DNA of 45,305 nt from a virus. This document shows, piece after piece, positions 1-45,305 of this stretch (its first letter is position 1; each line of letters opens with the position of its first letter). The position numbers were made by a program, and so were the translations under genes. The DNA lies in the IMG/VR virus record IMGVR_UViG_3300046660_000388, positions 1 to 45,305 of that record; one strand, 5' to 3'. The notes under the pieces were generated by a model. It was given only the letters and a program-made list of their open reading frames with translations. It was not told the DNA's origin and searched no databases.

Positions 1-127
1 GCCGGTGTTGGACGCGGCCGACTGGTAGCCGGTGTTGGACGCGGCCGACTGGTAGCCGGTGTTGGACGCGGCCGACTGGTAGCCGGTGTTGGACGCGGCC
101 GACTGGTAGCCGGTGTTGGACGCGGCC
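1..127. other. Terminal overlap of a circular assembly
   Basis: The first 127 bases equal the last 127 bases (45179-45305): four YQ-type units plus 19 nt. A perfect end overlap of 127 nt is what a de Bruijn graph assembler with k=127 leaves on a circular contig. The window ends are therefore probably not the physical ends of the phage DNA, and the number of YQ units around the join is uncertain because the run is longer than k. Confidence 0.85.
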
Positions 128-391
128 GAGTAGTTGCCGGTGTTGGACGCGGCCGACTGGTAGCCGGTGTTGGACGCGGCCGACCGGTAGCCGGTGTTGG
201 ACGCGGCCGACCGGTAGCCGGTGTTGGACGCGGCCGACCGGTCGCCGGTGTTGGACGCGGCCGACCGGTAGCCGGTGTTGGACGCGGCCGAGTAGTTGCC
301 GGTGTTGGACGCGGCCGAGTAGTTGCCGGTGTTGGACGCGGCCGAGTAGTTGCCGGTGTTGGACGCGGCCGACCGGTCGCCGGTGTTGGAC
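1..391 (-). repeat. 27-bp coding tandem repeat (left part)
   Basis: Fourteen full 27-bp units plus the beginning of another, each encoding SNTG-xx-SAA on the minus strand. Only the six bases of the two middle codons change: TACCAG, TACCGG, GACCGG or AACTAC. The other 21 bases are identical in every copy. Read in coding direction the dipeptides are DR NY NY NY YR DR YR YR YQ NY YQ YQ YQ YQ, continuing at the other end of the window. Confidence 0.97.
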
Positions 392-762
392 TGCTCCAGC
401 GTCTTGTCGACGTGGCTCATGACCCAGGCGATCGCGTGCGACACCAGCGTGGGGATGCTGATCTCGGCTTCGATCGTGAGCTGTGCGCTGGCGATCTTGC
501 TGTCGCCACCTGCTTCGCGCGAGATCTTGCCGGCGGCCTTGACCACGGCGAACCGGCTCGTGGCCGGCGGGTAGTAGTTGAAGATGTCGAGCGGAGCCTC
601 GCAGGCGTGCAAGCCCCCGTGGCAAGCCTCGACCTCGCCCGCGTGGACGAACGTCTCGCCGATCGCATACTGCATGCCGCGGCACTGCAGGTTCTTGTCG
701 AACCCCTTGAACGCGGTGATAGTCTCGACGGCGACGACGGGCGCCGGTTGCTTCTTTGCCAT
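1..762 (-). CDS. Repeat protein, N-terminal part (DUF7666-like), continues across the map join
   Basis: This is the first 254 codons of a gene that continues at 45305-44930; with the 127-nt duplicated end removed the whole gene is 1011 nt (336 aa) and in frame. ATG at 762 follows a purine-rich AGAGAGAA. Residues 1-125 form a globular domain (MAKKQPAPVV start, AFKGFDKNLQCRG, HACEAPLDIFNYY) that I recognise as a family of phage and bacterial proteins of unknown function, listed I believe as DUF7666. From about residue 124 it turns into nonapeptides SNTG-xx-SAA, where xx is DR, NY, YR or YQ. Such short repeats suggest an extended beta-solenoid. Function unknown. It is the fourth gene of the minus-strand early segment starting at 1256. 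Confidence 0.85.
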   Translation of the reverse strand, partial: MAKKQPAPVVAVETITAFKGFDKNLQCRGMQYAIGETFVHAGEVEACHGGLHACEAPLDIFNYYPPATSRFAVVKAAGKISREAGGDSKIASAQLTIEAEISIPTLVSHAIAWVMSHVDKTLEQSNTGDRSAASNTGNYSAASNTGNYSAASNTGNYSAASNTGYRSAASNTGDRSAASNTGYRSAASNTGYRSAASNTGYQSAASNTGNYSAASNTGYQSAASNTGYQSAASNTGYQSAASNTGYQSAASNTG

Positions 763-796
763 GGTGGTTCTCTCTGGTGATGGGCACGACGCCACT

Positions 797-816
797 GACC
801 TGCCTCGAGGCAGGTC
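797..816. other. Perfect 20-bp palindrome between two early genes
   Basis: Two exact 10-base arms, GACCTGCCTC and GAGGCAGGTC, sit in the 61-nt gap between the stop of the 65-aa gene (824) and the ATG of the repeat protein (762). As RNA it would fold into a strong hairpin upstream of the repeat gene. No T-run follows in either direction, so it is not a classical terminator; an operator, an RNA-stability element or an attenuator are all possible. Confidence 0.6.
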
Positions 817-823
817 GCTGGGG

Positions 824-1021
824 TCAGTAGCCGAGGACGGCTCGCGCCTCACTGACCGTGCGCACGTGGTCGACGTGCTCGTACCCGCCGGCGTCGAGGC
901 AGTGGATCGCGATCGCACCGTCGTTCATCAGCACGCCCGTCGGCGTGCAGCCGCAGTCGTGCGTGTTGATCCAGGCGACCAGGCGACGCAGCGCGTCGGT
1001 GTCCTGCTGCTCGGTGGTCAT
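824..1021 (-). CDS. Small hypothetical early protein (65 aa)
   Basis: ATG at 1021 overlaps the stop of the upstream gene as ATGA, so the two are translationally coupled. The product begins MTTEQQDTDALRRLVAWINT and contains HDCGCTPTGV and a later CLDAGGYEHVDHV, with three cysteines and several histidines that could bind a metal, though no known zinc motif is formed. No membrane segment. I do not recognise the family. Third gene of the early minus-strand segment. Longer reading frames over the same stop would run through the two preceding genes and are less likely. Confidence 0.7.
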   Translation of the reverse strand: MTTEQQDTDALRRLVAWINTHDCGCTPTGVLMNDGAIAIHCLDAGGYEHVDHVRTVSEARAVLGY

Positions 1022-1125
1022 GCGACCCCTCGCGTCAGCTTCGCGAACAGCATCGGGTGCCGAAGCGCGATGCGCACCTGGTTGTAGTGGCGCGCCTGCG
1101 GGCGGGGAATGTAGGGGCGGCTCAC
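1018..1125 (-). CDS. Very small hypothetical protein (35 aa)
   Basis: GTG at 1125 overlaps the previous gene's stop as GTGA, and the stop at 1018 overlaps the next ATG as ATGA. This tight packing on both sides is the main support. The product is basic, beginning (M)SRPYIPRPQARHYNQV, with no recognisable domain. There is no clear Shine-Dalgarno sequence, so translation would depend on coupling. Confidence 0.5.
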   Translation of the reverse strand: MSRPYIPRPQARHYNQVRIALRHPMLFAKLTRGVA

Positions 1126-1256
1126 AGCAGCACCAGCAGGGCGATCTCGATGGGGAACCCTTGCTTGCGGAGCGCGCGGGCCGAGGTCTGCACGTCGCGG
1201 CCGCGGTACTTGGCGCGCAGGAACCTGGCGATTGCGAGGGCGGCGGGGAAGGACAT
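1122..1256 (-). CDS. Small hypothetical protein (44 aa), first gene of an early segment
   Basis: ATG at 1256 is preceded by CGGAGAA at good spacing and lies about 20 nt downstream of the predicted start of the promoter at 1275-1310. The product (MSFPAALAIARFLRAKYRGR start) is amphipathic with a hydrophobic tail IEIALLVLL; function unknown. Its place directly behind an operator-controlled promoter makes it a likely immediate-early gene. It overlaps the next gene by GTGA. Confidence 0.65.
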   Translation of the reverse strand: MSFPAALAIARFLRAKYRGRDVQTSARALRKQGFPIEIALLVLL

Positions 1257-1274
1257 GCTGTTCTCCGGTTGGTG

Positions 1275-1310
1275 TGACTTGACTTTAGCATATGGTCAAG
1301 TCTCGGAGAA
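1275..1310 (-). promoter_or_regulatory. Early leftward promoter with operator (site O1)
   Basis: Reading the minus strand: a weak -35 TTCTCC (1310-1305), a 17-base spacer and an extended -10 TGCTAAAGT (TAAAGT at 1287-1282). The operator-like ACTTTAGCATATGGTCAAGT (1282-1301) covers the -10 and spacer, flanked by G and C so that the outer arms GACTT/AAGTC are perfect. The same architecture is seen at 38264-38236 and 44785-44757. Sigma-70 use by host RNA polymerase is inferred. Confidence 0.65.
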
Positions 1311-1349
1311 AGAGAATTTAGAGTCGGCTCTCTAGACCGGGCATTTCGC

Positions 1350-1381
1350 ACGCCCAAGCCGTCTCCCGACAGCCTGGGCGT
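1350..1381 (-). terminator. Hairpin after the repressor gene
   Basis: A 10-bp stem (ACGCCCAGGC pairing with GCTTGGGCGT, one G-T pair on the minus strand) with a 12-nt loop begins 7 nt after the repressor stop. There is no T-run, so it may be a weak or Rho-assisted terminator. It separates the repressor transcript from the early promoter at 1310. Confidence 0.45.
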
Positions 1382-1387
1382 ACTAGC

Positions 1388-1876
1388 TCACTTTATGAGC
1401 TTGACGAGCGTTGCAATAAGGGCTCGATCCACATGACCGCTGCTCCTGGCGTGTTCGTACACGATGCGCATCATGCCTGCGGTTTTCTCTGAGCTGACCT
1501 TGACCTTCAGCCGCTCCAACTCCGCGAGCACGGCGGCGGCGACTGCCTCCAGCAGGGCCGGTTCGTCTGGCGAGGGCGCCGTGTGCTTCATCTCCACCAC
1601 GACCGTCGGCTCGCCGTTCTTGCCGTGGATGATGACGTCCGCCTGGTGCGGCCTATCGAGCTCGCCTCTCGGCAAGCCCATCGCGTCCTCGATCTGCCGC
1701 GCAGTCTCTTCCTTGATCTGGCGAGCGGACGCGGCCGTCGGGGGCTTCAGCAGGTGAGTGATATGCGACTGGGTCGCACCGAGGCGGGTGGCAAGTTGGG
1801 TCTTTGCGCCCTTGTGCTCGAGCAACTTGGTCAAGTTGTCTCGTCGCGTCTCGTAGACGTCGAGTGTCATGGCCAT
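1388..1876 (-). CDS. CI-like phage repressor (HTH, 162 aa)
   Basis: Residues about 10-50 form a Cro/CI-type helix-turn-helix (LTKLLEHKGAKTQLATRLG, then ATQSHITHLLK); the rest is a charged dimerisation-type region (VVVEMKHTAPSPDEP, AVLAELERLKVKV). It faces the Cro-like gene across a 166-nt gap, the classic lysis-lysogeny switch, so it probably holds the prophage silent by binding the ACTTTAGC-type operators. It lacks the S24/LexA peptidase domain of lambda CI, so RecA-stimulated self-cleavage is not expected. ATG at 1876 has no good ribosome-binding site; ATG at 1870 is an alternative. Specific DNA targets are inferred. Confidence 0.75.
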   Translation of the reverse strand: MAMTLDVYETRRDNLTKLLEHKGAKTQLATRLGATQSHITHLLKPPTAASARQIKEETARQIEDAMGLPRGELDRPHQADVIIHGKNGEPTVVVEMKHTAPSPDEPALLEAVAAAVLAELERLKVKVSSEKTAGMMRIVYEHARSSGHVDRALIATLVKLIK

Positions 1877-1944
1877 AGAGGTGAGTCCGAAAATGTAAAG
1901 GGCGAGCTCCCGTGTAGGGAACTCTCAACCAGCACGGAGCATAC

Positions 1945-1998
1945 CGTATACGCTGTTGCTAAAGTGGCTTTACTTTCTGATCAAGTAATCCCTATGAT
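1945..1998. promoter_or_regulatory. Switch region: rightward promoter and operator (site O2) plus a half-site
   Basis: On the plus strand TTTACT (1969-1974), an 18-bp spacer and TATGAT (1993-1998) make a plausible promoter for the Cro-like gene. The operator-like sequence CTTTACTTTCTGATCAAGT (1968-1986) covers the -35 and spacer. A facing half-site TTGCTAAAGT lies at 1956-1965. A protein on O2 would block rightward transcription; the half-site may affect the repressor's own promoter, which I could not place. Confidence 0.55.
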
Positions 1999-2042
1999 GA
2001 GGGATGGATGTAACGCCTTGTCAGGCGAGAGGAGCGGGAGAC

Positions 2043-2390
2043 ATGAACATTTTCAAGCTCTGGATGCGGGCGGCGACCCCGGTCGAGCAGGGCGTCCTGG
2101 CGACGGCGCTCGGCTCGTCGCGAGAGTACCTGTACCAGTTGTCGGGCGGGTTCCGCCGGGCGTCGCCCGAGCGCGGCGCGGCGATCGAAGAGGTGTCGGC
2201 GCGCATGCACGACATCTCGGACGGCCGTCTGCCGAAGATCTACCGCACCGACCTGGTCGACGCGTGCCGCAACTGCGAGTTCGCGAAGCGCTGCCTCGGC
2301 CCGGCCGCCACGCGTGCCGAGTTCCAGATCGTGACCGAGGCCCGGATGGCAGCCACGACCGAGGACACAGAAGGCGGCGCGCATGACTGA
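2043..2390 (+). CDS. Cro-like HTH regulator (115 aa)
   Basis: The N-terminal half reads as a compact Cro/YdaS-type HTH (MNIFKLWMRAATPVEQGVL, then ATALGSSREYLYQLSGG). A cysteine cluster DACRNCEFAKRC follows at about residues 74-86, which could bind zinc but is not a named motif. ATG at 2043 was chosen over the upstream ATG at 2004 because it follows GAGGAGCGGGAG. It is divergent from the repressor and first in the rightward transcript ahead of the primase. Its role as Cro analogue rests on HTH type and position. Confidence 0.72.
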   Translation: MNIFKLWMRAATPVEQGVLATALGSSREYLYQLSGGFRRASPERGAAIEEVSARMHDISDGRLPKIYRTDLVDACRNCEFAKRCLGPAATRAEFQIVTEARMAATTEDTEGGAHD

Positions 2391-2520
2391 GTTCGAGCAG
2401 GAAGTCCGTACCTTGCTCGTGCCGATGCTGCAGCGCCCGCTCACCCCCGACGAGCAGGCCCTGCTCGACGCGGCGCTCGAGCTGCTGACGCTTGCCGAGC
2501 CGGCGATCACCACCGACTGA
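2383..2520 (+). CDS. Small acidic hypothetical protein (45 aa)
   Basis: ATG at 2383 overlaps the end of the Cro-like gene by 8 nt, and the stop is 8 nt before the primase start. The product (MTEFEQEVRTLLVPMLQRPL start) is acidic and predicted helical, with no family I recognise. Coding potential is supported by tight packing in the same direction as both neighbours. It may be a small regulator or a primase accessory; there is no direct evidence. Confidence 0.6.
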   Translation: MTEFEQEVRTLLVPMLQRPLTPDEQALLDAALELLTLAEPAITTD

Positions 2521-2528
2521 GGAGCCCC

Positions 2529-4784
2529 ATGGCATCCCCTGCAACCGCGGGCGCGCCGTGGGGCGCGACCGACGCCGAGTGGCGCCACTTCGCGCGCACG
2601 CTCGGCCTCGAGGCCGACCTGCTGCCGGTCGTCTCCAACCCGAACGCCGAGATCTCGCCGCTGTCCAAGATGCGCGACCTGGGCAAGACGCCGAGCCGCT
2701 ACGGGCCGGACGACCTCGTCGTCGGCATCCCGAAGTGGACGCAGGCCCAGACCTCGAGCCGCGACGTGGCGCGCTGGTCGGCCAACAGCGACCTGGGCAT
2801 CTGCCTGCAGACCCGCGTCGTGCGGGCCATCGACATCGACATTGCCGAGCCGGCACGTGCCGCCGAGGTGGAGGAGCTCGTCTCGTTCATGGCGACGCTG
2901 CCGGCGCGGCGCCGCGCGAACTCCGGCAAGTGCCTGCTCGCGTTCCGCATGCCGGGCTCGTTCGTGAAGCGGGTCATTAAGACGGCCCACGGCATCATCG
3001 AGTTCCTCGCCACCGGCCAGCAGTTCATCGCCGTGGGCACGCACCCGAGCGGCGCCCGCTACGAGTGGTGGGCCGAGGACGCGTTCACCGTCACCGAGGG
3101 CAAGCTGCCCGACGAGATCCCGGAGCTGACCCCGGCCGAGTTCGAGACGCTCTGGCAGGCGCTCGTCGAGCAGTTCGCGCTGCCCGACGGCGCCAGCGAG
3201 CAGCGGCCCGGCATGCCGCTCCTGGCGCCGCGCCAAGCCAGCGACGCGGACGACCCGACCGTCGCCTGGTTGCACGACCACGGCTGGGTCACCGGCACCG
3301 AGCGCGACGGTCGGGTCGACGTGCGCTGCCCCTGGGAGCACGGGCACAGCGTGGACAGCGGCCCGACGGCGACGAGCTGGTTCCCGGCCGGCGTGGGCGG
3401 GTTCGAGTCCGGCCACTTCCACTGCCTGCACGCCAGCTGCTCGGCGCGCACCGACGCCGACTTCCTCGCGGCGACCGGGCACACCCGTGCCGCGTTCGAA
3501 GTGGTCACGACTTTAGCAACCGATCAAGTCGGCGAGGCCGTCGAAGTCGAGCCGATGCCGGTGTTCGAGCGCGACCGGCAGGGCACGCCGCTGCCGACGA
3601 TCAACAACGTCCTGGCGGCGGTGCGGCGGCCGGACGTGATCAAGCGCCGCCTGGGCGTCGACCGGTTCCTCTGCGCCATGATGACGTCGGTCGACGGCGG
3701 CCCGTGGGTGCGGTTCACCGACGACGACTACACCCGCGTGCGCAGCATGCTCGGGCACCTCGGGTTCAAACCGGTGCCGCCCGAGATGGTCAAGGCCGCG
3801 GTCAAGCTGGTGGCGAAGGAGCACGCGTTCGACTCGGCGATCGACTGGCTCGACTCGCTCGAGTGGGATGGCGTCGAGCGCATCGACACGTTCTTCCCGA
3901 CGTTCTTCGGCGTGGCCGACACGCCGTACACCCGCGCCGTCGGCTCGTACGCGTGGACGGCGCTGGCCGGGCGCTGCCTCGAGCCTGGCGTGAAGGCCGA
4001 CATGGCACCGGTGCTGATCGGCTTGCAGGCGGCCGGCAAGACGACCGCCGTGGAAGCGCTGGCGCCGTTCAACGATGCCGACGAGTCCGCATTCGTCGAG
4101 ATCAACCTCACGAAGAAGGACGAGGACATCGCGCGGTCGCTGCGCGGCAAGCTGGTCGGGGAGATCGCTGAGCTGCGCGGCCTGCAGTCGCGTGACGCCG
4201 AGTCGATCAAGGCCTGGGTGTCGCGCCGGTTCGAGGAGTGGACACCGAAGTACGAGGAGTTCGGCACTCGCTTCGCGCGGCGCCTGCTGTTGATTGGCAC
4301 GGGCAACAAGGAGGGGTTCCTCGACGACGAGACGGGGGAGCGCCGGTGGTTGCCGATGCGCGTGGGCACCGTGGACGTTGCAGGGATCCGACGCGATCGC
4401 GACCAGTTGTGGGCCGAGGCGGCGCGCCGGTTTCGTCGCGCCGGCGTGGCTTGGCAGGACGCTTACGAGCTCGCCAAGGCCGAGCACAGCAAGTTCAAAA
4501 GCACCGACGTCTGGGACGACGCGGTCGGCGATTGGCTGGGTCGCGACACGATGGACGGGGCGGCGGGCGTGCCGCGAGGCGCTGGAATTGTGCGAGTGAG
4601 CGAAATTTTGCAATCCGCACTTCGCATCGAATCGGGCCGTCAGACGCGCAGCGACGAGATGCGAATTGCAAAAATCCTCACGCGGTTCGGTTTCGAGAAG
4701 CTGGACGCACCGAAGTACGACCCGGTGATGCGAAAAACGGTTCGGGGCTGGATTAAGCGCGCAGTTTTCTGCGAATTCGCATGA
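2529..4784 (+). CDS. Primase-helicase: PrimPol-like N-terminus with VapE/D5-type helicase
   Basis: A 751-aa replication protein. Residues 60-230 look like an archaeo-eukaryotic PrimPol domain: acidic pair D102/D104 in RAIDIDIAEP and GQQFIAVGTHPSG with a conserved His. Residues 245-310 hold a likely zinc ribbon (CPWEHGHS ... HCLHASC). Residues 430-700 are the VirE/VapE superfamily 3-type ATPase, with Walker A GLQAAGKT (498-505) and the typical GTGNKEGFLDDETGERRWLP. Such fusions prime and unwind at phage origins. It is the only replication enzyme on the plus strand. The gene contains an operator-like site (3509-3530), and its 3' end is richer in A/T and TGCGAA words, running into the octamer cluster. 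Confidence 0.88.
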   Translation: MASPATAGAPWGATDAEWRHFARTLGLEADLLPVVSNPNAEISPLSKMRDLGKTPSRYGPDDLVVGIPKWTQAQTSSRDVARWSANSDLGICLQTRVVRAIDIDIAEPARAAEVEELVSFMATLPARRRANSGKCLLAFRMPGSFVKRVIKTAHGIIEFLATGQQFIAVGTHPSGARYEWWAEDAFTVTEGKLPDEIPELTPAEFETLWQALVEQFALPDGASEQRPGMPLLAPRQASDADDPTVAWLHDHGWVTGTERDGRVDVRCPWEHGHSVDSGPTATSWFPAGVGGFESGHFHCLHASCSARTDADFLAATGHTRAAFEVVTTLATDQVGEAVEVEPMPVFERDRQGTPLPTINNVLAAVRRPDVIKRRLGVDRFLCAMMTSVDGGPWVRFTDDDYTRVRSMLGHLGFKPVPPEMVKAAVKLVAKEHAFDSAIDWLDSLEWDGVERIDTFFPTFFGVADTPYTRAVGSYAWTALAGRCLEPGVKADMAPVLIGLQAAGKTTAVEALAPFNDADESAFVEINLTKKDEDIARSLRGKLVGEIAELRGLQSRDAESIKAWVSRRFEEWTPKYEEFGTRFARRLLLIGTGNKEGFLDDETGERRWLPMRVGTVDVAGIRRDRDQLWAEAARRFRRAGVAWQDAYELAKAEHSKFKSTDVWDDAVGDWLGRDTMDGAAGVPRGAGIVRVSEILQSALRIESGRQTRSDEMRIAKILTRFGFEKLDAPKYDPVMRKTVRGWIKRAVFCEFA
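3509..3530. promoter_or_regulatory. Operator-like site inside the primase gene (O3)
   Basis: The core ACTTTAGCAACCGATCAAGT, flanked by G and C, matches the consensus of the promoter-linked sites with arms GACTT/AAGTC. It forces a TTA leucine codon, rare in this high-GC gene (reading V-T-T-L-A-T-D-Q-V). No convincing -35 lies 17 nt away, so it may be a roadblock (stoperator-like) site. Binding is inferred. Confidence 0.5.
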
Positions 4785-4961
4785 TTTCACCTCACTACGT
4801 TGGAGAGGTAGTGAGATCGGCCGTGAGCTGTAAGTGCTTGATTTATAAGGCTTCTCACTACCTCACTACCTCTTACATAGAAATTGAAGACATTCACACA
4901 TCACACGCCTGGGAAAGCCTAGGGGTTTTTGAAAATCGCTGTAAGGTAGTGAGGTAGTGAG
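4770..4961. other. Octamer-repeat cluster; candidate replication origin or regulatory region
   Basis: The octamer GTAGTGAG occurs on the plus strand at 4808, 4946 and 4954 and inverted (CTCACTAC) at 4791, 4854 and 4862: six copies in about 170 nt, three per orientation. It is preceded by the 12-bp palindrome TGCGAATTCGCA (4770-4781). The stretch is clearly more A/T-rich than the rest of the genome and contains no gene. Position behind the primase-helicase gene fits an origin with iterons; control of the HTH gene, whose ATG abuts the last octamer, is the alternative. Confidence 0.55.
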
Positions 4962-5198
4962 ATGCAGAAAATTGCACGTTCACTTGCAACGAACGATGAC
5001 GGCCACGTTGTCGGCGAAGATCACCACCGAGCCAAGCTGACCGATCACGAGATCTGGCTGATCCACGAACTGCGGGCCGAGGGCATGCGTCGGCGGGAGA
5101 TCGCAGAAAAGTTCGAGGTCAGCGTGTACACGATCATCGAGATCCTGAGCGGCCGGCGCCGCGCTCACTCGGCGACAGGCCAGAAGCGGCGTACATAG
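4962..5198 (+). CDS. Small HTH DNA-binding protein (78 aa)
   Basis: Residues 27-66 (LTDHEIWLIHELRAEGMRRR, then EIAEKFEVSVYTIIEILSGRR) form a clear helix-turn-helix resembling sigma-70 region 4 or resolvase-type HTH. Its start codon directly follows two GTAGTGAG octamers with no other Shine-Dalgarno sequence, so the octamer may be both leader and binding site. The stop codon TAG is part of the first GTACATA late motif. Lying between replication and virion genes, it is a candidate late-gene activator or packaging-region protein; both roles are inference. Confidence 0.65.
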   Translation: MQKIARSLATNDDGHVVGEDHHRAKLTDHEIWLIHELRAEGMRRREIAEKFEVSVYTIIEILSGRRRAHSATGQKRRT

Positions 5199-5206
5199 GT
5201 CGGCCG
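5186..5206 (+). promoter_or_regulatory. Late motif copy L1 (GTACATA), before terminase small subunit
   Basis: GCGTACATAGGTCGGCC, with the G of GTACATA at 5191, exactly 36 nt before the terminase small-subunit ATG. It overlaps the stop of the HTH gene. No -35-like hexamer lies upstream. The leader ends TTGCGGAC-ATG, similar to copies L3 and L5. First of five copies (see 7324, 13148, 19306, 28164). Confidence 0.6.
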
Positions 5207-5226
5207 ACTGATGCCATGTTGCGGAC

Positions 5227-5802
5227 ATGTACCGCAACTGGGTTCAGCCCTTCCTCGAGCACCTCGCACGCACCGGCAACGTCGCCGGCAGCGCGCGGCA
5301 CGCTGGCATCGCTAGCGGCATCGCCTACACCTTGCGCAAGAGCGACGCCGACTTCGCGGCGGCCTGGGATCTGGCGATCGAGGATCACACCGACCAGTGC
5401 GAGGAGGAGCTCACACGGCGCGCCTTCGGCTACGAGGAGCCGGTCGTGTACCAAGGGCAGCTGACGCCGGTCTGGGCACGCGACGCCGGCGGCAGGGTCG
5501 TGACCGAGGCCTACAGCGTCATGGGCGCCGATGGTCAGGAGGAGATCGCGCACCGGCCCGTGCAGGCTCGCTACGCCGACGGTTCGCTGCAGTGGCTCAC
5601 TGTGACGAAGTTCAGCGACACGCTGCTCCTGGCCCGCGTGAAGGCCTACCGCAAGCGCTACAGCACCGACCGCACCGAGGTCGTGTCGTCCACGGCGATC
5701 GACTCGATGACCGACGCCGAGCTGATCGCCGAGTTCAACACGCTGCAGCGCAAGCTCGCAGCGATCAAGCCTGCCGATGACGACCTCGCTCAGTACGCGT
5801 GA
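5227..5802 (+). CDS. Terminase small subunit
   Basis: A 191-aa protein that starts with a helical HTH-like region (MYRNWVQPFLEHLARTGNVA, then GSARHAGIASGIAYTLRKSD) typical of small terminases, followed by FGYEEPVVYQGQ and LLLARVKAYRKRYS. It overlaps the large terminase by 26 nt. The protein recognises phage DNA for packaging and forms a ring that regulates the large subunit. Assigned by order, length and the HTH-plus-ARVKAYRKRY pattern; no pac or cos site could be identified. Confidence 0.82.
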   Translation: MYRNWVQPFLEHLARTGNVAGSARHAGIASGIAYTLRKSDADFAAAWDLAIEDHTDQCEEELTRRAFGYEEPVVYQGQLTPVWARDAGGRVVTEAYSVMGADGQEEIAHRPVQARYADGSLQWLTVTKFSDTLLLARVKAYRKRYSTDRTEVVSSTAIDSMTDAELIAEFNTLQRKLAAIKPADDDLAQYA

Positions 5803-7387
5803 GCGGGCCATCATGCTGGACGCGATCGCGAAGGGCCGCGCAGTGCTGGCGCGCCAGCCCATCTGGTCGCCGCTGCCCGGCCCGCAGCAGATGGCGTTCG
5901 ACTCGGACGCCGACATCATCGGCTTCGGGGGCGCCGCCGGCGGCGGCAAGTCCGACCTGGCGATCGGCAAGGCGCTGCGCAAGGCGTTCGAGGTGCTCAT
6001 CATGCGCCGCGAGGGCACGCAGCTGCAGGGCATCCTGCAGCGCATGCAGACGCTGCTCGGCTCGCGTGACGGGTTCAGCAGCCAGCCGCCCATCTGGCGC
6101 GACGCCGGCCCGCGCAAGACGCTGATCGAGTTCGGCTCCTGCCCGAACCTGGGCGACGAGCAGCGCCAACAGGGCCGACCGCATGACCTGCTCGTGTTCG
6201 ACGAGGCCGCGAACTTCCTCGAGGCGCAAGTCCGCTTCCTGCTCGGATGGAACCGCTCGACCCGCGAGGGCGTGCACAGCCAGGCGCTGCTCACGTTCAA
6301 CCCGCCGACCAGCGCCGAGGGCCGCTGGATCGTCGACTTCTTCGGGCCGTGGCTCGACAAGAAGCACCCGCGCTACCCGGCCATGCCCGGCCAGATCCTG
6401 CACTGCGTCATGGTGCCGGGCGAGAATGGCACGAGCAAAGACGTCTGGGTCGACCGCACCGACCCGTGCGTCGTGATCGGCGGCGAGCTCGTGTACGACT
6501 TCGACCCGAAGGACTACAAGGTCGAGGACATCATCACGGCGCAGTCGCGCACGTTCATCCCCTCGCGGATCTCGGACAACCCGCACTTGGCCGGCTCCGG
6601 CTACCTGCGCCAGCTGCAGGCGATGCCCGAGCCGCTGCGATCGCAGATGCTGTACGGCGACTTCCAGGCCGGCATGCAGGATGACCCGTGGCAGGTCGTG
6701 CCGACCGCCTGGGTCGAGGCGGCGATGGCGCGTTGGAAGGATCGGGCACCGAAGGGCGAGATGATGGGGCAGGGCGTGGACGTCGCCCGCGGCGGCAAGG
6801 ACAACACGACGATTGCCAACCGGCACGCGAACCCCGATGGGTCGAAGGGCTGGTGGATCGACAAGCTGCGCATCTTCCCGGGCAGCGAGACGCCCGATGG
6901 GCCGATGGTGGCGGGCCTGGTGATCGCGGCGCGGCGCGACGAGGCGCCGATCCACATCGACGTCATCGGGGTGGGCGCCTCGCCGTACGACACGCTCAAC
7001 TCGATGCAGCTGCAGGTGCTGGGCGTGAACGTCAGCGAGAAGGCGCTCGGCACCGACAAGTCCGGCCGGCTGCGGTTCTTCAACCAACGTTCCGAGCTCT
7101 GGTGGCGCATGCGTGAGGCGCTCGACCCAGCCAACGACACGGGCCTGGCGCTGCCGCCCGACAAGCAGCTGCTCGTCGAGCTCTGCACGCCCACGTGGCA
7201 GCTCTCCGGGCTGACGATCAAGGTCGCGAGCCGCGAGGAGATCTACGAGAAGATCGGCCGATCGGTCGACCGCGCGGTCGCCGTCATCCTCGCGATGATC
7301 GAGACGCCGAAGCGTCCGAAGCCGGGCGGCGTACATAAACCGGGTCAGCGCCGTGAGCATGACCCGTATGCAGGTCTCAACGCTTGA
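5777..7387 (+). CDS. Terminase large subunit (ATPase-nuclease)
   Basis: 536 aa. Walker A is GGAAGGGKS (51-59), Walker B LLVFDEAA (D142, E143), and NPPTSAEGRW near 175-184 is a typical coupling region. The C-terminal RNase H-like nuclease begins at GVDVARGGKD (D335) with IDVIGVGASPYD carrying another acidic residue. The enzyme cuts concatemers and drives DNA into the prohead through the portal. The end of the gene carries late motif L2. The length is usual for podovirus terminases of this type. Confidence 0.93.
   Translation: MTTSLSTRERAIMLDAIAKGRAVLARQPIWSPLPGPQQMAFDSDADIIGFGGAAGGGKSDLAIGKALRKAFEVLIMRREGTQLQGILQRMQTLLGSRDGFSSQPPIWRDAGPRKTLIEFGSCPNLGDEQRQQGRPHDLLVFDEAANFLEAQVRFLLGWNRSTREGVHSQALLTFNPPTSAEGRWIVDFFGPWLDKKHPRYPAMPGQILHCVMVPGENGTSKDVWVDRTDPCVVIGGELVYDFDPKDYKVEDIITAQSRTFIPSRISDNPHLAGSGYLRQLQAMPEPLRSQMLYGDFQAGMQDDPWQVVPTAWVEAAMARWKDRAPKGEMMGQGVDVARGGKDNTTIANRHANPDGSKGWWIDKLRIFPGSETPDGPMVAGLVIAARRDEAPIHIDVIGVGASPYDTLNSMQLQVLGVNVSEKALGTDKSGRLRFFNQRSELWWRMREALDPANDTGLALPPDKQLLVELCTPTWQLSGLTIKVASREEIYEKIGRSVDRAVAVILAMIETPKRPKPGGVHKPGQRREHDPYAGLNA
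7324..7346 (+). promoter_or_regulatory. Late motif copy L2 (GTACATA), inside the 3' end of terminase
   Basis: GGCGTACATAAACCGGG with the key G at 7331, translated as G-V-H-K-P-G in the terminase tail. It precedes the next gene by 22 nt (GTG 7353), 28 nt (ATG 7359) or 37 nt (ATG 7368). Retention of the motif inside a coding region argues for selection at the DNA level. Confidence 0.55.
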
Positions 7388-7832
7388 CTTCACCACGCTG
7401 ACGGCACAACCGTCGCCCGAGCAATTCGCGGCGATCGAGGCCTACATGCGCGAGATCGAGCAGAAGCGCGGCCACGTGCTCGACCTCGCGACGACCGACC
7501 ATTTCGCCGACAACGATCGCCTGTACGGGCGCAGCGTGCTGATCCCCGCCGACACCGTGCTGCTGGGCGGCACACACCAGTGCGGCAGTCTGTGCATCGC
7601 CGTCGGCGACATCACGGTGCTGACCGAGGCCGGCCCGCGCCGGCTGACCGGCGTCAGCGTCGTGCCCACGCTCGCCGGGCTCCAGCGCATCGGCGTCACG
7701 CACGCCGACACGTTCTGGATCTCGGTGCACGTCAACCCGACCAGCGGCAACGACGTCGCCGCGATCGAGAACGCGCTGTGCGTCGAGGCCGAGCGCCTCA
7801 TGACGCGCCGCGCACCGGAGGCGCTCCAATGA
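7353..7832 (+). CDS. Cupin-like phage protein between terminase and portal
   Basis: A 159-aa protein (GTG 7353; ATG 7359 or 7368 are in frame and equally possible) overlapping the terminase end. Its middle (RSVLIPADTVLLGGTHQ, then CGSLCIAVGDITVLTEAG and ITHADTFWISVHVNP-like strands) has the alternating strand and turn pattern of a cupin/jelly-roll; the family is common at this position in podoviruses and of unknown function. It may be a minor virion or assembly protein. Its stop overlaps the next ATG as ATGA. Confidence 0.7.
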   Translation: MSMTRMQVSTLDFTTLTAQPSPEQFAAIEAYMREIEQKRGHVLDLATTDHFADNDRLYGRSVLIPADTVLLGGTHQCGSLCIAVGDITVLTEAGPRRLTGVSVVPTLAGLQRIGVTHADTFWISVHVNPTSGNDVAAIENALCVEAERLMTRRAPEALQ

Positions 7833-8158
7833 GCTTCGGACTCAGCGCCGTCGCCGTCGCCGAGATCGGCGCGGCCATCGCCGCCGCCGGCACCGCGTAC
7901 AGCGCGTACAGCTCCAACCAGGCGGGCATGCTGCAGAACCGCGCGATGCAGCAGGCCCAGGCCGCGGCGAAGAAGAATTCGATGCTCGCCGACGAGGCGA
8001 ACAACCAGGCGAACGCGAAGTCGCCCGACACCAGCGCCATCCTGGCGGCCAACCTCGCCGCCGGCAAGCAGGGCGCCGCCGGCACCATGCTGACCGGCCC
8101 GGGCGGCATCGACCCCACGCAGCTCACGCTCGGCAAGTCCAGCCTCCTGGGGGGCTGA
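7829..8158 (+). CDS. Small putative virion protein (109 aa)
   Basis: ATG at 7829 is preceded by CCGGAGGCG and coupled to the previous gene. The N-terminus is hydrophobic and Ala/Gly-rich (VAVAEIGAAIAAAGTAYSAY) followed by a Gln/Ala-rich helix (NQAGMLQNRAMQQAQAAAKK), like the start of internal virion proteins such as the one at 19368. It overlaps the portal start as TGATG. Probably a minor head or ejection protein; no catalytic motif. Confidence 0.65.
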   Translation: MSFGLSAVAVAEIGAAIAAAGTAYSAYSSNQAGMLQNRAMQQAQAAAKKNSMLADEANNQANAKSPDTSAILAANLAAGKQGAAGTMLTGPGGIDPTQLTLGKSSLLGG

Positions 8159-9867
8159 TGCGCGAGTACAAGGCCACCGACCGTGCCGACCTGCTTCGCC
8201 GATGGGGCGAGCTGAAGCTCGAGCGCGCATCGTGGATGCCGCACTGGCAAGAGCTGTCGACGTTCCTGCTGCCCCGTTCGGGGCGCTACTTCATCCAAGA
8301 TCGCAACCGCGGCGCCCGGCGGCACAACAACATCTACGACAACACCGGCACCCGCGCGCTGCGCGTGCTGGCCGCCGGGATGATGTCGGGCATGACGTCG
8401 CCGGCGCGGCCGTGGTTTCGTCTGTCGACGCCCGACAAGGAGCTGAACAAGCATCAGCCCGTCAAGGTCTGGCTCGACGACGTCACGCAGCTGATGCTGT
8501 CGGTCTTCAACAAGTCGAACGTCTACCGCGGGTTGCACCAGACGTACGAGGAGCTCGGCACGTTCGGCACCTCGGCGAAGATCGTGATGCCCGACTTCAA
8601 GAACGTCGTGCACCACGCCTCGCTGACCGCCGGCGAGTATGCGATCGGCACCGACTGGCGCGGCAACGTCGACACGATCGCCCGCGAGTTCGAGAAGCCC
8701 GTGTCGCAGGTCGTGCGCGAGTTCGGCTACAAGAACTGCAGCACCGCCGTGCAGAACCTCTGGGACAACGGCACCCTCGGCGCGTGGGTGCCGATCATCC
8801 ACATCATCGAGCCGCGCGCCGATCGCGAGCGCGATTTCAAGTCGAAGCTCGCCACGGACATGGCCTGGCGCTCGTGCTACTTCGAGACGGGCGCTCAGGA
8901 CAATCAGTACCTGCTCGACTCCGGGTACAACGAGTTCCCGGCACTCTGCTCGCGATGGGCCGTCGCCGGCGGCGACATCTACGGCAACAGCCCGGGGATG
9001 GAAGCGCTCGGCGACGTGAAGCAGCTCCAGCAGGAGCAGTTGCGCAAGGCCCAGGCGATCGACTACCAGACGAAGCCGCCCCTGCAAGTCCCCACCTCGA
9101 TGAAGAATTCCGAGGTCGAGATGCTGCCGGGTGGCGTCAGCTACGGGGACGGGGACGGCATCCGCACGGCGTTCGAGGTCAAGCTCGACCTCGGCGCGAT
9201 GCTCAACGACATCCAGGACGTGCGCGAGCGCATCAAGGCGGCGTTCTACACGCAGCTGTTCCTCATGCTGACCGAGCTCGACGCCGGCAAGATGACGGCG
9301 ACCGAGGTCGCCGAGCGGCACGAAGAGAAGATGCTCATGCTCGGCCCGACGGTCGAGCGCCTGCACAACGAGGAACTCAGCCCGCTCGTGCAGTCGACGT
9401 TCAATCGCATGCTGCGCGTCGGCATGCTGCCGCCGCCGCCGCAGGAGCTGCACGGCGTGACGCTGCAGGTCGAGTTCACCTCGATGCTGGCGCAGGCCCA
9501 GCGCGCGATCGGCACGAACTCGATCGACCGGTTCGTCGGCAACCTCGGCCAGATCGCCGCGTTCGCGCCAGGCGTCCTCGACAAGTTCGACGCCGACGAC
9601 TGGGCCGACGAGTACAGCGACATGCTGGGCGTGCCGCCGTCGCTGATCGTTGCGAACGACAAGGTCGCGCTCATCCGCCAGGGCCGCGCACAGCAGGCCG
9701 CCGAGGCGCAGAAGGCTGCGCAACAGAACCAGGCGGCCGACACCGTCCAGAAGCTGGCGAACGCGCCCACCGGTGGAGGCAACGCGCTGAGCGCCCTCGT
9801 CGCCGGCGGCGGGCTCGTGAAGACCGGCCCCCAAGACCCGACCCGCGCTTTCAGCGGGTACACCTGA
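8158..9867 (+). CDS. Portal (head-to-tail connecting) protein
   Basis: 569 aa of the podovirus head-tail connector family (Pfam Head-tail_con). Hallmarks: the N-terminal LLRRWGELKLERASWMPHWQ, the LPRSGRYF segment, ALRVLAAGMMSGMTSPARPW at about residues 71-90, and the long C-terminal helix region ending in Gln/Ala-rich KVALIRQGRAQQAAEAQKAA. Twelve copies normally form the ring at one head vertex through which DNA enters and leaves. It lies between packaging genes and a pair of receptor-binding genes, an unusual neighbour on the 3' side. Confidence 0.93.
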   Translation: MREYKATDRADLLRRWGELKLERASWMPHWQELSTFLLPRSGRYFIQDRNRGARRHNNIYDNTGTRALRVLAAGMMSGMTSPARPWFRLSTPDKELNKHQPVKVWLDDVTQLMLSVFNKSNVYRGLHQTYEELGTFGTSAKIVMPDFKNVVHHASLTAGEYAIGTDWRGNVDTIAREFEKPVSQVVREFGYKNCSTAVQNLWDNGTLGAWVPIIHIIEPRADRERDFKSKLATDMAWRSCYFETGAQDNQYLLDSGYNEFPALCSRWAVAGGDIYGNSPGMEALGDVKQLQQEQLRKAQAIDYQTKPPLQVPTSMKNSEVEMLPGGVSYGDGDGIRTAFEVKLDLGAMLNDIQDVRERIKAAFYTQLFLMLTELDAGKMTATEVAERHEEKMLMLGPTVERLHNEELSPLVQSTFNRMLRVGMLPPPPQELHGVTLQVEFTSMLAQAQRAIGTNSIDRFVGNLGQIAAFAPGVLDKFDADDWADEYSDMLGVPPSLIVANDKVALIRQGRAQQAAEAQKAAQQNQAADTVQKLANAPTGGGNALSALVAGGGLVKTGPQDPTRAFSGYT

Positions 9868-9877
9868 AAGGCACACC

Positions 9878-11176
9878 ATGAGCGGCACCAGCCGATACGG
9901 CAATCTGCTTCTCGATTCGAACGGCAATTTCGTGGGGTACGTCGACCAGTTCGGCAATGAGCGAGGGCTTCCTTCGCAGGCCAATCGCAAACTGAGTCGG
10001 CCAGCGTTCAAGCTCAGCGGCATGTTCAATGCACCCTCGGCAGGCACCCTCGGCAACACATTGTCCGGCGCGGCGCTCATCCCGTTCCCGTTCAAGGCCG
10101 TCTACGCGCATGCGATGAACATCGCGAACGTGCAAATCGTGAACTGCCTGCTGTCGTGCGGCGTCTCGACCAGCATCACAGATTGCGTCACGCCCACGTC
10201 CGGACTCAGTCCTCTGCTGTTCAGTGCTGCTGCGCCCGTGACGCTTCCGGTTGCCACGGACTCGACGACGAACAACTGGATCTGGTCGACGATGAGCTCC
10301 GATCGGCTGCAGATGAACTCGGTGACGCGCGCGGATGGCGGTGCTGGCTATCCATTCCATTGGCGAATGTACCAGCCCGGCGCCGGCAATACTGTCGGCG
10401 TCCGACACGCAGATTATGCGACGGCGGCGATTCCCGACCTCACTCAAAATCGGCTGCGCACATTCTTCCGCGCCGGCGATTGCGTTACGACGCCCGGAAA
10501 TATGACGGCCGCCAACGCGACGGAATGGCAAGCAGCACCGCCGGTGTTTTTCGAGTTCGAGACGGTGTCGGGGCAGTCGGTTGTTCTGTCAATTGGCGAC
10601 TCGACAATGCAGGGTCAAGACGGATTGGTGCAGATCAACGGGCCGATCCGCCGAGCCAGTGAAAACCTGATCGGCAATGGATTTCCGATCTCGTTCTTGA
10701 ACGGCTCGCACTCCAGCATGACGGCGCTCGCGTACCTGACCAACGGTCTCGCGCTGCTCGATACGTACCTGCCCACTGTCGCTGCTTTTTGCCCCTTCTC
10801 CCCGAACGGCCAAGCCGTGGTCGGTGCGAGCTACACGCAGGCCGACGTCGACCTGGCGGCCAAGTACATGATGACGTTCCTGCAGGAGTGCCGCCTCAAG
10901 CGCGTCATTCCCATCCTGCGAACGCCCAACCCGGTCAACAGCATCACCGCCGGCCAGGAAGCTTTCCGGCGCCAGATCGCCGTGGATGTGCGCGCCGCGT
11001 GCGCATCGGGCCTGGCGGCGCTGATCGACAGTGACGCGCTCTACACCGACTACAGCACCAGCACGGGGGGCTTCAAGTCCGTCTACGTCTCGGCTTCCGC
11101 GGTGCACTCCAACGAATTCGGGCAGAGCCAAGAGGCGTTGCTCTGGGCCGCGGTGCTTGCGAACCTGGTGCGCTGA
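9878..11176 (+). CDS. SGNH/GDSL hydrolase-like receptor-binding protein
   Basis: 432 aa. Residues 7-28 (YGNLLLDSNGNFVGYVDQF) match the next protein's N-terminus in pattern and spacing, suggesting a common virion anchor. The C-terminal half holds an SGNH-type fold: block I LSIGDSTMQG with nucleophile S242, and block V VHSNEFG with H410. The usual Asp three residues before the His is Ser407, so catalysis may use a dyad. Such domains in tailspikes remove acyl groups from surface glycans. The gene has GAAAGG before its ATG and visibly lower GC than its neighbours, fitting horizontal acquisition. Substrate unknown. Confidence 0.72.
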   Translation: MSGTSRYGNLLLDSNGNFVGYVDQFGNERGLPSQANRKLSRPAFKLSGMFNAPSAGTLGNTLSGAALIPFPFKAVYAHAMNIANVQIVNCLLSCGVSTSITDCVTPTSGLSPLLFSAAAPVTLPVATDSTTNNWIWSTMSSDRLQMNSVTRADGGAGYPFHWRMYQPGAGNTVGVRHADYATAAIPDLTQNRLRTFFRAGDCVTTPGNMTAANATEWQAAPPVFFEFETVSGQSVVLSIGDSTMQGQDGLVQINGPIRRASENLIGNGFPISFLNGSHSSMTALAYLTNGLALLDTYLPTVAAFCPFSPNGQAVVGASYTQADVDLAAKYMMTFLQECRLKRVIPILRTPNPVNSITAGQEAFRRQIAVDVRAACASGLAALIDSDALYTDYSTSTGGFKSVYVSASAVHSNEFGQSQEALLWAAVLANLVR

Positions 11177-11179
11177 ACC

Positions 11180-13141
11180 ATGACCCGCGTCGTCGTCGAC
11201 AAGTTCGGCAACCTGTTCGAAATTGCGACCGGGCGCTACGCGGGCCGGTATGACCTCTTCGGACGGGAACAGTTCATCGACCCGAGTGTCGGCTATGTGA
11301 TGTTGCCGACCGACGGCGTAACCGGCGCGGTCGGCCATCTGCAGATTGCTCACGATGCCATCCTCGCCGCGGGCGGCGGCACGTTGCGGATCTCGCCGCG
11401 CGCTGACGGCGCGGCCAAATTCGTTTGGGAAAAGACGTTCTTTCGCCATCCGAAGGTCAAGATTCTCTGGCCTGGCAAGGGCCAAGCCGACTTCCGCCTG
11501 ATCGATCATTTCCCGCTCGCCCAGTTCACGTATCGCGACACCACGACCGGCGTGGTTGCTCAACGCGACCTGCCGGCACGCTGCCTGATATACGACATCC
11601 CGTATGCGCCGTTCGACCCGCGCGGCACGGTCATCACGCCATCCAGCGAGGGCGTCGTGGCCCCGTACGAAGGGTTCGCGATCGACGGGAACAAGTCGAA
11701 CCAGGACGGCAATTACATCTACGGCATCTATGCGCCGCCCGGGAAGACCGACGTCAATTGGCCGTTCGTCGCCGGCGCGTTCAGCGTCGACCAGGTCGTC
11801 AACCCCGGCGGCGGCACGATCAACCTCAACGCCGATGCCCAGGCGTACTACGGCTACACGACCCGCTACGTCGAGATCTTCAACACCAGCGGGACGCAGT
11901 TCTTCGCTGGCGCGGATCGGCAGCGCACGCACCTGCTCGAGGGAACGAAGGGCACCCTCGGCGGCCTGAACAACCTCGACGGGACGGCGATCACGATCGC
12001 ACGCGGCTTCGACCTGCAGGGCAATGACTCGTGGGTTCTCGGTGGAGGGTTCGGCAACAACAACGGCGCATGCCAGTGCTCCGGCGCATCCGGGATGATG
12101 CGCACATCGACGAACTTCTTCATCCCGAAGGGCACCGATGCGCAGTCGATCTGTACGCGCGACGAGGCGCCCAACGGGTCGATGAGCGTCAACAACATCT
12201 TCAACGGCCTGGTGTGCCTTGAGGTTGCCGCGGCCAACCCGATCAAGGCGCGCGGGGGCGGTTACGTCGGGAACAACTTCCTCTGGACGGACGGCCAGAT
12301 GCAGGCGACCGGGCCGAACGCTGGCCGGCCGAACGGCGTCACCACCGAGGAAGGCGACGCCTTCCTGCGAGTCCAGGGCTACGGGCAGACGACCGCGGTC
12401 GGGAACGTGTTCTCGGTCGCCGTCGACGGCACGACACCGAAGTACCATATCAGCGCGACGCAGGGCGCCGGCGTGCTCGCATGGAACCCCGCGACCAGCA
12501 ACCCCGACGGCTCGCAGAGCTACCGCGGCACCTCGCCCTGGTACACGGACGGCACGCTCGGCGTCATCGGTGGTGGCTGGCTGGATCCGTTCACCGCGAT
12601 CCTGCACATCGGTGTGAGCTGGAAGGGCCTGTTGGCCGGGCCGAACTTGGCCAACACGCAGTTCGTGCAGTGCGACTCCCCGTTCATCGCGGCCGCTGGC
12701 ATTGTCGGGCGCTCCGACGGCACCGCGCCGCCGGTGGGCATGATCGGCGAGCCGGGATTCGCCAATGGCACCGCCGCCGCACTTACGACGGGCGTCGATA
12801 CGGACGTCGCTCAGCTGACGTTGATCAAGGGCGAATACGACGTGTACGCCTCGGTCGTGCTGGCGCTCGGGGCCGTCAGCGTTGCCGCGCCGAGCGCCAC
12901 GTTCGAGCTGTCGATCAGCACGACCTCGGCGATGGATCGCAGCACCTCGAATGTCTACGCCCCCCTGCTCCTACCGATCCCCGCCGGCGGCGCTTCTGGG
13001 TCGCCGCTGTGCTCGCTGCGAGTCGGCCCGTTGCGTGCATCCCTCTCGGCCAACCAGACGTATCACATCATCGTGCGCGGGATCAACCTCAGCACCAACA
13101 CCGTGTCGGCTTCGGTGAACGCCAAGTCGCGACGCTACTAG
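11180..13141 (+). CDS. Beta-helix tailspike-like receptor-binding protein
   Basis: 653 aa. It starts with the anchor-like module FGNLFEIATGRYAGRYDLFG (residues 9-28). From about 35 to 500 it is Gly/Asn/Thr-rich with short repeated strands (VKILWPGKG, NGACQCSGASGMM, GGGYVGNNFLW), typical of a right-handed beta-helix. The C-terminal 120 residues (KGEYDVYASVVLALGAVSV to SVNAKSRRY) look like a jelly-roll trimerisation or binding domain. It starts 3 nt after the SGNH gene, so the two are probably one unit. Likely binds or degrades a host surface polysaccharide; specificity unknown. Confidence 0.75.
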   Translation: MTRVVVDKFGNLFEIATGRYAGRYDLFGREQFIDPSVGYVMLPTDGVTGAVGHLQIAHDAILAAGGGTLRISPRADGAAKFVWEKTFFRHPKVKILWPGKGQADFRLIDHFPLAQFTYRDTTTGVVAQRDLPARCLIYDIPYAPFDPRGTVITPSSEGVVAPYEGFAIDGNKSNQDGNYIYGIYAPPGKTDVNWPFVAGAFSVDQVVNPGGGTINLNADAQAYYGYTTRYVEIFNTSGTQFFAGADRQRTHLLEGTKGTLGGLNNLDGTAITIARGFDLQGNDSWVLGGGFGNNNGACQCSGASGMMRTSTNFFIPKGTDAQSICTRDEAPNGSMSVNNIFNGLVCLEVAAANPIKARGGGYVGNNFLWTDGQMQATGPNAGRPNGVTTEEGDAFLRVQGYGQTTAVGNVFSVAVDGTTPKYHISATQGAGVLAWNPATSNPDGSQSYRGTSPWYTDGTLGVIGGGWLDPFTAILHIGVSWKGLLAGPNLANTQFVQCDSPFIAAAGIVGRSDGTAPPVGMIGEPGFANGTAAALTTGVDTDVAQLTLIKGEYDVYASVVLALGAVSVAAPSATFELSISTTSAMDRSTSNVYAPLLLPIPAGGASGSPLCSLRVGPLRASLSANQTYHIIVRGINLSTNTVSASVNAKSRRY

Positions 13142-13147
13142 CCGCGC

Positions 13148-13169
13148 GACCGACGTACATAAGGCCGGC
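13148..13169 (+). promoter_or_regulatory. Late motif copy L3 (GTACATA), before the head-protein block
   Basis: GACGTACATAAGGCCGGC in the 49-nt gap after the tailspike; key G at 13155, exactly 36 nt before ATG 13191. The leader ends ATTGCGCTC-ATG with no Shine-Dalgarno sequence. It would start the Bbp19-like, scaffold and capsid unit. Confidence 0.62.
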
Positions 13170-13190
13170 AACGCCTCGCACATTGCGCTC

Positions 13191-13478
13191 ATGGACACCA
13201 ACGACCTGCACCCCGAAGCCAGCCAGCGACGCGACGCGTCGGTGCTGGCTCGCCAGGTCGAGACCAACGACACGAAGTGGCTGATGTCCAGCAAGCAGGG
13301 GCGCCGTATCGTGCGCCGCTGGCTTGCGTCGGCCGGCATCTACCAGACGAGCTTCACCGGCAATAGCGAGACGTTTTTCCGCGAAGGCAAGCGCGCCCTC
13401 GGCCTCGAGATCCTGGCCGACGTCACGAAGCACGCGCCCGAGGACTACATCGCGATGCTCACCGAAGGAACGAAATGA
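13191..13478 (+). CDS. Bbp19-like phage protein (95 aa)
   Basis: The stretch RRWLASAGIYQTSFTGNSET followed by FFREGKRALGLEILADV is the signature of the small Bbp19 family first named in Bordetella phage BPP-1 and regularly found beside podovirus scaffold genes. Function is not established; a head-assembly accessory role is inferred from position. The start ATG lies 36 nt after the late motif, and the stop overlaps the scaffold ATG as ATGA. Confidence 0.78.
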   Translation: MDTNDLHPEASQRRDASVLARQVETNDTKWLMSSKQGRRIVRRWLASAGIYQTSFTGNSETFFREGKRALGLEILADVTKHAPEDYIAMLTEGTK

Positions 13479-14167
13479 CCACGGAAACCATGCTGGGCGG
13501 GGTAGCAGAACCCACCGTCGCCACGCCCGCAGCAGGCGCAGAGACCACGACCGCGACGACCGTCGCGACCGCGGCCCCTGCGGGTTCGGAGACTGGCACG
13601 GCGCAAGCCGATGCTTCGGTTCTCGACGCAGAAGGCAAGCCGGTTGTCGCCGCGAAGGCCGACGAGGGCGCGCCCGAGAAGTACGCGGACTTCACGGCAC
13701 CGGAGGGCGTCAAGGCGCCCGCCGGCGAGCTGATGACGGAGTTCGCGACCCTCGCGAAGGAACTGGGCATGAGCCAGGCGAAAGCGCAGGACGCGTTCGC
13801 CCTGGTCGCGAAGCTGGCCGAGAAGGGTTCCGACCCCGCTCGGCAGGCCGCAGCGACCGAGGCGGCGCGCGTGGCGAAGATGGAGACCTACGAGGCGGTC
13901 ACCAAGGCGGATCCCGAGTTCGGCGGCGAGAAGCTGGCCGAGAACCTCGCGATCGCCAAGGCCGCCATGGTCGCCACCACGACGCCCGAGCTGCGCAAGC
14001 TCCTGAACGAAACCGGTCTCGGAAGCCACGCCGAAGTGATTCGGCACTTCCTGAAGATCGCCCCGGCGTTCGCTGAGAGCAAGCACGTTCCGGGGGGCAT
14101 GCGCCCCGCCGGCGCGGGCAAGTCCGCAGCGGAGGTTCTGTACCCCACGGCCGCTGCTACTGCCTAA
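13475..14167 (+). CDS. Putative scaffolding protein
   Basis: 230 aa, very rich in Ala, Thr, Glu and Lys. An unstructured N-terminus (TVATPAAGAETTTATTVATA) is followed by long helices (FATLAKELGMSQAKAQDAFA, ARVAKMETYEAVTKADPEFG). Composition, length and position immediately before the major capsid gene are typical of scaffolds, which guide prohead assembly and then leave. No protease motif was seen. Assignment rests on context rather than on a diagnostic motif. Confidence 0.75.
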   Translation: MTTETMLGGVAEPTVATPAAGAETTTATTVATAAPAGSETGTAQADASVLDAEGKPVVAAKADEGAPEKYADFTAPEGVKAPAGELMTEFATLAKELGMSQAKAQDAFALVAKLAEKGSDPARQAAATEAARVAKMETYEAVTKADPEFGGEKLAENLAIAKAAMVATTTPELRKLLNETGLGSHAEVIRHFLKIAPAFAESKHVPGGMRPAGAGKSAAEVLYPTAAATA

Positions 14168-14189
14168 GGCTTTAGCACACGATAAAGAA
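14168..14189. promoter_or_regulatory. Operator-like site before the capsid gene (O4)
   Basis: GCTTTAGCACACGATAAAGA matches the operator family at CTTTAGCA and GAT-AAG but is weaker than the others; arms CTTTA/TAAAG are inverted. It sits in the 33-nt gap between the scaffold stop and the capsid ATG, overlapping the capsid Shine-Dalgarno AGAAAG. It might silence capsid expression in a lysogen, or be a chance match. Confidence 0.35.
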
Positions 14190-14200
14190 AGCACGACACC

Positions 14201-15220
14201 ATGGCTCTCCTCTCCTCCAATGCCCTGACGCTCGCGGACTGGGCCAAGCGTCTCGACCCGAACGGCCAAGTGCCGGTCATCGCCGAGCTGCTGGGCCAGA
14301 CCAACGAGATCCTCGAGGACGCCATGTTCGTGCAGGGCAACCTGCCGACGGGCCACCGCCTCACGATGCGCACCGGCCTGCCGCAGGTTTTCTACCGCCT
14401 GATCAACCAGGGCGTCCCGGCCAGCAAGTCGACGACCACGCAGATCGACGAGGCGTGCGGCATCCTCGAGGCGCGCTCGCACGTGGACGTCGAGCTCGCG
14501 AAGCTGAACGGCAACACCGCCGAGTTCCGTCTGTCCGAGGATCGCGCCTTCATCGAGGCGATGAACCAGACCATGGCCGGCGCGATGTTCTACGGCAACC
14601 CGGCCAGCGACCCGCGCCAGTTCATGGGCCTGCAGACCCGCTACAGCTCGCTGAGCGCCGGCAACGCGCAGAACATCCTCGACGCCGGCGGCACGGGCTC
14701 GAACAACTGTTCGATCTACCTCGTCGTCTGGGGCGACCAGACGGTGTTCTGCCCCTTCCCGAAGGGCTCGAATGCCGGCCTGCAGCACCAGGATCTCGGC
14801 GAGGAGTCGGTGCCCGACGCGAGCGGCAACTTCTTCCAGGCGCTGCGCACGCTGTACCAGTGGAAGAACGGCCTGGCCGTCAAGGACTGGCGCTACGTCG
14901 TTCGGATCGCGAACATCAACGTCACCGACCTGATCGCGCAGTCGGCGACGCAGGCCTCGACCGCGGCGACGCAGATCATCAACCTGATGAGTCGGGCGAT
15001 CGATCGTGTGCCGAACCTGGCGATGGGCAAGGCCGCGTTCTACGCGAACCGCACCGTGTACTCGCTGCTGCGCGTCGCCGCCCTCGGCAAGTCGAACGCC
15101 GCGCTGTCGATCACCGACGCGCTGACGCAGTTCGGCACCCCGTACAAGCTGACCAGCTTCCTGGGCGTGCCGCTGCGCAAGGTCGACCAGCTGCTCAACA
15201 CCGAGACCCGCGTGGTCTAA
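14201..15220 (+). CDS. Major capsid protein (Bbp17-like)
   Basis: 339 aa, of the capsid family found in BPP-1-like podoviruses (HK97-type fold; BPP-1 is known for a circularly permuted version). Recognisable stretches are DWAKRLDPNGQVPVIAELLG, FVQGNLPTGHRLTMRTGLPQ, and FYGNPASDPRQFMGLQTRYS. It is preceded by a scaffold and followed by a cement-protein gene, the expected order. A strong stem-loop follows its stop, which may hold up degradation or reduce downstream expression. Confidence 0.9.
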   Translation: MALLSSNALTLADWAKRLDPNGQVPVIAELLGQTNEILEDAMFVQGNLPTGHRLTMRTGLPQVFYRLINQGVPASKSTTTQIDEACGILEARSHVDVELAKLNGNTAEFRLSEDRAFIEAMNQTMAGAMFYGNPASDPRQFMGLQTRYSSLSAGNAQNILDAGGTGSNNCSIYLVVWGDQTVFCPFPKGSNAGLQHQDLGEESVPDASGNFFQALRTLYQWKNGLAVKDWRYVVRIANINVTDLIAQSATQASTAATQIINLMSRAIDRVPNLAMGKAAFYANRTVYSLLRVAALGKSNAALSITDALTQFGTPYKLTSFLGVPLRKVDQLLNTETRVV

Positions 15221-15227
15221 GCCTGAC

Positions 15228-15245
15228 GCCCCGCCTCGGCGGGGC
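15228..15245 (+). other. Stem-loop between capsid and cement genes
   Basis: Perfect 8-bp arms GCCCCGCC and GGCGGGGC with a TC centre begin 8 nt after the capsid stop. No T-run follows, so complete termination is unlikely; a processing or attenuation element that sets the capsid-to-cement ratio is plausible. Confidence 0.55.
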
Positions 15246-15277
15246 TCGTCCAACGACCCCCACCTCGAAAGCACATC

Positions 15278-15769
15278 ATGATCCTCGACGCCAACCTCAT
15301 CCTCTCCGGCAGCATCTCGGCCGCCGGGGTTGTCACGGGCCAGGCCGCCAACGGCGCCGGCAACGTGCTCGGCACCAACACCTATGACCTTGCCCCGCTG
15401 ACCATCGGTGGCAACCAGGTCGGCGACACCGGCGCCGGCGAGTCGCTGGAAATCGAGTTCAGCGTGCTGACCGCGCCGACCGTCGGCACCACGGTGCAGT
15501 TCCAGCTGATCCAGGCCGACGACGCCGCGCTGACCTCCAACGTGCAGGTCATCAACCAGACGGACGCGATCCCCATCGCGAGCCTGCCGGCCGGCACCAT
15601 CGTGCCGCTGCACTGGGATCGTGCCGCACCCTACGCGCCGAAGCGGTACGTCGGCGTGCGGTACGTGAACGTCGGCGCGATCGCGACGTTCTCGGTCTTC
15701 GCGGCCACCGTGAAGAACCTCCAGGACTCGAAGAACATCTACTTCAAGTCGGGCTACGCCGTCTCCTGA
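15278..15769 (+). CDS. Capsid cement/decoration protein (Bbp16-like)
   Basis: 163 aa, nearly all beta-strand by composition (LEIEFSVLTAPTVGTTVQFQ, LIQADDAALTSNVQVINQ, KRYVGVRYVNVGAIATFSVF). It corresponds in place, size and pattern to Bbp16, the cement protein that clamps capsomers on the BPP-1 head surface. The start DANLILSGS is typical of the family. It is preceded by GAAAG and followed by a strong terminator, so it is likely the last gene of the high-expression head unit. Confidence 0.83.
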   Translation: MILDANLILSGSISAAGVVTGQAANGAGNVLGTNTYDLAPLTIGGNQVGDTGAGESLEIEFSVLTAPTVGTTVQFQLIQADDAALTSNVQVINQTDAIPIASLPAGTIVPLHWDRAAPYAPKRYVGVRYVNVGAIATFSVFAATVKNLQDSKNIYFKSGYAVS

Positions 15770-15792
15770 TCGAGCAACGGGTTCCCTCTCAC

Positions 15793-15813
15793 GGCGCCTT
15801 CGGGCGCCTTTTT
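15793..15813 (+). terminator. Rho-independent terminator after cement gene
   Basis: GGCGCC-TTCG-GGCGCC followed by TTTTT: a 6-bp GC stem with the ultra-stable UUCG loop and a U-tract. It lies 24 nt after the cement gene stop and separates the capsid unit from the tail-tube genes, which must depend on read-through or an unseen promoter. Confidence 0.9.
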
Positions 15814-15852
15814 CGGTAGCAACGCCCCACCTCCACACGCAAGGCACCCATC

Positions 15853-16278
15853 ATGTCCCTGACCCAAAAGCGCGAACCCGTCGAATACACCGTCCTCGAG
15901 AGATCCCTCGTCGGGAACAAGATCTACGAGGTCGGCGAGACCGCCATGTACGACGGCCTGCCGTCCGAGAATCTCGGCCCCACGTGCGACGAGGGCCGCG
16001 CCCGCGCCATCGAGTACGTCGAGTCGAACAAGGCGCGCCTGGCGAAGATGAAGGAGCAGTACGGCGACTCCGCCACGCGGGGAGACCCGGCGGCGTTCAG
16101 CAAGCTGTTCCTCGAGGAGCTCGCCAAGGCGAACGCGCAGCACGCCGAGCAGATGGCGGCGCTGCAGGCGGGCCTCGCCGATGCGGTCGGCCAGGCCGTC
16201 GCTGCCGCGCTCGCCGCTGCCGCGCCGGCCAAGGGCAAGGCGGCGAAGGCCGCTGCCGAATCCGACGCGATCGCCTAA
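15853..16278 (+). CDS. Hypothetical head-tail region protein (141 aa)
   Basis: The N-terminal 50 residues (PVEYTVLERSLVGNKIYEVG, ETAMYDGLPSENLGPTCDEG) read as a small beta domain also seen in other phage proteins, where it resembles head-fibre or stabilising modules. The middle is helical, and the tail is Ala/Lys-rich (VAAALAAAAPAKGKAAKAAA), which suggests DNA or scaffold contacts. No function is known. It follows the terminator and is 3 nt from the tail tube A gene, so it probably belongs to the tail unit. Confidence 0.65.
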   Translation: MSLTQKREPVEYTVLERSLVGNKIYEVGETAMYDGLPSENLGPTCDEGRARAIEYVESNKARLAKMKEQYGDSATRGDPAAFSKLFLEELAKANAQHAEQMAALQAGLADAVGQAVAAALAAAAPAKGKAAKAAAESDAIA

Positions 16279-16281
16279 GCC

Positions 16282-16986
16282 ATGGCGTCCGCGGTCGACA
16301 TCTGCAATCTCGCGCTCGCCAACCTTGGCGACGTCGCGAACCTGCAGTCGATCGACCCGCCGGACGGCAGTGCCCAGGCCGACCACTGCGCGACGTTCTA
16401 CCCGATCGCGCGCGACGCGCTGCTCGAGATGCACGACTGGGGCTTCTCGACGAAGCGCGTCGCCCTGGCGCAGCTCGTCAACCCGACCACCGAGTGGGCG
16501 TACTGCTACGCTCAGCCGAACGGTTTGCTGAACGCGATTGCCGTCCTCGACGCCGCGGCGACCGACGACGTCAGCGTCGGCATCCCGACCGGGCAGCTCT
16601 GGTGCTCCGACACGCCGATCATGAACACGGGCAACTACACGCCTCAGCCGTTCGTGCTCGAGAGCGCCGACGATGGCACCGACGTCGTCTACACGAACCA
16701 GCCGAACGCGATGATGCGGTGCACCGTGCGAGTCACCGACACGTCGAAGTTCTCGCCGCTGTTCGTGCGCACGCTGGCGGCGTCGCTCGCCGCGATGCTC
16801 GCCGGGCCGCTCGTCAAGGGTGAGCCGGGCGTCGCGCTGGCGATGCGCTGGGAGACGATCGCGTTCGGCGGCCCGCAGGAGCGCGGCCGCGGCGGGCTGT
16901 TCAAGCGCGCGGCCGAGTCGGATTCGAACCAACGACGCACGACCGCGCGCGATCGGCAGGCCGTGAGCTGGATCAATTCGCGATGA
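16282..16986 (+). CDS. Tail tubular protein A-like adaptor
   Basis: 234 aa. The opening SAVDICNLALANLGDVANLQ and the RDALLEMHDWGFSTKRVAL segment are typical of the T7 gp11-like adaptors that form the ring between portal and tail nozzle. The second half (AASLAAMLAGPLVKGEPG) carries the helix that in this family lines the connector. It overlaps the next gene by 4 nt (ATGA). Assignment is by family pattern and the conserved A-then-B gene order. Confidence 0.83.
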   Translation: MASAVDICNLALANLGDVANLQSIDPPDGSAQADHCATFYPIARDALLEMHDWGFSTKRVALAQLVNPTTEWAYCYAQPNGLLNAIAVLDAAATDDVSVGIPTGQLWCSDTPIMNTGNYTPQPFVLESADDGTDVVYTNQPNAMMRCTVRVTDTSKFSPLFVRTLAASLAAMLAGPLVKGEPGVALAMRWETIAFGGPQERGRGGLFKRAAESDSNQRRTTARDRQAVSWINSR

Positions 16987-19313
16987 GGGGCTTCTCGCGG
17001 TCGTTCACCGGCGGCGAGCTGACCTCGGAATTCTTCGGGCAGATCACCGACGCGAAGTATCAGACGGGCCTCGCCCTCTGCAGGAACTTCCGCGTCCTGC
17101 CGCATGGGCCAGTGCAGAACCGCGCCGGCTTCGAGTTCGTCCTCGAGGTGAAGAACTCGGCCAAGGCGACGCGCCTCATGCCGTTCACCTACTCGACGAC
17201 GCAGACCATGGCCGTCGAAGTCGGTGAGCACTACTTTCGGTTCCACACGATGGATCCGGCCACCGGCTACGGCTCGACGCTGCTCTCGGGCGGCGTCCCC
17301 TACGAGGTCGCGAATACGTTCGTCGCAGCCGACCTGTTCGGCATCAAGTACGTGCAGAGCGCCGACGTCTTCACGGCGGTGCATCCGAACTATGCGCCCG
17401 CGGAACTTCGCCGCGGCGGTGCGCTGGCATGGACGTTCACGCCCATCTCGTTCGCCGCGACCATCGCGCCCCCCACGGCGCTCCTGGCTACGGCCACACT
17501 GGGCGCGACGCCGGGAACGCCGATCATCCATCGATACGCCGTCACCTCCGTGGCGAGCAACAACATCGATGAGTCGCTGATCTCGACCGAGGCGTCTGCC
17601 TCCGGCCCGCAAGCGACGATCAACGCCATCACGAAGGCGAACCCGGGCATCATCACGACGACCGCGGCGCACGGCCTGCTCGTGAACGATCCGGTCGCGA
17701 TCTCCGGCGTCGTCGGCATGACGGGGATCAACCTGGCCGGGCTGACCGTCGCGTCGATTCCGACCACGACGACGCTCACCGTCGCTCTTGCTGGCGTGCC
17801 GGTAGACACGAGCGGATTCGCTGCGTACGTGTCGGGCGGCGTCATCACGATGACCGCCGGTGTCAAGAACAACCTGTTCGACAGCGGGGCGAGCAACAAG
17901 ATCACGTGGACGCTGGCCGCTGGCGCGCTCCGGTACAACGTCTACAAGTACAGCAACGGCCTCTGGGGCTTCCTGGGCCAGGCGTCCGGGAACTCGTTCG
18001 TCGATGACAACATCACGCCGGACATCAGCAGGACGCCGCCGGAGGCGAGCAATCCCTTCGCGACGTCCGGCAACTACCCTGGCGCCGTGACGTACTTCGA
18101 TCAGCGCCGCGTCTTCGCCGGCACGATCAACCAGCCACAGAACATGTGGCTGACGCGCGCCGGCACCGAGTCGAACTTGTCGTACTCGATCCCGACGCGG
18201 GACGCCGACTCGATCGCGTTCCGCGTCGTGGCGCGCGAGGCGAACACGGTTCGCCACCTGGTGCCGCTCGCCAACCTCGTCGCGCTCACGAGCTCCGCGG
18301 AGTGGCGTGTCACCAGCCTGAACACCGACTCGCTGACGCCGACCAGCATCAGCGTGAAACCGCAGTCCTACGTGGGTGCGAACGACGCGCAGCCGGTCGT
18401 CGTGAACAACAACGTCGTCTACGCGTCGGCCCGTGGCGGCCACGCGCGCGAGATGGCATACCAGTACACGGCCGGCGGCTACGTCACCGGCGACCTGAGC
18501 CTGCGGGCGCCGCACCTGTTCGACCAGCTGACCATCGTCGACATGGCGTTCAGCAAGGCGCCGTACCCGATCATCTGGATGGTGAGCTCGAACGGCAAGC
18601 TGCTGAGCCTGACCTATGTCCCCGAGCAGCAGATCGGCGCCTGGGCACAGCACGACACCGACGGCGTGTTCGAGTCGTGCTGCGTGGTCGCCGAGGGCGA
18701 CGAGGACGTGCTGTACGTCATCGTGCGGCGCACGATCGGCGGCACACAGAAGCGCTACGTCGAGCGGATGCGCCCGCGCGTCTTCGCGACGCCGGCCGAC
18801 TCGTTCTTCGTCGACTGCGGCGGCACGTTCATCGCGTCGGGCGCGCCGGTCTCAACCATCACCGGCGTCAACTGGCTGGAAGGCAAGACGATCAGCATCC
18901 TCGCCGACGGCGCCGTACATCGGCAGCTCGTTGTCGTGGGGGGCCGCTTTACCCTCGACAACCCTGCGACGAAGATCCAATTCGGCCTGCCGATCACCGC
19001 CGATCTGCAGACGTTGCCCCTCGCCAACCAACTCGAGGGTGCCGGTCAGGGGCGGCGGAAGAACGTGAACAAGGTCTTCCTGCGGGTCAAGGATTCGAGC
19101 GGGATCTTCACCGGCCCGGCGTTCGATGCGTTGACCGAGGCGAAGATCCGCACGACCGAACCCTACGGCTCGCCGCCGCGCCTGCAGACGCGCGAGATCG
19201 AGGTCGTCAACCGGGCGGCCTGGGACGACAACGCGCAGGTCTGCGTGCGCCAGAGCGACCCGCTGCCACTGACGGTCATCGACATGACCCTCGACTACGC
19301 CATGGGCGGCTGA
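16983..19313 (+). CDS. Tail tubular protein B-like (tail nozzle)
   Basis: 776 aa. The first residues FSRSFTGGELTSEFFGQITD and RNFRVLPHGPVQNRAGFEFV are the hallmark of T7 gp12-type nozzle proteins (receptor-anchoring tail tip). The rest is beta-rich with repeated Ig-like stretches, e.g. ALTSSAEWRV and PVVVNNNVVYASARGGHARE. Six copies normally form the tail tip to which spikes attach. The gene contains a partial, probably fortuitous GTACAT at 18915. Late motif L4 directly follows its stop. Confidence 0.88.
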   Translation: MRGFSRSFTGGELTSEFFGQITDAKYQTGLALCRNFRVLPHGPVQNRAGFEFVLEVKNSAKATRLMPFTYSTTQTMAVEVGEHYFRFHTMDPATGYGSTLLSGGVPYEVANTFVAADLFGIKYVQSADVFTAVHPNYAPAELRRGGALAWTFTPISFAATIAPPTALLATATLGATPGTPIIHRYAVTSVASNNIDESLISTEASASGPQATINAITKANPGIITTTAAHGLLVNDPVAISGVVGMTGINLAGLTVASIPTTTTLTVALAGVPVDTSGFAAYVSGGVITMTAGVKNNLFDSGASNKITWTLAAGALRYNVYKYSNGLWGFLGQASGNSFVDDNITPDISRTPPEASNPFATSGNYPGAVTYFDQRRVFAGTINQPQNMWLTRAGTESNLSYSIPTRDADSIAFRVVAREANTVRHLVPLANLVALTSSAEWRVTSLNTDSLTPTSISVKPQSYVGANDAQPVVVNNNVVYASARGGHAREMAYQYTAGGYVTGDLSLRAPHLFDQLTIVDMAFSKAPYPIIWMVSSNGKLLSLTYVPEQQIGAWAQHDTDGVFESCCVVAEGDEDVLYVIVRRTIGGTQKRYVERMRPRVFATPADSFFVDCGGTFIASGAPVSTITGVNWLEGKTISILADGAVHRQLVVVGGRFTLDNPATKIQFGLPITADLQTLPLANQLEGAGQGRRKNVNKVFLRVKDSSGIFTGPAFDALTEAKIRTTEPYGSPPRLQTREIEVVNRAAWDDNAQVCVRQSDPLPLTVIDMTLDYAMGG

Positions 19314-19332
19314 CGTACATAGGGCCGGCGCC
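19306..19332 (+). promoter_or_regulatory. Late motif copy L4 (GTACATA), before ejection-protein block
   Basis: GACGTACATAGGGCCGGCGCC starting at the nozzle gene's stop; key G at 19315, 53 nt before ATG 19368. An out-of-frame ATG at 39 nt is preceded by TCGCATC, resembling the leader ends of L1, L3 and L5. Here a good Shine-Dalgarno (GAGGAGG) was added before the true start. Confidence 0.58.
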
Positions 19333-19367
19333 GACGCATACCTTCCTCGCATCATGAGGAGGTATGC

Positions 19368-19958
19368 ATGCCGCTGACGGCTGACGCGGGGTACGGACAG
19401 TTCGGCATGGCGATGCAGGTCGGCGGCGCGCTGTCGTCCGCGATCGGGGCCTACTCGTCGATCCGCGGCCAGAAGAGCCAGCTTCGCATGCAGGCGGTGC
19501 TCGACGCGATCAACGCCCAGACCGCCGAGCGCTCGGCGCAGTCCTCGTTGGCCGCCGGCCAGCACGAAGAGCAGGCCAGCATGCTGCGCACCGCGGCGCT
19601 GCGGAGCTCGCAGGAGGCGCATTTCGCCTCGAGCGGCGTCGCACTCAACGAAGGCAGTGCGGCGCGGGTGCTGACCAGCACCGACGTGATGGGCGCGATC
19701 GACGCGAACACGATCCATGCGAACGCAGTGCGCCAGGCCTGGGGCTATCGCACGCAGGCGGTGAACGCCTCGAACGCCGGTCTCGCCGCGGCGACGTCGG
19801 CCGACTCGCTGAGCGCCGCAGGCGCCGGCGCGACATCGCTCCTGGGCAGCGCCGGCAGCGTGGCGCAGAACTGGTACATGCTGAACAAGTCGGGAGCCTT
19901 CGGCCCGGCCGCCGCGACCGCGGACGGCTTCACGATCAATCCGCAGGCTGGCCCCTGA
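19368..19958 (+). CDS. Internal virion (ejection) protein, gp14-like
   Basis: 196 aa, Ala/Gln/Ser-rich. A hydrophobic Gly-rich N-terminus (FGMAMQVGGALSSAIGAYSS) precedes long helices (QTAERSAQSSLAAGQHEEQA), matching the smallest of the three T7-type internal core proteins that line the channel for DNA entry. Start chosen at ATG 19368 after GAGGAGG. It overlaps the transglycosylase gene as TGATG. The three ejection genes 19368-28164 are contiguous and surely act together. Confidence 0.8.
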   Translation: MPLTADAGYGQFGMAMQVGGALSSAIGAYSSIRGQKSQLRMQAVLDAINAQTAERSAQSSLAAGQHEEQASMLRTAALRSSQEAHFASSGVALNEGSAARVLTSTDVMGAIDANTIHANAVRQAWGYRTQAVNASNAGLAAATSADSLSAAGAGATSLLGSAGSVAQNWYMLNKSGAFGPAAATADGFTINPQAGP

Positions 19959-22186
19959 TGCCGATCCCGACGCAAACAACCTTCGGCGTCGGCCAGACCG
20001 CGGCGCCCGACGTCAACCTCACGGCGCCCGGCGGCCCGAACGCCGAGCAGATCGTCGGCGCCCAGACCGAGGCGGCCGGCCGCGCCATGCAGGGCGCCGG
20101 CGACGCGGCTTCGAAGATCGCCCTCGCGGTTCAGGATCAGGTCAACCAGACGCGCGTGAACGACGCCGTCAACCAGGCGCGCATCGCGTCGCAGAACCTG
20201 ACCTACGATCCTGCGCAGGGATACCGGGCGCTGCGGGGCAACGACGCCCTGACGCGTCCGAGCGGGCAGCCGCTCGCCGACGAGTACAGCGACAAGCTGC
20301 GCTCGGCGCTGAGCGACATCGCCGGCGGCCTGGGCAACGAGGCGCAGCGGCGCGCGTTCGCCATGTCGTCGAGCGGACTGCAGGCGCAGTTCAAGGGCGA
20401 GGTCGAGGCGCACACGCTGCAGCAGTTCGAGGCGTACCACGATTCGGTCAACGACGCGACGGTCGCGCTGGCGAAGGATGGCATCGCCCAGCACTGGGAC
20501 GACCCCGACTACATCTACGGGCACACCGGCCCGAACGGCGACCGCGTGCCGGGCGCCATCGAGGCGATCAAGGCGGCCACGATGGCCCGCGCCCAGCAGC
20601 ACGGCCTCGAGGGCGCGCCGGCCGACGCCGCGATCCTCGACGCCACGAGCTCGGCGCACCGCGCCGTGGTGCAGGCGGCGCTCGAGAACAACAACGCGGC
20701 CTACGCGTTGAGCTACATGGAAGCCGCCCGCAAGCGCGGCGAGATGAACGGCACCGACATCCTGGCGCTGCAAGGGCACGTGAACCAGAACGTCTGGATG
20801 AACGTCTCGGCCGCCGCTGTCGGCAGTGCGACGAGTGAAGCGGCGCGTGTGTTCGCCCCCACCCCGCTGGATCGGTTCGCCACCATCACGATGGGCACCG
20901 AGTCGAACGGACGAGACTTCAACGCCGACGGCACACCGGTCGTGTCGCCCGCCGGCGCGAAGTACAAGATGCAGGTCATGCCGGCTACCGCCGCCGACCC
21001 CGGCCACGGCATCAAGCCGGCCGCCAACGACTCACCCGCCGAGTACAACCGCGTCGGGCAGCAGCTGCTCGCCGCGATGCTCCAGAAGTACGGCGACCCA
21101 GCCAAGGCCTGGGCCGCGTACAACGCGGGCGACAAGACGGTCGACAAGGCGATCGCGGACGCCGAATCCGTCGGCGACCCGGGCCTCTGGCTCGAGGCGA
21201 TGGGCGGCCACCAGAGCGAGAAGAACCACGCCGAGACGGTCGACTACGTCAAGAAGAACATGGCGGCGCTGAACGACCCGACGGCGGCCCGCGCGTCGCG
21301 GCCGACCGAGCTCGAGTTCGTGAACGCAGCGCTCGCGAAGCTGCCGGCGAACGCCGCGCCGCAGCTGGTGCAGATGACGCGCCAGCACGCGGGCCAGCAG
21401 TTCAGCGTGATCGAGAAGTCGTTCAAGGAGAAGGGCGAGCAGGCGCTCGGCGCCGCGCAGCAGTGGCTGTACGCGAACCAGGGTGCCGGCGCCACGGTCG
21501 CCGACATCCCGCAGCCGATCATGGACGACGTCCTGCGCTACGCGCCGGGCGACGCCGGCCGGCCGCTCGAGGCGTTCAGCAAGGCGCTGCAGCGCGGCGA
21601 CACGGTCACGAACCTGGGCCGGTACAACGACATCGTGTCGAACCGCGGCGCCTATTTCCAGATGAGTGACCCGGCGTGGAACATGCTCCAAACCGAGCTC
21701 AGCTCCAGCACGTTCCAGCAGCTCACGAAGCAGCGCGCCGAGTGGAAGAACGGCACGGGCGACGACTCGCCGAACGGCATGGATCACGCCACCATCGCGC
21801 GCGTGCTGAACGAGCGGCTATCGAGCCTGCAGCTTCCGACGACCGCGAAGCCGAACACCAAGGAAGGCGCCTGGCTCGGCGCGACGAAGCTGTTCGTCGA
21901 TCAACAGGTTCTGCAGGCGCAGCGCGCGAGCGGCAAGCGCATGACGCCGGCCGACGTCGAGACGTTCATGGACAAGCTGTTCGCTGCGAACGTCGAGTTC
22001 AAGCGGACGCTGTTCGGCATGGACTTCAACAGCACGCAGCACAACCTCATCGGCATGCAGATCGACGAGCTCAGCTCCGACACGATCGCGAGCGTCAAGA
22101 AGGCGCTGCAGAAGAACGGCCGCGCCAACCCGTCGGACGCTGACGTCCTGAACACCTACCGCATCATGCGACTGGGCCAGCAATGA
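19958..22186 (+). CDS. Internal virion protein with lytic transglycosylase domain
   Basis: 742 aa. Residues about 300-400 carry an SLT-type muramidase: catalytic Glu in TMGTESNGRDFN, then AGAKYKMQVMPATAADPGHG and QKYGDPAKAWAAYNAG, the standard goose-lysozyme-like motifs. It would open peptidoglycan locally during DNA ejection. The N-terminal 250 residues are helical and Ala-rich, the C-terminal 330 contain repeated amphipathic helices. It is the gp15/gp16-type second core protein; overlaps the giant protein gene by ATGA. Confidence 0.87.
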   Translation: MPIPTQTTFGVGQTAAPDVNLTAPGGPNAEQIVGAQTEAAGRAMQGAGDAASKIALAVQDQVNQTRVNDAVNQARIASQNLTYDPAQGYRALRGNDALTRPSGQPLADEYSDKLRSALSDIAGGLGNEAQRRAFAMSSSGLQAQFKGEVEAHTLQQFEAYHDSVNDATVALAKDGIAQHWDDPDYIYGHTGPNGDRVPGAIEAIKAATMARAQQHGLEGAPADAAILDATSSAHRAVVQAALENNNAAYALSYMEAARKRGEMNGTDILALQGHVNQNVWMNVSAAAVGSATSEAARVFAPTPLDRFATITMGTESNGRDFNADGTPVVSPAGAKYKMQVMPATAADPGHGIKPAANDSPAEYNRVGQQLLAAMLQKYGDPAKAWAAYNAGDKTVDKAIADAESVGDPGLWLEAMGGHQSEKNHAETVDYVKKNMAALNDPTAARASRPTELEFVNAALAKLPANAAPQLVQMTRQHAGQQFSVIEKSFKEKGEQALGAAQQWLYANQGAGATVADIPQPIMDDVLRYAPGDAGRPLEAFSKALQRGDTVTNLGRYNDIVSNRGAYFQMSDPAWNMLQTELSSSTFQQLTKQRAEWKNGTGDDSPNGMDHATIARVLNERLSSLQLPTTAKPNTKEGAWLGATKLFVDQQVLQAQRASGKRMTPADVETFMDKLFAANVEFKRTLFGMDFNSTQHNLIGMQIDELSSDTIASVKKALQKNGRANPSDADVLNTYRIMRLGQQ

Positions 22187-25100
22187 GCGATCCGTTCGAC
22201 GACGCGGCTGCGTCGTACCTCCAAGGCAGCGCCGCGGAGATCCGCAACAGCGTCGCCCAGGCCCTGCCGGTCAACCCGGACGCCGAGGCGGCGACGCGCC
22301 GGTACGCGGCCGCCGCGCAGGTGCCGCTCGAGACGGCTCGCGCGCTGCCCGATCAGGTCAAGGTGCAGGCGCAGCTGTCGCAGTTCGACGCCAACCTGCT
22401 GCAGCGCCAGTTCCCGTCGACCGCGCAGCTGCTGAAGAATCCCGACCTCGCACGGATCGCGCACGACGACATCCCCGGCACGACGGCCGTCGAGACTGCG
22501 GTGCAGGCGCCGGCGGCTCCGACCGTGCCCGGCATGCACCCGGCACCCGGCAAACCGTTCTCGCTCGGCACCGTGGCGAACTACCTCGCCAGCACCGACG
22601 GCGATCACGGCCTGCTCGCCGACGCTGGCAGCGCCGTCGGCTCGCTGTTCAAGGGCCTGGGCGGATCGTTCCAGGAGCTGATCAACGCGGCCGGCCTCGT
22701 GACCTCGGCGCCGGCCGTCCTGTACGACAAGGCCGCCGGCGGCACTGCAGCGCAGGACTGGTGGTTTCGCCACATGGTCGACCCCGGCCTCGAGAAGCGC
22801 CAGGCGTTCGACCTGGGCGCCGACGCGTCGCCGGCCGACAAGAGCATGCACGCCGCCGGCAAGCTGCTCGGGATGGTCTCGCAGGTCGTGCTCACGGGCG
22901 GCGAGGCGGCCGCGCCGGCCGCCGCGGGCGAGGGGCTGGCGAGCGCTGTCGGCGGCGCGGCCGCGCACGGCGTCAAGGCGATGGCGGCGCCCGCGCTCAC
23001 CGACGCGGTGAACACGGGGCGCGAGGTCTACCAGGCCACGGGCGATGGGAACAAGGCGCTCGTGGCCGCGGCGACGGCCTACTCGACGACCAGCGCCATG
23101 GGCATCGTGCCCCTGTCGCTCGAGGGTGGCCTGCTCGCGCGCCTCGCGAGCGGCGCGGCGTCGGGCGCCGTGACGGGCGAGGCGCAGCGCCATCTCATGA
23201 ACGCCGCCATGCCCGACAGCATGCAGACGCCGTTCTCGTGGGAGAACGCGTTCGTGTCGGCCGCCATCGGCGCGACCCTCGGCGGTGTCATGGGGCCGCG
23301 GGCACGCGTGACGGGCGCCGACGCGGCGCTGCGCGACACGTACACCGAGACGTTCCGGGCCGCCGAGGGCGAGGCACAGGCACAGCAGCTGGCCGACATC
23401 GCCAAGGCGGCCACCGCCAGCAAGCTGCGGGAGCGTGACCCCGAGGCGTTCAAGCAGTTCGTCCGCGACGCGGCCGACGGCGGCAACCTGCAGAGCGTGC
23501 AGATTGAGGGCGTGAAGCTGGCCGAGATGCTGCAGAAGGCGGGCGTCACGCCGGACGAGCTGAAGCAGACCATGCCCGACGTAGCCCGCCAGATGGACGC
23601 CGCACTCGGCGAGAACGCGCCGACGAACTCGCTGGTCAGCGTGCCGATCGAGGACTTCGCCACCCACATCGCAGGCAGCAAGTTCGAGGATTCTTTCCTG
23701 CAGGAGGCGCGCACCGCGGCCGACTCGGCGACCCTCGGCGAGACCGAGGCGTTCAAGAAGACGCAGCAGGAAGATCTGCAGGCGCGCGCCGACCAGGTGG
23801 CGGCTGCGCACGTCGAAGATCAGGCGTACACCGACAGCGTCGCGAAGATGAACGCCCAGGTCGACGCGAACCTCGCCGGCCTGAAGATGCGCCCCGACCA
23901 GCTGGCCGCGAACAGCGCGCTGCTGCGCGAGTTCTACAAGACGCAGGCCGACCGCACCGGCGTGCTGCCGCACGAGTTCGCCGCGCAATACCCGGTGACG
24001 GGGACGAACAAGGCGCTCGCCGGCGACGTGCTCGAGCAGAAGGCCCGCGGCACGTACAGCCCGAGCACGCACACGATCGCGCTGCTGAAGGACGCCAACC
24101 TCTCGACGTTCCAGCACGAGCTCGGCCACTTCTTCCTCGACACGCTGAGCCACGCCGCGGCGCTGCCCGACGCGCCGGCCGGCATGCAGGCTGACATGGC
24201 GGCGCTGCTGAAGTGGGCCGGCGTGCCCGACCTCGACTCGTGGCACGAGATGTCGATCGACCAGCAGCGCGACCTGCACGAGAAGTTCGCGACGGGTTGG
24301 GAGACCTACCTCATGAAGGGGCAGGCGCCGTCGCTCGAACTGCGCGGTCTGTTCCAGCGCTTCCGTGCTTGGATGATCTCGGTCTACAAGAGCTTGAAGG
24401 GCGCTCCCGGCGACTTCACGCCCGAGGTGCGCGGCGTGTTCGACCGGATGATCGCCAGCGAGGACGCGATCCATCAGGCCGAGCTCGCGCGCAAGTACAT
24501 GCCGCTGTTCGACTCGCCGGAGAAGTCCGGCATGTCGGCCGAGGAGTGGGCCGCCTACCAGGCGCAGGGCAAGGATGCCACTGAGCAGGCGATCGAGGCG
24601 TTGATCGGCAAGACCATGAAGGACATGGCGAAGACCGATCGCCTGCGCACGGCGTCGCTCAAGGCTGTGCAGCGCGATGCCGCGGAGAAGCGCAAGGCGA
24701 TCCAGCTCGAGGCCCGCGCCGAGGTGCTGAGCGCGCCCGTGTACCGCGCCTGGGCGTTCCTGACCGGCAAGGACTCGGCGCAGCTGCCCGACGAGATCAA
24801 TGCCGAGCACCAGCAGGCGCTGCGCGACTGGAAGGAAAAGCGCGAGGAGCACGAGGCCGAGCAGAAGGGCGCGATCAAGGCGGCCGCCTGGGAGGCCGCG
24901 CCGGCGTCCAAGGGCACGTACAAGAACCCCGCGCTCGCGAAGGGCCAGTGGCTGTCGAAGAACCGCGCCCGTATCGACCTCGACGTCAAGCGCGCGATGC
25001 TCGACTACGATGCCGAGCACCCGAAGCCCGAAGCCCCGCCCAAGCCTGACACGGCGTCGAAAGACCCGACCACCGGCGCCGGCAAGCTCGACGTCGAGGC

Positions 25101-28100
25101 GCTGCGCGAGATCGTCGGCAAGGACGGCGCGAAGCCACTCGAGGCGCTGCGCATGACGCGTGCCAAGGGCGGCATGGCGCCGGGCGAGGTCGCCGACATG
25201 TTCGGCTTCCCGGACGTCGAGACGATGGTCAAGGCGCTGACCAACGCCGAGCCGCCGCGCGGCGCAGTGGAAGGCCTCACCGATCAGCGCATGCTCGAGC
25301 GGCACGGCGAACTATCCAACCCCGACGCGATCGCGCGGACGGCCGACGAGCTCGTGCAGAACGAGGTGCGCTCGACGTTCGTCGCGACCGAGCTCCGCGC
25401 ATTGAAGAAGGCCACCGGCAAGCCGCGCGAGATGGTCGCCGCGGCGAAGGAAGTCGCCCAGAACACGATCGACACGAAGCGGATCCGCGACATCAGCGAG
25501 CACCAGTTCCTGGCGGCCGAGACGCGCTCGGCGACCCAGGCCGAGAAGGCGATGATGAAGGGCGACACCGAAGGCGCCGCAGTCGCGAAGCGTGACCAGC
25601 TGCTGAACATGGAGCTCGCCCGGGCGGCGCGCGACGGCAAGGACTTCGTCGTGAAGTCGCTCGAGTACCTGGCAAAGTTCGACAAGGACAGCGTCCGCGA
25701 ACGCATCGACCTCGACTACCGCGACCAGATCGACGCGCTGCTCGCGCGGGCTGACCTGCGCAAGAGCGTCTCGAACACGGCGCTCGACAAGCGCGCGTCG
25801 CTCGAGGCGTTCGTCGAGAAGATGGCCGCGGCCGGCTACAAGCCGGACATCGCCGAGGCGCTGCTGAACGAGGCGGCGACCTGGCACTACAAGGACATGC
25901 CGCTCGCGGCGTTCCGGGGACTCGTGGACTCGATCAAGTCGATCGAGCACCTCGGCGTCCTGAAGGAACGACTCCGCGACGGCCAGGAGACCCGTGCAAT
26001 CGGTCAGCTCGCGACCGAGATGCGCGACACCGCGGCGCAGCTGCCGCAGCGCCTGGGTGAGTCGAACCGCGGCCTGACGCGCATCGAGGCGAAGTGGCTC
26101 AAGGCGAAGGCCTTCGGCCGCAGCGCTCAGGCGTCGCTGCTGAAGATGGAACAGATGTTCGACTGGCTCGACGCTCGCAACCCGAATGGCGTCATGAACC
26201 GCGTCGTGTTCCGTCGGATGGCCGAGGCGCAAGGTCGAGAGAACGACCTGCTCGCCGCGACCAAGGCACGGATCGACGAGCTCGTCGAGAAGAACCTCGA
26301 CGCGATCGCGAAGACGAAGAAGATTTTCACGGCGCCCGGCCTGATCGACGGCGCCACCGGTCTGCCGCAGAAGTTCACGACGAAGGAGATGCTGATGCTT
26401 GCCGGCAACTTCGGCAACGACAGCAACCTCGGCAAGCTCGCCAAGGGCGAGAACTGGGATCCGCAGCTCGTGCAGGACTTCCTGTACGCGAACATGACGC
26501 CGGCGCACTGGGATTTTGTCGAAGGCATGGGCGCGGCGCTCGAGTCGCTCTGGCCGGAGAAGCTCGCGATGGATCGTCGCCTGGGCAACACCTCGCCCGA
26601 GAAGATTGCGCCGCGGCCGTTCACGACGCCCGACGGCAAGACGCGCAGCGGCTGGTACTGGCCCATGATGTACGACCCGGCCCGCAGCCAGGACGTCGCT
26701 GAGCGCGGAGCGCGGCAGGGCGACGCGCTGTTCGAGAACATCTACAGCAAGGCGAACACCGACACGGGCCGGATGAACACCCGGAACGAGAACTACGCGC
26801 GGCCGCTGCTGCTCGACCTCGACGCGCTGCCGCGCATGATCAAGGACGAGATCCACGACGTCGCCTGGCGCGAGGCCGTCATCGACGCCGATCGCTTCAC
26901 GTCGCACCCGGTCGTGCGCAAGGCCGTCATCGAGTCGCTGAGCCAGGAGCATTACGACCAGATCCGACCCTGGCTGCAGTCGATCGCCAACGACGGGAAG
27001 CTCGACAACGAGGGCAACCGCGGCTGGAAGTGGCTGAACAAGATCGCCAGCGAAGCGCGCACGCGGGCGACGATCGTCGGTCTGGGCCTGCGCCTGACGA
27101 CCGCCGGCGTGCACGGCCTGTCGGCCGGCATGGAGTCCATCGCGGAGCTCGGCCCGAAGTGGTTCGGCAAAGGCCTCTGGGACTTCAGCAACCCGACCCA
27201 GTGGGCGGCGAACAAGGACGCGATTTTCGAGAAGTCGGCCGAGATGCGCAACCGGATGAACGAGGTCGACCGCGACATCCGCGAGCACCTGCGCACGATC
27301 GACACGGCGCTCATGGATCCGACCAGCAGCGCGATGGCCCGCGGCGCCGACCTGATGCGCGCTCACGCGTACACCATGATCGGCGGCCTCGACATGCTGA
27401 CGGCGCTACCGACGTGGCAGGGCGCCTACCTGAAGGCGCTGCACCCGGTCGACAAGGGCGGCCTGGGGTACGGCGAGCAGGATGCCGTCTACTTCGCCGA
27501 CAAGACCGTGCGCAACGCCCACGGCGGCACGGGCGTCAAGGATATGGCGGCGATCCAACGCGGCGCCGAGTTCCAAAAGCTGTTCACGATGTTCTACACC
27601 TTCTGGAATCACAACGTGAACCGGCTGATCGACACCGGCAAGCTGATCACCAGCCCGGAGCATCGGGCCGCGATGAAGACCGCGAACCACTGGTCGGACT
27701 CGCAGATCGCGGCGACGGTCATCATGCGCACGCTCGTCTACACCCTCGGCGTCCAGACGATGCACGCGATCTTCCACCCGCCGAAGGACGGCGAGGCCGA
27801 CTCGTGGGCGCTTTGGGCGGCCAAGGAATTCGGCGGCGCGGCGTTCGGCGGCATTCCGATCGCGCGTGACCTGTATTCGCACTACGTCACCGGCCGCGAC
27901 TACGCCGTGACGCCGGCCGCCGGCCTGGTCGACATGATCGGCAAGACCGGCCAGGACGCGGCGAACGCGCTCACTGGCAAGACGGTCAGCGACAAGTGGG
28001 TCAAGCACACGGTGTCGACTGCCGGCGCGGTGTTCAACCTGCCTCTCGGTCAGCCGTCCAATGTCGCCCAGTTCCTCTGGGACATCCATGAGGGGCGGGC

Positions 28101-28164
28101 CGACCCAACCAGCGCGAGCGACTGGTACAACGGCGTCATGCATGGCGACGTGAAGCACCACTAG
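22183..28164 (+). CDS. Giant internal ejection protein (1993 aa) with HExxH metallopeptidase motif
   Basis: The largest gene. The product is mostly helical, with an Ala/Gly-rich membrane-prone stretch near residues 240-330. At 645-649 it has HELGH within LSTFQHELGHFFLDTLS, with an acidic/His-rich HEKFATGWETYL further on, a zincin-type metallopeptidase signature like those in large polyvalent phage proteins. The C-terminal part (GLRLTTAGVHGLSAGMESIA; MFYTFWNHNVNRLID) resembles the core channel protein. It likely spans the envelope during DNA ejection, and the peptidase may act on host or virion proteins. Length is well above T7 gp16. Activity is inferred. Confidence 0.82.
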   Translation: MSDPFDDAAASYLQGSAAEIRNSVAQALPVNPDAEAATRRYAAAAQVPLETARALPDQVKVQAQLSQFDANLLQRQFPSTAQLLKNPDLARIAHDDIPGTTAVETAVQAPAAPTVPGMHPAPGKPFSLGTVANYLASTDGDHGLLADAGSAVGSLFKGLGGSFQELINAAGLVTSAPAVLYDKAAGGTAAQDWWFRHMVDPGLEKRQAFDLGADASPADKSMHAAGKLLGMVSQVVLTGGEAAAPAAAGEGLASAVGGAAAHGVKAMAAPALTDAVNTGREVYQATGDGNKALVAAATAYSTTSAMGIVPLSLEGGLLARLASGAASGAVTGEAQRHLMNAAMPDSMQTPFSWENAFVSAAIGATLGGVMGPRARVTGADAALRDTYTETFRAAEGEAQAQQLADIAKAATASKLRERDPEAFKQFVRDAADGGNLQSVQIEGVKLAEMLQKAGVTPDELKQTMPDVARQMDAALGENAPTNSLVSVPIEDFATHIAGSKFEDSFLQEARTAADSATLGETEAFKKTQQEDLQARADQVAAAHVEDQAYTDSVAKMNAQVDANLAGLKMRPDQLAANSALLREFYKTQADRTGVLPHEFAAQYPVTGTNKALAGDVLEQKARGTYSPSTHTIALLKDANLSTFQHELGHFFLDTLSHAAALPDAPAGMQADMAALLKWAGVPDLDSWHEMSIDQQRDLHEKFATGWETYLMKGQAPSLELRGLFQRFRAWMISVYKSLKGAPGDFTPEVRGVFDRMIASEDAIHQAELARKYMPLFDSPEKSGMSAEEWAAYQAQGKDATEQAIEALIGKTMKDMAKTDRLRTASLKAVQRDAAEKRKAIQLEARAEVLSAPVYRAWAFLTGKDSAQLPDEINAEHQQALRDWKEKREEHEAEQKGAIKAAAWEAAPASKGTYKNPALAKGQWLSKNRARIDLDVKRAMLDYDAEHPKPEAPPKPDTASKDPTTGAGKLDVEALREIVGKDGAKPLEALRMTRAKGGMAPGEVADMFGFPDVETMVKALTNAEPPRGAVEGLTDQRMLERHGELSNPDAIARTADELVQNEVRSTFVATELRALKKATGKPREMVAAAKEVAQNTIDTKRIRDISEHQFLAAETRSATQAEKAMMKGDTEGAAVAKRDQLLNMELARAARDGKDFVVKSLEYLAKFDKDSVRERIDLDYRDQIDALLARADLRKSVSNTALDKRASLEAFVEKMAAAGYKPDIAEALLNEAATWHYKDMPLAAFRGLVDSIKSIEHLGVLKERLRDGQETRAIGQLATEMRDTAAQLPQRLGESNRGLTRIEAKWLKAKAFGRSAQASLLKMEQMFDWLDARNPNGVMNRVVFRRMAEAQGRENDLLAATKARIDELVEKNLDAIAKTKKIFTAPGLIDGATGLPQKFTTKEMLMLAGNFGNDSNLGKLAKGENWDPQLVQDFLYANMTPAHWDFVEGMGAALESLWPEKLAMDRRLGNTSPEKIAPRPFTTPDGKTRSGWYWPMMYDPARSQDVAERGARQGDALFENIYSKANTDTGRMNTRNENYARPLLLDLDALPRMIKDEIHDVAWREAVIDADRFTSHPVVRKAVIESLSQEHYDQIRPWLQSIANDGKLDNEGNRGWKWLNKIASEARTRATIVGLGLRLTTAGVHGLSAGMESIAELGPKWFGKGLWDFSNPTQWAANKDAIFEKSAEMRNRMNEVDRDIREHLRTIDTALMDPTSSAMARGADLMRAHAYTMIGGLDMLTALPTWQGAYLKALHPVDKGGLGYGEQDAVYFADKTVRNAHGGTGVKDMAAIQRGAEFQKLFTMFYTFWNHNVNRLIDTGKLITSPEHRAAMKTANHWSDSQIAATVIMRTLVYTLGVQTMHAIFHPPKDGEADSWALWAAKEFGGAAFGGIPIARDLYSHYVTGRDYAVTPAAGLVDMIGKTGQDAANALTGKTVSDKWVKHTVSTAGAVFNLPLGQPSNVAQFLWDIHEGRADPTSASDWYNGVMHGDVKHH

Positions 28165-28185
28165 GCGGCGTACATAAGCCCGGTC
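28164..28185 (+). promoter_or_regulatory. Late motif copy L5 (GTACATA), before tailspike and lysis genes
   Basis: GGCGTACATAAGCCCGG with the key G at 28170, exactly 36 nt before ATG 28206; the leader ends CTGCGGCC-ATG without a Shine-Dalgarno sequence. It starts right after the giant gene's stop. Confidence 0.62.
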
Positions 28186-28205
28186 TCGACTCTGAGACTG
28201 CGGCC

Positions 28206-30245
28206 ATGACGATCTCGACTCAGACCCGTAGCGCAGGGCCGTTTCCCGGCACGGGGGTCGTCGTCACCTATCCGTTTGCCTTTAAGGTTTTTCAGACGAC
28301 CGACCTGCTCGTCGCGCAGGTGGACGCTCTGGGCAATCAGACGTTTCCGGTCGCCGCGCTGGTTGCGCTCAATGCCGATCAGGATGCGTCCCCGGGAGGC
28401 ACGTGGACGCCGGCCGTCGCGGTGCCGGTCGGCTCGACGTTGTCGATCACCAGCGCCGTTCCCCAGACGCAGACTGCGTCGCTGACGAACGCCGGGGGGT
28501 TCTTCCCGAAGACGATCGAGAACGCGCTCGACCGCCTCACGATCCTGATCCAACAGGCGTTCAGCCTGTACGGGGGTGCGATCCGCGTGCCCGAGGTGAC
28601 AGGAACGACCACGCTGCCCCCGGCGGCCGCGCGTGCAAACCTGCTGCTCAGCTTCGATGCGAACGGCAACCCTGTCCTCGCAGCGCCCGTCGCAGGGTCG
28701 GCCACGGCGCTCGCGCTGCAGCTCCTGTCGGCGGTCGGCTCCTCAATCGTCAGCTTCCTGCAAAACGGCGTCGGCGCGATCGTGCGCTCGATTCAGGATC
28801 GACTGCGCGAGAAGATCAGCATCAAGGACTTCGGTGCGATCTGCGACGGGGTGGCGGACGATGTCGTCGCCTTCGAAAAGGCCTGCGTTTACGCGGCCAC
28901 GCTGCCGGTTTCTCGATTCATCGGCGGCGCGGCAGTCACCATCCCGCGCGGCGCGACGTACTTCAGTCGGGCGCCGGCGGCGATCACGACGAGCAACATC
29001 GCCGTCCTCGGCGAGTCGGCGATGTCGTCGACCATCTACGGCGGCACGGCCTGCACGTGGGATCTGATTCGCTTCGATGGCTCGGCCCAAGCGCTGTACA
29101 ACGTCGGCGTTCGCCGCCTGCGCATCTACACGCCAGGCAACTGCAGCGCTGGCGCGCATATCCGCACGACGCGCTGCATCAACTCGAACTTCAGCGACCT
29201 GCAGCTCGTCGGCTGGTTCGACGGCATTGTCTCCGACGGCAACGCGAAAACGTTCTTCGACAAGGTGATCTGCACTCAGGAGAACCGGACGCCGGGCACG
29301 ACCCTGCGATACGCGTTCGACTTCGCGGCGACCGCGTTCCACAACAGTGACGTGCACGTCTCGAACTACAACATCGCGTTCGACACGACGCAGTTCACGT
29401 ACTCGCGGACGATGTCGATCCGCGGCGCCGACGGCATCTATTTCACGAACGGCCACCAGCACGGTGCGACCCTCATTCAGCCGTCGAACGAGACGTGCGC
29501 AACGATCAAGTGGGTCAACATCTACTGGGATACGTCGAACGCGAACAACGTCATCTTCACCGGCACCTCGGCGGCGTACCGAAACCTCGAGTTCGTGAAC
29601 TGCTATCTCCGCGATAGCGGCGGCAACGGAATGGCGTTCAGTGCGGCGTCGCCGATCGATCGCGTCATCATCACCGGCTGCGACTTCGACAGCCATCGAC
29701 TGAATGGGTTGGTTGCGTCCACGACGCTCGCGGCGCAGGTCACCAACCTGATCGTGAACGGCAACAATTTCAACGGCAACAACATCGACAACGCCACCGG
29801 CACCGGCGACGTCCTGGTATCTGGCAAGGCCACGATCGTGCACAACCGGTTCCAGGGCGGCGGTGCTCTGGGCACGGCGATCCAGCTGACGGCCTTGTCG
29901 TCGCAGTGCGTCGTGGACGGCAATGCCCTCGGCGACTCGACGGCGGCGGTCACGATCTCGAACCTAGGCACCGGCAACAAGGTGCGCGGCAACCCCGGCT
30001 TCGTCACGAAGAACCGGGGTCAGGTCACGATCACCAACCCGGCGACCAGTGCCACGGTGTCTCACGGGCTGGGCGTCACGCCGCTGGCCGGAATGATCAC
30101 GGCCGACTTCAGCGGCGCCAGCGACGCCGCCGGCGTCACGCGGTACCGCGTGACCAACTTCACTGCGACCACGTTCGACATCATCTGCAACGCGGCGCCG
30201 ACAACGACGGCTCAGTTCGATTGGCGAGCCGACACGGAGTTCTGA
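28206..30245 (+). CDS. Tailspike/tail fibre with T7-type anchor and pectate-lyase-like beta-helix
   Basis: 679 aa. Residues 1-130 (VVVTYPFAFKVFQTTDLLVA ... NAGGFFPKTIENALDRLTIL) are the common podovirus fibre N-terminus that attaches to the tail. Residues 200-540 begin ISIKDFGAICDGVADDVVAF, the pectate_lyase_3-type start of a right-handed beta-helix, and continue with repeated short turns (VIITGCDFDSHR, NGNNFNGNNI). The last 80 residues form a small beta cap. It is in the canonical tailspike place before the lysis cassette, and is a candidate depolymerase for a host surface glycan. Confidence 0.85.
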   Translation: MTISTQTRSAGPFPGTGVVVTYPFAFKVFQTTDLLVAQVDALGNQTFPVAALVALNADQDASPGGTWTPAVAVPVGSTLSITSAVPQTQTASLTNAGGFFPKTIENALDRLTILIQQAFSLYGGAIRVPEVTGTTTLPPAAARANLLLSFDANGNPVLAAPVAGSATALALQLLSAVGSSIVSFLQNGVGAIVRSIQDRLREKISIKDFGAICDGVADDVVAFEKACVYAATLPVSRFIGGAAVTIPRGATYFSRAPAAITTSNIAVLGESAMSSTIYGGTACTWDLIRFDGSAQALYNVGVRRLRIYTPGNCSAGAHIRTTRCINSNFSDLQLVGWFDGIVSDGNAKTFFDKVICTQENRTPGTTLRYAFDFAATAFHNSDVHVSNYNIAFDTTQFTYSRTMSIRGADGIYFTNGHQHGATLIQPSNETCATIKWVNIYWDTSNANNVIFTGTSAAYRNLEFVNCYLRDSGGNGMAFSAASPIDRVIITGCDFDSHRLNGLVASTTLAAQVTNLIVNGNNFNGNNIDNATGTGDVLVSGKATIVHNRFQGGGALGTAIQLTALSSQCVVDGNALGDSTAAVTISNLGTGNKVRGNPGFVTKNRGQVTITNPATSATVSHGLGVTPLAGMITADFSGASDAAGVTRYRVTNFTATTFDIICNAAPTTTAQFDWRADTEF

Positions 30246-30415
30246 TGGAAACCGATCACACCAGTCCTGCAACCTTCCTTGTCACGACCGTCGTTTGGGT
30301 CGGCACCGTCACCAGCTGGGTGACGCTGTCGCATCTCATCGGCGTCGCGACGCTCGTGTTCACCGTGCTGCAGATCGTGATCGCAATCCGCAAGCTGCGC
30401 AAGGATCAATCATGA
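30245..30415 (+). CDS. Small membrane protein, putative holin (56 aa)
   Basis: ATG at 30245 overlaps the spike stop as TGATG. One or two hydrophobic segments (TFLVTTVVWVGTVTSWVTLS and IGVATLVFTVLQIVIAI) and a basic tail RKLRKDQS fit a class II/III holin. It is followed by the endolysin with an ATGA overlap. Which of the two lysis membrane proteins sets lysis time cannot be told. Confidence 0.68.
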   Translation: METDHTSPATFLVTTVVWVGTVTSWVTLSHLIGVATLVFTVLQIVIAIRKLRKDQS

Positions 30416-30852
30416 GCGTCATCGACAAGCTGATCCGCGTCGAGGAGGGCCGCGAGCACGAGGCCTATTGCGATCCGCTGACCCATGCCGAGCCGTGGAC
30501 GATCGGCGAGGGGCACACCGGGCGTGAAGTGCACAAGGGTCTCGTCTGGACGGATGCGCAGATCGACGCGGCGAAGGCGGCCGACATCGCGACCGCGACG
30601 CGCGCAGCGTTCCACAACTGCCCGTGGATCGCCAGCATCAACGAAGTGCGCCAGGCGGTCGTCATCGCGATGTTCTTCCAGTTGGGCGAGGCACGCACCC
30701 TCAAGTTCGTGCACACGCTCGGCGCCATGCGCGACCAGCGCTGGAACGACGCAGCCGGCGGCATGCGCGATTCGGCCTGGGCGAAGCAGACGCCGAAGCG
30801 TGTCGAGCGCATGGCTCGCGCCCTCGAGACCGGAGAAACGCAATGGGCATGA
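30412..30852 (+). CDS. Endolysin, GH24 lysozyme
   Basis: 146 aa of the T4-lysozyme type. The catalytic triad is seen as E12 (RVEEGRE), D21 (AYCDP) and T30 (PWTIGEGHT). Later helices match (EVRQAVVIAMFFQLGEA; RMARALETGE). It cleaves the glycan backbone of peptidoglycan. No N-terminal membrane (SAR) segment, so it needs a holin for export. ATG at 30412 preferred over upstream starts that would run through the holin gene. Confidence 0.9.
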   Translation: MSVIDKLIRVEEGREHEAYCDPLTHAEPWTIGEGHTGREVHKGLVWTDAQIDAAKAADIATATRAAFHNCPWIASINEVRQAVVIAMFFQLGEARTLKFVHTLGAMRDQRWNDAAGGMRDSAWAKQTPKRVERMARALETGETQWA

Positions 30853-31364
30853 GCTGGAAGGACATCGCGAGCGCCGTCGGCGGCGCGGCGCCGATCCTGG
30901 GCACCTTGGTCGCCGGCCCTGCCGGCGGCGCGATCGGCGGCCTGATCGCGAGCGCCCTCGGCGTGGCGAACACGCCCGACGATGTCTCGCGCGCGCTGGC
31001 GACGAACCCGGACGCGGCCGTCAAGCTGGCGCAGATCGAGAAGGACAAGGCGGTCGAGCTGCAGACGCTGCTCGTGCAGGCCGAGGCGAACCGGCTCGCC
31101 GGCGAGACGGCGGCGATCGTCGCCGTCAACGCGACGATGCAGGTCGAGGACAAATCCGACCACTGGCCGAGCTACAGCTGGCGTCCGTTCTGCGGCTTCG
31201 TGTTCGGCATCATGTTCGGCGGCGTCTACTTCGTCTTGCCACTGTGCAAGCTGCCGGTGCCGGCCGTGCCGTTCGAAGCGTGGGCGGCGATGGGCGGCGT
31301 GCTCGGCGTCGCGTCCTTCTTCCGAGGCAAGGCCCAGGCGTCCGGCGCCGACCAGCGCGGCTAG
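30843..31364 (+). CDS. Holin of the 3-TM GTA type
   Basis: 173 aa. An Ala/Gly-rich hydrophobic N-terminus (GGAAPILGTLVAGPAGGAIG), a charged middle (AQIEKDKAVELQTLLVQAEA) and two C-terminal membrane segments after DHWPSYSWRPFCGFVFG. This pattern is the family of 3-TM holins known from gene transfer agents and many phages. It overlaps the endolysin by 10 nt. No Rz/Rz1 spanin pair was recognised behind it. Confidence 0.8.
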   Translation: MGMSWKDIASAVGGAAPILGTLVAGPAGGAIGGLIASALGVANTPDDVSRALATNPDAAVKLAQIEKDKAVELQTLLVQAEANRLAGETAAIVAVNATMQVEDKSDHWPSYSWRPFCGFVFGIMFGGVYFVLPLCKLPVPAVPFEAWAAMGGVLGVASFFRGKAQASGADQRG

Positions 31365-31576
31365 GGCCACAGCCGACGCAGCTGCTGCAACCGTGCGGGC
31401 GGCTCAAGGGAAACCGCGAGCACGACCAGATCGAAGATCCAGACGAAGCTCAGCAGATACCCTAGGGCGGCGAGCAGGAACACGAAGTAGCGCACCTCCG
31501 GACTGTACGCTCGGGCCAGGGCTAAACCCAGGGATAACAGCGCCGACCTGAGCGATACCGAAACGTCTTCGCTCAT
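31361..31576 (-). CDS. Antisense single-pass membrane protein between lysis genes and attP (71 aa)
   Basis: Opposite to the late genes; it converges with the holin gene with a 4-nt overlap. A strong membrane segment (YFVFLLAALGYLLSFVWIFD, LVVLAVSL) lies in the C-terminal half. Its place next to attP and its lone orientation are typical of genes expressed from the prophage (superinfection exclusion or host change). Ribosome-binding site is poor, so the ATG at 31576 is not certain. No family recognised. Confidence 0.5.
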   Translation of the reverse strand: MSEDVSVSLRSALLSLGLALARAYSPEVRYFVFLLAALGYLLSFVWIFDLVVLAVSLEPPARLQQLRRLWP

Positions 31577-31620
31577 AGGTAAAGCGTTACCCTAGCGTAC
31601 TCATGGGGTTCCGCACTTTC

Positions 31621-31647
31621 TGGGTTCGAGTCCCATTAGCCACCCCA
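31621..31647. other. attP: Probable attP core: 3' end of a tRNA-His gene
   Basis: These 27 nt contain GGTTCGAGTCCCATTAGCC and end in CACCCCA. They equal the T-arm, acceptor strand and CCA of E. coli tRNA-His except for one base in the T-loop region (GAG against GAA), by comparison from memory. No other tRNA part precedes it, so it is not a working tRNA gene. It lies 38 nt from the end of the small gene coupled to the integrase. Integration here would restore the host tRNA-His 3' end, a classic strategy. Confidence 0.82.
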
Positions 31648-31657
31648 AGGATTTTGA

Positions 31658-31680
31658 GAGGCGCCGCGAGGCGCCTCTTT
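31658..31680 (+). terminator. Terminator beside attP
   Basis: GAGGCGCC-GCGA-GGCGCCTC followed by TTT: an 8-bp stem that would end plus-strand late transcripts before they run antisense into the integrase operon. It follows the tRNA-like core, so it could also have been carried from the host tRNA-His terminator. Confidence 0.72.
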
Positions 31681-31685
31681 GCGTT

Positions 31686-31832
31686 TCAGGGATAGGTCGG
31701 GGATAGTTCCTTCGCCACCGCACGAGCCATCCGACGCAGCCAGCTTCGGACTCGGTAGTATTCGGCGCGCGTCATCTTGCGGGCCAGCGCGTCAGGGATC
31801 TCGAGGGTGAACCAGCGCGGCGGGTTGCTCAT
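31686..31832 (-). CDS. Small protein coupled to integrase (48 aa)
   Basis: ATG at 31832 overlaps the integrase stop as ATGA. The product MSNPPRWFTLEIPDALARKM then TRAEYYRVRSWLRRMARAV is basic and helical, and could bind nucleic acid; no family recognised. It is the last gene of the long early transcript. A longer frame with an upstream start would overlap the integrase and is less likely. Confidence 0.55.
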   Translation of the reverse strand: MSNPPRWFTLEIPDALARKMTRAEYYRVRSWLRRMARAVAKELSPTYP

Positions 31833-32962
31833 GTTCCTGTCCTTCCGAGCGTCTGCTCGAGCTTCGCCATTTCGGCCAGGTCGCCGGCGCCCGGGATCCA
31901 CTTCGCGTAGGTCGTGAGGAAGATCTCGACCGAGTGCCCCATCTGGCCGGCGCAGAAAGCCGGCGTCATGCTAGCCATCAGCATCATGGTCGCGTAGGTG
32001 TGGCGCGTGTTGTACGGCGGCCTGTAGCGCATCCCGAGGCGCTTCAGGCAGGGTGCCCAGTACGACCGGCCGAACGCGCGCTCTCCGGCCCACCTGGCGG
32101 CGTAGCGCGGGTCGTGGAACACGTGCTTGCCGGCCATGAACGTGTCGGTCTTCTGGCCGGCCAGCGCGGCGCGGGCACGGCTGTTCAGCTGCACCTGCCG
32201 CGCGACGCTGGTCTTCGTGCGGTCGACCTCCTCACCCTGCACGACGCCCTCGGCGATCAGCACGTGGCCGGACGCGAGGTCGACGTTCGGCCAGCGCAGG
32301 CCGAAGGCCTCGCCGGTGCGCACGCCCGAGAAGAACTTGAACTCGACGAACCGGGCGACCTGGGCGGGGTAGTGCTTCGCCAAGTCGGCGATGATCGCCT
32401 CGGCCTCGTCGCGCGTGAACGGGTCGACAGGTGGCTTCTGGTGCTTCGCCCGCGGCACGTGGTGCGCCGGGTTGTCGCCGAGGAGCTTGTCGAGGACGGC
32501 CAGGTCGAGCGCCTCGCGCAGAACGCTGACGTAGTTGTTGACCGTCTTGCCCGACAGCTTCGGCCGCGTGCCGAGCGCCGTCAGGATCTCGGACGCCTTC
32601 AGGGCGCGCAGCGGCCGGGCGCCGATGGTGCCTTTCCAGAACGTCGCGGCGCTGTTGTACGCGTTGCGTGTGCTCGCGGCGATGCGCTGGCCGGCGAGCC
32701 ACGTGTCGAGCTGCGTGCCGACCGTGGTCGGCGCCGCGCCGGCGCCGCTGGCCGGGAAGTACTCGGCCATGCTGAACGTGTCGTGCCGGATCCGCTCGCG
32801 GATCTCGGCCGCCAGGCGCGCCGCGTACTTCAGGTTCGCGGGTGTCGGCGCCATCGGCACGCCGTCGACCATCAGCGTCTCGCGGCGCTGCTTCCCGTCC
32901 AGCGTGAACGTGATGCGGATCGACGTCGCGCGGACGTCTACCCCTTGCCCTGCTCGACCCAT
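31829..32962 (-). CDS. int: Tyrosine recombinase integrase
   Basis: 377 aa from ATG 32962. An arm-binding N-terminus with ITFTLDGKQRRETLMVDG is followed by a core-binding domain (residues 80-165) and the catalytic domain: R215 in SGVRTGEAFGLRW, R320/H321 in YNTRHTYAT, H343 in GQMGHSVEIF and nucleophile Y352 in TTYAKW. The first His of the HxxR box is Tyr, common in phage integrases. It catalyses recombination between attP (31621-31647) and the host site. Unusually it ends a long replication-gene operon with coupled genes. Longer N-terminal frames overlap the excisionase. Confidence 0.92.
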   Translation of the reverse strand: MGRAGQGVDVRATSIRITFTLDGKQRRETLMVDGVPMAPTPANLKYAARLAAEIRERIRHDTFSMAEYFPASGAGAAPTTVGTQLDTWLAGQRIAASTRNAYNSAATFWKGTIGARPLRALKASEILTALGTRPKLSGKTVNNYVSVLREALDLAVLDKLLGDNPAHHVPRAKHQKPPVDPFTRDEAEAIIADLAKHYPAQVARFVEFKFFSGVRTGEAFGLRWPNVDLASGHVLIAEGVVQGEEVDRTKTSVARQVQLNSRARAALAGQKTDTFMAGKHVFHDPRYAARWAGERAFGRSYWAPCLKRLGMRYRPPYNTRHTYATMMLMASMTPAFCAGQMGHSVEIFLTTYAKWIPGAGDLAEMAKLEQTLGRTGT

Positions 32963-33135
32963 TGCGAGTACCCCCTCAAGCTGATGAGGCGCCGGCCGTC
33001 GGGCGCCTTGACCCATACGCGACCCTCGAGCCAGATGCCCTTGGCGATCTTCTCCTCGATGGCGCGTTCACTGTAACCGGTGATCTCGGCGGCCTTCTTG
33101 ATCACGACGTAGGGGGCGGCGAGCTCGGCGTTCAT
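32938..33135 (-). CDS. Excisionase-like DNA-binding protein (65 aa)
   Basis: The sequence APYVVIKKAAEITGYSERAI, then EEKIAKGIWLEGRVWVKAPD, then RLISLRGYSQWVEQ is a winged-helix excisionase pattern (KKAAEITGYSERAIEEKI recognition helix plus wing). It would bend attP DNA and favour excision. It overlaps the integrase start by 25 nt. Position and motif agree. Confidence 0.8.
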   Translation of the reverse strand: MNAELAAPYVVIKKAAEITGYSERAIEEKIAKGIWLEGRVWVKAPDGRRLISLRGYSQWVEQGKG

Positions 33136-33641
33136 CAGAAGTCCTCCGGCTGGGCGCCGAGGTATTCCCGGAACCCCACTTTCTGCCCTGCGATGTTGAA
33201 GCCCCAGGCGTTGCGATAGGAACCGGTCATGAACAGCGTCGTCGCCGTCTGACCGTCGGGCAGTGTCAGCCGATGCCAGGAGCCGGCCGGCCGCCAGAGC
33301 ACGCTGCCTGGGCCGTGCCACTTCACGCTGACGAGAACGCCCTCGGCGTCATAGCGCTGTTCGGTGTAGCCTCCCTTCAGGATGACCGTCAGGTACGACC
33401 ACGGGTGATCGTGCGGCGCTTGATCGCGGTCGGAGCGGAGGATCTCATGCACCCGGATCGCGACATCGAACCGCTGCAGCAACCATGTCAACGGGCGACG
33501 CCAGAACTTCGCGCGTTCGGTGCCCGCCGACCCCCAGCTGCCAGCGCCTGCGTACGGCACGAGCCACCAACGATTCATGTAGCCGGCCAAGTGGATGTAG
33601 GGCGTCCGCTTCGCGCGACGAATCAATCGATCGATGATCAT
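33135..33641 (-). CDS. Cupin-fold protein of unknown role (168 aa)
   Basis: A phage cupin: APHDHPWSYLTVILKGGYTE carries the His pair HDH of motif 1, and GPGSVLWRPAGSWHRLTL holds a second His (motif 2), so a metal could be bound. The N-terminal region is basic and Trp-rich (YMNRWWLVPYAGAGSWGSAG). ATG at 33641 follows GGAAGG. The reaction is unknown. It is the second cupin-type protein in the genome (the other is at 7353). It meets the excisionase as TGATG. Confidence 0.68.
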   Translation of the reverse strand: MIIDRLIRRAKRTPYIHLAGYMNRWWLVPYAGAGSWGSAGTERAKFWRRPLTWLLQRFDVAIRVHEILRSDRDQAPHDHPWSYLTVILKGGYTEQRYDAEGVLVSVKWHGPGSVLWRPAGSWHRLTLPDGQTATTLFMTGSYRNAWGFNIAGQKVGFREYLGAQPEDF

Positions 33642-33961
33642 CGCTGCCCTTCCAAGTTGACCAGCAGACCGACGAAATGGTGGAGGCGGCGCAGCGCCTT
33701 GCCGTGCCGCTGGCGCAGCGCCACAGCGGCCTCGAGGAGCGCGACGTCGGCCGCCGTCCATTCGACAGCACAGTCGACCGGCACGACCCCGCCCGGCTCG
33801 GCGCCGTAGCCCATGCCGAGGGCGGGATGCATGCCGACGCGACGCGGCGGTACGGCGCTGCTCGCCTCGGTGTCGGCGAGCGGGTCGACGATCTGGGGGA
33901 ACGACAGGCTGCCCGCTTTGCAGTGGCAGCAGTACGGATCGGTGCAACGGGTGTGGATCAT
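33638..33961 (-). CDS. Hypothetical early protein (107 aa) with Cys cluster
   Basis: ATG at 33961 overlaps the helicase stop as ATGA. The N-terminus HTRCTDPYCCHCKAG has four cysteines and one histidine in 12 residues, possibly a small zinc site. The C-terminal half is a helical segment (EWTAADVALLEAAVALRQRH). Unknown family. Located between the cupin and SNF2 helicase genes. Confidence 0.68.
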   Translation of the reverse strand: MIHTRCTDPYCCHCKAGSLSFPQIVDPLADTEASSAVPPRRVGMHPALGMGYGAEPGGVVPVDCAVEWTAADVALLEAAVALRQRHGKALRRLHHFVGLLVNLEGQR

Positions 33962-35367
33962 CGTTTGCCTTTCATGTAGTCGAGGAGCAGGTCTTGCACG
34001 GCGCCCTTGCTCCGGCGGCGCTCGGCGACCACCTGGTCGACGGTGCCGCGGGCGACGATGTAGTGAATGGAGACGGCGCGGTTCTTCCCGGCCTGGTACT
34101 GGCGCATCGGCCCGACGCGCTCGATGAACTGGTCGTGCTGCTCGAGATCCCACCAGTGGCCGAAGAACGCGACAGTCGCGCAGTGCTCCTGCAGGCCGTC
34201 CACGCCGTGACCCATGCCGGCCGGGTGGCCGAACCAGACGCGGCCGCGGCCCGCCTTCGCGGCGGCCATGCCGGCGTCGGTCGACAGGTCGAGGCCTTCA
34301 GGGAACCGGGCCTTCAGCCGGGCGAGGTCGCTCTTGAAGTGGTACGCGGTCAGCACCGGCTCGCCGGCGTTCTCCTCGACGAGCGATTCCAGCGCCTCGA
34401 GCTTCGCGTCGTGCACCTCGACCCACGCCTTGCCGTCCTCGAGGTACGCCGCGCCGTTCGCCAGCTGCAGGCACTTCATCGTCTTCGCCGCGGCGTTGAA
34501 TGCCTCGATGTCGTTGCCGTCCAGCTGAATGAACAGCTCGCGCTCGAATTCCTTGTACTTCGCCGCGGCGGCGCGCGGCAGGTCGACCTCGATCACGTTG
34601 ACCAGCGGCTCGGCAAGGTCGAACCAGTCCTTAGGGTCGAGCGTCAGGCAGATGTCGGCGAGCCGCTCGTGGATCTGCGCATGCGCGTGATCGAAGATGA
34701 CGGGCACGACGCCGACCTTGTGCGAGATCGCGTCCTTGATCCGCTTGTAGCCGAACCAGCGCTCCTCGAACGACGAGTAGCTGCGCCCCAGGCGCTCGCC
34801 GGCGTCGAGGAACCAGGTCTGGCCCCAGAGGTCTTTCAGGCCGTTGGGCGCCGGCGTGCCGGTCAGGTTGATCCAGCGCTCGACGTCGCGGTGCGCGAAC
34901 TCGCCGAGGGCCTGGGCGCGGACACCGCCCTGCGTGACGCGGAACGACTTGAGCCGCGTCGACTCGTCGGCGATGACGGTGCGGAACGGCCAGGCGCGGC
35001 GCGAGCGCTTGAAGTGGTCGCGCAGCCAGACGAGGTTGTCGTAATTCGTCGAATAGACGGGCGCGTCGAGGAGCAGCGCCGCGGCGCGCTCGGCCGCCGT
35101 GCCCGTGACGCTGACCACGTCGAGACCGCGCAGGTGATCCCACTTGCCGACCTCGTCCGGCCACACGTGCTGGGCGACCCGCTTCGGGCCGAGCACCAGC
35201 GTCGGCGCGCTCTCGCCCCAGACGTTGTGGAGGAAGTCGAGGTACGTCAGCACCATCGTCGTCTTGCCCATGCCGGGCTTGGCGAACAGGGCGCACCGCG
35301 GCGCACCGGCGAACAGCTGCATCGCCGCGTCGGCGTAGGGCCGGGGGGCGTAGACGCGGCGGGTCAC
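33958..35367 (-). CDS. SNF2/DEAD-like helicase
   Basis: 469 aa from GTG 35367, overlapping the upstream gene as GTGA. Walker A is AKPGMGKTTM (K35). Motif II is VIADESTRLKS (DEST in place of DEAH), motif III INLTGTPAPNGL. Late motifs include VWFGHPAGMGHGVDGLQ and QFIERVGPMRQYQAGKN, the QxxxRxxR-type motif VI. This is the compact SNF2-family helicase frequently found with VRR-NUC nuclease and PolA in phages; likely acts in replication or recombination. Longer frames upstream have no support. Confidence 0.88.
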   Translation of the reverse strand: MTRRVYAPRPYADAAMQLFAGAPRCALFAKPGMGKTTMVLTYLDFLHNVWGESAPTLVLGPKRVAQHVWPDEVGKWDHLRGLDVVSVTGTAAERAAALLLDAPVYSTNYDNLVWLRDHFKRSRRAWPFRTVIADESTRLKSFRVTQGGVRAQALGEFAHRDVERWINLTGTPAPNGLKDLWGQTWFLDAGERLGRSYSSFEERWFGYKRIKDAISHKVGVVPVIFDHAHAQIHERLADICLTLDPKDWFDLAEPLVNVIEVDLPRAAAAKYKEFERELFIQLDGNDIEAFNAAAKTMKCLQLANGAAYLEDGKAWVEVHDAKLEALESLVEENAGEPVLTAYHFKSDLARLKARFPEGLDLSTDAGMAAAKAGRGRVWFGHPAGMGHGVDGLQEHCATVAFFGHWWDLEQHDQFIERVGPMRQYQAGKNRAVSIHYIVARGTVDQVVAERRRSKGAVQDLLLDYMKGKR

Positions 35368-35513
35368 GCGAACTCGCCGTACAGCTGCGCCGCGGCGCGC
35401 TCGCGCCACACGCCCTTGGTGACGTCGCCGAGCTGCTCCCAGGCAGGGCACGACGCGCGGTTCGGCATCCCGTTCCACAGGCGCTCGGCCAGCGCTTCGA
35501 TCTCGGCGGTCAT
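35364..35513 (-). CDS. Small hypothetical protein (49 aa)
   Basis: Starts TAEIEALAERLWNGMPNRAS and ends GEFA. Coupled on both sides (ATGA with the gene upstream, GTGA with the helicase), which is the main evidence. Helical and acidic, with one Cys. Family not recognised. Confidence 0.58.
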   Translation of the reverse strand: MTAEIEALAERLWNGMPNRASCPAWEQLGDVTKGVWRERAAAQLYGEFA

Positions 35514-35692
35514 ATGCGGCACGCCTCAGCGATGAGCGCGTCGACCTGCACGTCACCGACGAACGGTGCGATGGCCTGCGGCCGGTACGAGTCGAGCCGG
35601 ATCAGCTCGTTGTACAGGGGAGCCAGTTCAGCGGCGTGACGCCGGCGGGTCTCGTCGATTCGCTCGTACAGCTCCCGGATCTCGGCGTTCAT
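35510..35692 (-). CDS. Small coiled-coil protein (60 aa)
   Basis: MNAEIRELYERIDETRRRHA followed by AELAPLYNELIRLDSYRP forms a likely coiled coil, then a short tail. Coupled by ATGA to both neighbours. It might be a small helper of the methyltransferase or helicase; there is no direct evidence. Confidence 0.6.
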   Translation of the reverse strand: MNAEIRELYERIDETRRRHAAELAPLYNELIRLDSYRPQAIAPFVGDVQVDALIAEACRI

Positions 35693-37206
35693 GCAGCCTC
35701 CCGTAGCATCGACGCATCGACATAGTTCGCCGCCACGATTGCGCATGCCAGCGGCGGGCAAACGCTGTTGCCGCACATGCGCACCTGATCAGCCTTCGAC
35801 AGCACGCGGCCGTCGGCGCCGCGGTCGATGACGTACGAGTCGGGGAAGCCTTGGGCGCGGTACAACTCGCGCGGCTGCAGCATCCGCATGCCGATGTCGG
35901 CGATGTAGTAGTCCTCGCCCTTCACCGTCACGAGGCCGAACCGATCCTTCGTCGTGACGGTGTGCAGCGGCTCGCCGAGCTGCGGATCCTGGTCGGTGCC
36001 GTAGTACTTCAGCAGCAACGCACGGACTTCGGCGTGGTGCTGGCCTTGAGCGCTGACCGTGTGCAGCGGCTCGTCGGTCGGCGCGCTGGCGCTCGTGCCC
36101 CGCAACTTGACCAGGTTGGACGCGACGAGGTGATGGTGATCCTGCGTCGTGATCGTGCTGATCGGGCCGTCGACCGCGATGCCTGGCGTCTCGTTGCCGC
36201 CGTAGTGCTTCGCCAGGAATGCCGCGACGAGCGCATGCTTCTGGCCGTCTACGCAGGTGCCGAGCGGCTTGTCGAGGCCCGGGACACGCGGCGTCTGCCC
36301 TGGGCGCTCGCCGTAGCCGGTCTGGATCAGGGTCGGCGTCGCCAGCAGGTGCTCGGCCTTCGACGTGATCGTGGACAGCGGCGCGTCGATGCCATGCGTC
36401 TTGCCGCCATCGCCGTGCCCGGTGTGTCCGATGCGGACGATGTAGGGCTTCGCCGCATCGAGGACGTAGCGCTTGATCCCGTGCGCGATGCGGCGCATCG
36501 TCGCCGCAGCCAGCGGGCGCTCGCGCTCGAAGATGCTCGGGCACTGCAGCGACCAGTCGATGCATTCGGCCGCCGTGCGGTAGGCCTTGAGGCTTGGGCC
36601 GTGCGTGGCGGTCGGCCACACGATCGGCTGGCCGTCGCAGCGGGCGACGAGGAACAGGCGCTTGCGGATCGTCGGCGCGCCGTAGTCGCACGCCTTCAGC
36701 TCACGGTGCTCGACGACGTAGCCAAGTGCTTCGAGCTGGCCCTTCCACTCGGCGAACGTCTCGCCGCGGCGCGCCGGGTCGGGCATGTCGTCGGCCGTCA
36801 GCGGCCCCCAAGTCTTGAACTCCTCGACGTTCTCCAGGCAGATCACCCGCGGGCGCACGGCGCGTGCCCAGTCGACGACGACCCAGGCGAGCCCGCGAAT
36901 CTTCTTGGACACGGGCTTGCCGCCCTTCGCCTTCGAGAAGTGCTTGCAGTCGGGTGACGCCCACAGCAGGCCGACCGGGCGGCCTTCGGTGACGACCAGC
37001 GGGTCGACCTCGAACACGTCGGCGACGAAGTGCACCGTGGCAGGATGGTTCCGTTGATGCATCGACACGGCCTTGGCGTCGTGGTTGACGGCGACGTCGA
37101 CATGCCGGCCGAGCGCCTGCTCGATGCCATTCGAGGCACCGCCCCCGCCGGCGAACAGGTCGACGACAAGCTCGACGTTCGCGCCCCAGGTGATGACCGG
37201 CTTCAT
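35689..37206 (-). CDS. DNA cytosine-C5 methyltransferase
   Basis: 505 aa. Motif I VVDLFAGGGGAS (14-25), motif IV ASPDCKHFS with catalytic C87, motif VI LENVEEF (E125), motif VIII APTIRKRLFLVA (177-188), motif X GNSVCPPLACAI. This is the phage-type Dcm. Unusually, residues 274-430 hold five tandem units of the form xPLxTxT...H.LVxxxL, each 32-38 residues, in the region where target recognition occurs. Likely protects phage DNA from host restriction. Target sequence cannot be read. Overlaps VRR-NUC gene by ATGA. Confidence 0.93.
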   Translation of the reverse strand: MKPVITWGANVELVVDLFAGGGGASNGIEQALGRHVDVAVNHDAKAVSMHQRNHPATVHFVADVFEVDPLVVTEGRPVGLLWASPDCKHFSKAKGGKPVSKKIRGLAWVVVDWARAVRPRVICLENVEEFKTWGPLTADDMPDPARRGETFAEWKGQLEALGYVVEHRELKACDYGAPTIRKRLFLVARCDGQPIVWPTATHGPSLKAYRTAAECIDWSLQCPSIFERERPLAAATMRRIAHGIKRYVLDAAKPYIVRIGHTGHGDGGKTHGIDAPLSTITSKAEHLLATPTLIQTGYGERPGQTPRVPGLDKPLGTCVDGQKHALVAAFLAKHYGGNETPGIAVDGPISTITTQDHHHLVASNLVKLRGTSASAPTDEPLHTVSAQGQHHAEVRALLLKYYGTDQDPQLGEPLHTVTTKDRFGLVTVKGEDYYIADIGMRMLQPRELYRAQGFPDSYVIDRGADGRVLSKADQVRMCGNSVCPPLACAIVAANYVDASMLREAA

Positions 37207-37556
37207 CGCAGCAGCTCCTCGACGCCCTCGATCGAGTCGATGACGACCACGACCTGGCCGACGGCGCGCATGCGCTCGTGCTCGCGATCCTGGGCGCGCT
37301 CGTGCTCGTCGGCCGGGAACGTCGCCTTGAGGCCGGGACGCTTGACCTCGACCCACAAGGTGCGAGCCGGTCGCGTGCGCACGGCGAAGCCGGCGAAGCC
37401 CCGCACGGGCTTGCCGTCGGCGTCGACGACGTGGGCAGGCAGCATCAGCACGCGGTCAGGCGCCTTGTCGCGGCCGATCCACTGCACCTTGCGCACCTCG
37501 CCGCCGAGCTCCTCGGCGCGCTTGACGAGGTGCTTCTCGATGTCGCGCTCACGCAT
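37203..37556 (-). CDS. VRR-NUC nuclease
   Basis: 117 aa. The VRR-NUC fold is recognised by RKVQWIGRDKAPDRVLML and WVEVKRPGLKATFPADEHER, with PD and EVK as the metal site and QDREHERMRAVG helix. Stand-alone phage VRR-NUC enzymes are structure-specific nucleases, often coded beside an SNF2 helicase as here, and probably resolve replication or recombination intermediates. Overlaps the 90-aa gene by 8 nt. Confidence 0.88.
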   Translation of the reverse strand: MRERDIEKHLVKRAEELGGEVRKVQWIGRDKAPDRVLMLPAHVVDADGKPVRGFAGFAVRTRPARTLWVEVKRPGLKATFPADEHERAQDREHERMRAVGQVVVVIDSIEGVEELLR

Positions 37557-37821
37557 ACGTGACCTCGTCGGCGTCGACCTCCACGAGGACTTCGTCCTGG
37601 CTCGGCGTCAGGTACGGCGCGGGCCGGCGCAACTGCGGCGTGATCTTGATCGGCAGCGTGTCGCGGCCGATCGCGAACAGTTGGACGTAGGTTTCGGTCG
37701 TCATGCCGGGGTAGAACTTCGGCGCGCTGCCGAAGTTGGCCGTGCGAGCCTTGCGCTTCCGGGCGGCGCACTCGCGCTTGACGCGAGCCAAGTCTTCCGG
37801 CTTGAAGACGTACGCGGTCAT
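37549..37821 (-). CDS. Hypothetical protein (90 aa)
   Basis: MTAYVFKPEDLARVKRECAA then RKRKARTANFGSAPKFYPGM; a basic N-terminal helix then a beta-rich half (DTLPIKITPQLRRPAPYLTP). It resembles a small phage protein often near VRR-NUC genes but has no defined function. Coupled by ATGA to the upstream gene. Longer frames would overlap the upstream gene heavily. Confidence 0.65.
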   Translation of the reverse strand: MTAYVFKPEDLARVKRECAARKRKARTANFGSAPKFYPGMTTETYVQLFAIGRDTLPIKITPQLRRPAPYLTPSQDEVLVEVDADEVTYA

Positions 37822-38213
37822 GCGAGCCTCGTTGAACCGTGGAACACCCGGGGCGCGCCCGGCACGACGATCGGCTGGAACCGCGGCACGTAGCCGGGGC
37901 AGATCGTGACCTTGACGCCAGGTGACTCCTGTGTCGGCGTGGTCTCGTCCCACTGCATGGGGATCGTGACCGGCGCCGGGTTGGCGCGGACGCGCACGGT
38001 GCGCAGGCGGTGCGCCAGGAACGCGTCGCGCGCCGGCTCGGTCGTGAAGTACCGGGCGTTCTTGTGGCTGAGCCGGGCGACGAACAGCCGGCCCAGGTCA
38101 ACGAGGTTGCGCGCGGCGTGGCCGACCTGCACGACGGTGCAGCCCATCACCTCGTTCGATCCGACGCCTGTCGGGCGGGCGGCAAGCTGCAGGACTTTCT
38201 CTTGAATGGTCAT
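37818..38213 (-). CDS. Winged-helix-like protein (131 aa), first gene of the third early segment
   Basis: Residues 1-75 (MTIQEKVLQLAARPTGVGSN, EVMGCTVVQVGHAARNLVDL, GRLFVARLSHKNARYFTT) read as a winged-helix like MarR/PadR types: helix-turn-helix with a wing. The C-terminal half is beta-rich and unknown. It follows the operator-promoter at 38229-38264 by about 16 nt and has a TTGGAGACC leader. It may regulate its own operon. Confidence 0.68.
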   Translation of the reverse strand: MTIQEKVLQLAARPTGVGSNEVMGCTVVQVGHAARNLVDLGRLFVARLSHKNARYFTTEPARDAFLAHRLRTVRVRANPAPVTIPMQWDETTPTQESPGVKVTICPGYVPRFQPIVVPGAPRVFHGSTRLA

Positions 38214-38228
38214 CAGGTCTCCAACGGT

Positions 38229-38264
38229 TGATCAGACTTTAGCAAATGCTCAAGTAACGGACAA
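38229..38264 (-). promoter_or_regulatory. Early leftward promoter with operator (site O5)
   Basis: Minus strand: -35 TTGTCC (38264-38259), 17-base spacer, extended -10 TGCTAAAGT (TAAAGT 38241-38236). The operator ACTTTAGCAAATGCTCAAGT (38236-38255) has arms AGCA/TGCT and ACTT/AAGT. It would drive the winged-helix, methyltransferase, helicase, excisionase and integrase genes. The best promoter of the three by -35 match. Confidence 0.7.
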
Positions 38265-38271
38265 GCGAAAT

Positions 38272-38406
38272 CTACGTGATTGCCCAGACGATGATCCCCA
38301 GGCCGATGACCCATCCGCCATGTCCGGTGAGGATCAAGGTAAGCGCTGTGGCGAGCAGCGCCAGATACGCGAGGTACACCGCGAGTTCGCGGTTGTCGTC
38401 GGTCAT
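38272..38406 (-). CDS. Small membrane protein (44 aa)
   Basis: MTDDNRELAVYLAYLALLAT then ALTLILTGHGGWVIGLGIIV: two hydrophobic segments. ATG at 38406 is preceded by GAAAGGACTGACCC inside the end of the DNA polymerase gene, and there is no other gene in the space. Function unknown; sits just before promoter O5. Confidence 0.62.
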   Translation of the reverse strand: MTDDNRELAVYLAYLALLATALTLILTGHGGWVIGLGIIVWAIT

Positions 38407-38409
38407 GGG

Positions 38410-40497
38410 TCAGTCCTTTCGGTAGCGGGTGCACTCGAACCCCGCCGCGGCGAGCGGCAGGCCGGTGGCCCAGGGCGGGTTGGTCGCCATGCGGGCGGCG
38501 AGATCCTCGAACGTGAACTCGGGCGAGTCCGGCGTCTCGGTCAGCAGCTCGTCGTGCACGGTGAGCACGATCGGATACGTCTCATCGATCGACGGCATAT
38601 TCGCGGCGAGCACGTCGCGCGCCGAGCTCTGCGTGCACTCGGCAATCAGCTTGCCGCCGTGCGTCTTGACCTTGTTCCACTGGCGCGTGTACGGGTTGAC
38701 GCCCATATACGTGAGCTGCCCGTTGCCGTCGACCTCGGGCTGCAGGTAGCAGAGGTACGCGCCAGAGGGCAGGCGGATCCGCAGCCAGGCGCCGTCGCGC
38801 CGGCAGCGCAGGTGCGGGCCGATGTCGTACGTCACGCCCTCGTTCACCACGGCGAGCGTGTACGCGTCCTTCGCGGCGGCCCAGAGCGCTGTTGTCGCGG
38901 GGTGGGCCTCGCGCCACGCGTGCTTCAGCACCTCGCACGCGACGTAGATGTTCTTCGGCAGGTGCAGGCCGCCCCCGCGGCGCTGCTTCAGCGCCCACTC
39001 GTAGACGCCGTACGCGCGGGCGATCGAGTCCTTCGGCGCGGTCGTGTGCACCGCGTCGGCCATCTGCTCGAGATCCATCTTGTAGACCATGGCGAACGTC
39101 AGGAACGCGGCGACGCCGCCCTCGTACCCGAGGCCCAGCTCCTGCACCTTGCCGATCTGGCGCTTGTCGCCCACGGCCTCGGCCGGCGGCACGTTGAACG
39201 ACCGCGCGTACGCGAGCTTGTACAGATCCTCGCCGGTGCCGGCATCGTAGGCGGCGAACGCCTTCAGCTTCCACGTCTCGCCGGCGAGCCAGGCCAGCAT
39301 GCGGCCTTCGATGTTCGCCAAGTCGGCGACGACCAGCTTCTTGCCGGGCGCCGCGACGATCAGTCCGCGGATGCAGTCGCTCGTCGTGAGCATCACGTCG
39401 CCGAACACGATGTCGGCGTACCCGCCCTTCAGCGACGTGACGGCCATCTCCTGCACCGCCTCGTCGAACCCGTAGCTGGGGCGTGGCATGTTCTGCGGCT
39501 GCAGGATCCGGCCGGCCCAGCGCCGCGTGCGCAGCGCGCCGGCGAACTGGAGGCTGTTGCGCAGCCGGCCATCGGCCGACGTCGCGGCAATCGCGGCCTT
39601 GTACTTTGCCGTCGAGGTCTTCGTCGCCTCGAGCCGGATCGCGAGCAACTGCTTCACGCCGTCGGGGAGCTCCGGATCTTCCATGCGCCGGCGCAGCGTG
39701 TCGGCCTTCAGATCGGGCAGGTCGACGCCGTACTCGGCCAGAATGAACGTGAGCATCGCGTCGCGCTTGCTGGGCGACGAGACCAGGCCGGAGGTCGCCT
39801 CGCGTGTCTCAGCCTTCAGGCGCGCCGTCTCGATGTCGGTCGCCCGGATGGCGGCCTGGGCGAGGTCGAGGTCGACCTGGAAGCCGCGGTCATTGATGCG
39901 CTGGTCGAGGTGCCAGAGCGCGAGCTCAGCGTGGCCGGCCCGGTAGTTCCACGCCGGCAGGGCGCGGTCGATGGCGCGCATCGAGACGATGTCCTGGCGC
40001 GAGTACTCGAGGAACTCGGCCCACTGCTCCGGGTGCGTCTCGCGCGTGGCGCGGCGCAGGGTCTGGTTCTTCGGGCGCGGCTTGCAGAACAGCTGGATCA
40101 GCTCGGCGCCGCGCTTGTCCTTCAGCTCGTTGGCCTCGACGCCCATGATCGGGCCGATCTTGCCGAGGGCGCCCGGCAGGCCGTGCAGGTAGGCCTTGAC
40201 CATCGTGTCGCGCCAGCGTTCGACAGGCACTTCCATACCCCAGACGGCACGGATCAGCGCGCGGTCGAAGGCTGAATTGTGGGCGACGATCTCGACGTCG
40301 GGATCCCCGAGCATGGGCCAGAGCGCCTCAGGCACGCACCGCCGGTCGGTCAGGTCGGCGACCGTCGACTCGTCGTCATCGAGCGCCCATTGCGCGACGG
40401 TGATCTCGGTCGTCGGGTCATCGGCATACCGGTGCGTCCCGTGCTTCTTCAGGTCGCACTCGCTGTAGGTCTCGACGTCCAGATAAAGCGTGGTCAT
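38410..40497 (-). CDS. Family A DNA polymerase
   Basis: 695 aa. The 3'-5' exonuclease is present: LYLDVETYSE (D5, E7), EIVAHNSAFDRAL, and EYSRQDIVSMRAI. Polymerase motifs A (VVADLANIEGRM), B-region (DKRQIGKVQELGLGYEGGVA) and C (LTVHDELLTET) are all recognisable. This is the phage PolA that occurs in many siphoviruses and podoviruses together with DUF2800 and DUF2815 genes. It is the main replicative polymerase. Upstream of its ATG is only the antisense lipoprotein gene, so transcription must come through from further upstream. Confidence 0.93.
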   Translation of the reverse strand: MTTLYLDVETYSECDLKKHGTHRYADDPTTEITVAQWALDDDESTVADLTDRRCVPEALWPMLGDPDVEIVAHNSAFDRALIRAVWGMEVPVERWRDTMVKAYLHGLPGALGKIGPIMGVEANELKDKRGAELIQLFCKPRPKNQTLRRATRETHPEQWAEFLEYSRQDIVSMRAIDRALPAWNYRAGHAELALWHLDQRINDRGFQVDLDLAQAAIRATDIETARLKAETREATSGLVSSPSKRDAMLTFILAEYGVDLPDLKADTLRRRMEDPELPDGVKQLLAIRLEATKTSTAKYKAAIAATSADGRLRNSLQFAGALRTRRWAGRILQPQNMPRPSYGFDEAVQEMAVTSLKGGYADIVFGDVMLTTSDCIRGLIVAAPGKKLVVADLANIEGRMLAWLAGETWKLKAFAAYDAGTGEDLYKLAYARSFNVPPAEAVGDKRQIGKVQELGLGYEGGVAAFLTFAMVYKMDLEQMADAVHTTAPKDSIARAYGVYEWALKQRRGGGLHLPKNIYVACEVLKHAWREAHPATTALWAAAKDAYTLAVVNEGVTYDIGPHLRCRRDGAWLRIRLPSGAYLCYLQPEVDGNGQLTYMGVNPYTRQWNKVKTHGGKLIAECTQSSARDVLAANMPSIDETYPIVLTVHDELLTETPDSPEFTFEDLAARMATNPPWATGLPLAAAGFECTRYRKD

Positions 40498-40523
40498 ACT
40501 TGCGGAACTTCCTGGGAGGCTGT

Positions 40524-40799
40524 ATGCGTTTCGTTGCCACTCTCGCCGCGCTCGCGCTCACTGCGTGCGCCACCACGACCGGCGTCTACAAGGCCGGCCC
40601 CGACACGCTCGGCGTCACGACCTCGGCGTCCATGGGTCGCGGCGGCCTGTCCGCGGCGCGGGAATCGGCGTACGAGCAGGCCGGCGCGGCTTGCGCCGGC
40701 GCCGCGGTGCAGACCGTCAGCGAGCGACCGCAGGCGATCGTTCCGACTGACGGCATGGCCCACTTCGATCTGCACTTCACCTGCCAGCGGCCGGCCTGA
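40524..40799 (+). CDS. Small lipoprotein on the opposite strand (91 aa)
   Basis: Lone plus-strand gene within the minus-strand early region. Signal peptide MRFVATLAALALTAC with lipobox LTAC (Cys15); mature part has GRGGLSAARESAYEQAGAAC and a Cys pair. ATG at 40524 follows CTGGGAGG. Similar small lipoproteins occur in proteobacterial genomes without defined function. Opposite orientation suggests prophage expression (moron). It ends 1 nt before a second lipoprotein gene on the other strand. Confidence 0.7.
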   Translation: MRFVATLAALALTACATTTGVYKAGPDTLGVTTSASMGRGGLSAARESAYEQAGAACAGAAVQTVSERPQAIVPTDGMAHFDLHFTCQRPA

Positions 40800-41048
40800 T
40801 CAGTTCGTCACCAGGCAGTCGCCTGAAACGCGGACGAGTCGGCCTGTTGCGGCGTCCTTGAACTCGTAGCCGTCGGAGGCGTGCGCGTTCTCGATCTTTC
40901 CGGTGCTGTTGCCGTCATAGATCACGTGCCCGCCGGAGTAGCAGGTCACGTGCCCTGCGCTACCGATGGCCGATATCCGGGCAATCGTTGTGTCACTGCA
41001 GCCCGCCAAGCACGCAATGAAGGCGAGAAGCGACAGGGTCTTGATCAT
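40800..41048 (-). CDS. Small lipoprotein (82 aa)
   Basis: Signal peptide MIKTLSLLAFIACLAGC with lipobox LAGC (Cys17), then SDTTIARISAIGSAGHVTCY and DGNSTGKIENAHASDGYEF. It may be exposed in the periplasm and could exclude other phages or act in lysis. ATG 41048 follows GAAAG and was chosen over a longer frame with an upstream start. Tail-to-tail with the plus-strand lipoprotein. A signature that I recall from other phage lipoproteins, without known role. Confidence 0.72.
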   Translation of the reverse strand: MIKTLSLLAFIACLAGCSDTTIARISAIGSAGHVTCYSGGHVIYDGNSTGKIENAHASDGYEFKDAATGRLVRVSGDCLVTN

Positions 41049-41238
41049 GGTCAACTTTCGGTTGTGAATGGGTGCCCCCACTCCCTCGGCTTGCCCCTTC
41101 TATGCTTGCGGCGTCGCGGGGTGTATGCATCTCGGTCTGGGTCAAACTCGCAGGCCAGGATCCGAGTAGCAAGCCGAAGTAGTGCCCGACTGGTGGGGGC
41201 TTGGCAGTCAGCGGAGTAGCGACGCCCTGCTGATGGGT

Positions 41239-41283
41239 GGGCGGCCGTTGCGTGCCCCGGGAACCCCCCAGAGCCGGCCGCCC
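41239..41283. other. Long inverted repeat in the gap before the lipoprotein pair
   Basis: Arms GGGCGGCCG and CGGCCGCCC (perfect 9 bp) with a 27-nt loop that holds CCCCGGG and runs of C. It lies 8 nt after the DUF2815 gene stop. Without a T-run it may be a partial terminator. The rest of the 242-nt gap (41049-41290) shows no gene. Confidence 0.5.
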
Positions 41284-41290
41284 GAAAACG

Positions 41291-41878
41291 TCAGGCGAAC
41301 TCGGCGGCGTCGGCGCCCTCGGTCGCCTTCTTCTCGAAGTCGCTGGACTGGGCCTTCGCCGAGCCGAACGCGTCGCCGTCGTGGTCGAACTGGATGCCGA
41401 CCAGCTTCGCGAACACGCCGTCGCCGAAGCGCGAGTCGGCGTAGAACTCGACCAGCGCGTTCACGTAGCAGCCCGAGTAGATGGGGTTCTTGCCGGCCTC
41501 GGTCACGAGCACGGTGTTCGTGTCGTACACCTGCGGCTTGGCGCACTCGGCCTCGGTGTCGCCGCCCTGGCAGTTCGCCGACAGGATCAGGTTGCCCTCG
41601 TAGCCGTCGTACTTCGCCTTCAGGTCGCCGTCGCGCAGGCAGAGCTTGTCCTTCGCCTTGACGGCTTTCATGGTCGCCGCGGCCTTGTCCTTCCACTTCA
41701 GCGCCGCGGCCTCCTGCAGACCGGCGTTCACGCGCGCGAGCTGCGGGTGATCGGGCGGGATGATGAGCGAGACGCCGCAGCGGAACTTGCCCTCGCCGTT
41801 GAACTGCTCGCCCTTGAACAGGACGGGGAACGACGCGCGGACGTTGTCGAGACGGAAGCGGAGGTTGGAGGTGGTCAT
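41291..41878 (-). CDS. DUF2815-type ssDNA-binding protein
   Basis: 195 aa from ATG 41878. It matches the family of phage ssDNA-binding proteins (DUF2815/Enc34-like): NLRFRLDNVRASFPVLFKGE, FRCGVSLIIPPDHPQLA, CLRDGDLKAKYDGYEGNLIL, IYSGCYVNALVEFYADSRFG. An OB-fold with an acidic C-terminus (FEKKATEGADAAEFA), as in SSB proteins. It coats replication intermediates and stands beside the DUF2800 nuclease, its usual partner. Confidence 0.85.
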   Translation of the reverse strand: MTTSNLRFRLDNVRASFPVLFKGEQFNGEGKFRCGVSLIIPPDHPQLARVNAGLQEAAALKWKDKAAATMKAVKAKDKLCLRDGDLKAKYDGYEGNLILSANCQGGDTEAECAKPQVYDTNTVLVTEAGKNPIYSGCYVNALVEFYADSRFGDGVFAKLVGIQFDHDGDAFGSAKAQSSDFEKKATEGADAAEFA

Positions 41879-41880
41879 GG

Positions 41881-43173
41881 TCAGGCGTAGCTTTCTTCGG
41901 TAGCGGGTTGGGAAACGGTGTTGAACTCGGACGCGACCGGCGCGAACTCCAGCGCCTGGCGCTTGTCCGAGAGGGGGGCGACCGAGGGCTTGCCCTCGCT
42001 CTGGGTGATGAGCGCCTTCAGCTTCGGCCACTGGCGCGGGCCGATCGCCGGCGTCTCGCCCTTGGTCAGCTCCTCGGCCTTCGTCGGGGAGATCAGCGTG
42101 TAGGCGTACATCTGGTCGTGCTTCAGGCGGGCGGCCTTGAGCTGCGCCGTGGCGGCTTCAGCGTCGGCCCACGCGCGGTTGCCGCGCTTGCCGGTGACGA
42201 GCTTGTAGCCGGGCACCTTGTCGCCGGCGGTCAGCCGGCGGTGCACCTCGGCGCGGACGGCGGCGAGCCAGTCCTCGATCAGGTCAGCGCGATCCATGAC
42301 CGCCGACAGCCAGGCGCCTTCGGCCGGGCCGGTCGCCTGCGTCGTGGCGGTCGGCTTCGCCTTCGGCAGCACCATGACGAAGTCGTCGGGCGCGGCCGGC
42401 ACGGTGCCGAACACGGTCTCGGCCGCCGCGGCGCGCAGGGCAGGGCACGTCGCCTTCGCCCGGCAGAATTTGCACGACTTGTCGTTCGGCCGGAGGAACG
42501 TCGCCTCCCACTCGGCCTGGGCATCCGACCCTTGAGCGGCGATGCGCTCGGCGTTGATCTGCGTGCAGACCGACGACCGCGCGGCACCGTGACCCCAGGC
42601 CTCGAGTTCGGCGACGGTGCACGTCCACTCGCTCGGCGCCTGCTTGATGCGGGGCTGGTGGATCACCAGGCGCACGGTCGTCGGCTCCTCGCCCATCTCG
42701 CGCAGCACGGCCAGTGCGCCGAGGGCGTACAGCTTCATCTGCGGGTTGTCGTCGGCCTCGACCTCGACGCCCATGCCGTGCTTGTAGTCATGCACCTGCA
42801 GCTCAGGGCCGCGCAGCGCGACGATGTCGCTCGTGCCCCAGCCCTCTTCAGCCGGCACGCCGAGGTAGGTGGCGTAGCAGACCTGCACCTCGGACAGCAG
42901 CATGCCGTCGCCGACGATCTCGCGGATGTTGGCAAGCGCCGTGTGGACGGCCTTGTGCATGTCATCGGTCACCGGCCAGGTCTTGCCGTTCACGACGTAG
43001 ACGGGCTTGCCGACGGCCTCGATGCTGTCGGAGAGATAGCTGTGCGCCGCGGTGCCCTCGTCGGCGTACTTGCTCGACGAGTCGGGCTTGCCGGCTTCCA
43101 TCACGCGCTTGCCGGGGCAGAGCGTGGCCGCCTCGAACCCGGAAGCGCTGTACTTGCTGTGTGCGTCAGGCAT
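41881..43173 (-). CDS. DUF2800 RecB/Cas4-like exonuclease
   Basis: 430 aa. The N-terminal SKYSASGFEAATLCPGKRVM and EGTAAHSYL are the start of the family. The PD-(D/E)xK core contains WGTSDIVALRGPELQVHDYK (D...DYK). Cysteines C21 and CKFCRAKATCP near residue 235-245 may form a Cas4/AddB-type iron-sulphur cluster. ATG at 43173 follows AGGAG at 5 nt; GTG 43179 is too close to it. Likely processes DNA ends in replication or recombination with the ssDNA-binding protein. Confidence 0.85.
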   Translation of the reverse strand: MPDAHSKYSASGFEAATLCPGKRVMEAGKPDSSSKYADEGTAAHSYLSDSIEAVGKPVYVVNGKTWPVTDDMHKAVHTALANIREIVGDGMLLSEVQVCYATYLGVPAEEGWGTSDIVALRGPELQVHDYKHGMGVEVEADDNPQMKLYALGALAVLREMGEEPTTVRLVIHQPRIKQAPSEWTCTVAELEAWGHGAARSSVCTQINAERIAAQGSDAQAEWEATFLRPNDKSCKFCRAKATCPALRAAAAETVFGTVPAAPDDFVMVLPKAKPTATTQATGPAEGAWLSAVMDRADLIEDWLAAVRAEVHRRLTAGDKVPGYKLVTGKRGNRAWADAEAATAQLKAARLKHDQMYAYTLISPTKAEELTKGETPAIGPRQWPKLKALITQSEGKPSVAPLSDKRQALEFAPVASEFNTVSQPATEESYA

Positions 43174-43357
43174 GGACACTCCTGTCGGTGGTGGAGATCT
43201 GCGGCAGGGTGACGACCACGCCGATCGCGGCCAGCGTCGCAGCGAAGTCCTTCAGGCTCACTGCGTCGGCAATCCCCTTGACCGACGGCGAACCGGCGTT
43301 CGCAGGGGCGAGCATCGTGAACGTGATGGTCACGTCGGTTGCGATGAACTCAGACAT
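43166..43357 (-). CDS. Small hypothetical protein (63 aa), paralogue of the next gene
   Basis: Starts MSEFIATDVTITFTML; residues 3-16 match the 68-aa neighbour (F-A-DV-TFT-L). Later SLKDFAATLAAIG is helical. Overlaps the DUF2800 gene by 8 nt and the upstream paralogue by 8 nt. Function unknown. Confidence 0.62.
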   Translation of the reverse strand: MSEFIATDVTITFTMLAPANAGSPSVKGIADAVSLKDFAATLAAIGVVVTLPQISTTDRSVHA

Positions 43358-43556
43358 CGATCACCCGCGATTGGGTGGCGATGGAGATGGCGCCCGGCAC
43401 GCCGTGCAGCGAGTCGGCGGCGCACACCTTGGCGGCGCCTTCGATGAGGCCCTGCAGGGCGGCGCCGAACTCGACGAGCGAGCCGTCGAGGACGCTGGAG
43501 GTGGTCAGCACGGTGAACGTGACCTGCACGTCCACGGCGGTGAATTGGTCAGCCAC
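43350..43556 (-). CDS. Small hypothetical protein (68 aa), paralogue of the previous gene
   Basis: Starts MADQFTAVDVQVTFTVLTTS, then GSLVEFGAALQGLIEGAA. Shares the TAxDVxxTFTxL opening with the 63-aa protein, so the two genes probably arose by duplication. Compact alpha/beta shape is likely. No function known. Confidence 0.62.
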   Translation of the reverse strand: MADQFTAVDVQVTFTVLTTSSVLDGSLVEFGAALQGLIEGAAKVCAADSLHGVPGAISIATQSRVIDV

Positions 43557-43755
43557 GGGAATCTCCCTTGATCAGTGCGTAGGCGATGGCGACGAGCGCG
43601 CGACGGGTCTCGTCACGCTTCGCCGGCGGAGTCCTGTTCCACGCCGCCTTCAGGTCGGCGAGGACGGACGCCTCGGGTTGGCGAATGGGCCTGGGGTCGC
43701 GCAGGTGGTGCAGGTGCGCCACCCGCGCGAGCAGGCGCGAGGTGCGGGCGTTCAC
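43549..43755 (-). CDS. Small basic hypothetical protein (68 aa)
   Basis: MNARTSRLLARVAHLHHLRD then PEASVLADLKAAWNRTPPAK; strongly basic and helical. May bind nucleic acids. Overlaps neighbours by 4 to 8 nt in a co-directional chain. No family recognised. Confidence 0.58.
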   Translation of the reverse strand: MNARTSRLLARVAHLHHLRDPRPIRQPEASVLADLKAAWNRTPPAKRDETRRALVAIAYALIKGDSRG

Positions 43756-43955
43756 CGGTGGGCCAGCCGGTTGCGCGCCACGTTGCGGCGCTTGACCTTG
43801 TCGCGGGCCGCGCGGCGAGCGCCGGTCTTGCCGCGTGCGACGCCACGGTGGCCGCCGCTCAAGCCGGCGGCGCCCTTGATCTCGCCGGAGCGGATCGCGG
43901 ACTGCACGAGCGCGGCCATCGCAACGGCCGCGAGGTAGCCGATCATCTTTTTCAT
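43752..43955 (-). CDS. Small protein with N-terminal hydrophobic segment and basic tail (67 aa)
   Basis: A membrane or signal segment (MKKMIGYLAAVAMAALVQSA) is followed by a very basic Gly/Arg/Lys-rich tail (GGHRGVARGKTGARRAARDK). It might be membrane-anchored with a nucleic-acid-binding tail. ATGA overlap with the gene upstream. Function unknown. Confidence 0.58.
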   Translation of the reverse strand: MKKMIGYLAAVAMAALVQSAIRSGEIKGAAGLSGGHRGVARGKTGARRAARDKVKRRNVARNRLAHR

Positions 43956-44200
43956 GAGGGGGTGCCTCCAGAGGCTTGCAGCGTCAGGAGCTCGACGGCC
44001 CGCGGCGCGTTGATGACGCGGAAGTGGGGGTCGTGCTTCTTGAGCGTGATGCCGTCCGCGAACCCGCGGCCCGGCAGCGCCCAGAACATGTGGCCCACCT
44101 CGATCGATCGCCGATGGCCGACCAGCACCATCCCGCGGAATACCGCTCGCGCGATGTCGACAGACTTGGCCCGGTAGGCGACGGCCTGGTCGGTGTCCAT
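43952..44200 (-). CDS. Small hypothetical protein (82 aa)
   Basis: MDTDQAVAYRAKSVDIARAV, then VGHRRSIEVGHMFWALPGRG, ending LQASGGTPS. Three His and two Gly-rich turns but no known fold. It is 2 nt behind the 166-aa gene and coupled to the next by ATGA. Unknown. Confidence 0.6.
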   Translation of the reverse strand: MDTDQAVAYRAKSVDIARAVFRGMVLVGHRRSIEVGHMFWALPGRGFADGITLKKHDPHFRVINAPRAVELLTLQASGGTPS

Positions 44201-44202
44201 GA

Positions 44203-44703
44203 TCAGGCGACCGCGGGCTCGGACAGCTCGGCGTGCTTCGCCTTGACCGCGGCGAGCGCGTCGGCGAAGTGCATGGCGCCGGCCGGGCCGGCTTCCTTCA
44301 TGGCGGCGAAGTTCGCGTAGTTGAACGACTTCGCGATGCCCAGGACGTGCTCGGCGGGGTCGAGCTCGAGCTTCTTGACCAGGCCGACCAGCTCGAACAC
44401 CGCCTTCTGCAGGGTGGGGTAATCGACCGTCGGCGCGACCTTGCCGGTCTCGGCCGCCGGCGTCTTGTCGTCCGCGGTCGTGGCCGTCTTGCCGCCGATG
44501 ATGTCGGCCTTCACCTTGGCGAGGTCGGCGACGGCCTGGGCCTTCGCGGCGCTGTCGCGCGCGGCCTGCTGCTTCTCGGGAGTGACGGTCGCCGACTTCG
44601 TCGTGCCGACGCTCTCGACGTTGCTCACGGCCAGCGGCTTGCTGCCGCTGAAGAACGCGATCAGGGCGGCCTGATCGGGGAAGGACAATTCGACTTTGAT
44701 CAC
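44203..44703 (-). CDS. Hypothetical early protein (166 aa), first gene after promoter O6
   Basis: GTG at 44703 follows GAAAGG at 7 nt and was preferred to an upstream TTG. Residues 1-25 (VELSFPDQAALIAFFSG) form a short domain, followed by a long Ala/Lys/Thr-rich linker (EKQQAARDSAAKAQAVADLA) and a C-terminal helical domain (YPTLQKAVFELVGLVKKLEL; GIAKSFNYANFAAMKEAG) seen in other phage early proteins. Role unknown; being promoter-proximal it may act early in takeover. Confidence 0.68.
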   Translation of the reverse strand: MIKVELSFPDQAALIAFFSGSKPLAVSNVESVGTTKSATVTPEKQQAARDSAAKAQAVADLAKVKADIIGGKTATTADDKTPAAETGKVAPTVDYPTLQKAVFELVGLVKKLELDPAEHVLGIAKSFNYANFAAMKEAGPAGAMHFADALAAVKAKHAELSEPAVA

Positions 44704-44749
44704 GGGGCGACCTTTCAGTGGAGGTTGGGGTCGGAGTTGCTGTAGCAAG

Positions 44750-44785
44750 AGATCAAACTTTAGCTAGAGCTAAAGCGCAGGGCAA
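44750..44785 (-). promoter_or_regulatory. Early leftward promoter with operator (site O6)
   Basis: Minus strand: -35 TTGCCC (44785-44780), 17-base spacer, -10 TAAAGT (44762-44757). The operator CTTTAGCT-AG-AGCTAAAG (44758-44775) has perfect 8-bp arms around a 2-bp centre, the most symmetric of the set. It would drive the genes from 44703 down to DNA polymerase. Confidence 0.7.
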
Positions 44786-44794
44786 GCGAAAAGA

Positions 44795-44926
44795 TCAGCT
44801 GCCCCAGATGAGCAGCACGCCGGCGCAGAGGAAGGCGACCGACATCACGCCGACAACGACGTCGGTGTCGAACTTCGGGCGACGCGAGATCGGCTCGCCG
44901 CCGGGGTAGTGGTTGATCAGGCGCAT
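44795..44926 (-). CDS. Small single-pass membrane protein (43 aa)
   Basis: MRLINHYPGGEPISRRPKFD then a membrane segment (TDVVVGVMSVAFLCAGVLLI). ATG at 44926 lies 3 nt after the repeat-protein stop with GAGGCCTGAACC before it. It ends just before promoter O6. Unknown role. Confidence 0.65.
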   Translation of the reverse strand: MRLINHYPGGEPISRRPKFDTDVVVGVMSVAFLCAGVLLIWGS

Positions 44927-44929
44927 GGT

Positions 44930-45305
44930 TCAGGCCTCGACGAATTCGCCGGCGGCGCTCAGCCGGTACCAGGTGCCGGCCTTGACGCCGTTCTCGCCGA
45001 CGCGAGAGGCGCGGATGGCGAGCAGGGTGCCGTCGTACTCGTTGCGATGGCAGAGGACGATCGCGCCGCCCTCGGCCGCACGCGCCTTGCCTTGGATGCC
45101 CAGCGAGGCCGCGACGGAGTGCAGGCCGCTCACTTCCGCGGCCGACCGGTCGCCGGTGTTGGACGCGGCCGACTGGTAGCCGGTGTTGGACGCGGCCGAC
45201 TGGTAGCCGGTGTTGGACGCGGCCGACTGGTAGCCGGTGTTGGACGCGGCCGACTGGTAGCCGGTGTTGGACGCGGCCGACTGGTAGCCGGTGTTGGACG
45301 CGGCC
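44930..45305 (-). CDS. Repeat protein, C-terminal part (continues from 1-762)
   Basis: The end of the gene whose start is at 762. It holds the last SNTG-xx-SAA units (YQ type, then one DR) and a 66-residue C-terminal cap: EVSGLHSVAASLGIQGKARA, then EGGAIVLCHRNEYDGTLLAI, then VGENGVKAGTWYRLS. The cap ends in a small beta domain common to relatives of this protein. The last 127 nt of the window are also found at 1-127 and must be counted once for the frame to be kept. Confidence 0.85.
   Translation of the reverse strand, partial: AASNTGYQSAASNTGYQSAASNTGYQSAASNTGYQSAASNTGYQSAASNTGDRSAAEVSGLHSVAASLGIQGKARAAEGGAIVLCHRNEYDGTLLAIRASRVGENGVKAGTWYRLSAAGEFVEA
45144..45305 (-). repeat. 27-bp coding tandem repeat (right part)
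   Basis: Five full YQ-type units plus 19 nt of a sixth (45152-45305), preceded by the last variable block (DR, 45144-45151). Together with 1-391 and minus the duplicated 127 nt this gives 16 units; five or more YQ units in a row make the real number uncertain. Confidence 0.95.

Follow-up and report, generated by a model that had tools for sequence, protein, structure and literature searches.

Putative late promoters with an activator-read -35 box in BPP-1-like podoviruses

Five sites in the podovirus record IMGVR_UViG_3300046660_000388 are, with a probability of about 0.82, late promoters in which a short box bound by the phage protein HTH78 replaces the -35 element. The box would act together with a host sigma70-type -10 to produce leaderless late mRNAs. 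The window, meaning the whole stretch of 45,305 bases that was analysed, has such a site before each of five late gene blocks. Sequence comparison provides the bipartite motif, its spacing and placement, the start-codon distance, the missing Shine-Dalgarno sequence and the covariation of box and recognition helix.

In the proposed mechanism, HTH78 would be a delayed-early product, its gene closing the rightward early operon behind the repressor/Cro-like and primase genes. It would bind a 10 bp phage-specific box at about -38 to -29, which would stand in for the sigma70 -35 element, and so give host RNA polymerase its -35 recognition. A host sigma70-type -10 (xAxxxT) would follow at a fixed distance, with transcription beginning about 7 nt past it, at the start codon or a few bases away. 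The terminase, adhesin, head, ejection and tailspike blocks would be turned on together. We infer the binding of the box by HTH78, the activation, the contact with polymerase, the timing and the start sites.

The five sites of the window

The window, 45.3 kb long, comes from a podovirus. An identical 27-bp tandem array stands at either end (1-391 and 45137-45305, with SNTG-type repeats encoded on the minus strand), and the contig is therefore probably circular and cut within the tandem-array gene. Its portal is 62% identical to that of Bordetella phage BPP-1 and 45% identical to that of epsilon15. Between about 5.2 and 31 kb the plus strand carries the virion genes; genes for DNA polymerase, SSB, methylase, helicase and integrase are on the minus strand. 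In bacterial genome contigs, most of the terminase's relatives belong to Burkholderiales (Achromobacter, Cupriavidus, Paraburkholderia and MAGs).

The original prediction described five plus-strand copies of GTACATARRnCCGG. This holds for the core GTACATA, of which the 45,305 bases contain exactly five copies, at 5191, 7331, 13155, 19315 and 28170; all are on the plus strand and the minus strand has none. Only three of these (13155, 19315 and 28170) match the full 14-mer exactly, with one mismatch at 7331 and two at 5191. All five GTACATA are preceded by G[AG]C and the conserved unit is RCGTACATAR. The described overlaps with coding sequence are also found. The copy at 7331 is within the terminase large-subunit gene (5777-7387), the copy at 5191 overlaps the TAG (5196-5198) of the ORF at 4962-5198, and the copy at 19315 directly follows a TGA (19311-19313). 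The gene after the second site had been called cupin-like; it matches tail-adhesin/short-tail-fibre families and not a cupin family. The promoter parts, all on the plus strand, are as follows.

4962..5198, +, HTH78, 78 aa, proposed late activator; stop codon inside promoter 1
5189..5198, +, promoter 1 box GCGTACATAG, putative -35 position
5215..5220, +, promoter 1 putative -10 CATGTT; predicted +1 5227 = A of the TerS ATG; predicted leaderless
7329..7338, +, promoter 2 box GCGTACATAA, within the terminase large subunit gene
7355..7360, +, promoter 2 putative -10 GAGCAT; predicted +1 7367; predicted 1-nt leader
7368, +, ATG after promoter 2, in frame with the tail-adhesin-like ORF
13153..13162, +, promoter 3 box ACGTACATAA
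13179..13184, +, promoter 3 putative -10 CACATT; predicted +1 13191 = A of the ATG of the Bbp19-like gene that heads the head block; predicted leaderless
19313..19322, +, promoter 4 box ACGTACATAG, overlapping the tail gene stop
19339..19344, +, promoter 4 putative -10 TACCTT; predicted +1 19351
19368, +, ATG of promoter 4; predicted 17-nt leader with strong Shine-Dalgarno GAGGAGG
28168..28177, +, promoter 5 box GCGTACATAA
28194..28199, +, promoter 5 putative -10 GAGACT; predicted +1 28206 = A of the tailspike ATG; predicted leaderless

Three exact 14-mers are present, against none in 100 dinucleotide shuffles. The observed/expected ratio of GTACATA is 38 (5 against 0.13), the highest of all 7-mers outside the tandem array. 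In Markov-3 whole-genome simulations, some 7-mer reaches ratios of up to 52, so frequency in a single genome is not by itself decisive. The decisive support for a real motif is comparative and positional: the sites of the nearest relative, described below, and an xAxxxT at the identical offset in 5/5 window sites (chance about 1e-8). These -10 elements are poor apart from their A and T. Additional copies at random places would have counted against the motif; a composite scan of the window gives the five sites and no other above a 5/7 match.

The motif had been taken as a -10-type element, with a -35 sought upstream of it. This reading is rejected, the motif itself occupying the putative -35 position and the real -10 lying 24 bases downstream of its first G. 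Transcription had been expected to start within 15 nt downstream; the predicted +1 falls at the start codon, some 36 bases past the first G, and mapping 5' ends by the 15-nt limit would have wrongly dismissed what is predicted to be a true promoter. An RNA-level signal was also considered and rejected, because the box is upstream of both the -10 and the start.

Promoter architecture and box changes among relatives

This architecture recurs at the corresponding gene junctions across the BPP-1-like podoviruses, the laboratory phage BPP-1 among them, with each lineage having its own box. When 175 sites from 50 non-redundant loci are aligned by nothing but the box, it reads G-GTG-C-R-C-R-T-A, in which C at position 5 and T at position 7 are nearly fixed. 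A second block at offset 26-31 has T at its first base (55%), A at its second (86%) and T at its sixth (87%). At offset 26, xAxxxT is present in 145/175 sites, compared with 0-16 sites at each of the remaining offsets between 10 and 45. Automatic discovery mis-registered four loci (BPP-1, L071, L084 and L095), all of which remain in the 175-site table, so this -10 count is if anything low. xAxxxT is the sigma70 -10 pattern, which puts the box at the putative -35 position. In the box-registered sites, TTGACA at spacings of 16-18 bp is matched no more often than at random. Both the fixed-spacing -10 and the missing -35 consensus of a sigma70 promoter with an activator-replaced -35 are present.

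With the last base of the -10 set at -7, the predicted +1 is at offset 38. The start codon is found at offset 36-41 in 62/74 testable starts, these being from two head genes of box-led operons. Shine-Dalgarno matches of at least 4 are present at 6/62 of those starts (random expectation 26%) as against 37/44 for the capsid gene of the same phages. Since the predicted +1 is at or near the start codon, the majority of these late transcripts are expected to be leaderless and to have no Shine-Dalgarno.

The nearest IMG/VR relative, the 44-kb contig L007, contains exactly five RCGTACATAR, all forward and none reverse, at the same five junctions as the window, and shares the arrangement of promoter 5 (at 26308). 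In the fragment L010, both sites within its coverage are present. Retention of the motif in close relatives is not general, however. L008, with portal and terminase 80-83% identical, has no GTACATA, and carries TTCACATA[AG]G at the same junctions instead. This replacement of one word by another is the strongest evidence for a putative cognate factor. Other lineages have different words again at these junctions (GTGCGCGTG, GTGTACGT, GTGCACGTA, GTGTACAAG, GTATGCATA, GTTGCCTTA and GTTCCAATA), and when the box changes it does so at every site, over distances of up to about 13 kb. Ahead of the Bbp19-like gene, the promoters of L050 and L054 are nearly identical: GTGCGCGT in the first corresponds to GTGTACGT in the second, and most of the rest is kept. 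A simple discovery test, of 60 draws only, gave its smallest p value in no more than 29/79 HTH78-bearing loci. The boxes, their spacing and their behaviour among relatives argue well for the earlier proposal of late promoters using a phage-encoded factor.

HTH78 and the reading of the box

Homologs of HTH78 are found in 98/132 loci, encoded upstream of TerL (the distance is negative in one, a rotated record); that of BPP-1 is bbp27. Relatives truly without HTH78, in which the region is covered and which include epsilon15, have no significant shared box. Particular recognition helices pair with particular boxes: [PA]KRTVRDIC with GTGCGCGT, SKSSVAKIC with GTGTACGT, SKGA[IV]AKIC with GTGCCCGT, and S[VF]YT[IV] with GCGTACATA.

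In disjoint nearest pairs with the same box (n=10), the HTH78 recognition-helix distance has a mean of 0.15 and a maximum of 0.4. In the few with a changed box (n=6, one change being common to two of them) the mean is 0.63 and the minimum 0.6. The two classes are separated by helix distance without overlap (p=6e-4), while TerL distance does not differ (p=0.29). The AUC for close pairs is 1.0 for the helix, 0.76 for portal, 0.62 for MCP, 0.49 for TerL and 0.31 for TerS. HTH78 helices 1-2 reach 0.97, close to the value of the recognition helix, which is not sharply singled out within the protein. When all pairs are taken, box and recognition helix correlate only weakly in the Mantel test (0.20), less than the box does with the rest of HTH78 (0.39) or with the Bbp19-like protein (0.34). 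It is the close pairs, therefore, that carry the covariation case for HTH78 as the putative reader. For this test the BPP-1 sites were set by hand, L071, L084 and L095 were left out, the L010 box was entered by hand because it has two sites only, and the L007 box, the first base of which varies between sites, was set to GCGTACATA.

The AF2 model of HTH78, of modest confidence (mean pLDDT 69), has a three-helix HTH core with low-confidence arms. Foldseek with this model returned no significant match, and Foldseek and PDB searches together gave only generic HTH proteins. By profile searches HTH78 is close to the HTHs of resolvases and of sigma-E region 4, with no firm place in any one family. 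Likeness to PHROG 'late transcriptional activator' profiles is weak (phrog_836, E=7e-4; phrog_532, E=5e-3), as are the match to Mor (E=0.074) and that to the 'positive control sigma-like factor' profile (best 4e-4, in 7/52 members). HTH78 is probably the factor acting on the putative late promoters.

Instead of HTH78, a host factor or a different phage protein, for example the Bbp19-like one, could read the box, with HTH78 covarying through linkage. Bbp19-like and portal distances do correlate with box distance over all pairs, but only the HTH78 recognition helix separates the close pairs perfectly. The Bbp19-like protein has no HTH match and is itself made from a box promoter. A host factor would not readily account for boxes that differ between phages whose terminases are about 90-94% identical, and physical linkage does not explain distant sites (11-13 kb), which leaves this explanation quite improbable. 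That the promoters belong to a single-subunit phage RNA polymerase of the T7 kind is less probable still. The shape of ...ACATAGGG resembles ...CACTATAGGG, and GACGTACATAGGG and TTCACATAGG are T7-like by eye, but the boxes of other lineages are G+C-rich, for example GTGCGCGTGA, without an AT-rich melting region, and the sigma70-type -10 at +26 contradicts such a reading. No match to an RNA polymerase or sigma gene was found among the scanned ORFs, and the single-subunit polymerase was rejected.

Operators or stoperators of an immunity repressor, blocking transcription in the lysogen as in Cluster A mycobacteriophages, would share several properties with the boxes. Stoperators are asymmetric, of one orientation and scattered over the genome, with a lineage-specific consensus that coevolves with a DNA-binding protein (PMC6550527), and the annotated repressor sites of epsilon15 are at comparable junctions. 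However, the strict 26-base spacing to the -10 and the spacing to the start codon are promoter properties. There are only 4-5 sites, none at the cI/cro region or in the early operon, and every window site has a fixed-spacing -10. The likely cI operator of the window is another, palindromic word, CTTGACTTTAGCA..GGTCAAG, and cI operators were rejected as the identity of the boxes. The HTH78 gene follows the primase, away from the immunity locus, and these promoters, which lack a -35 once the box is discounted, need help, not repression. A repressor function of the boxes is accordingly very unlikely, and activation by HTH78 remains the preferred reading. The likely cI-type operators of the window, CTTGACTTTAGCA..GGTCAAG and TTGCTAAAGT, are repeated at 1279-1305, 1949-1986 and 3508-3530, surrounding the repressor region and also within the primase gene.

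Known systems and phage BPP-1

Small phage-encoded activators that serve several late operons with host polymerase include P2 Ogr, Mu C and PBSX Xpf. The P2 and Mu activator sites are further upstream and are dyads. These proteins are of different families from HTH78, the scores of which are too weak for membership. In T4 middle promoters, as proposed here, the host sigma70 -10 is kept and a phage activator box replaces the -35 (PMC6755090). The MotA box is centred near -30 and serves middle genes, whereas the boxes here are centred near -34 and serve late genes; the leaderless mRNAs predicted here are a further difference. MotA has two domains, with a double-wing DNA-binding domain, and needs AsiA, in contrast to the 78-aa HTH of HTH78. 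With this box centre, and with no MotA match for HTH78 in Pfam, PHROGs or PDB profile searches, the system falls outside the T4 MotA/AsiA class. Cluster A stoperators number up to 30, are mostly not associated with promoters and stop elongation (PMC6550527), unlike the 4-5 sites here, each of which would be the -35 of a promoter.

Epsilon15 (NC_004775) has neither HTH78 nor the box. Its annotated repressor sites (12-27, 2931-2947 and 19895-19911) are, like the boxes, at the terminase, post-terminase and tailspike junctions, but are palindromic (ATTACC-N5-GGTAAT). This suggests that the late blocks in the epsilon15 branch also have their own promoters, under another control.

The activator-replaced -35 promoter is known; what is new is the lineage-specific specificity and the predicted leaderless late mRNAs. 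The original prediction knew of no such motif, and no earlier description of the element was found in the open-access literature searched (the BPP-1 genome paper being outside its scope). There is a somewhat better than even chance that these sites represent a widespread, undescribed class of phage late promoters, in which a monomeric 8-kDa HTH is an exchangeable -35-reading module with leaderless late mRNAs, at least a dozen diverged protein/box specificities and a readable recognition code. Such a natural set of matched proteins and boxes would offer orthogonal small activators and a direct test of an HTH replacing -35 recognition.

A late-gene switch is thereby proposed for the BPP-1-like podoviruses, including the laboratory phage of diversity-generating retroelement work, with exact start sites and leaderless late mRNAs as its predictions. 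In BPP-1 (L087), GGTGCCCGTGCC occurs exactly four times on the late strand and not at all on the other. The boxes are followed by TAGAGT, TACTGT, AAAACT and TAGCCT at +26, and by ATG at +36 to +39. The fourth predicted late promoter heads bbp9 and then the downstream mtd/DGR genes. An intrinsic terminator lies between this fourth box and bbp9 (L087 rc 36309-36369). Because its 5' arm is in the promoter spacer, only transcripts from upstream can form it, and it can halt upstream read-through while sparing new transcripts toward bbp9 and mtd.

Two BPP-1 annotations would be corrected. The annotated start of bbp26, the terminase small subunit, is upstream of the promoter box (L087 rc 16176-16241), and a better candidate start is the ATG at rc 16239, on the predicted +1. 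The gene bbp27 (L087 record 26337-26573), annotated as 'endonuclease', is the HTH78 homolog. A 24-bp tandem array of GGTGGCCGTG is present at L087 rc 8942-9260, in variable region 2 of bbp36; its word is one base from the BPP-1 box, which is probably a coincidence.
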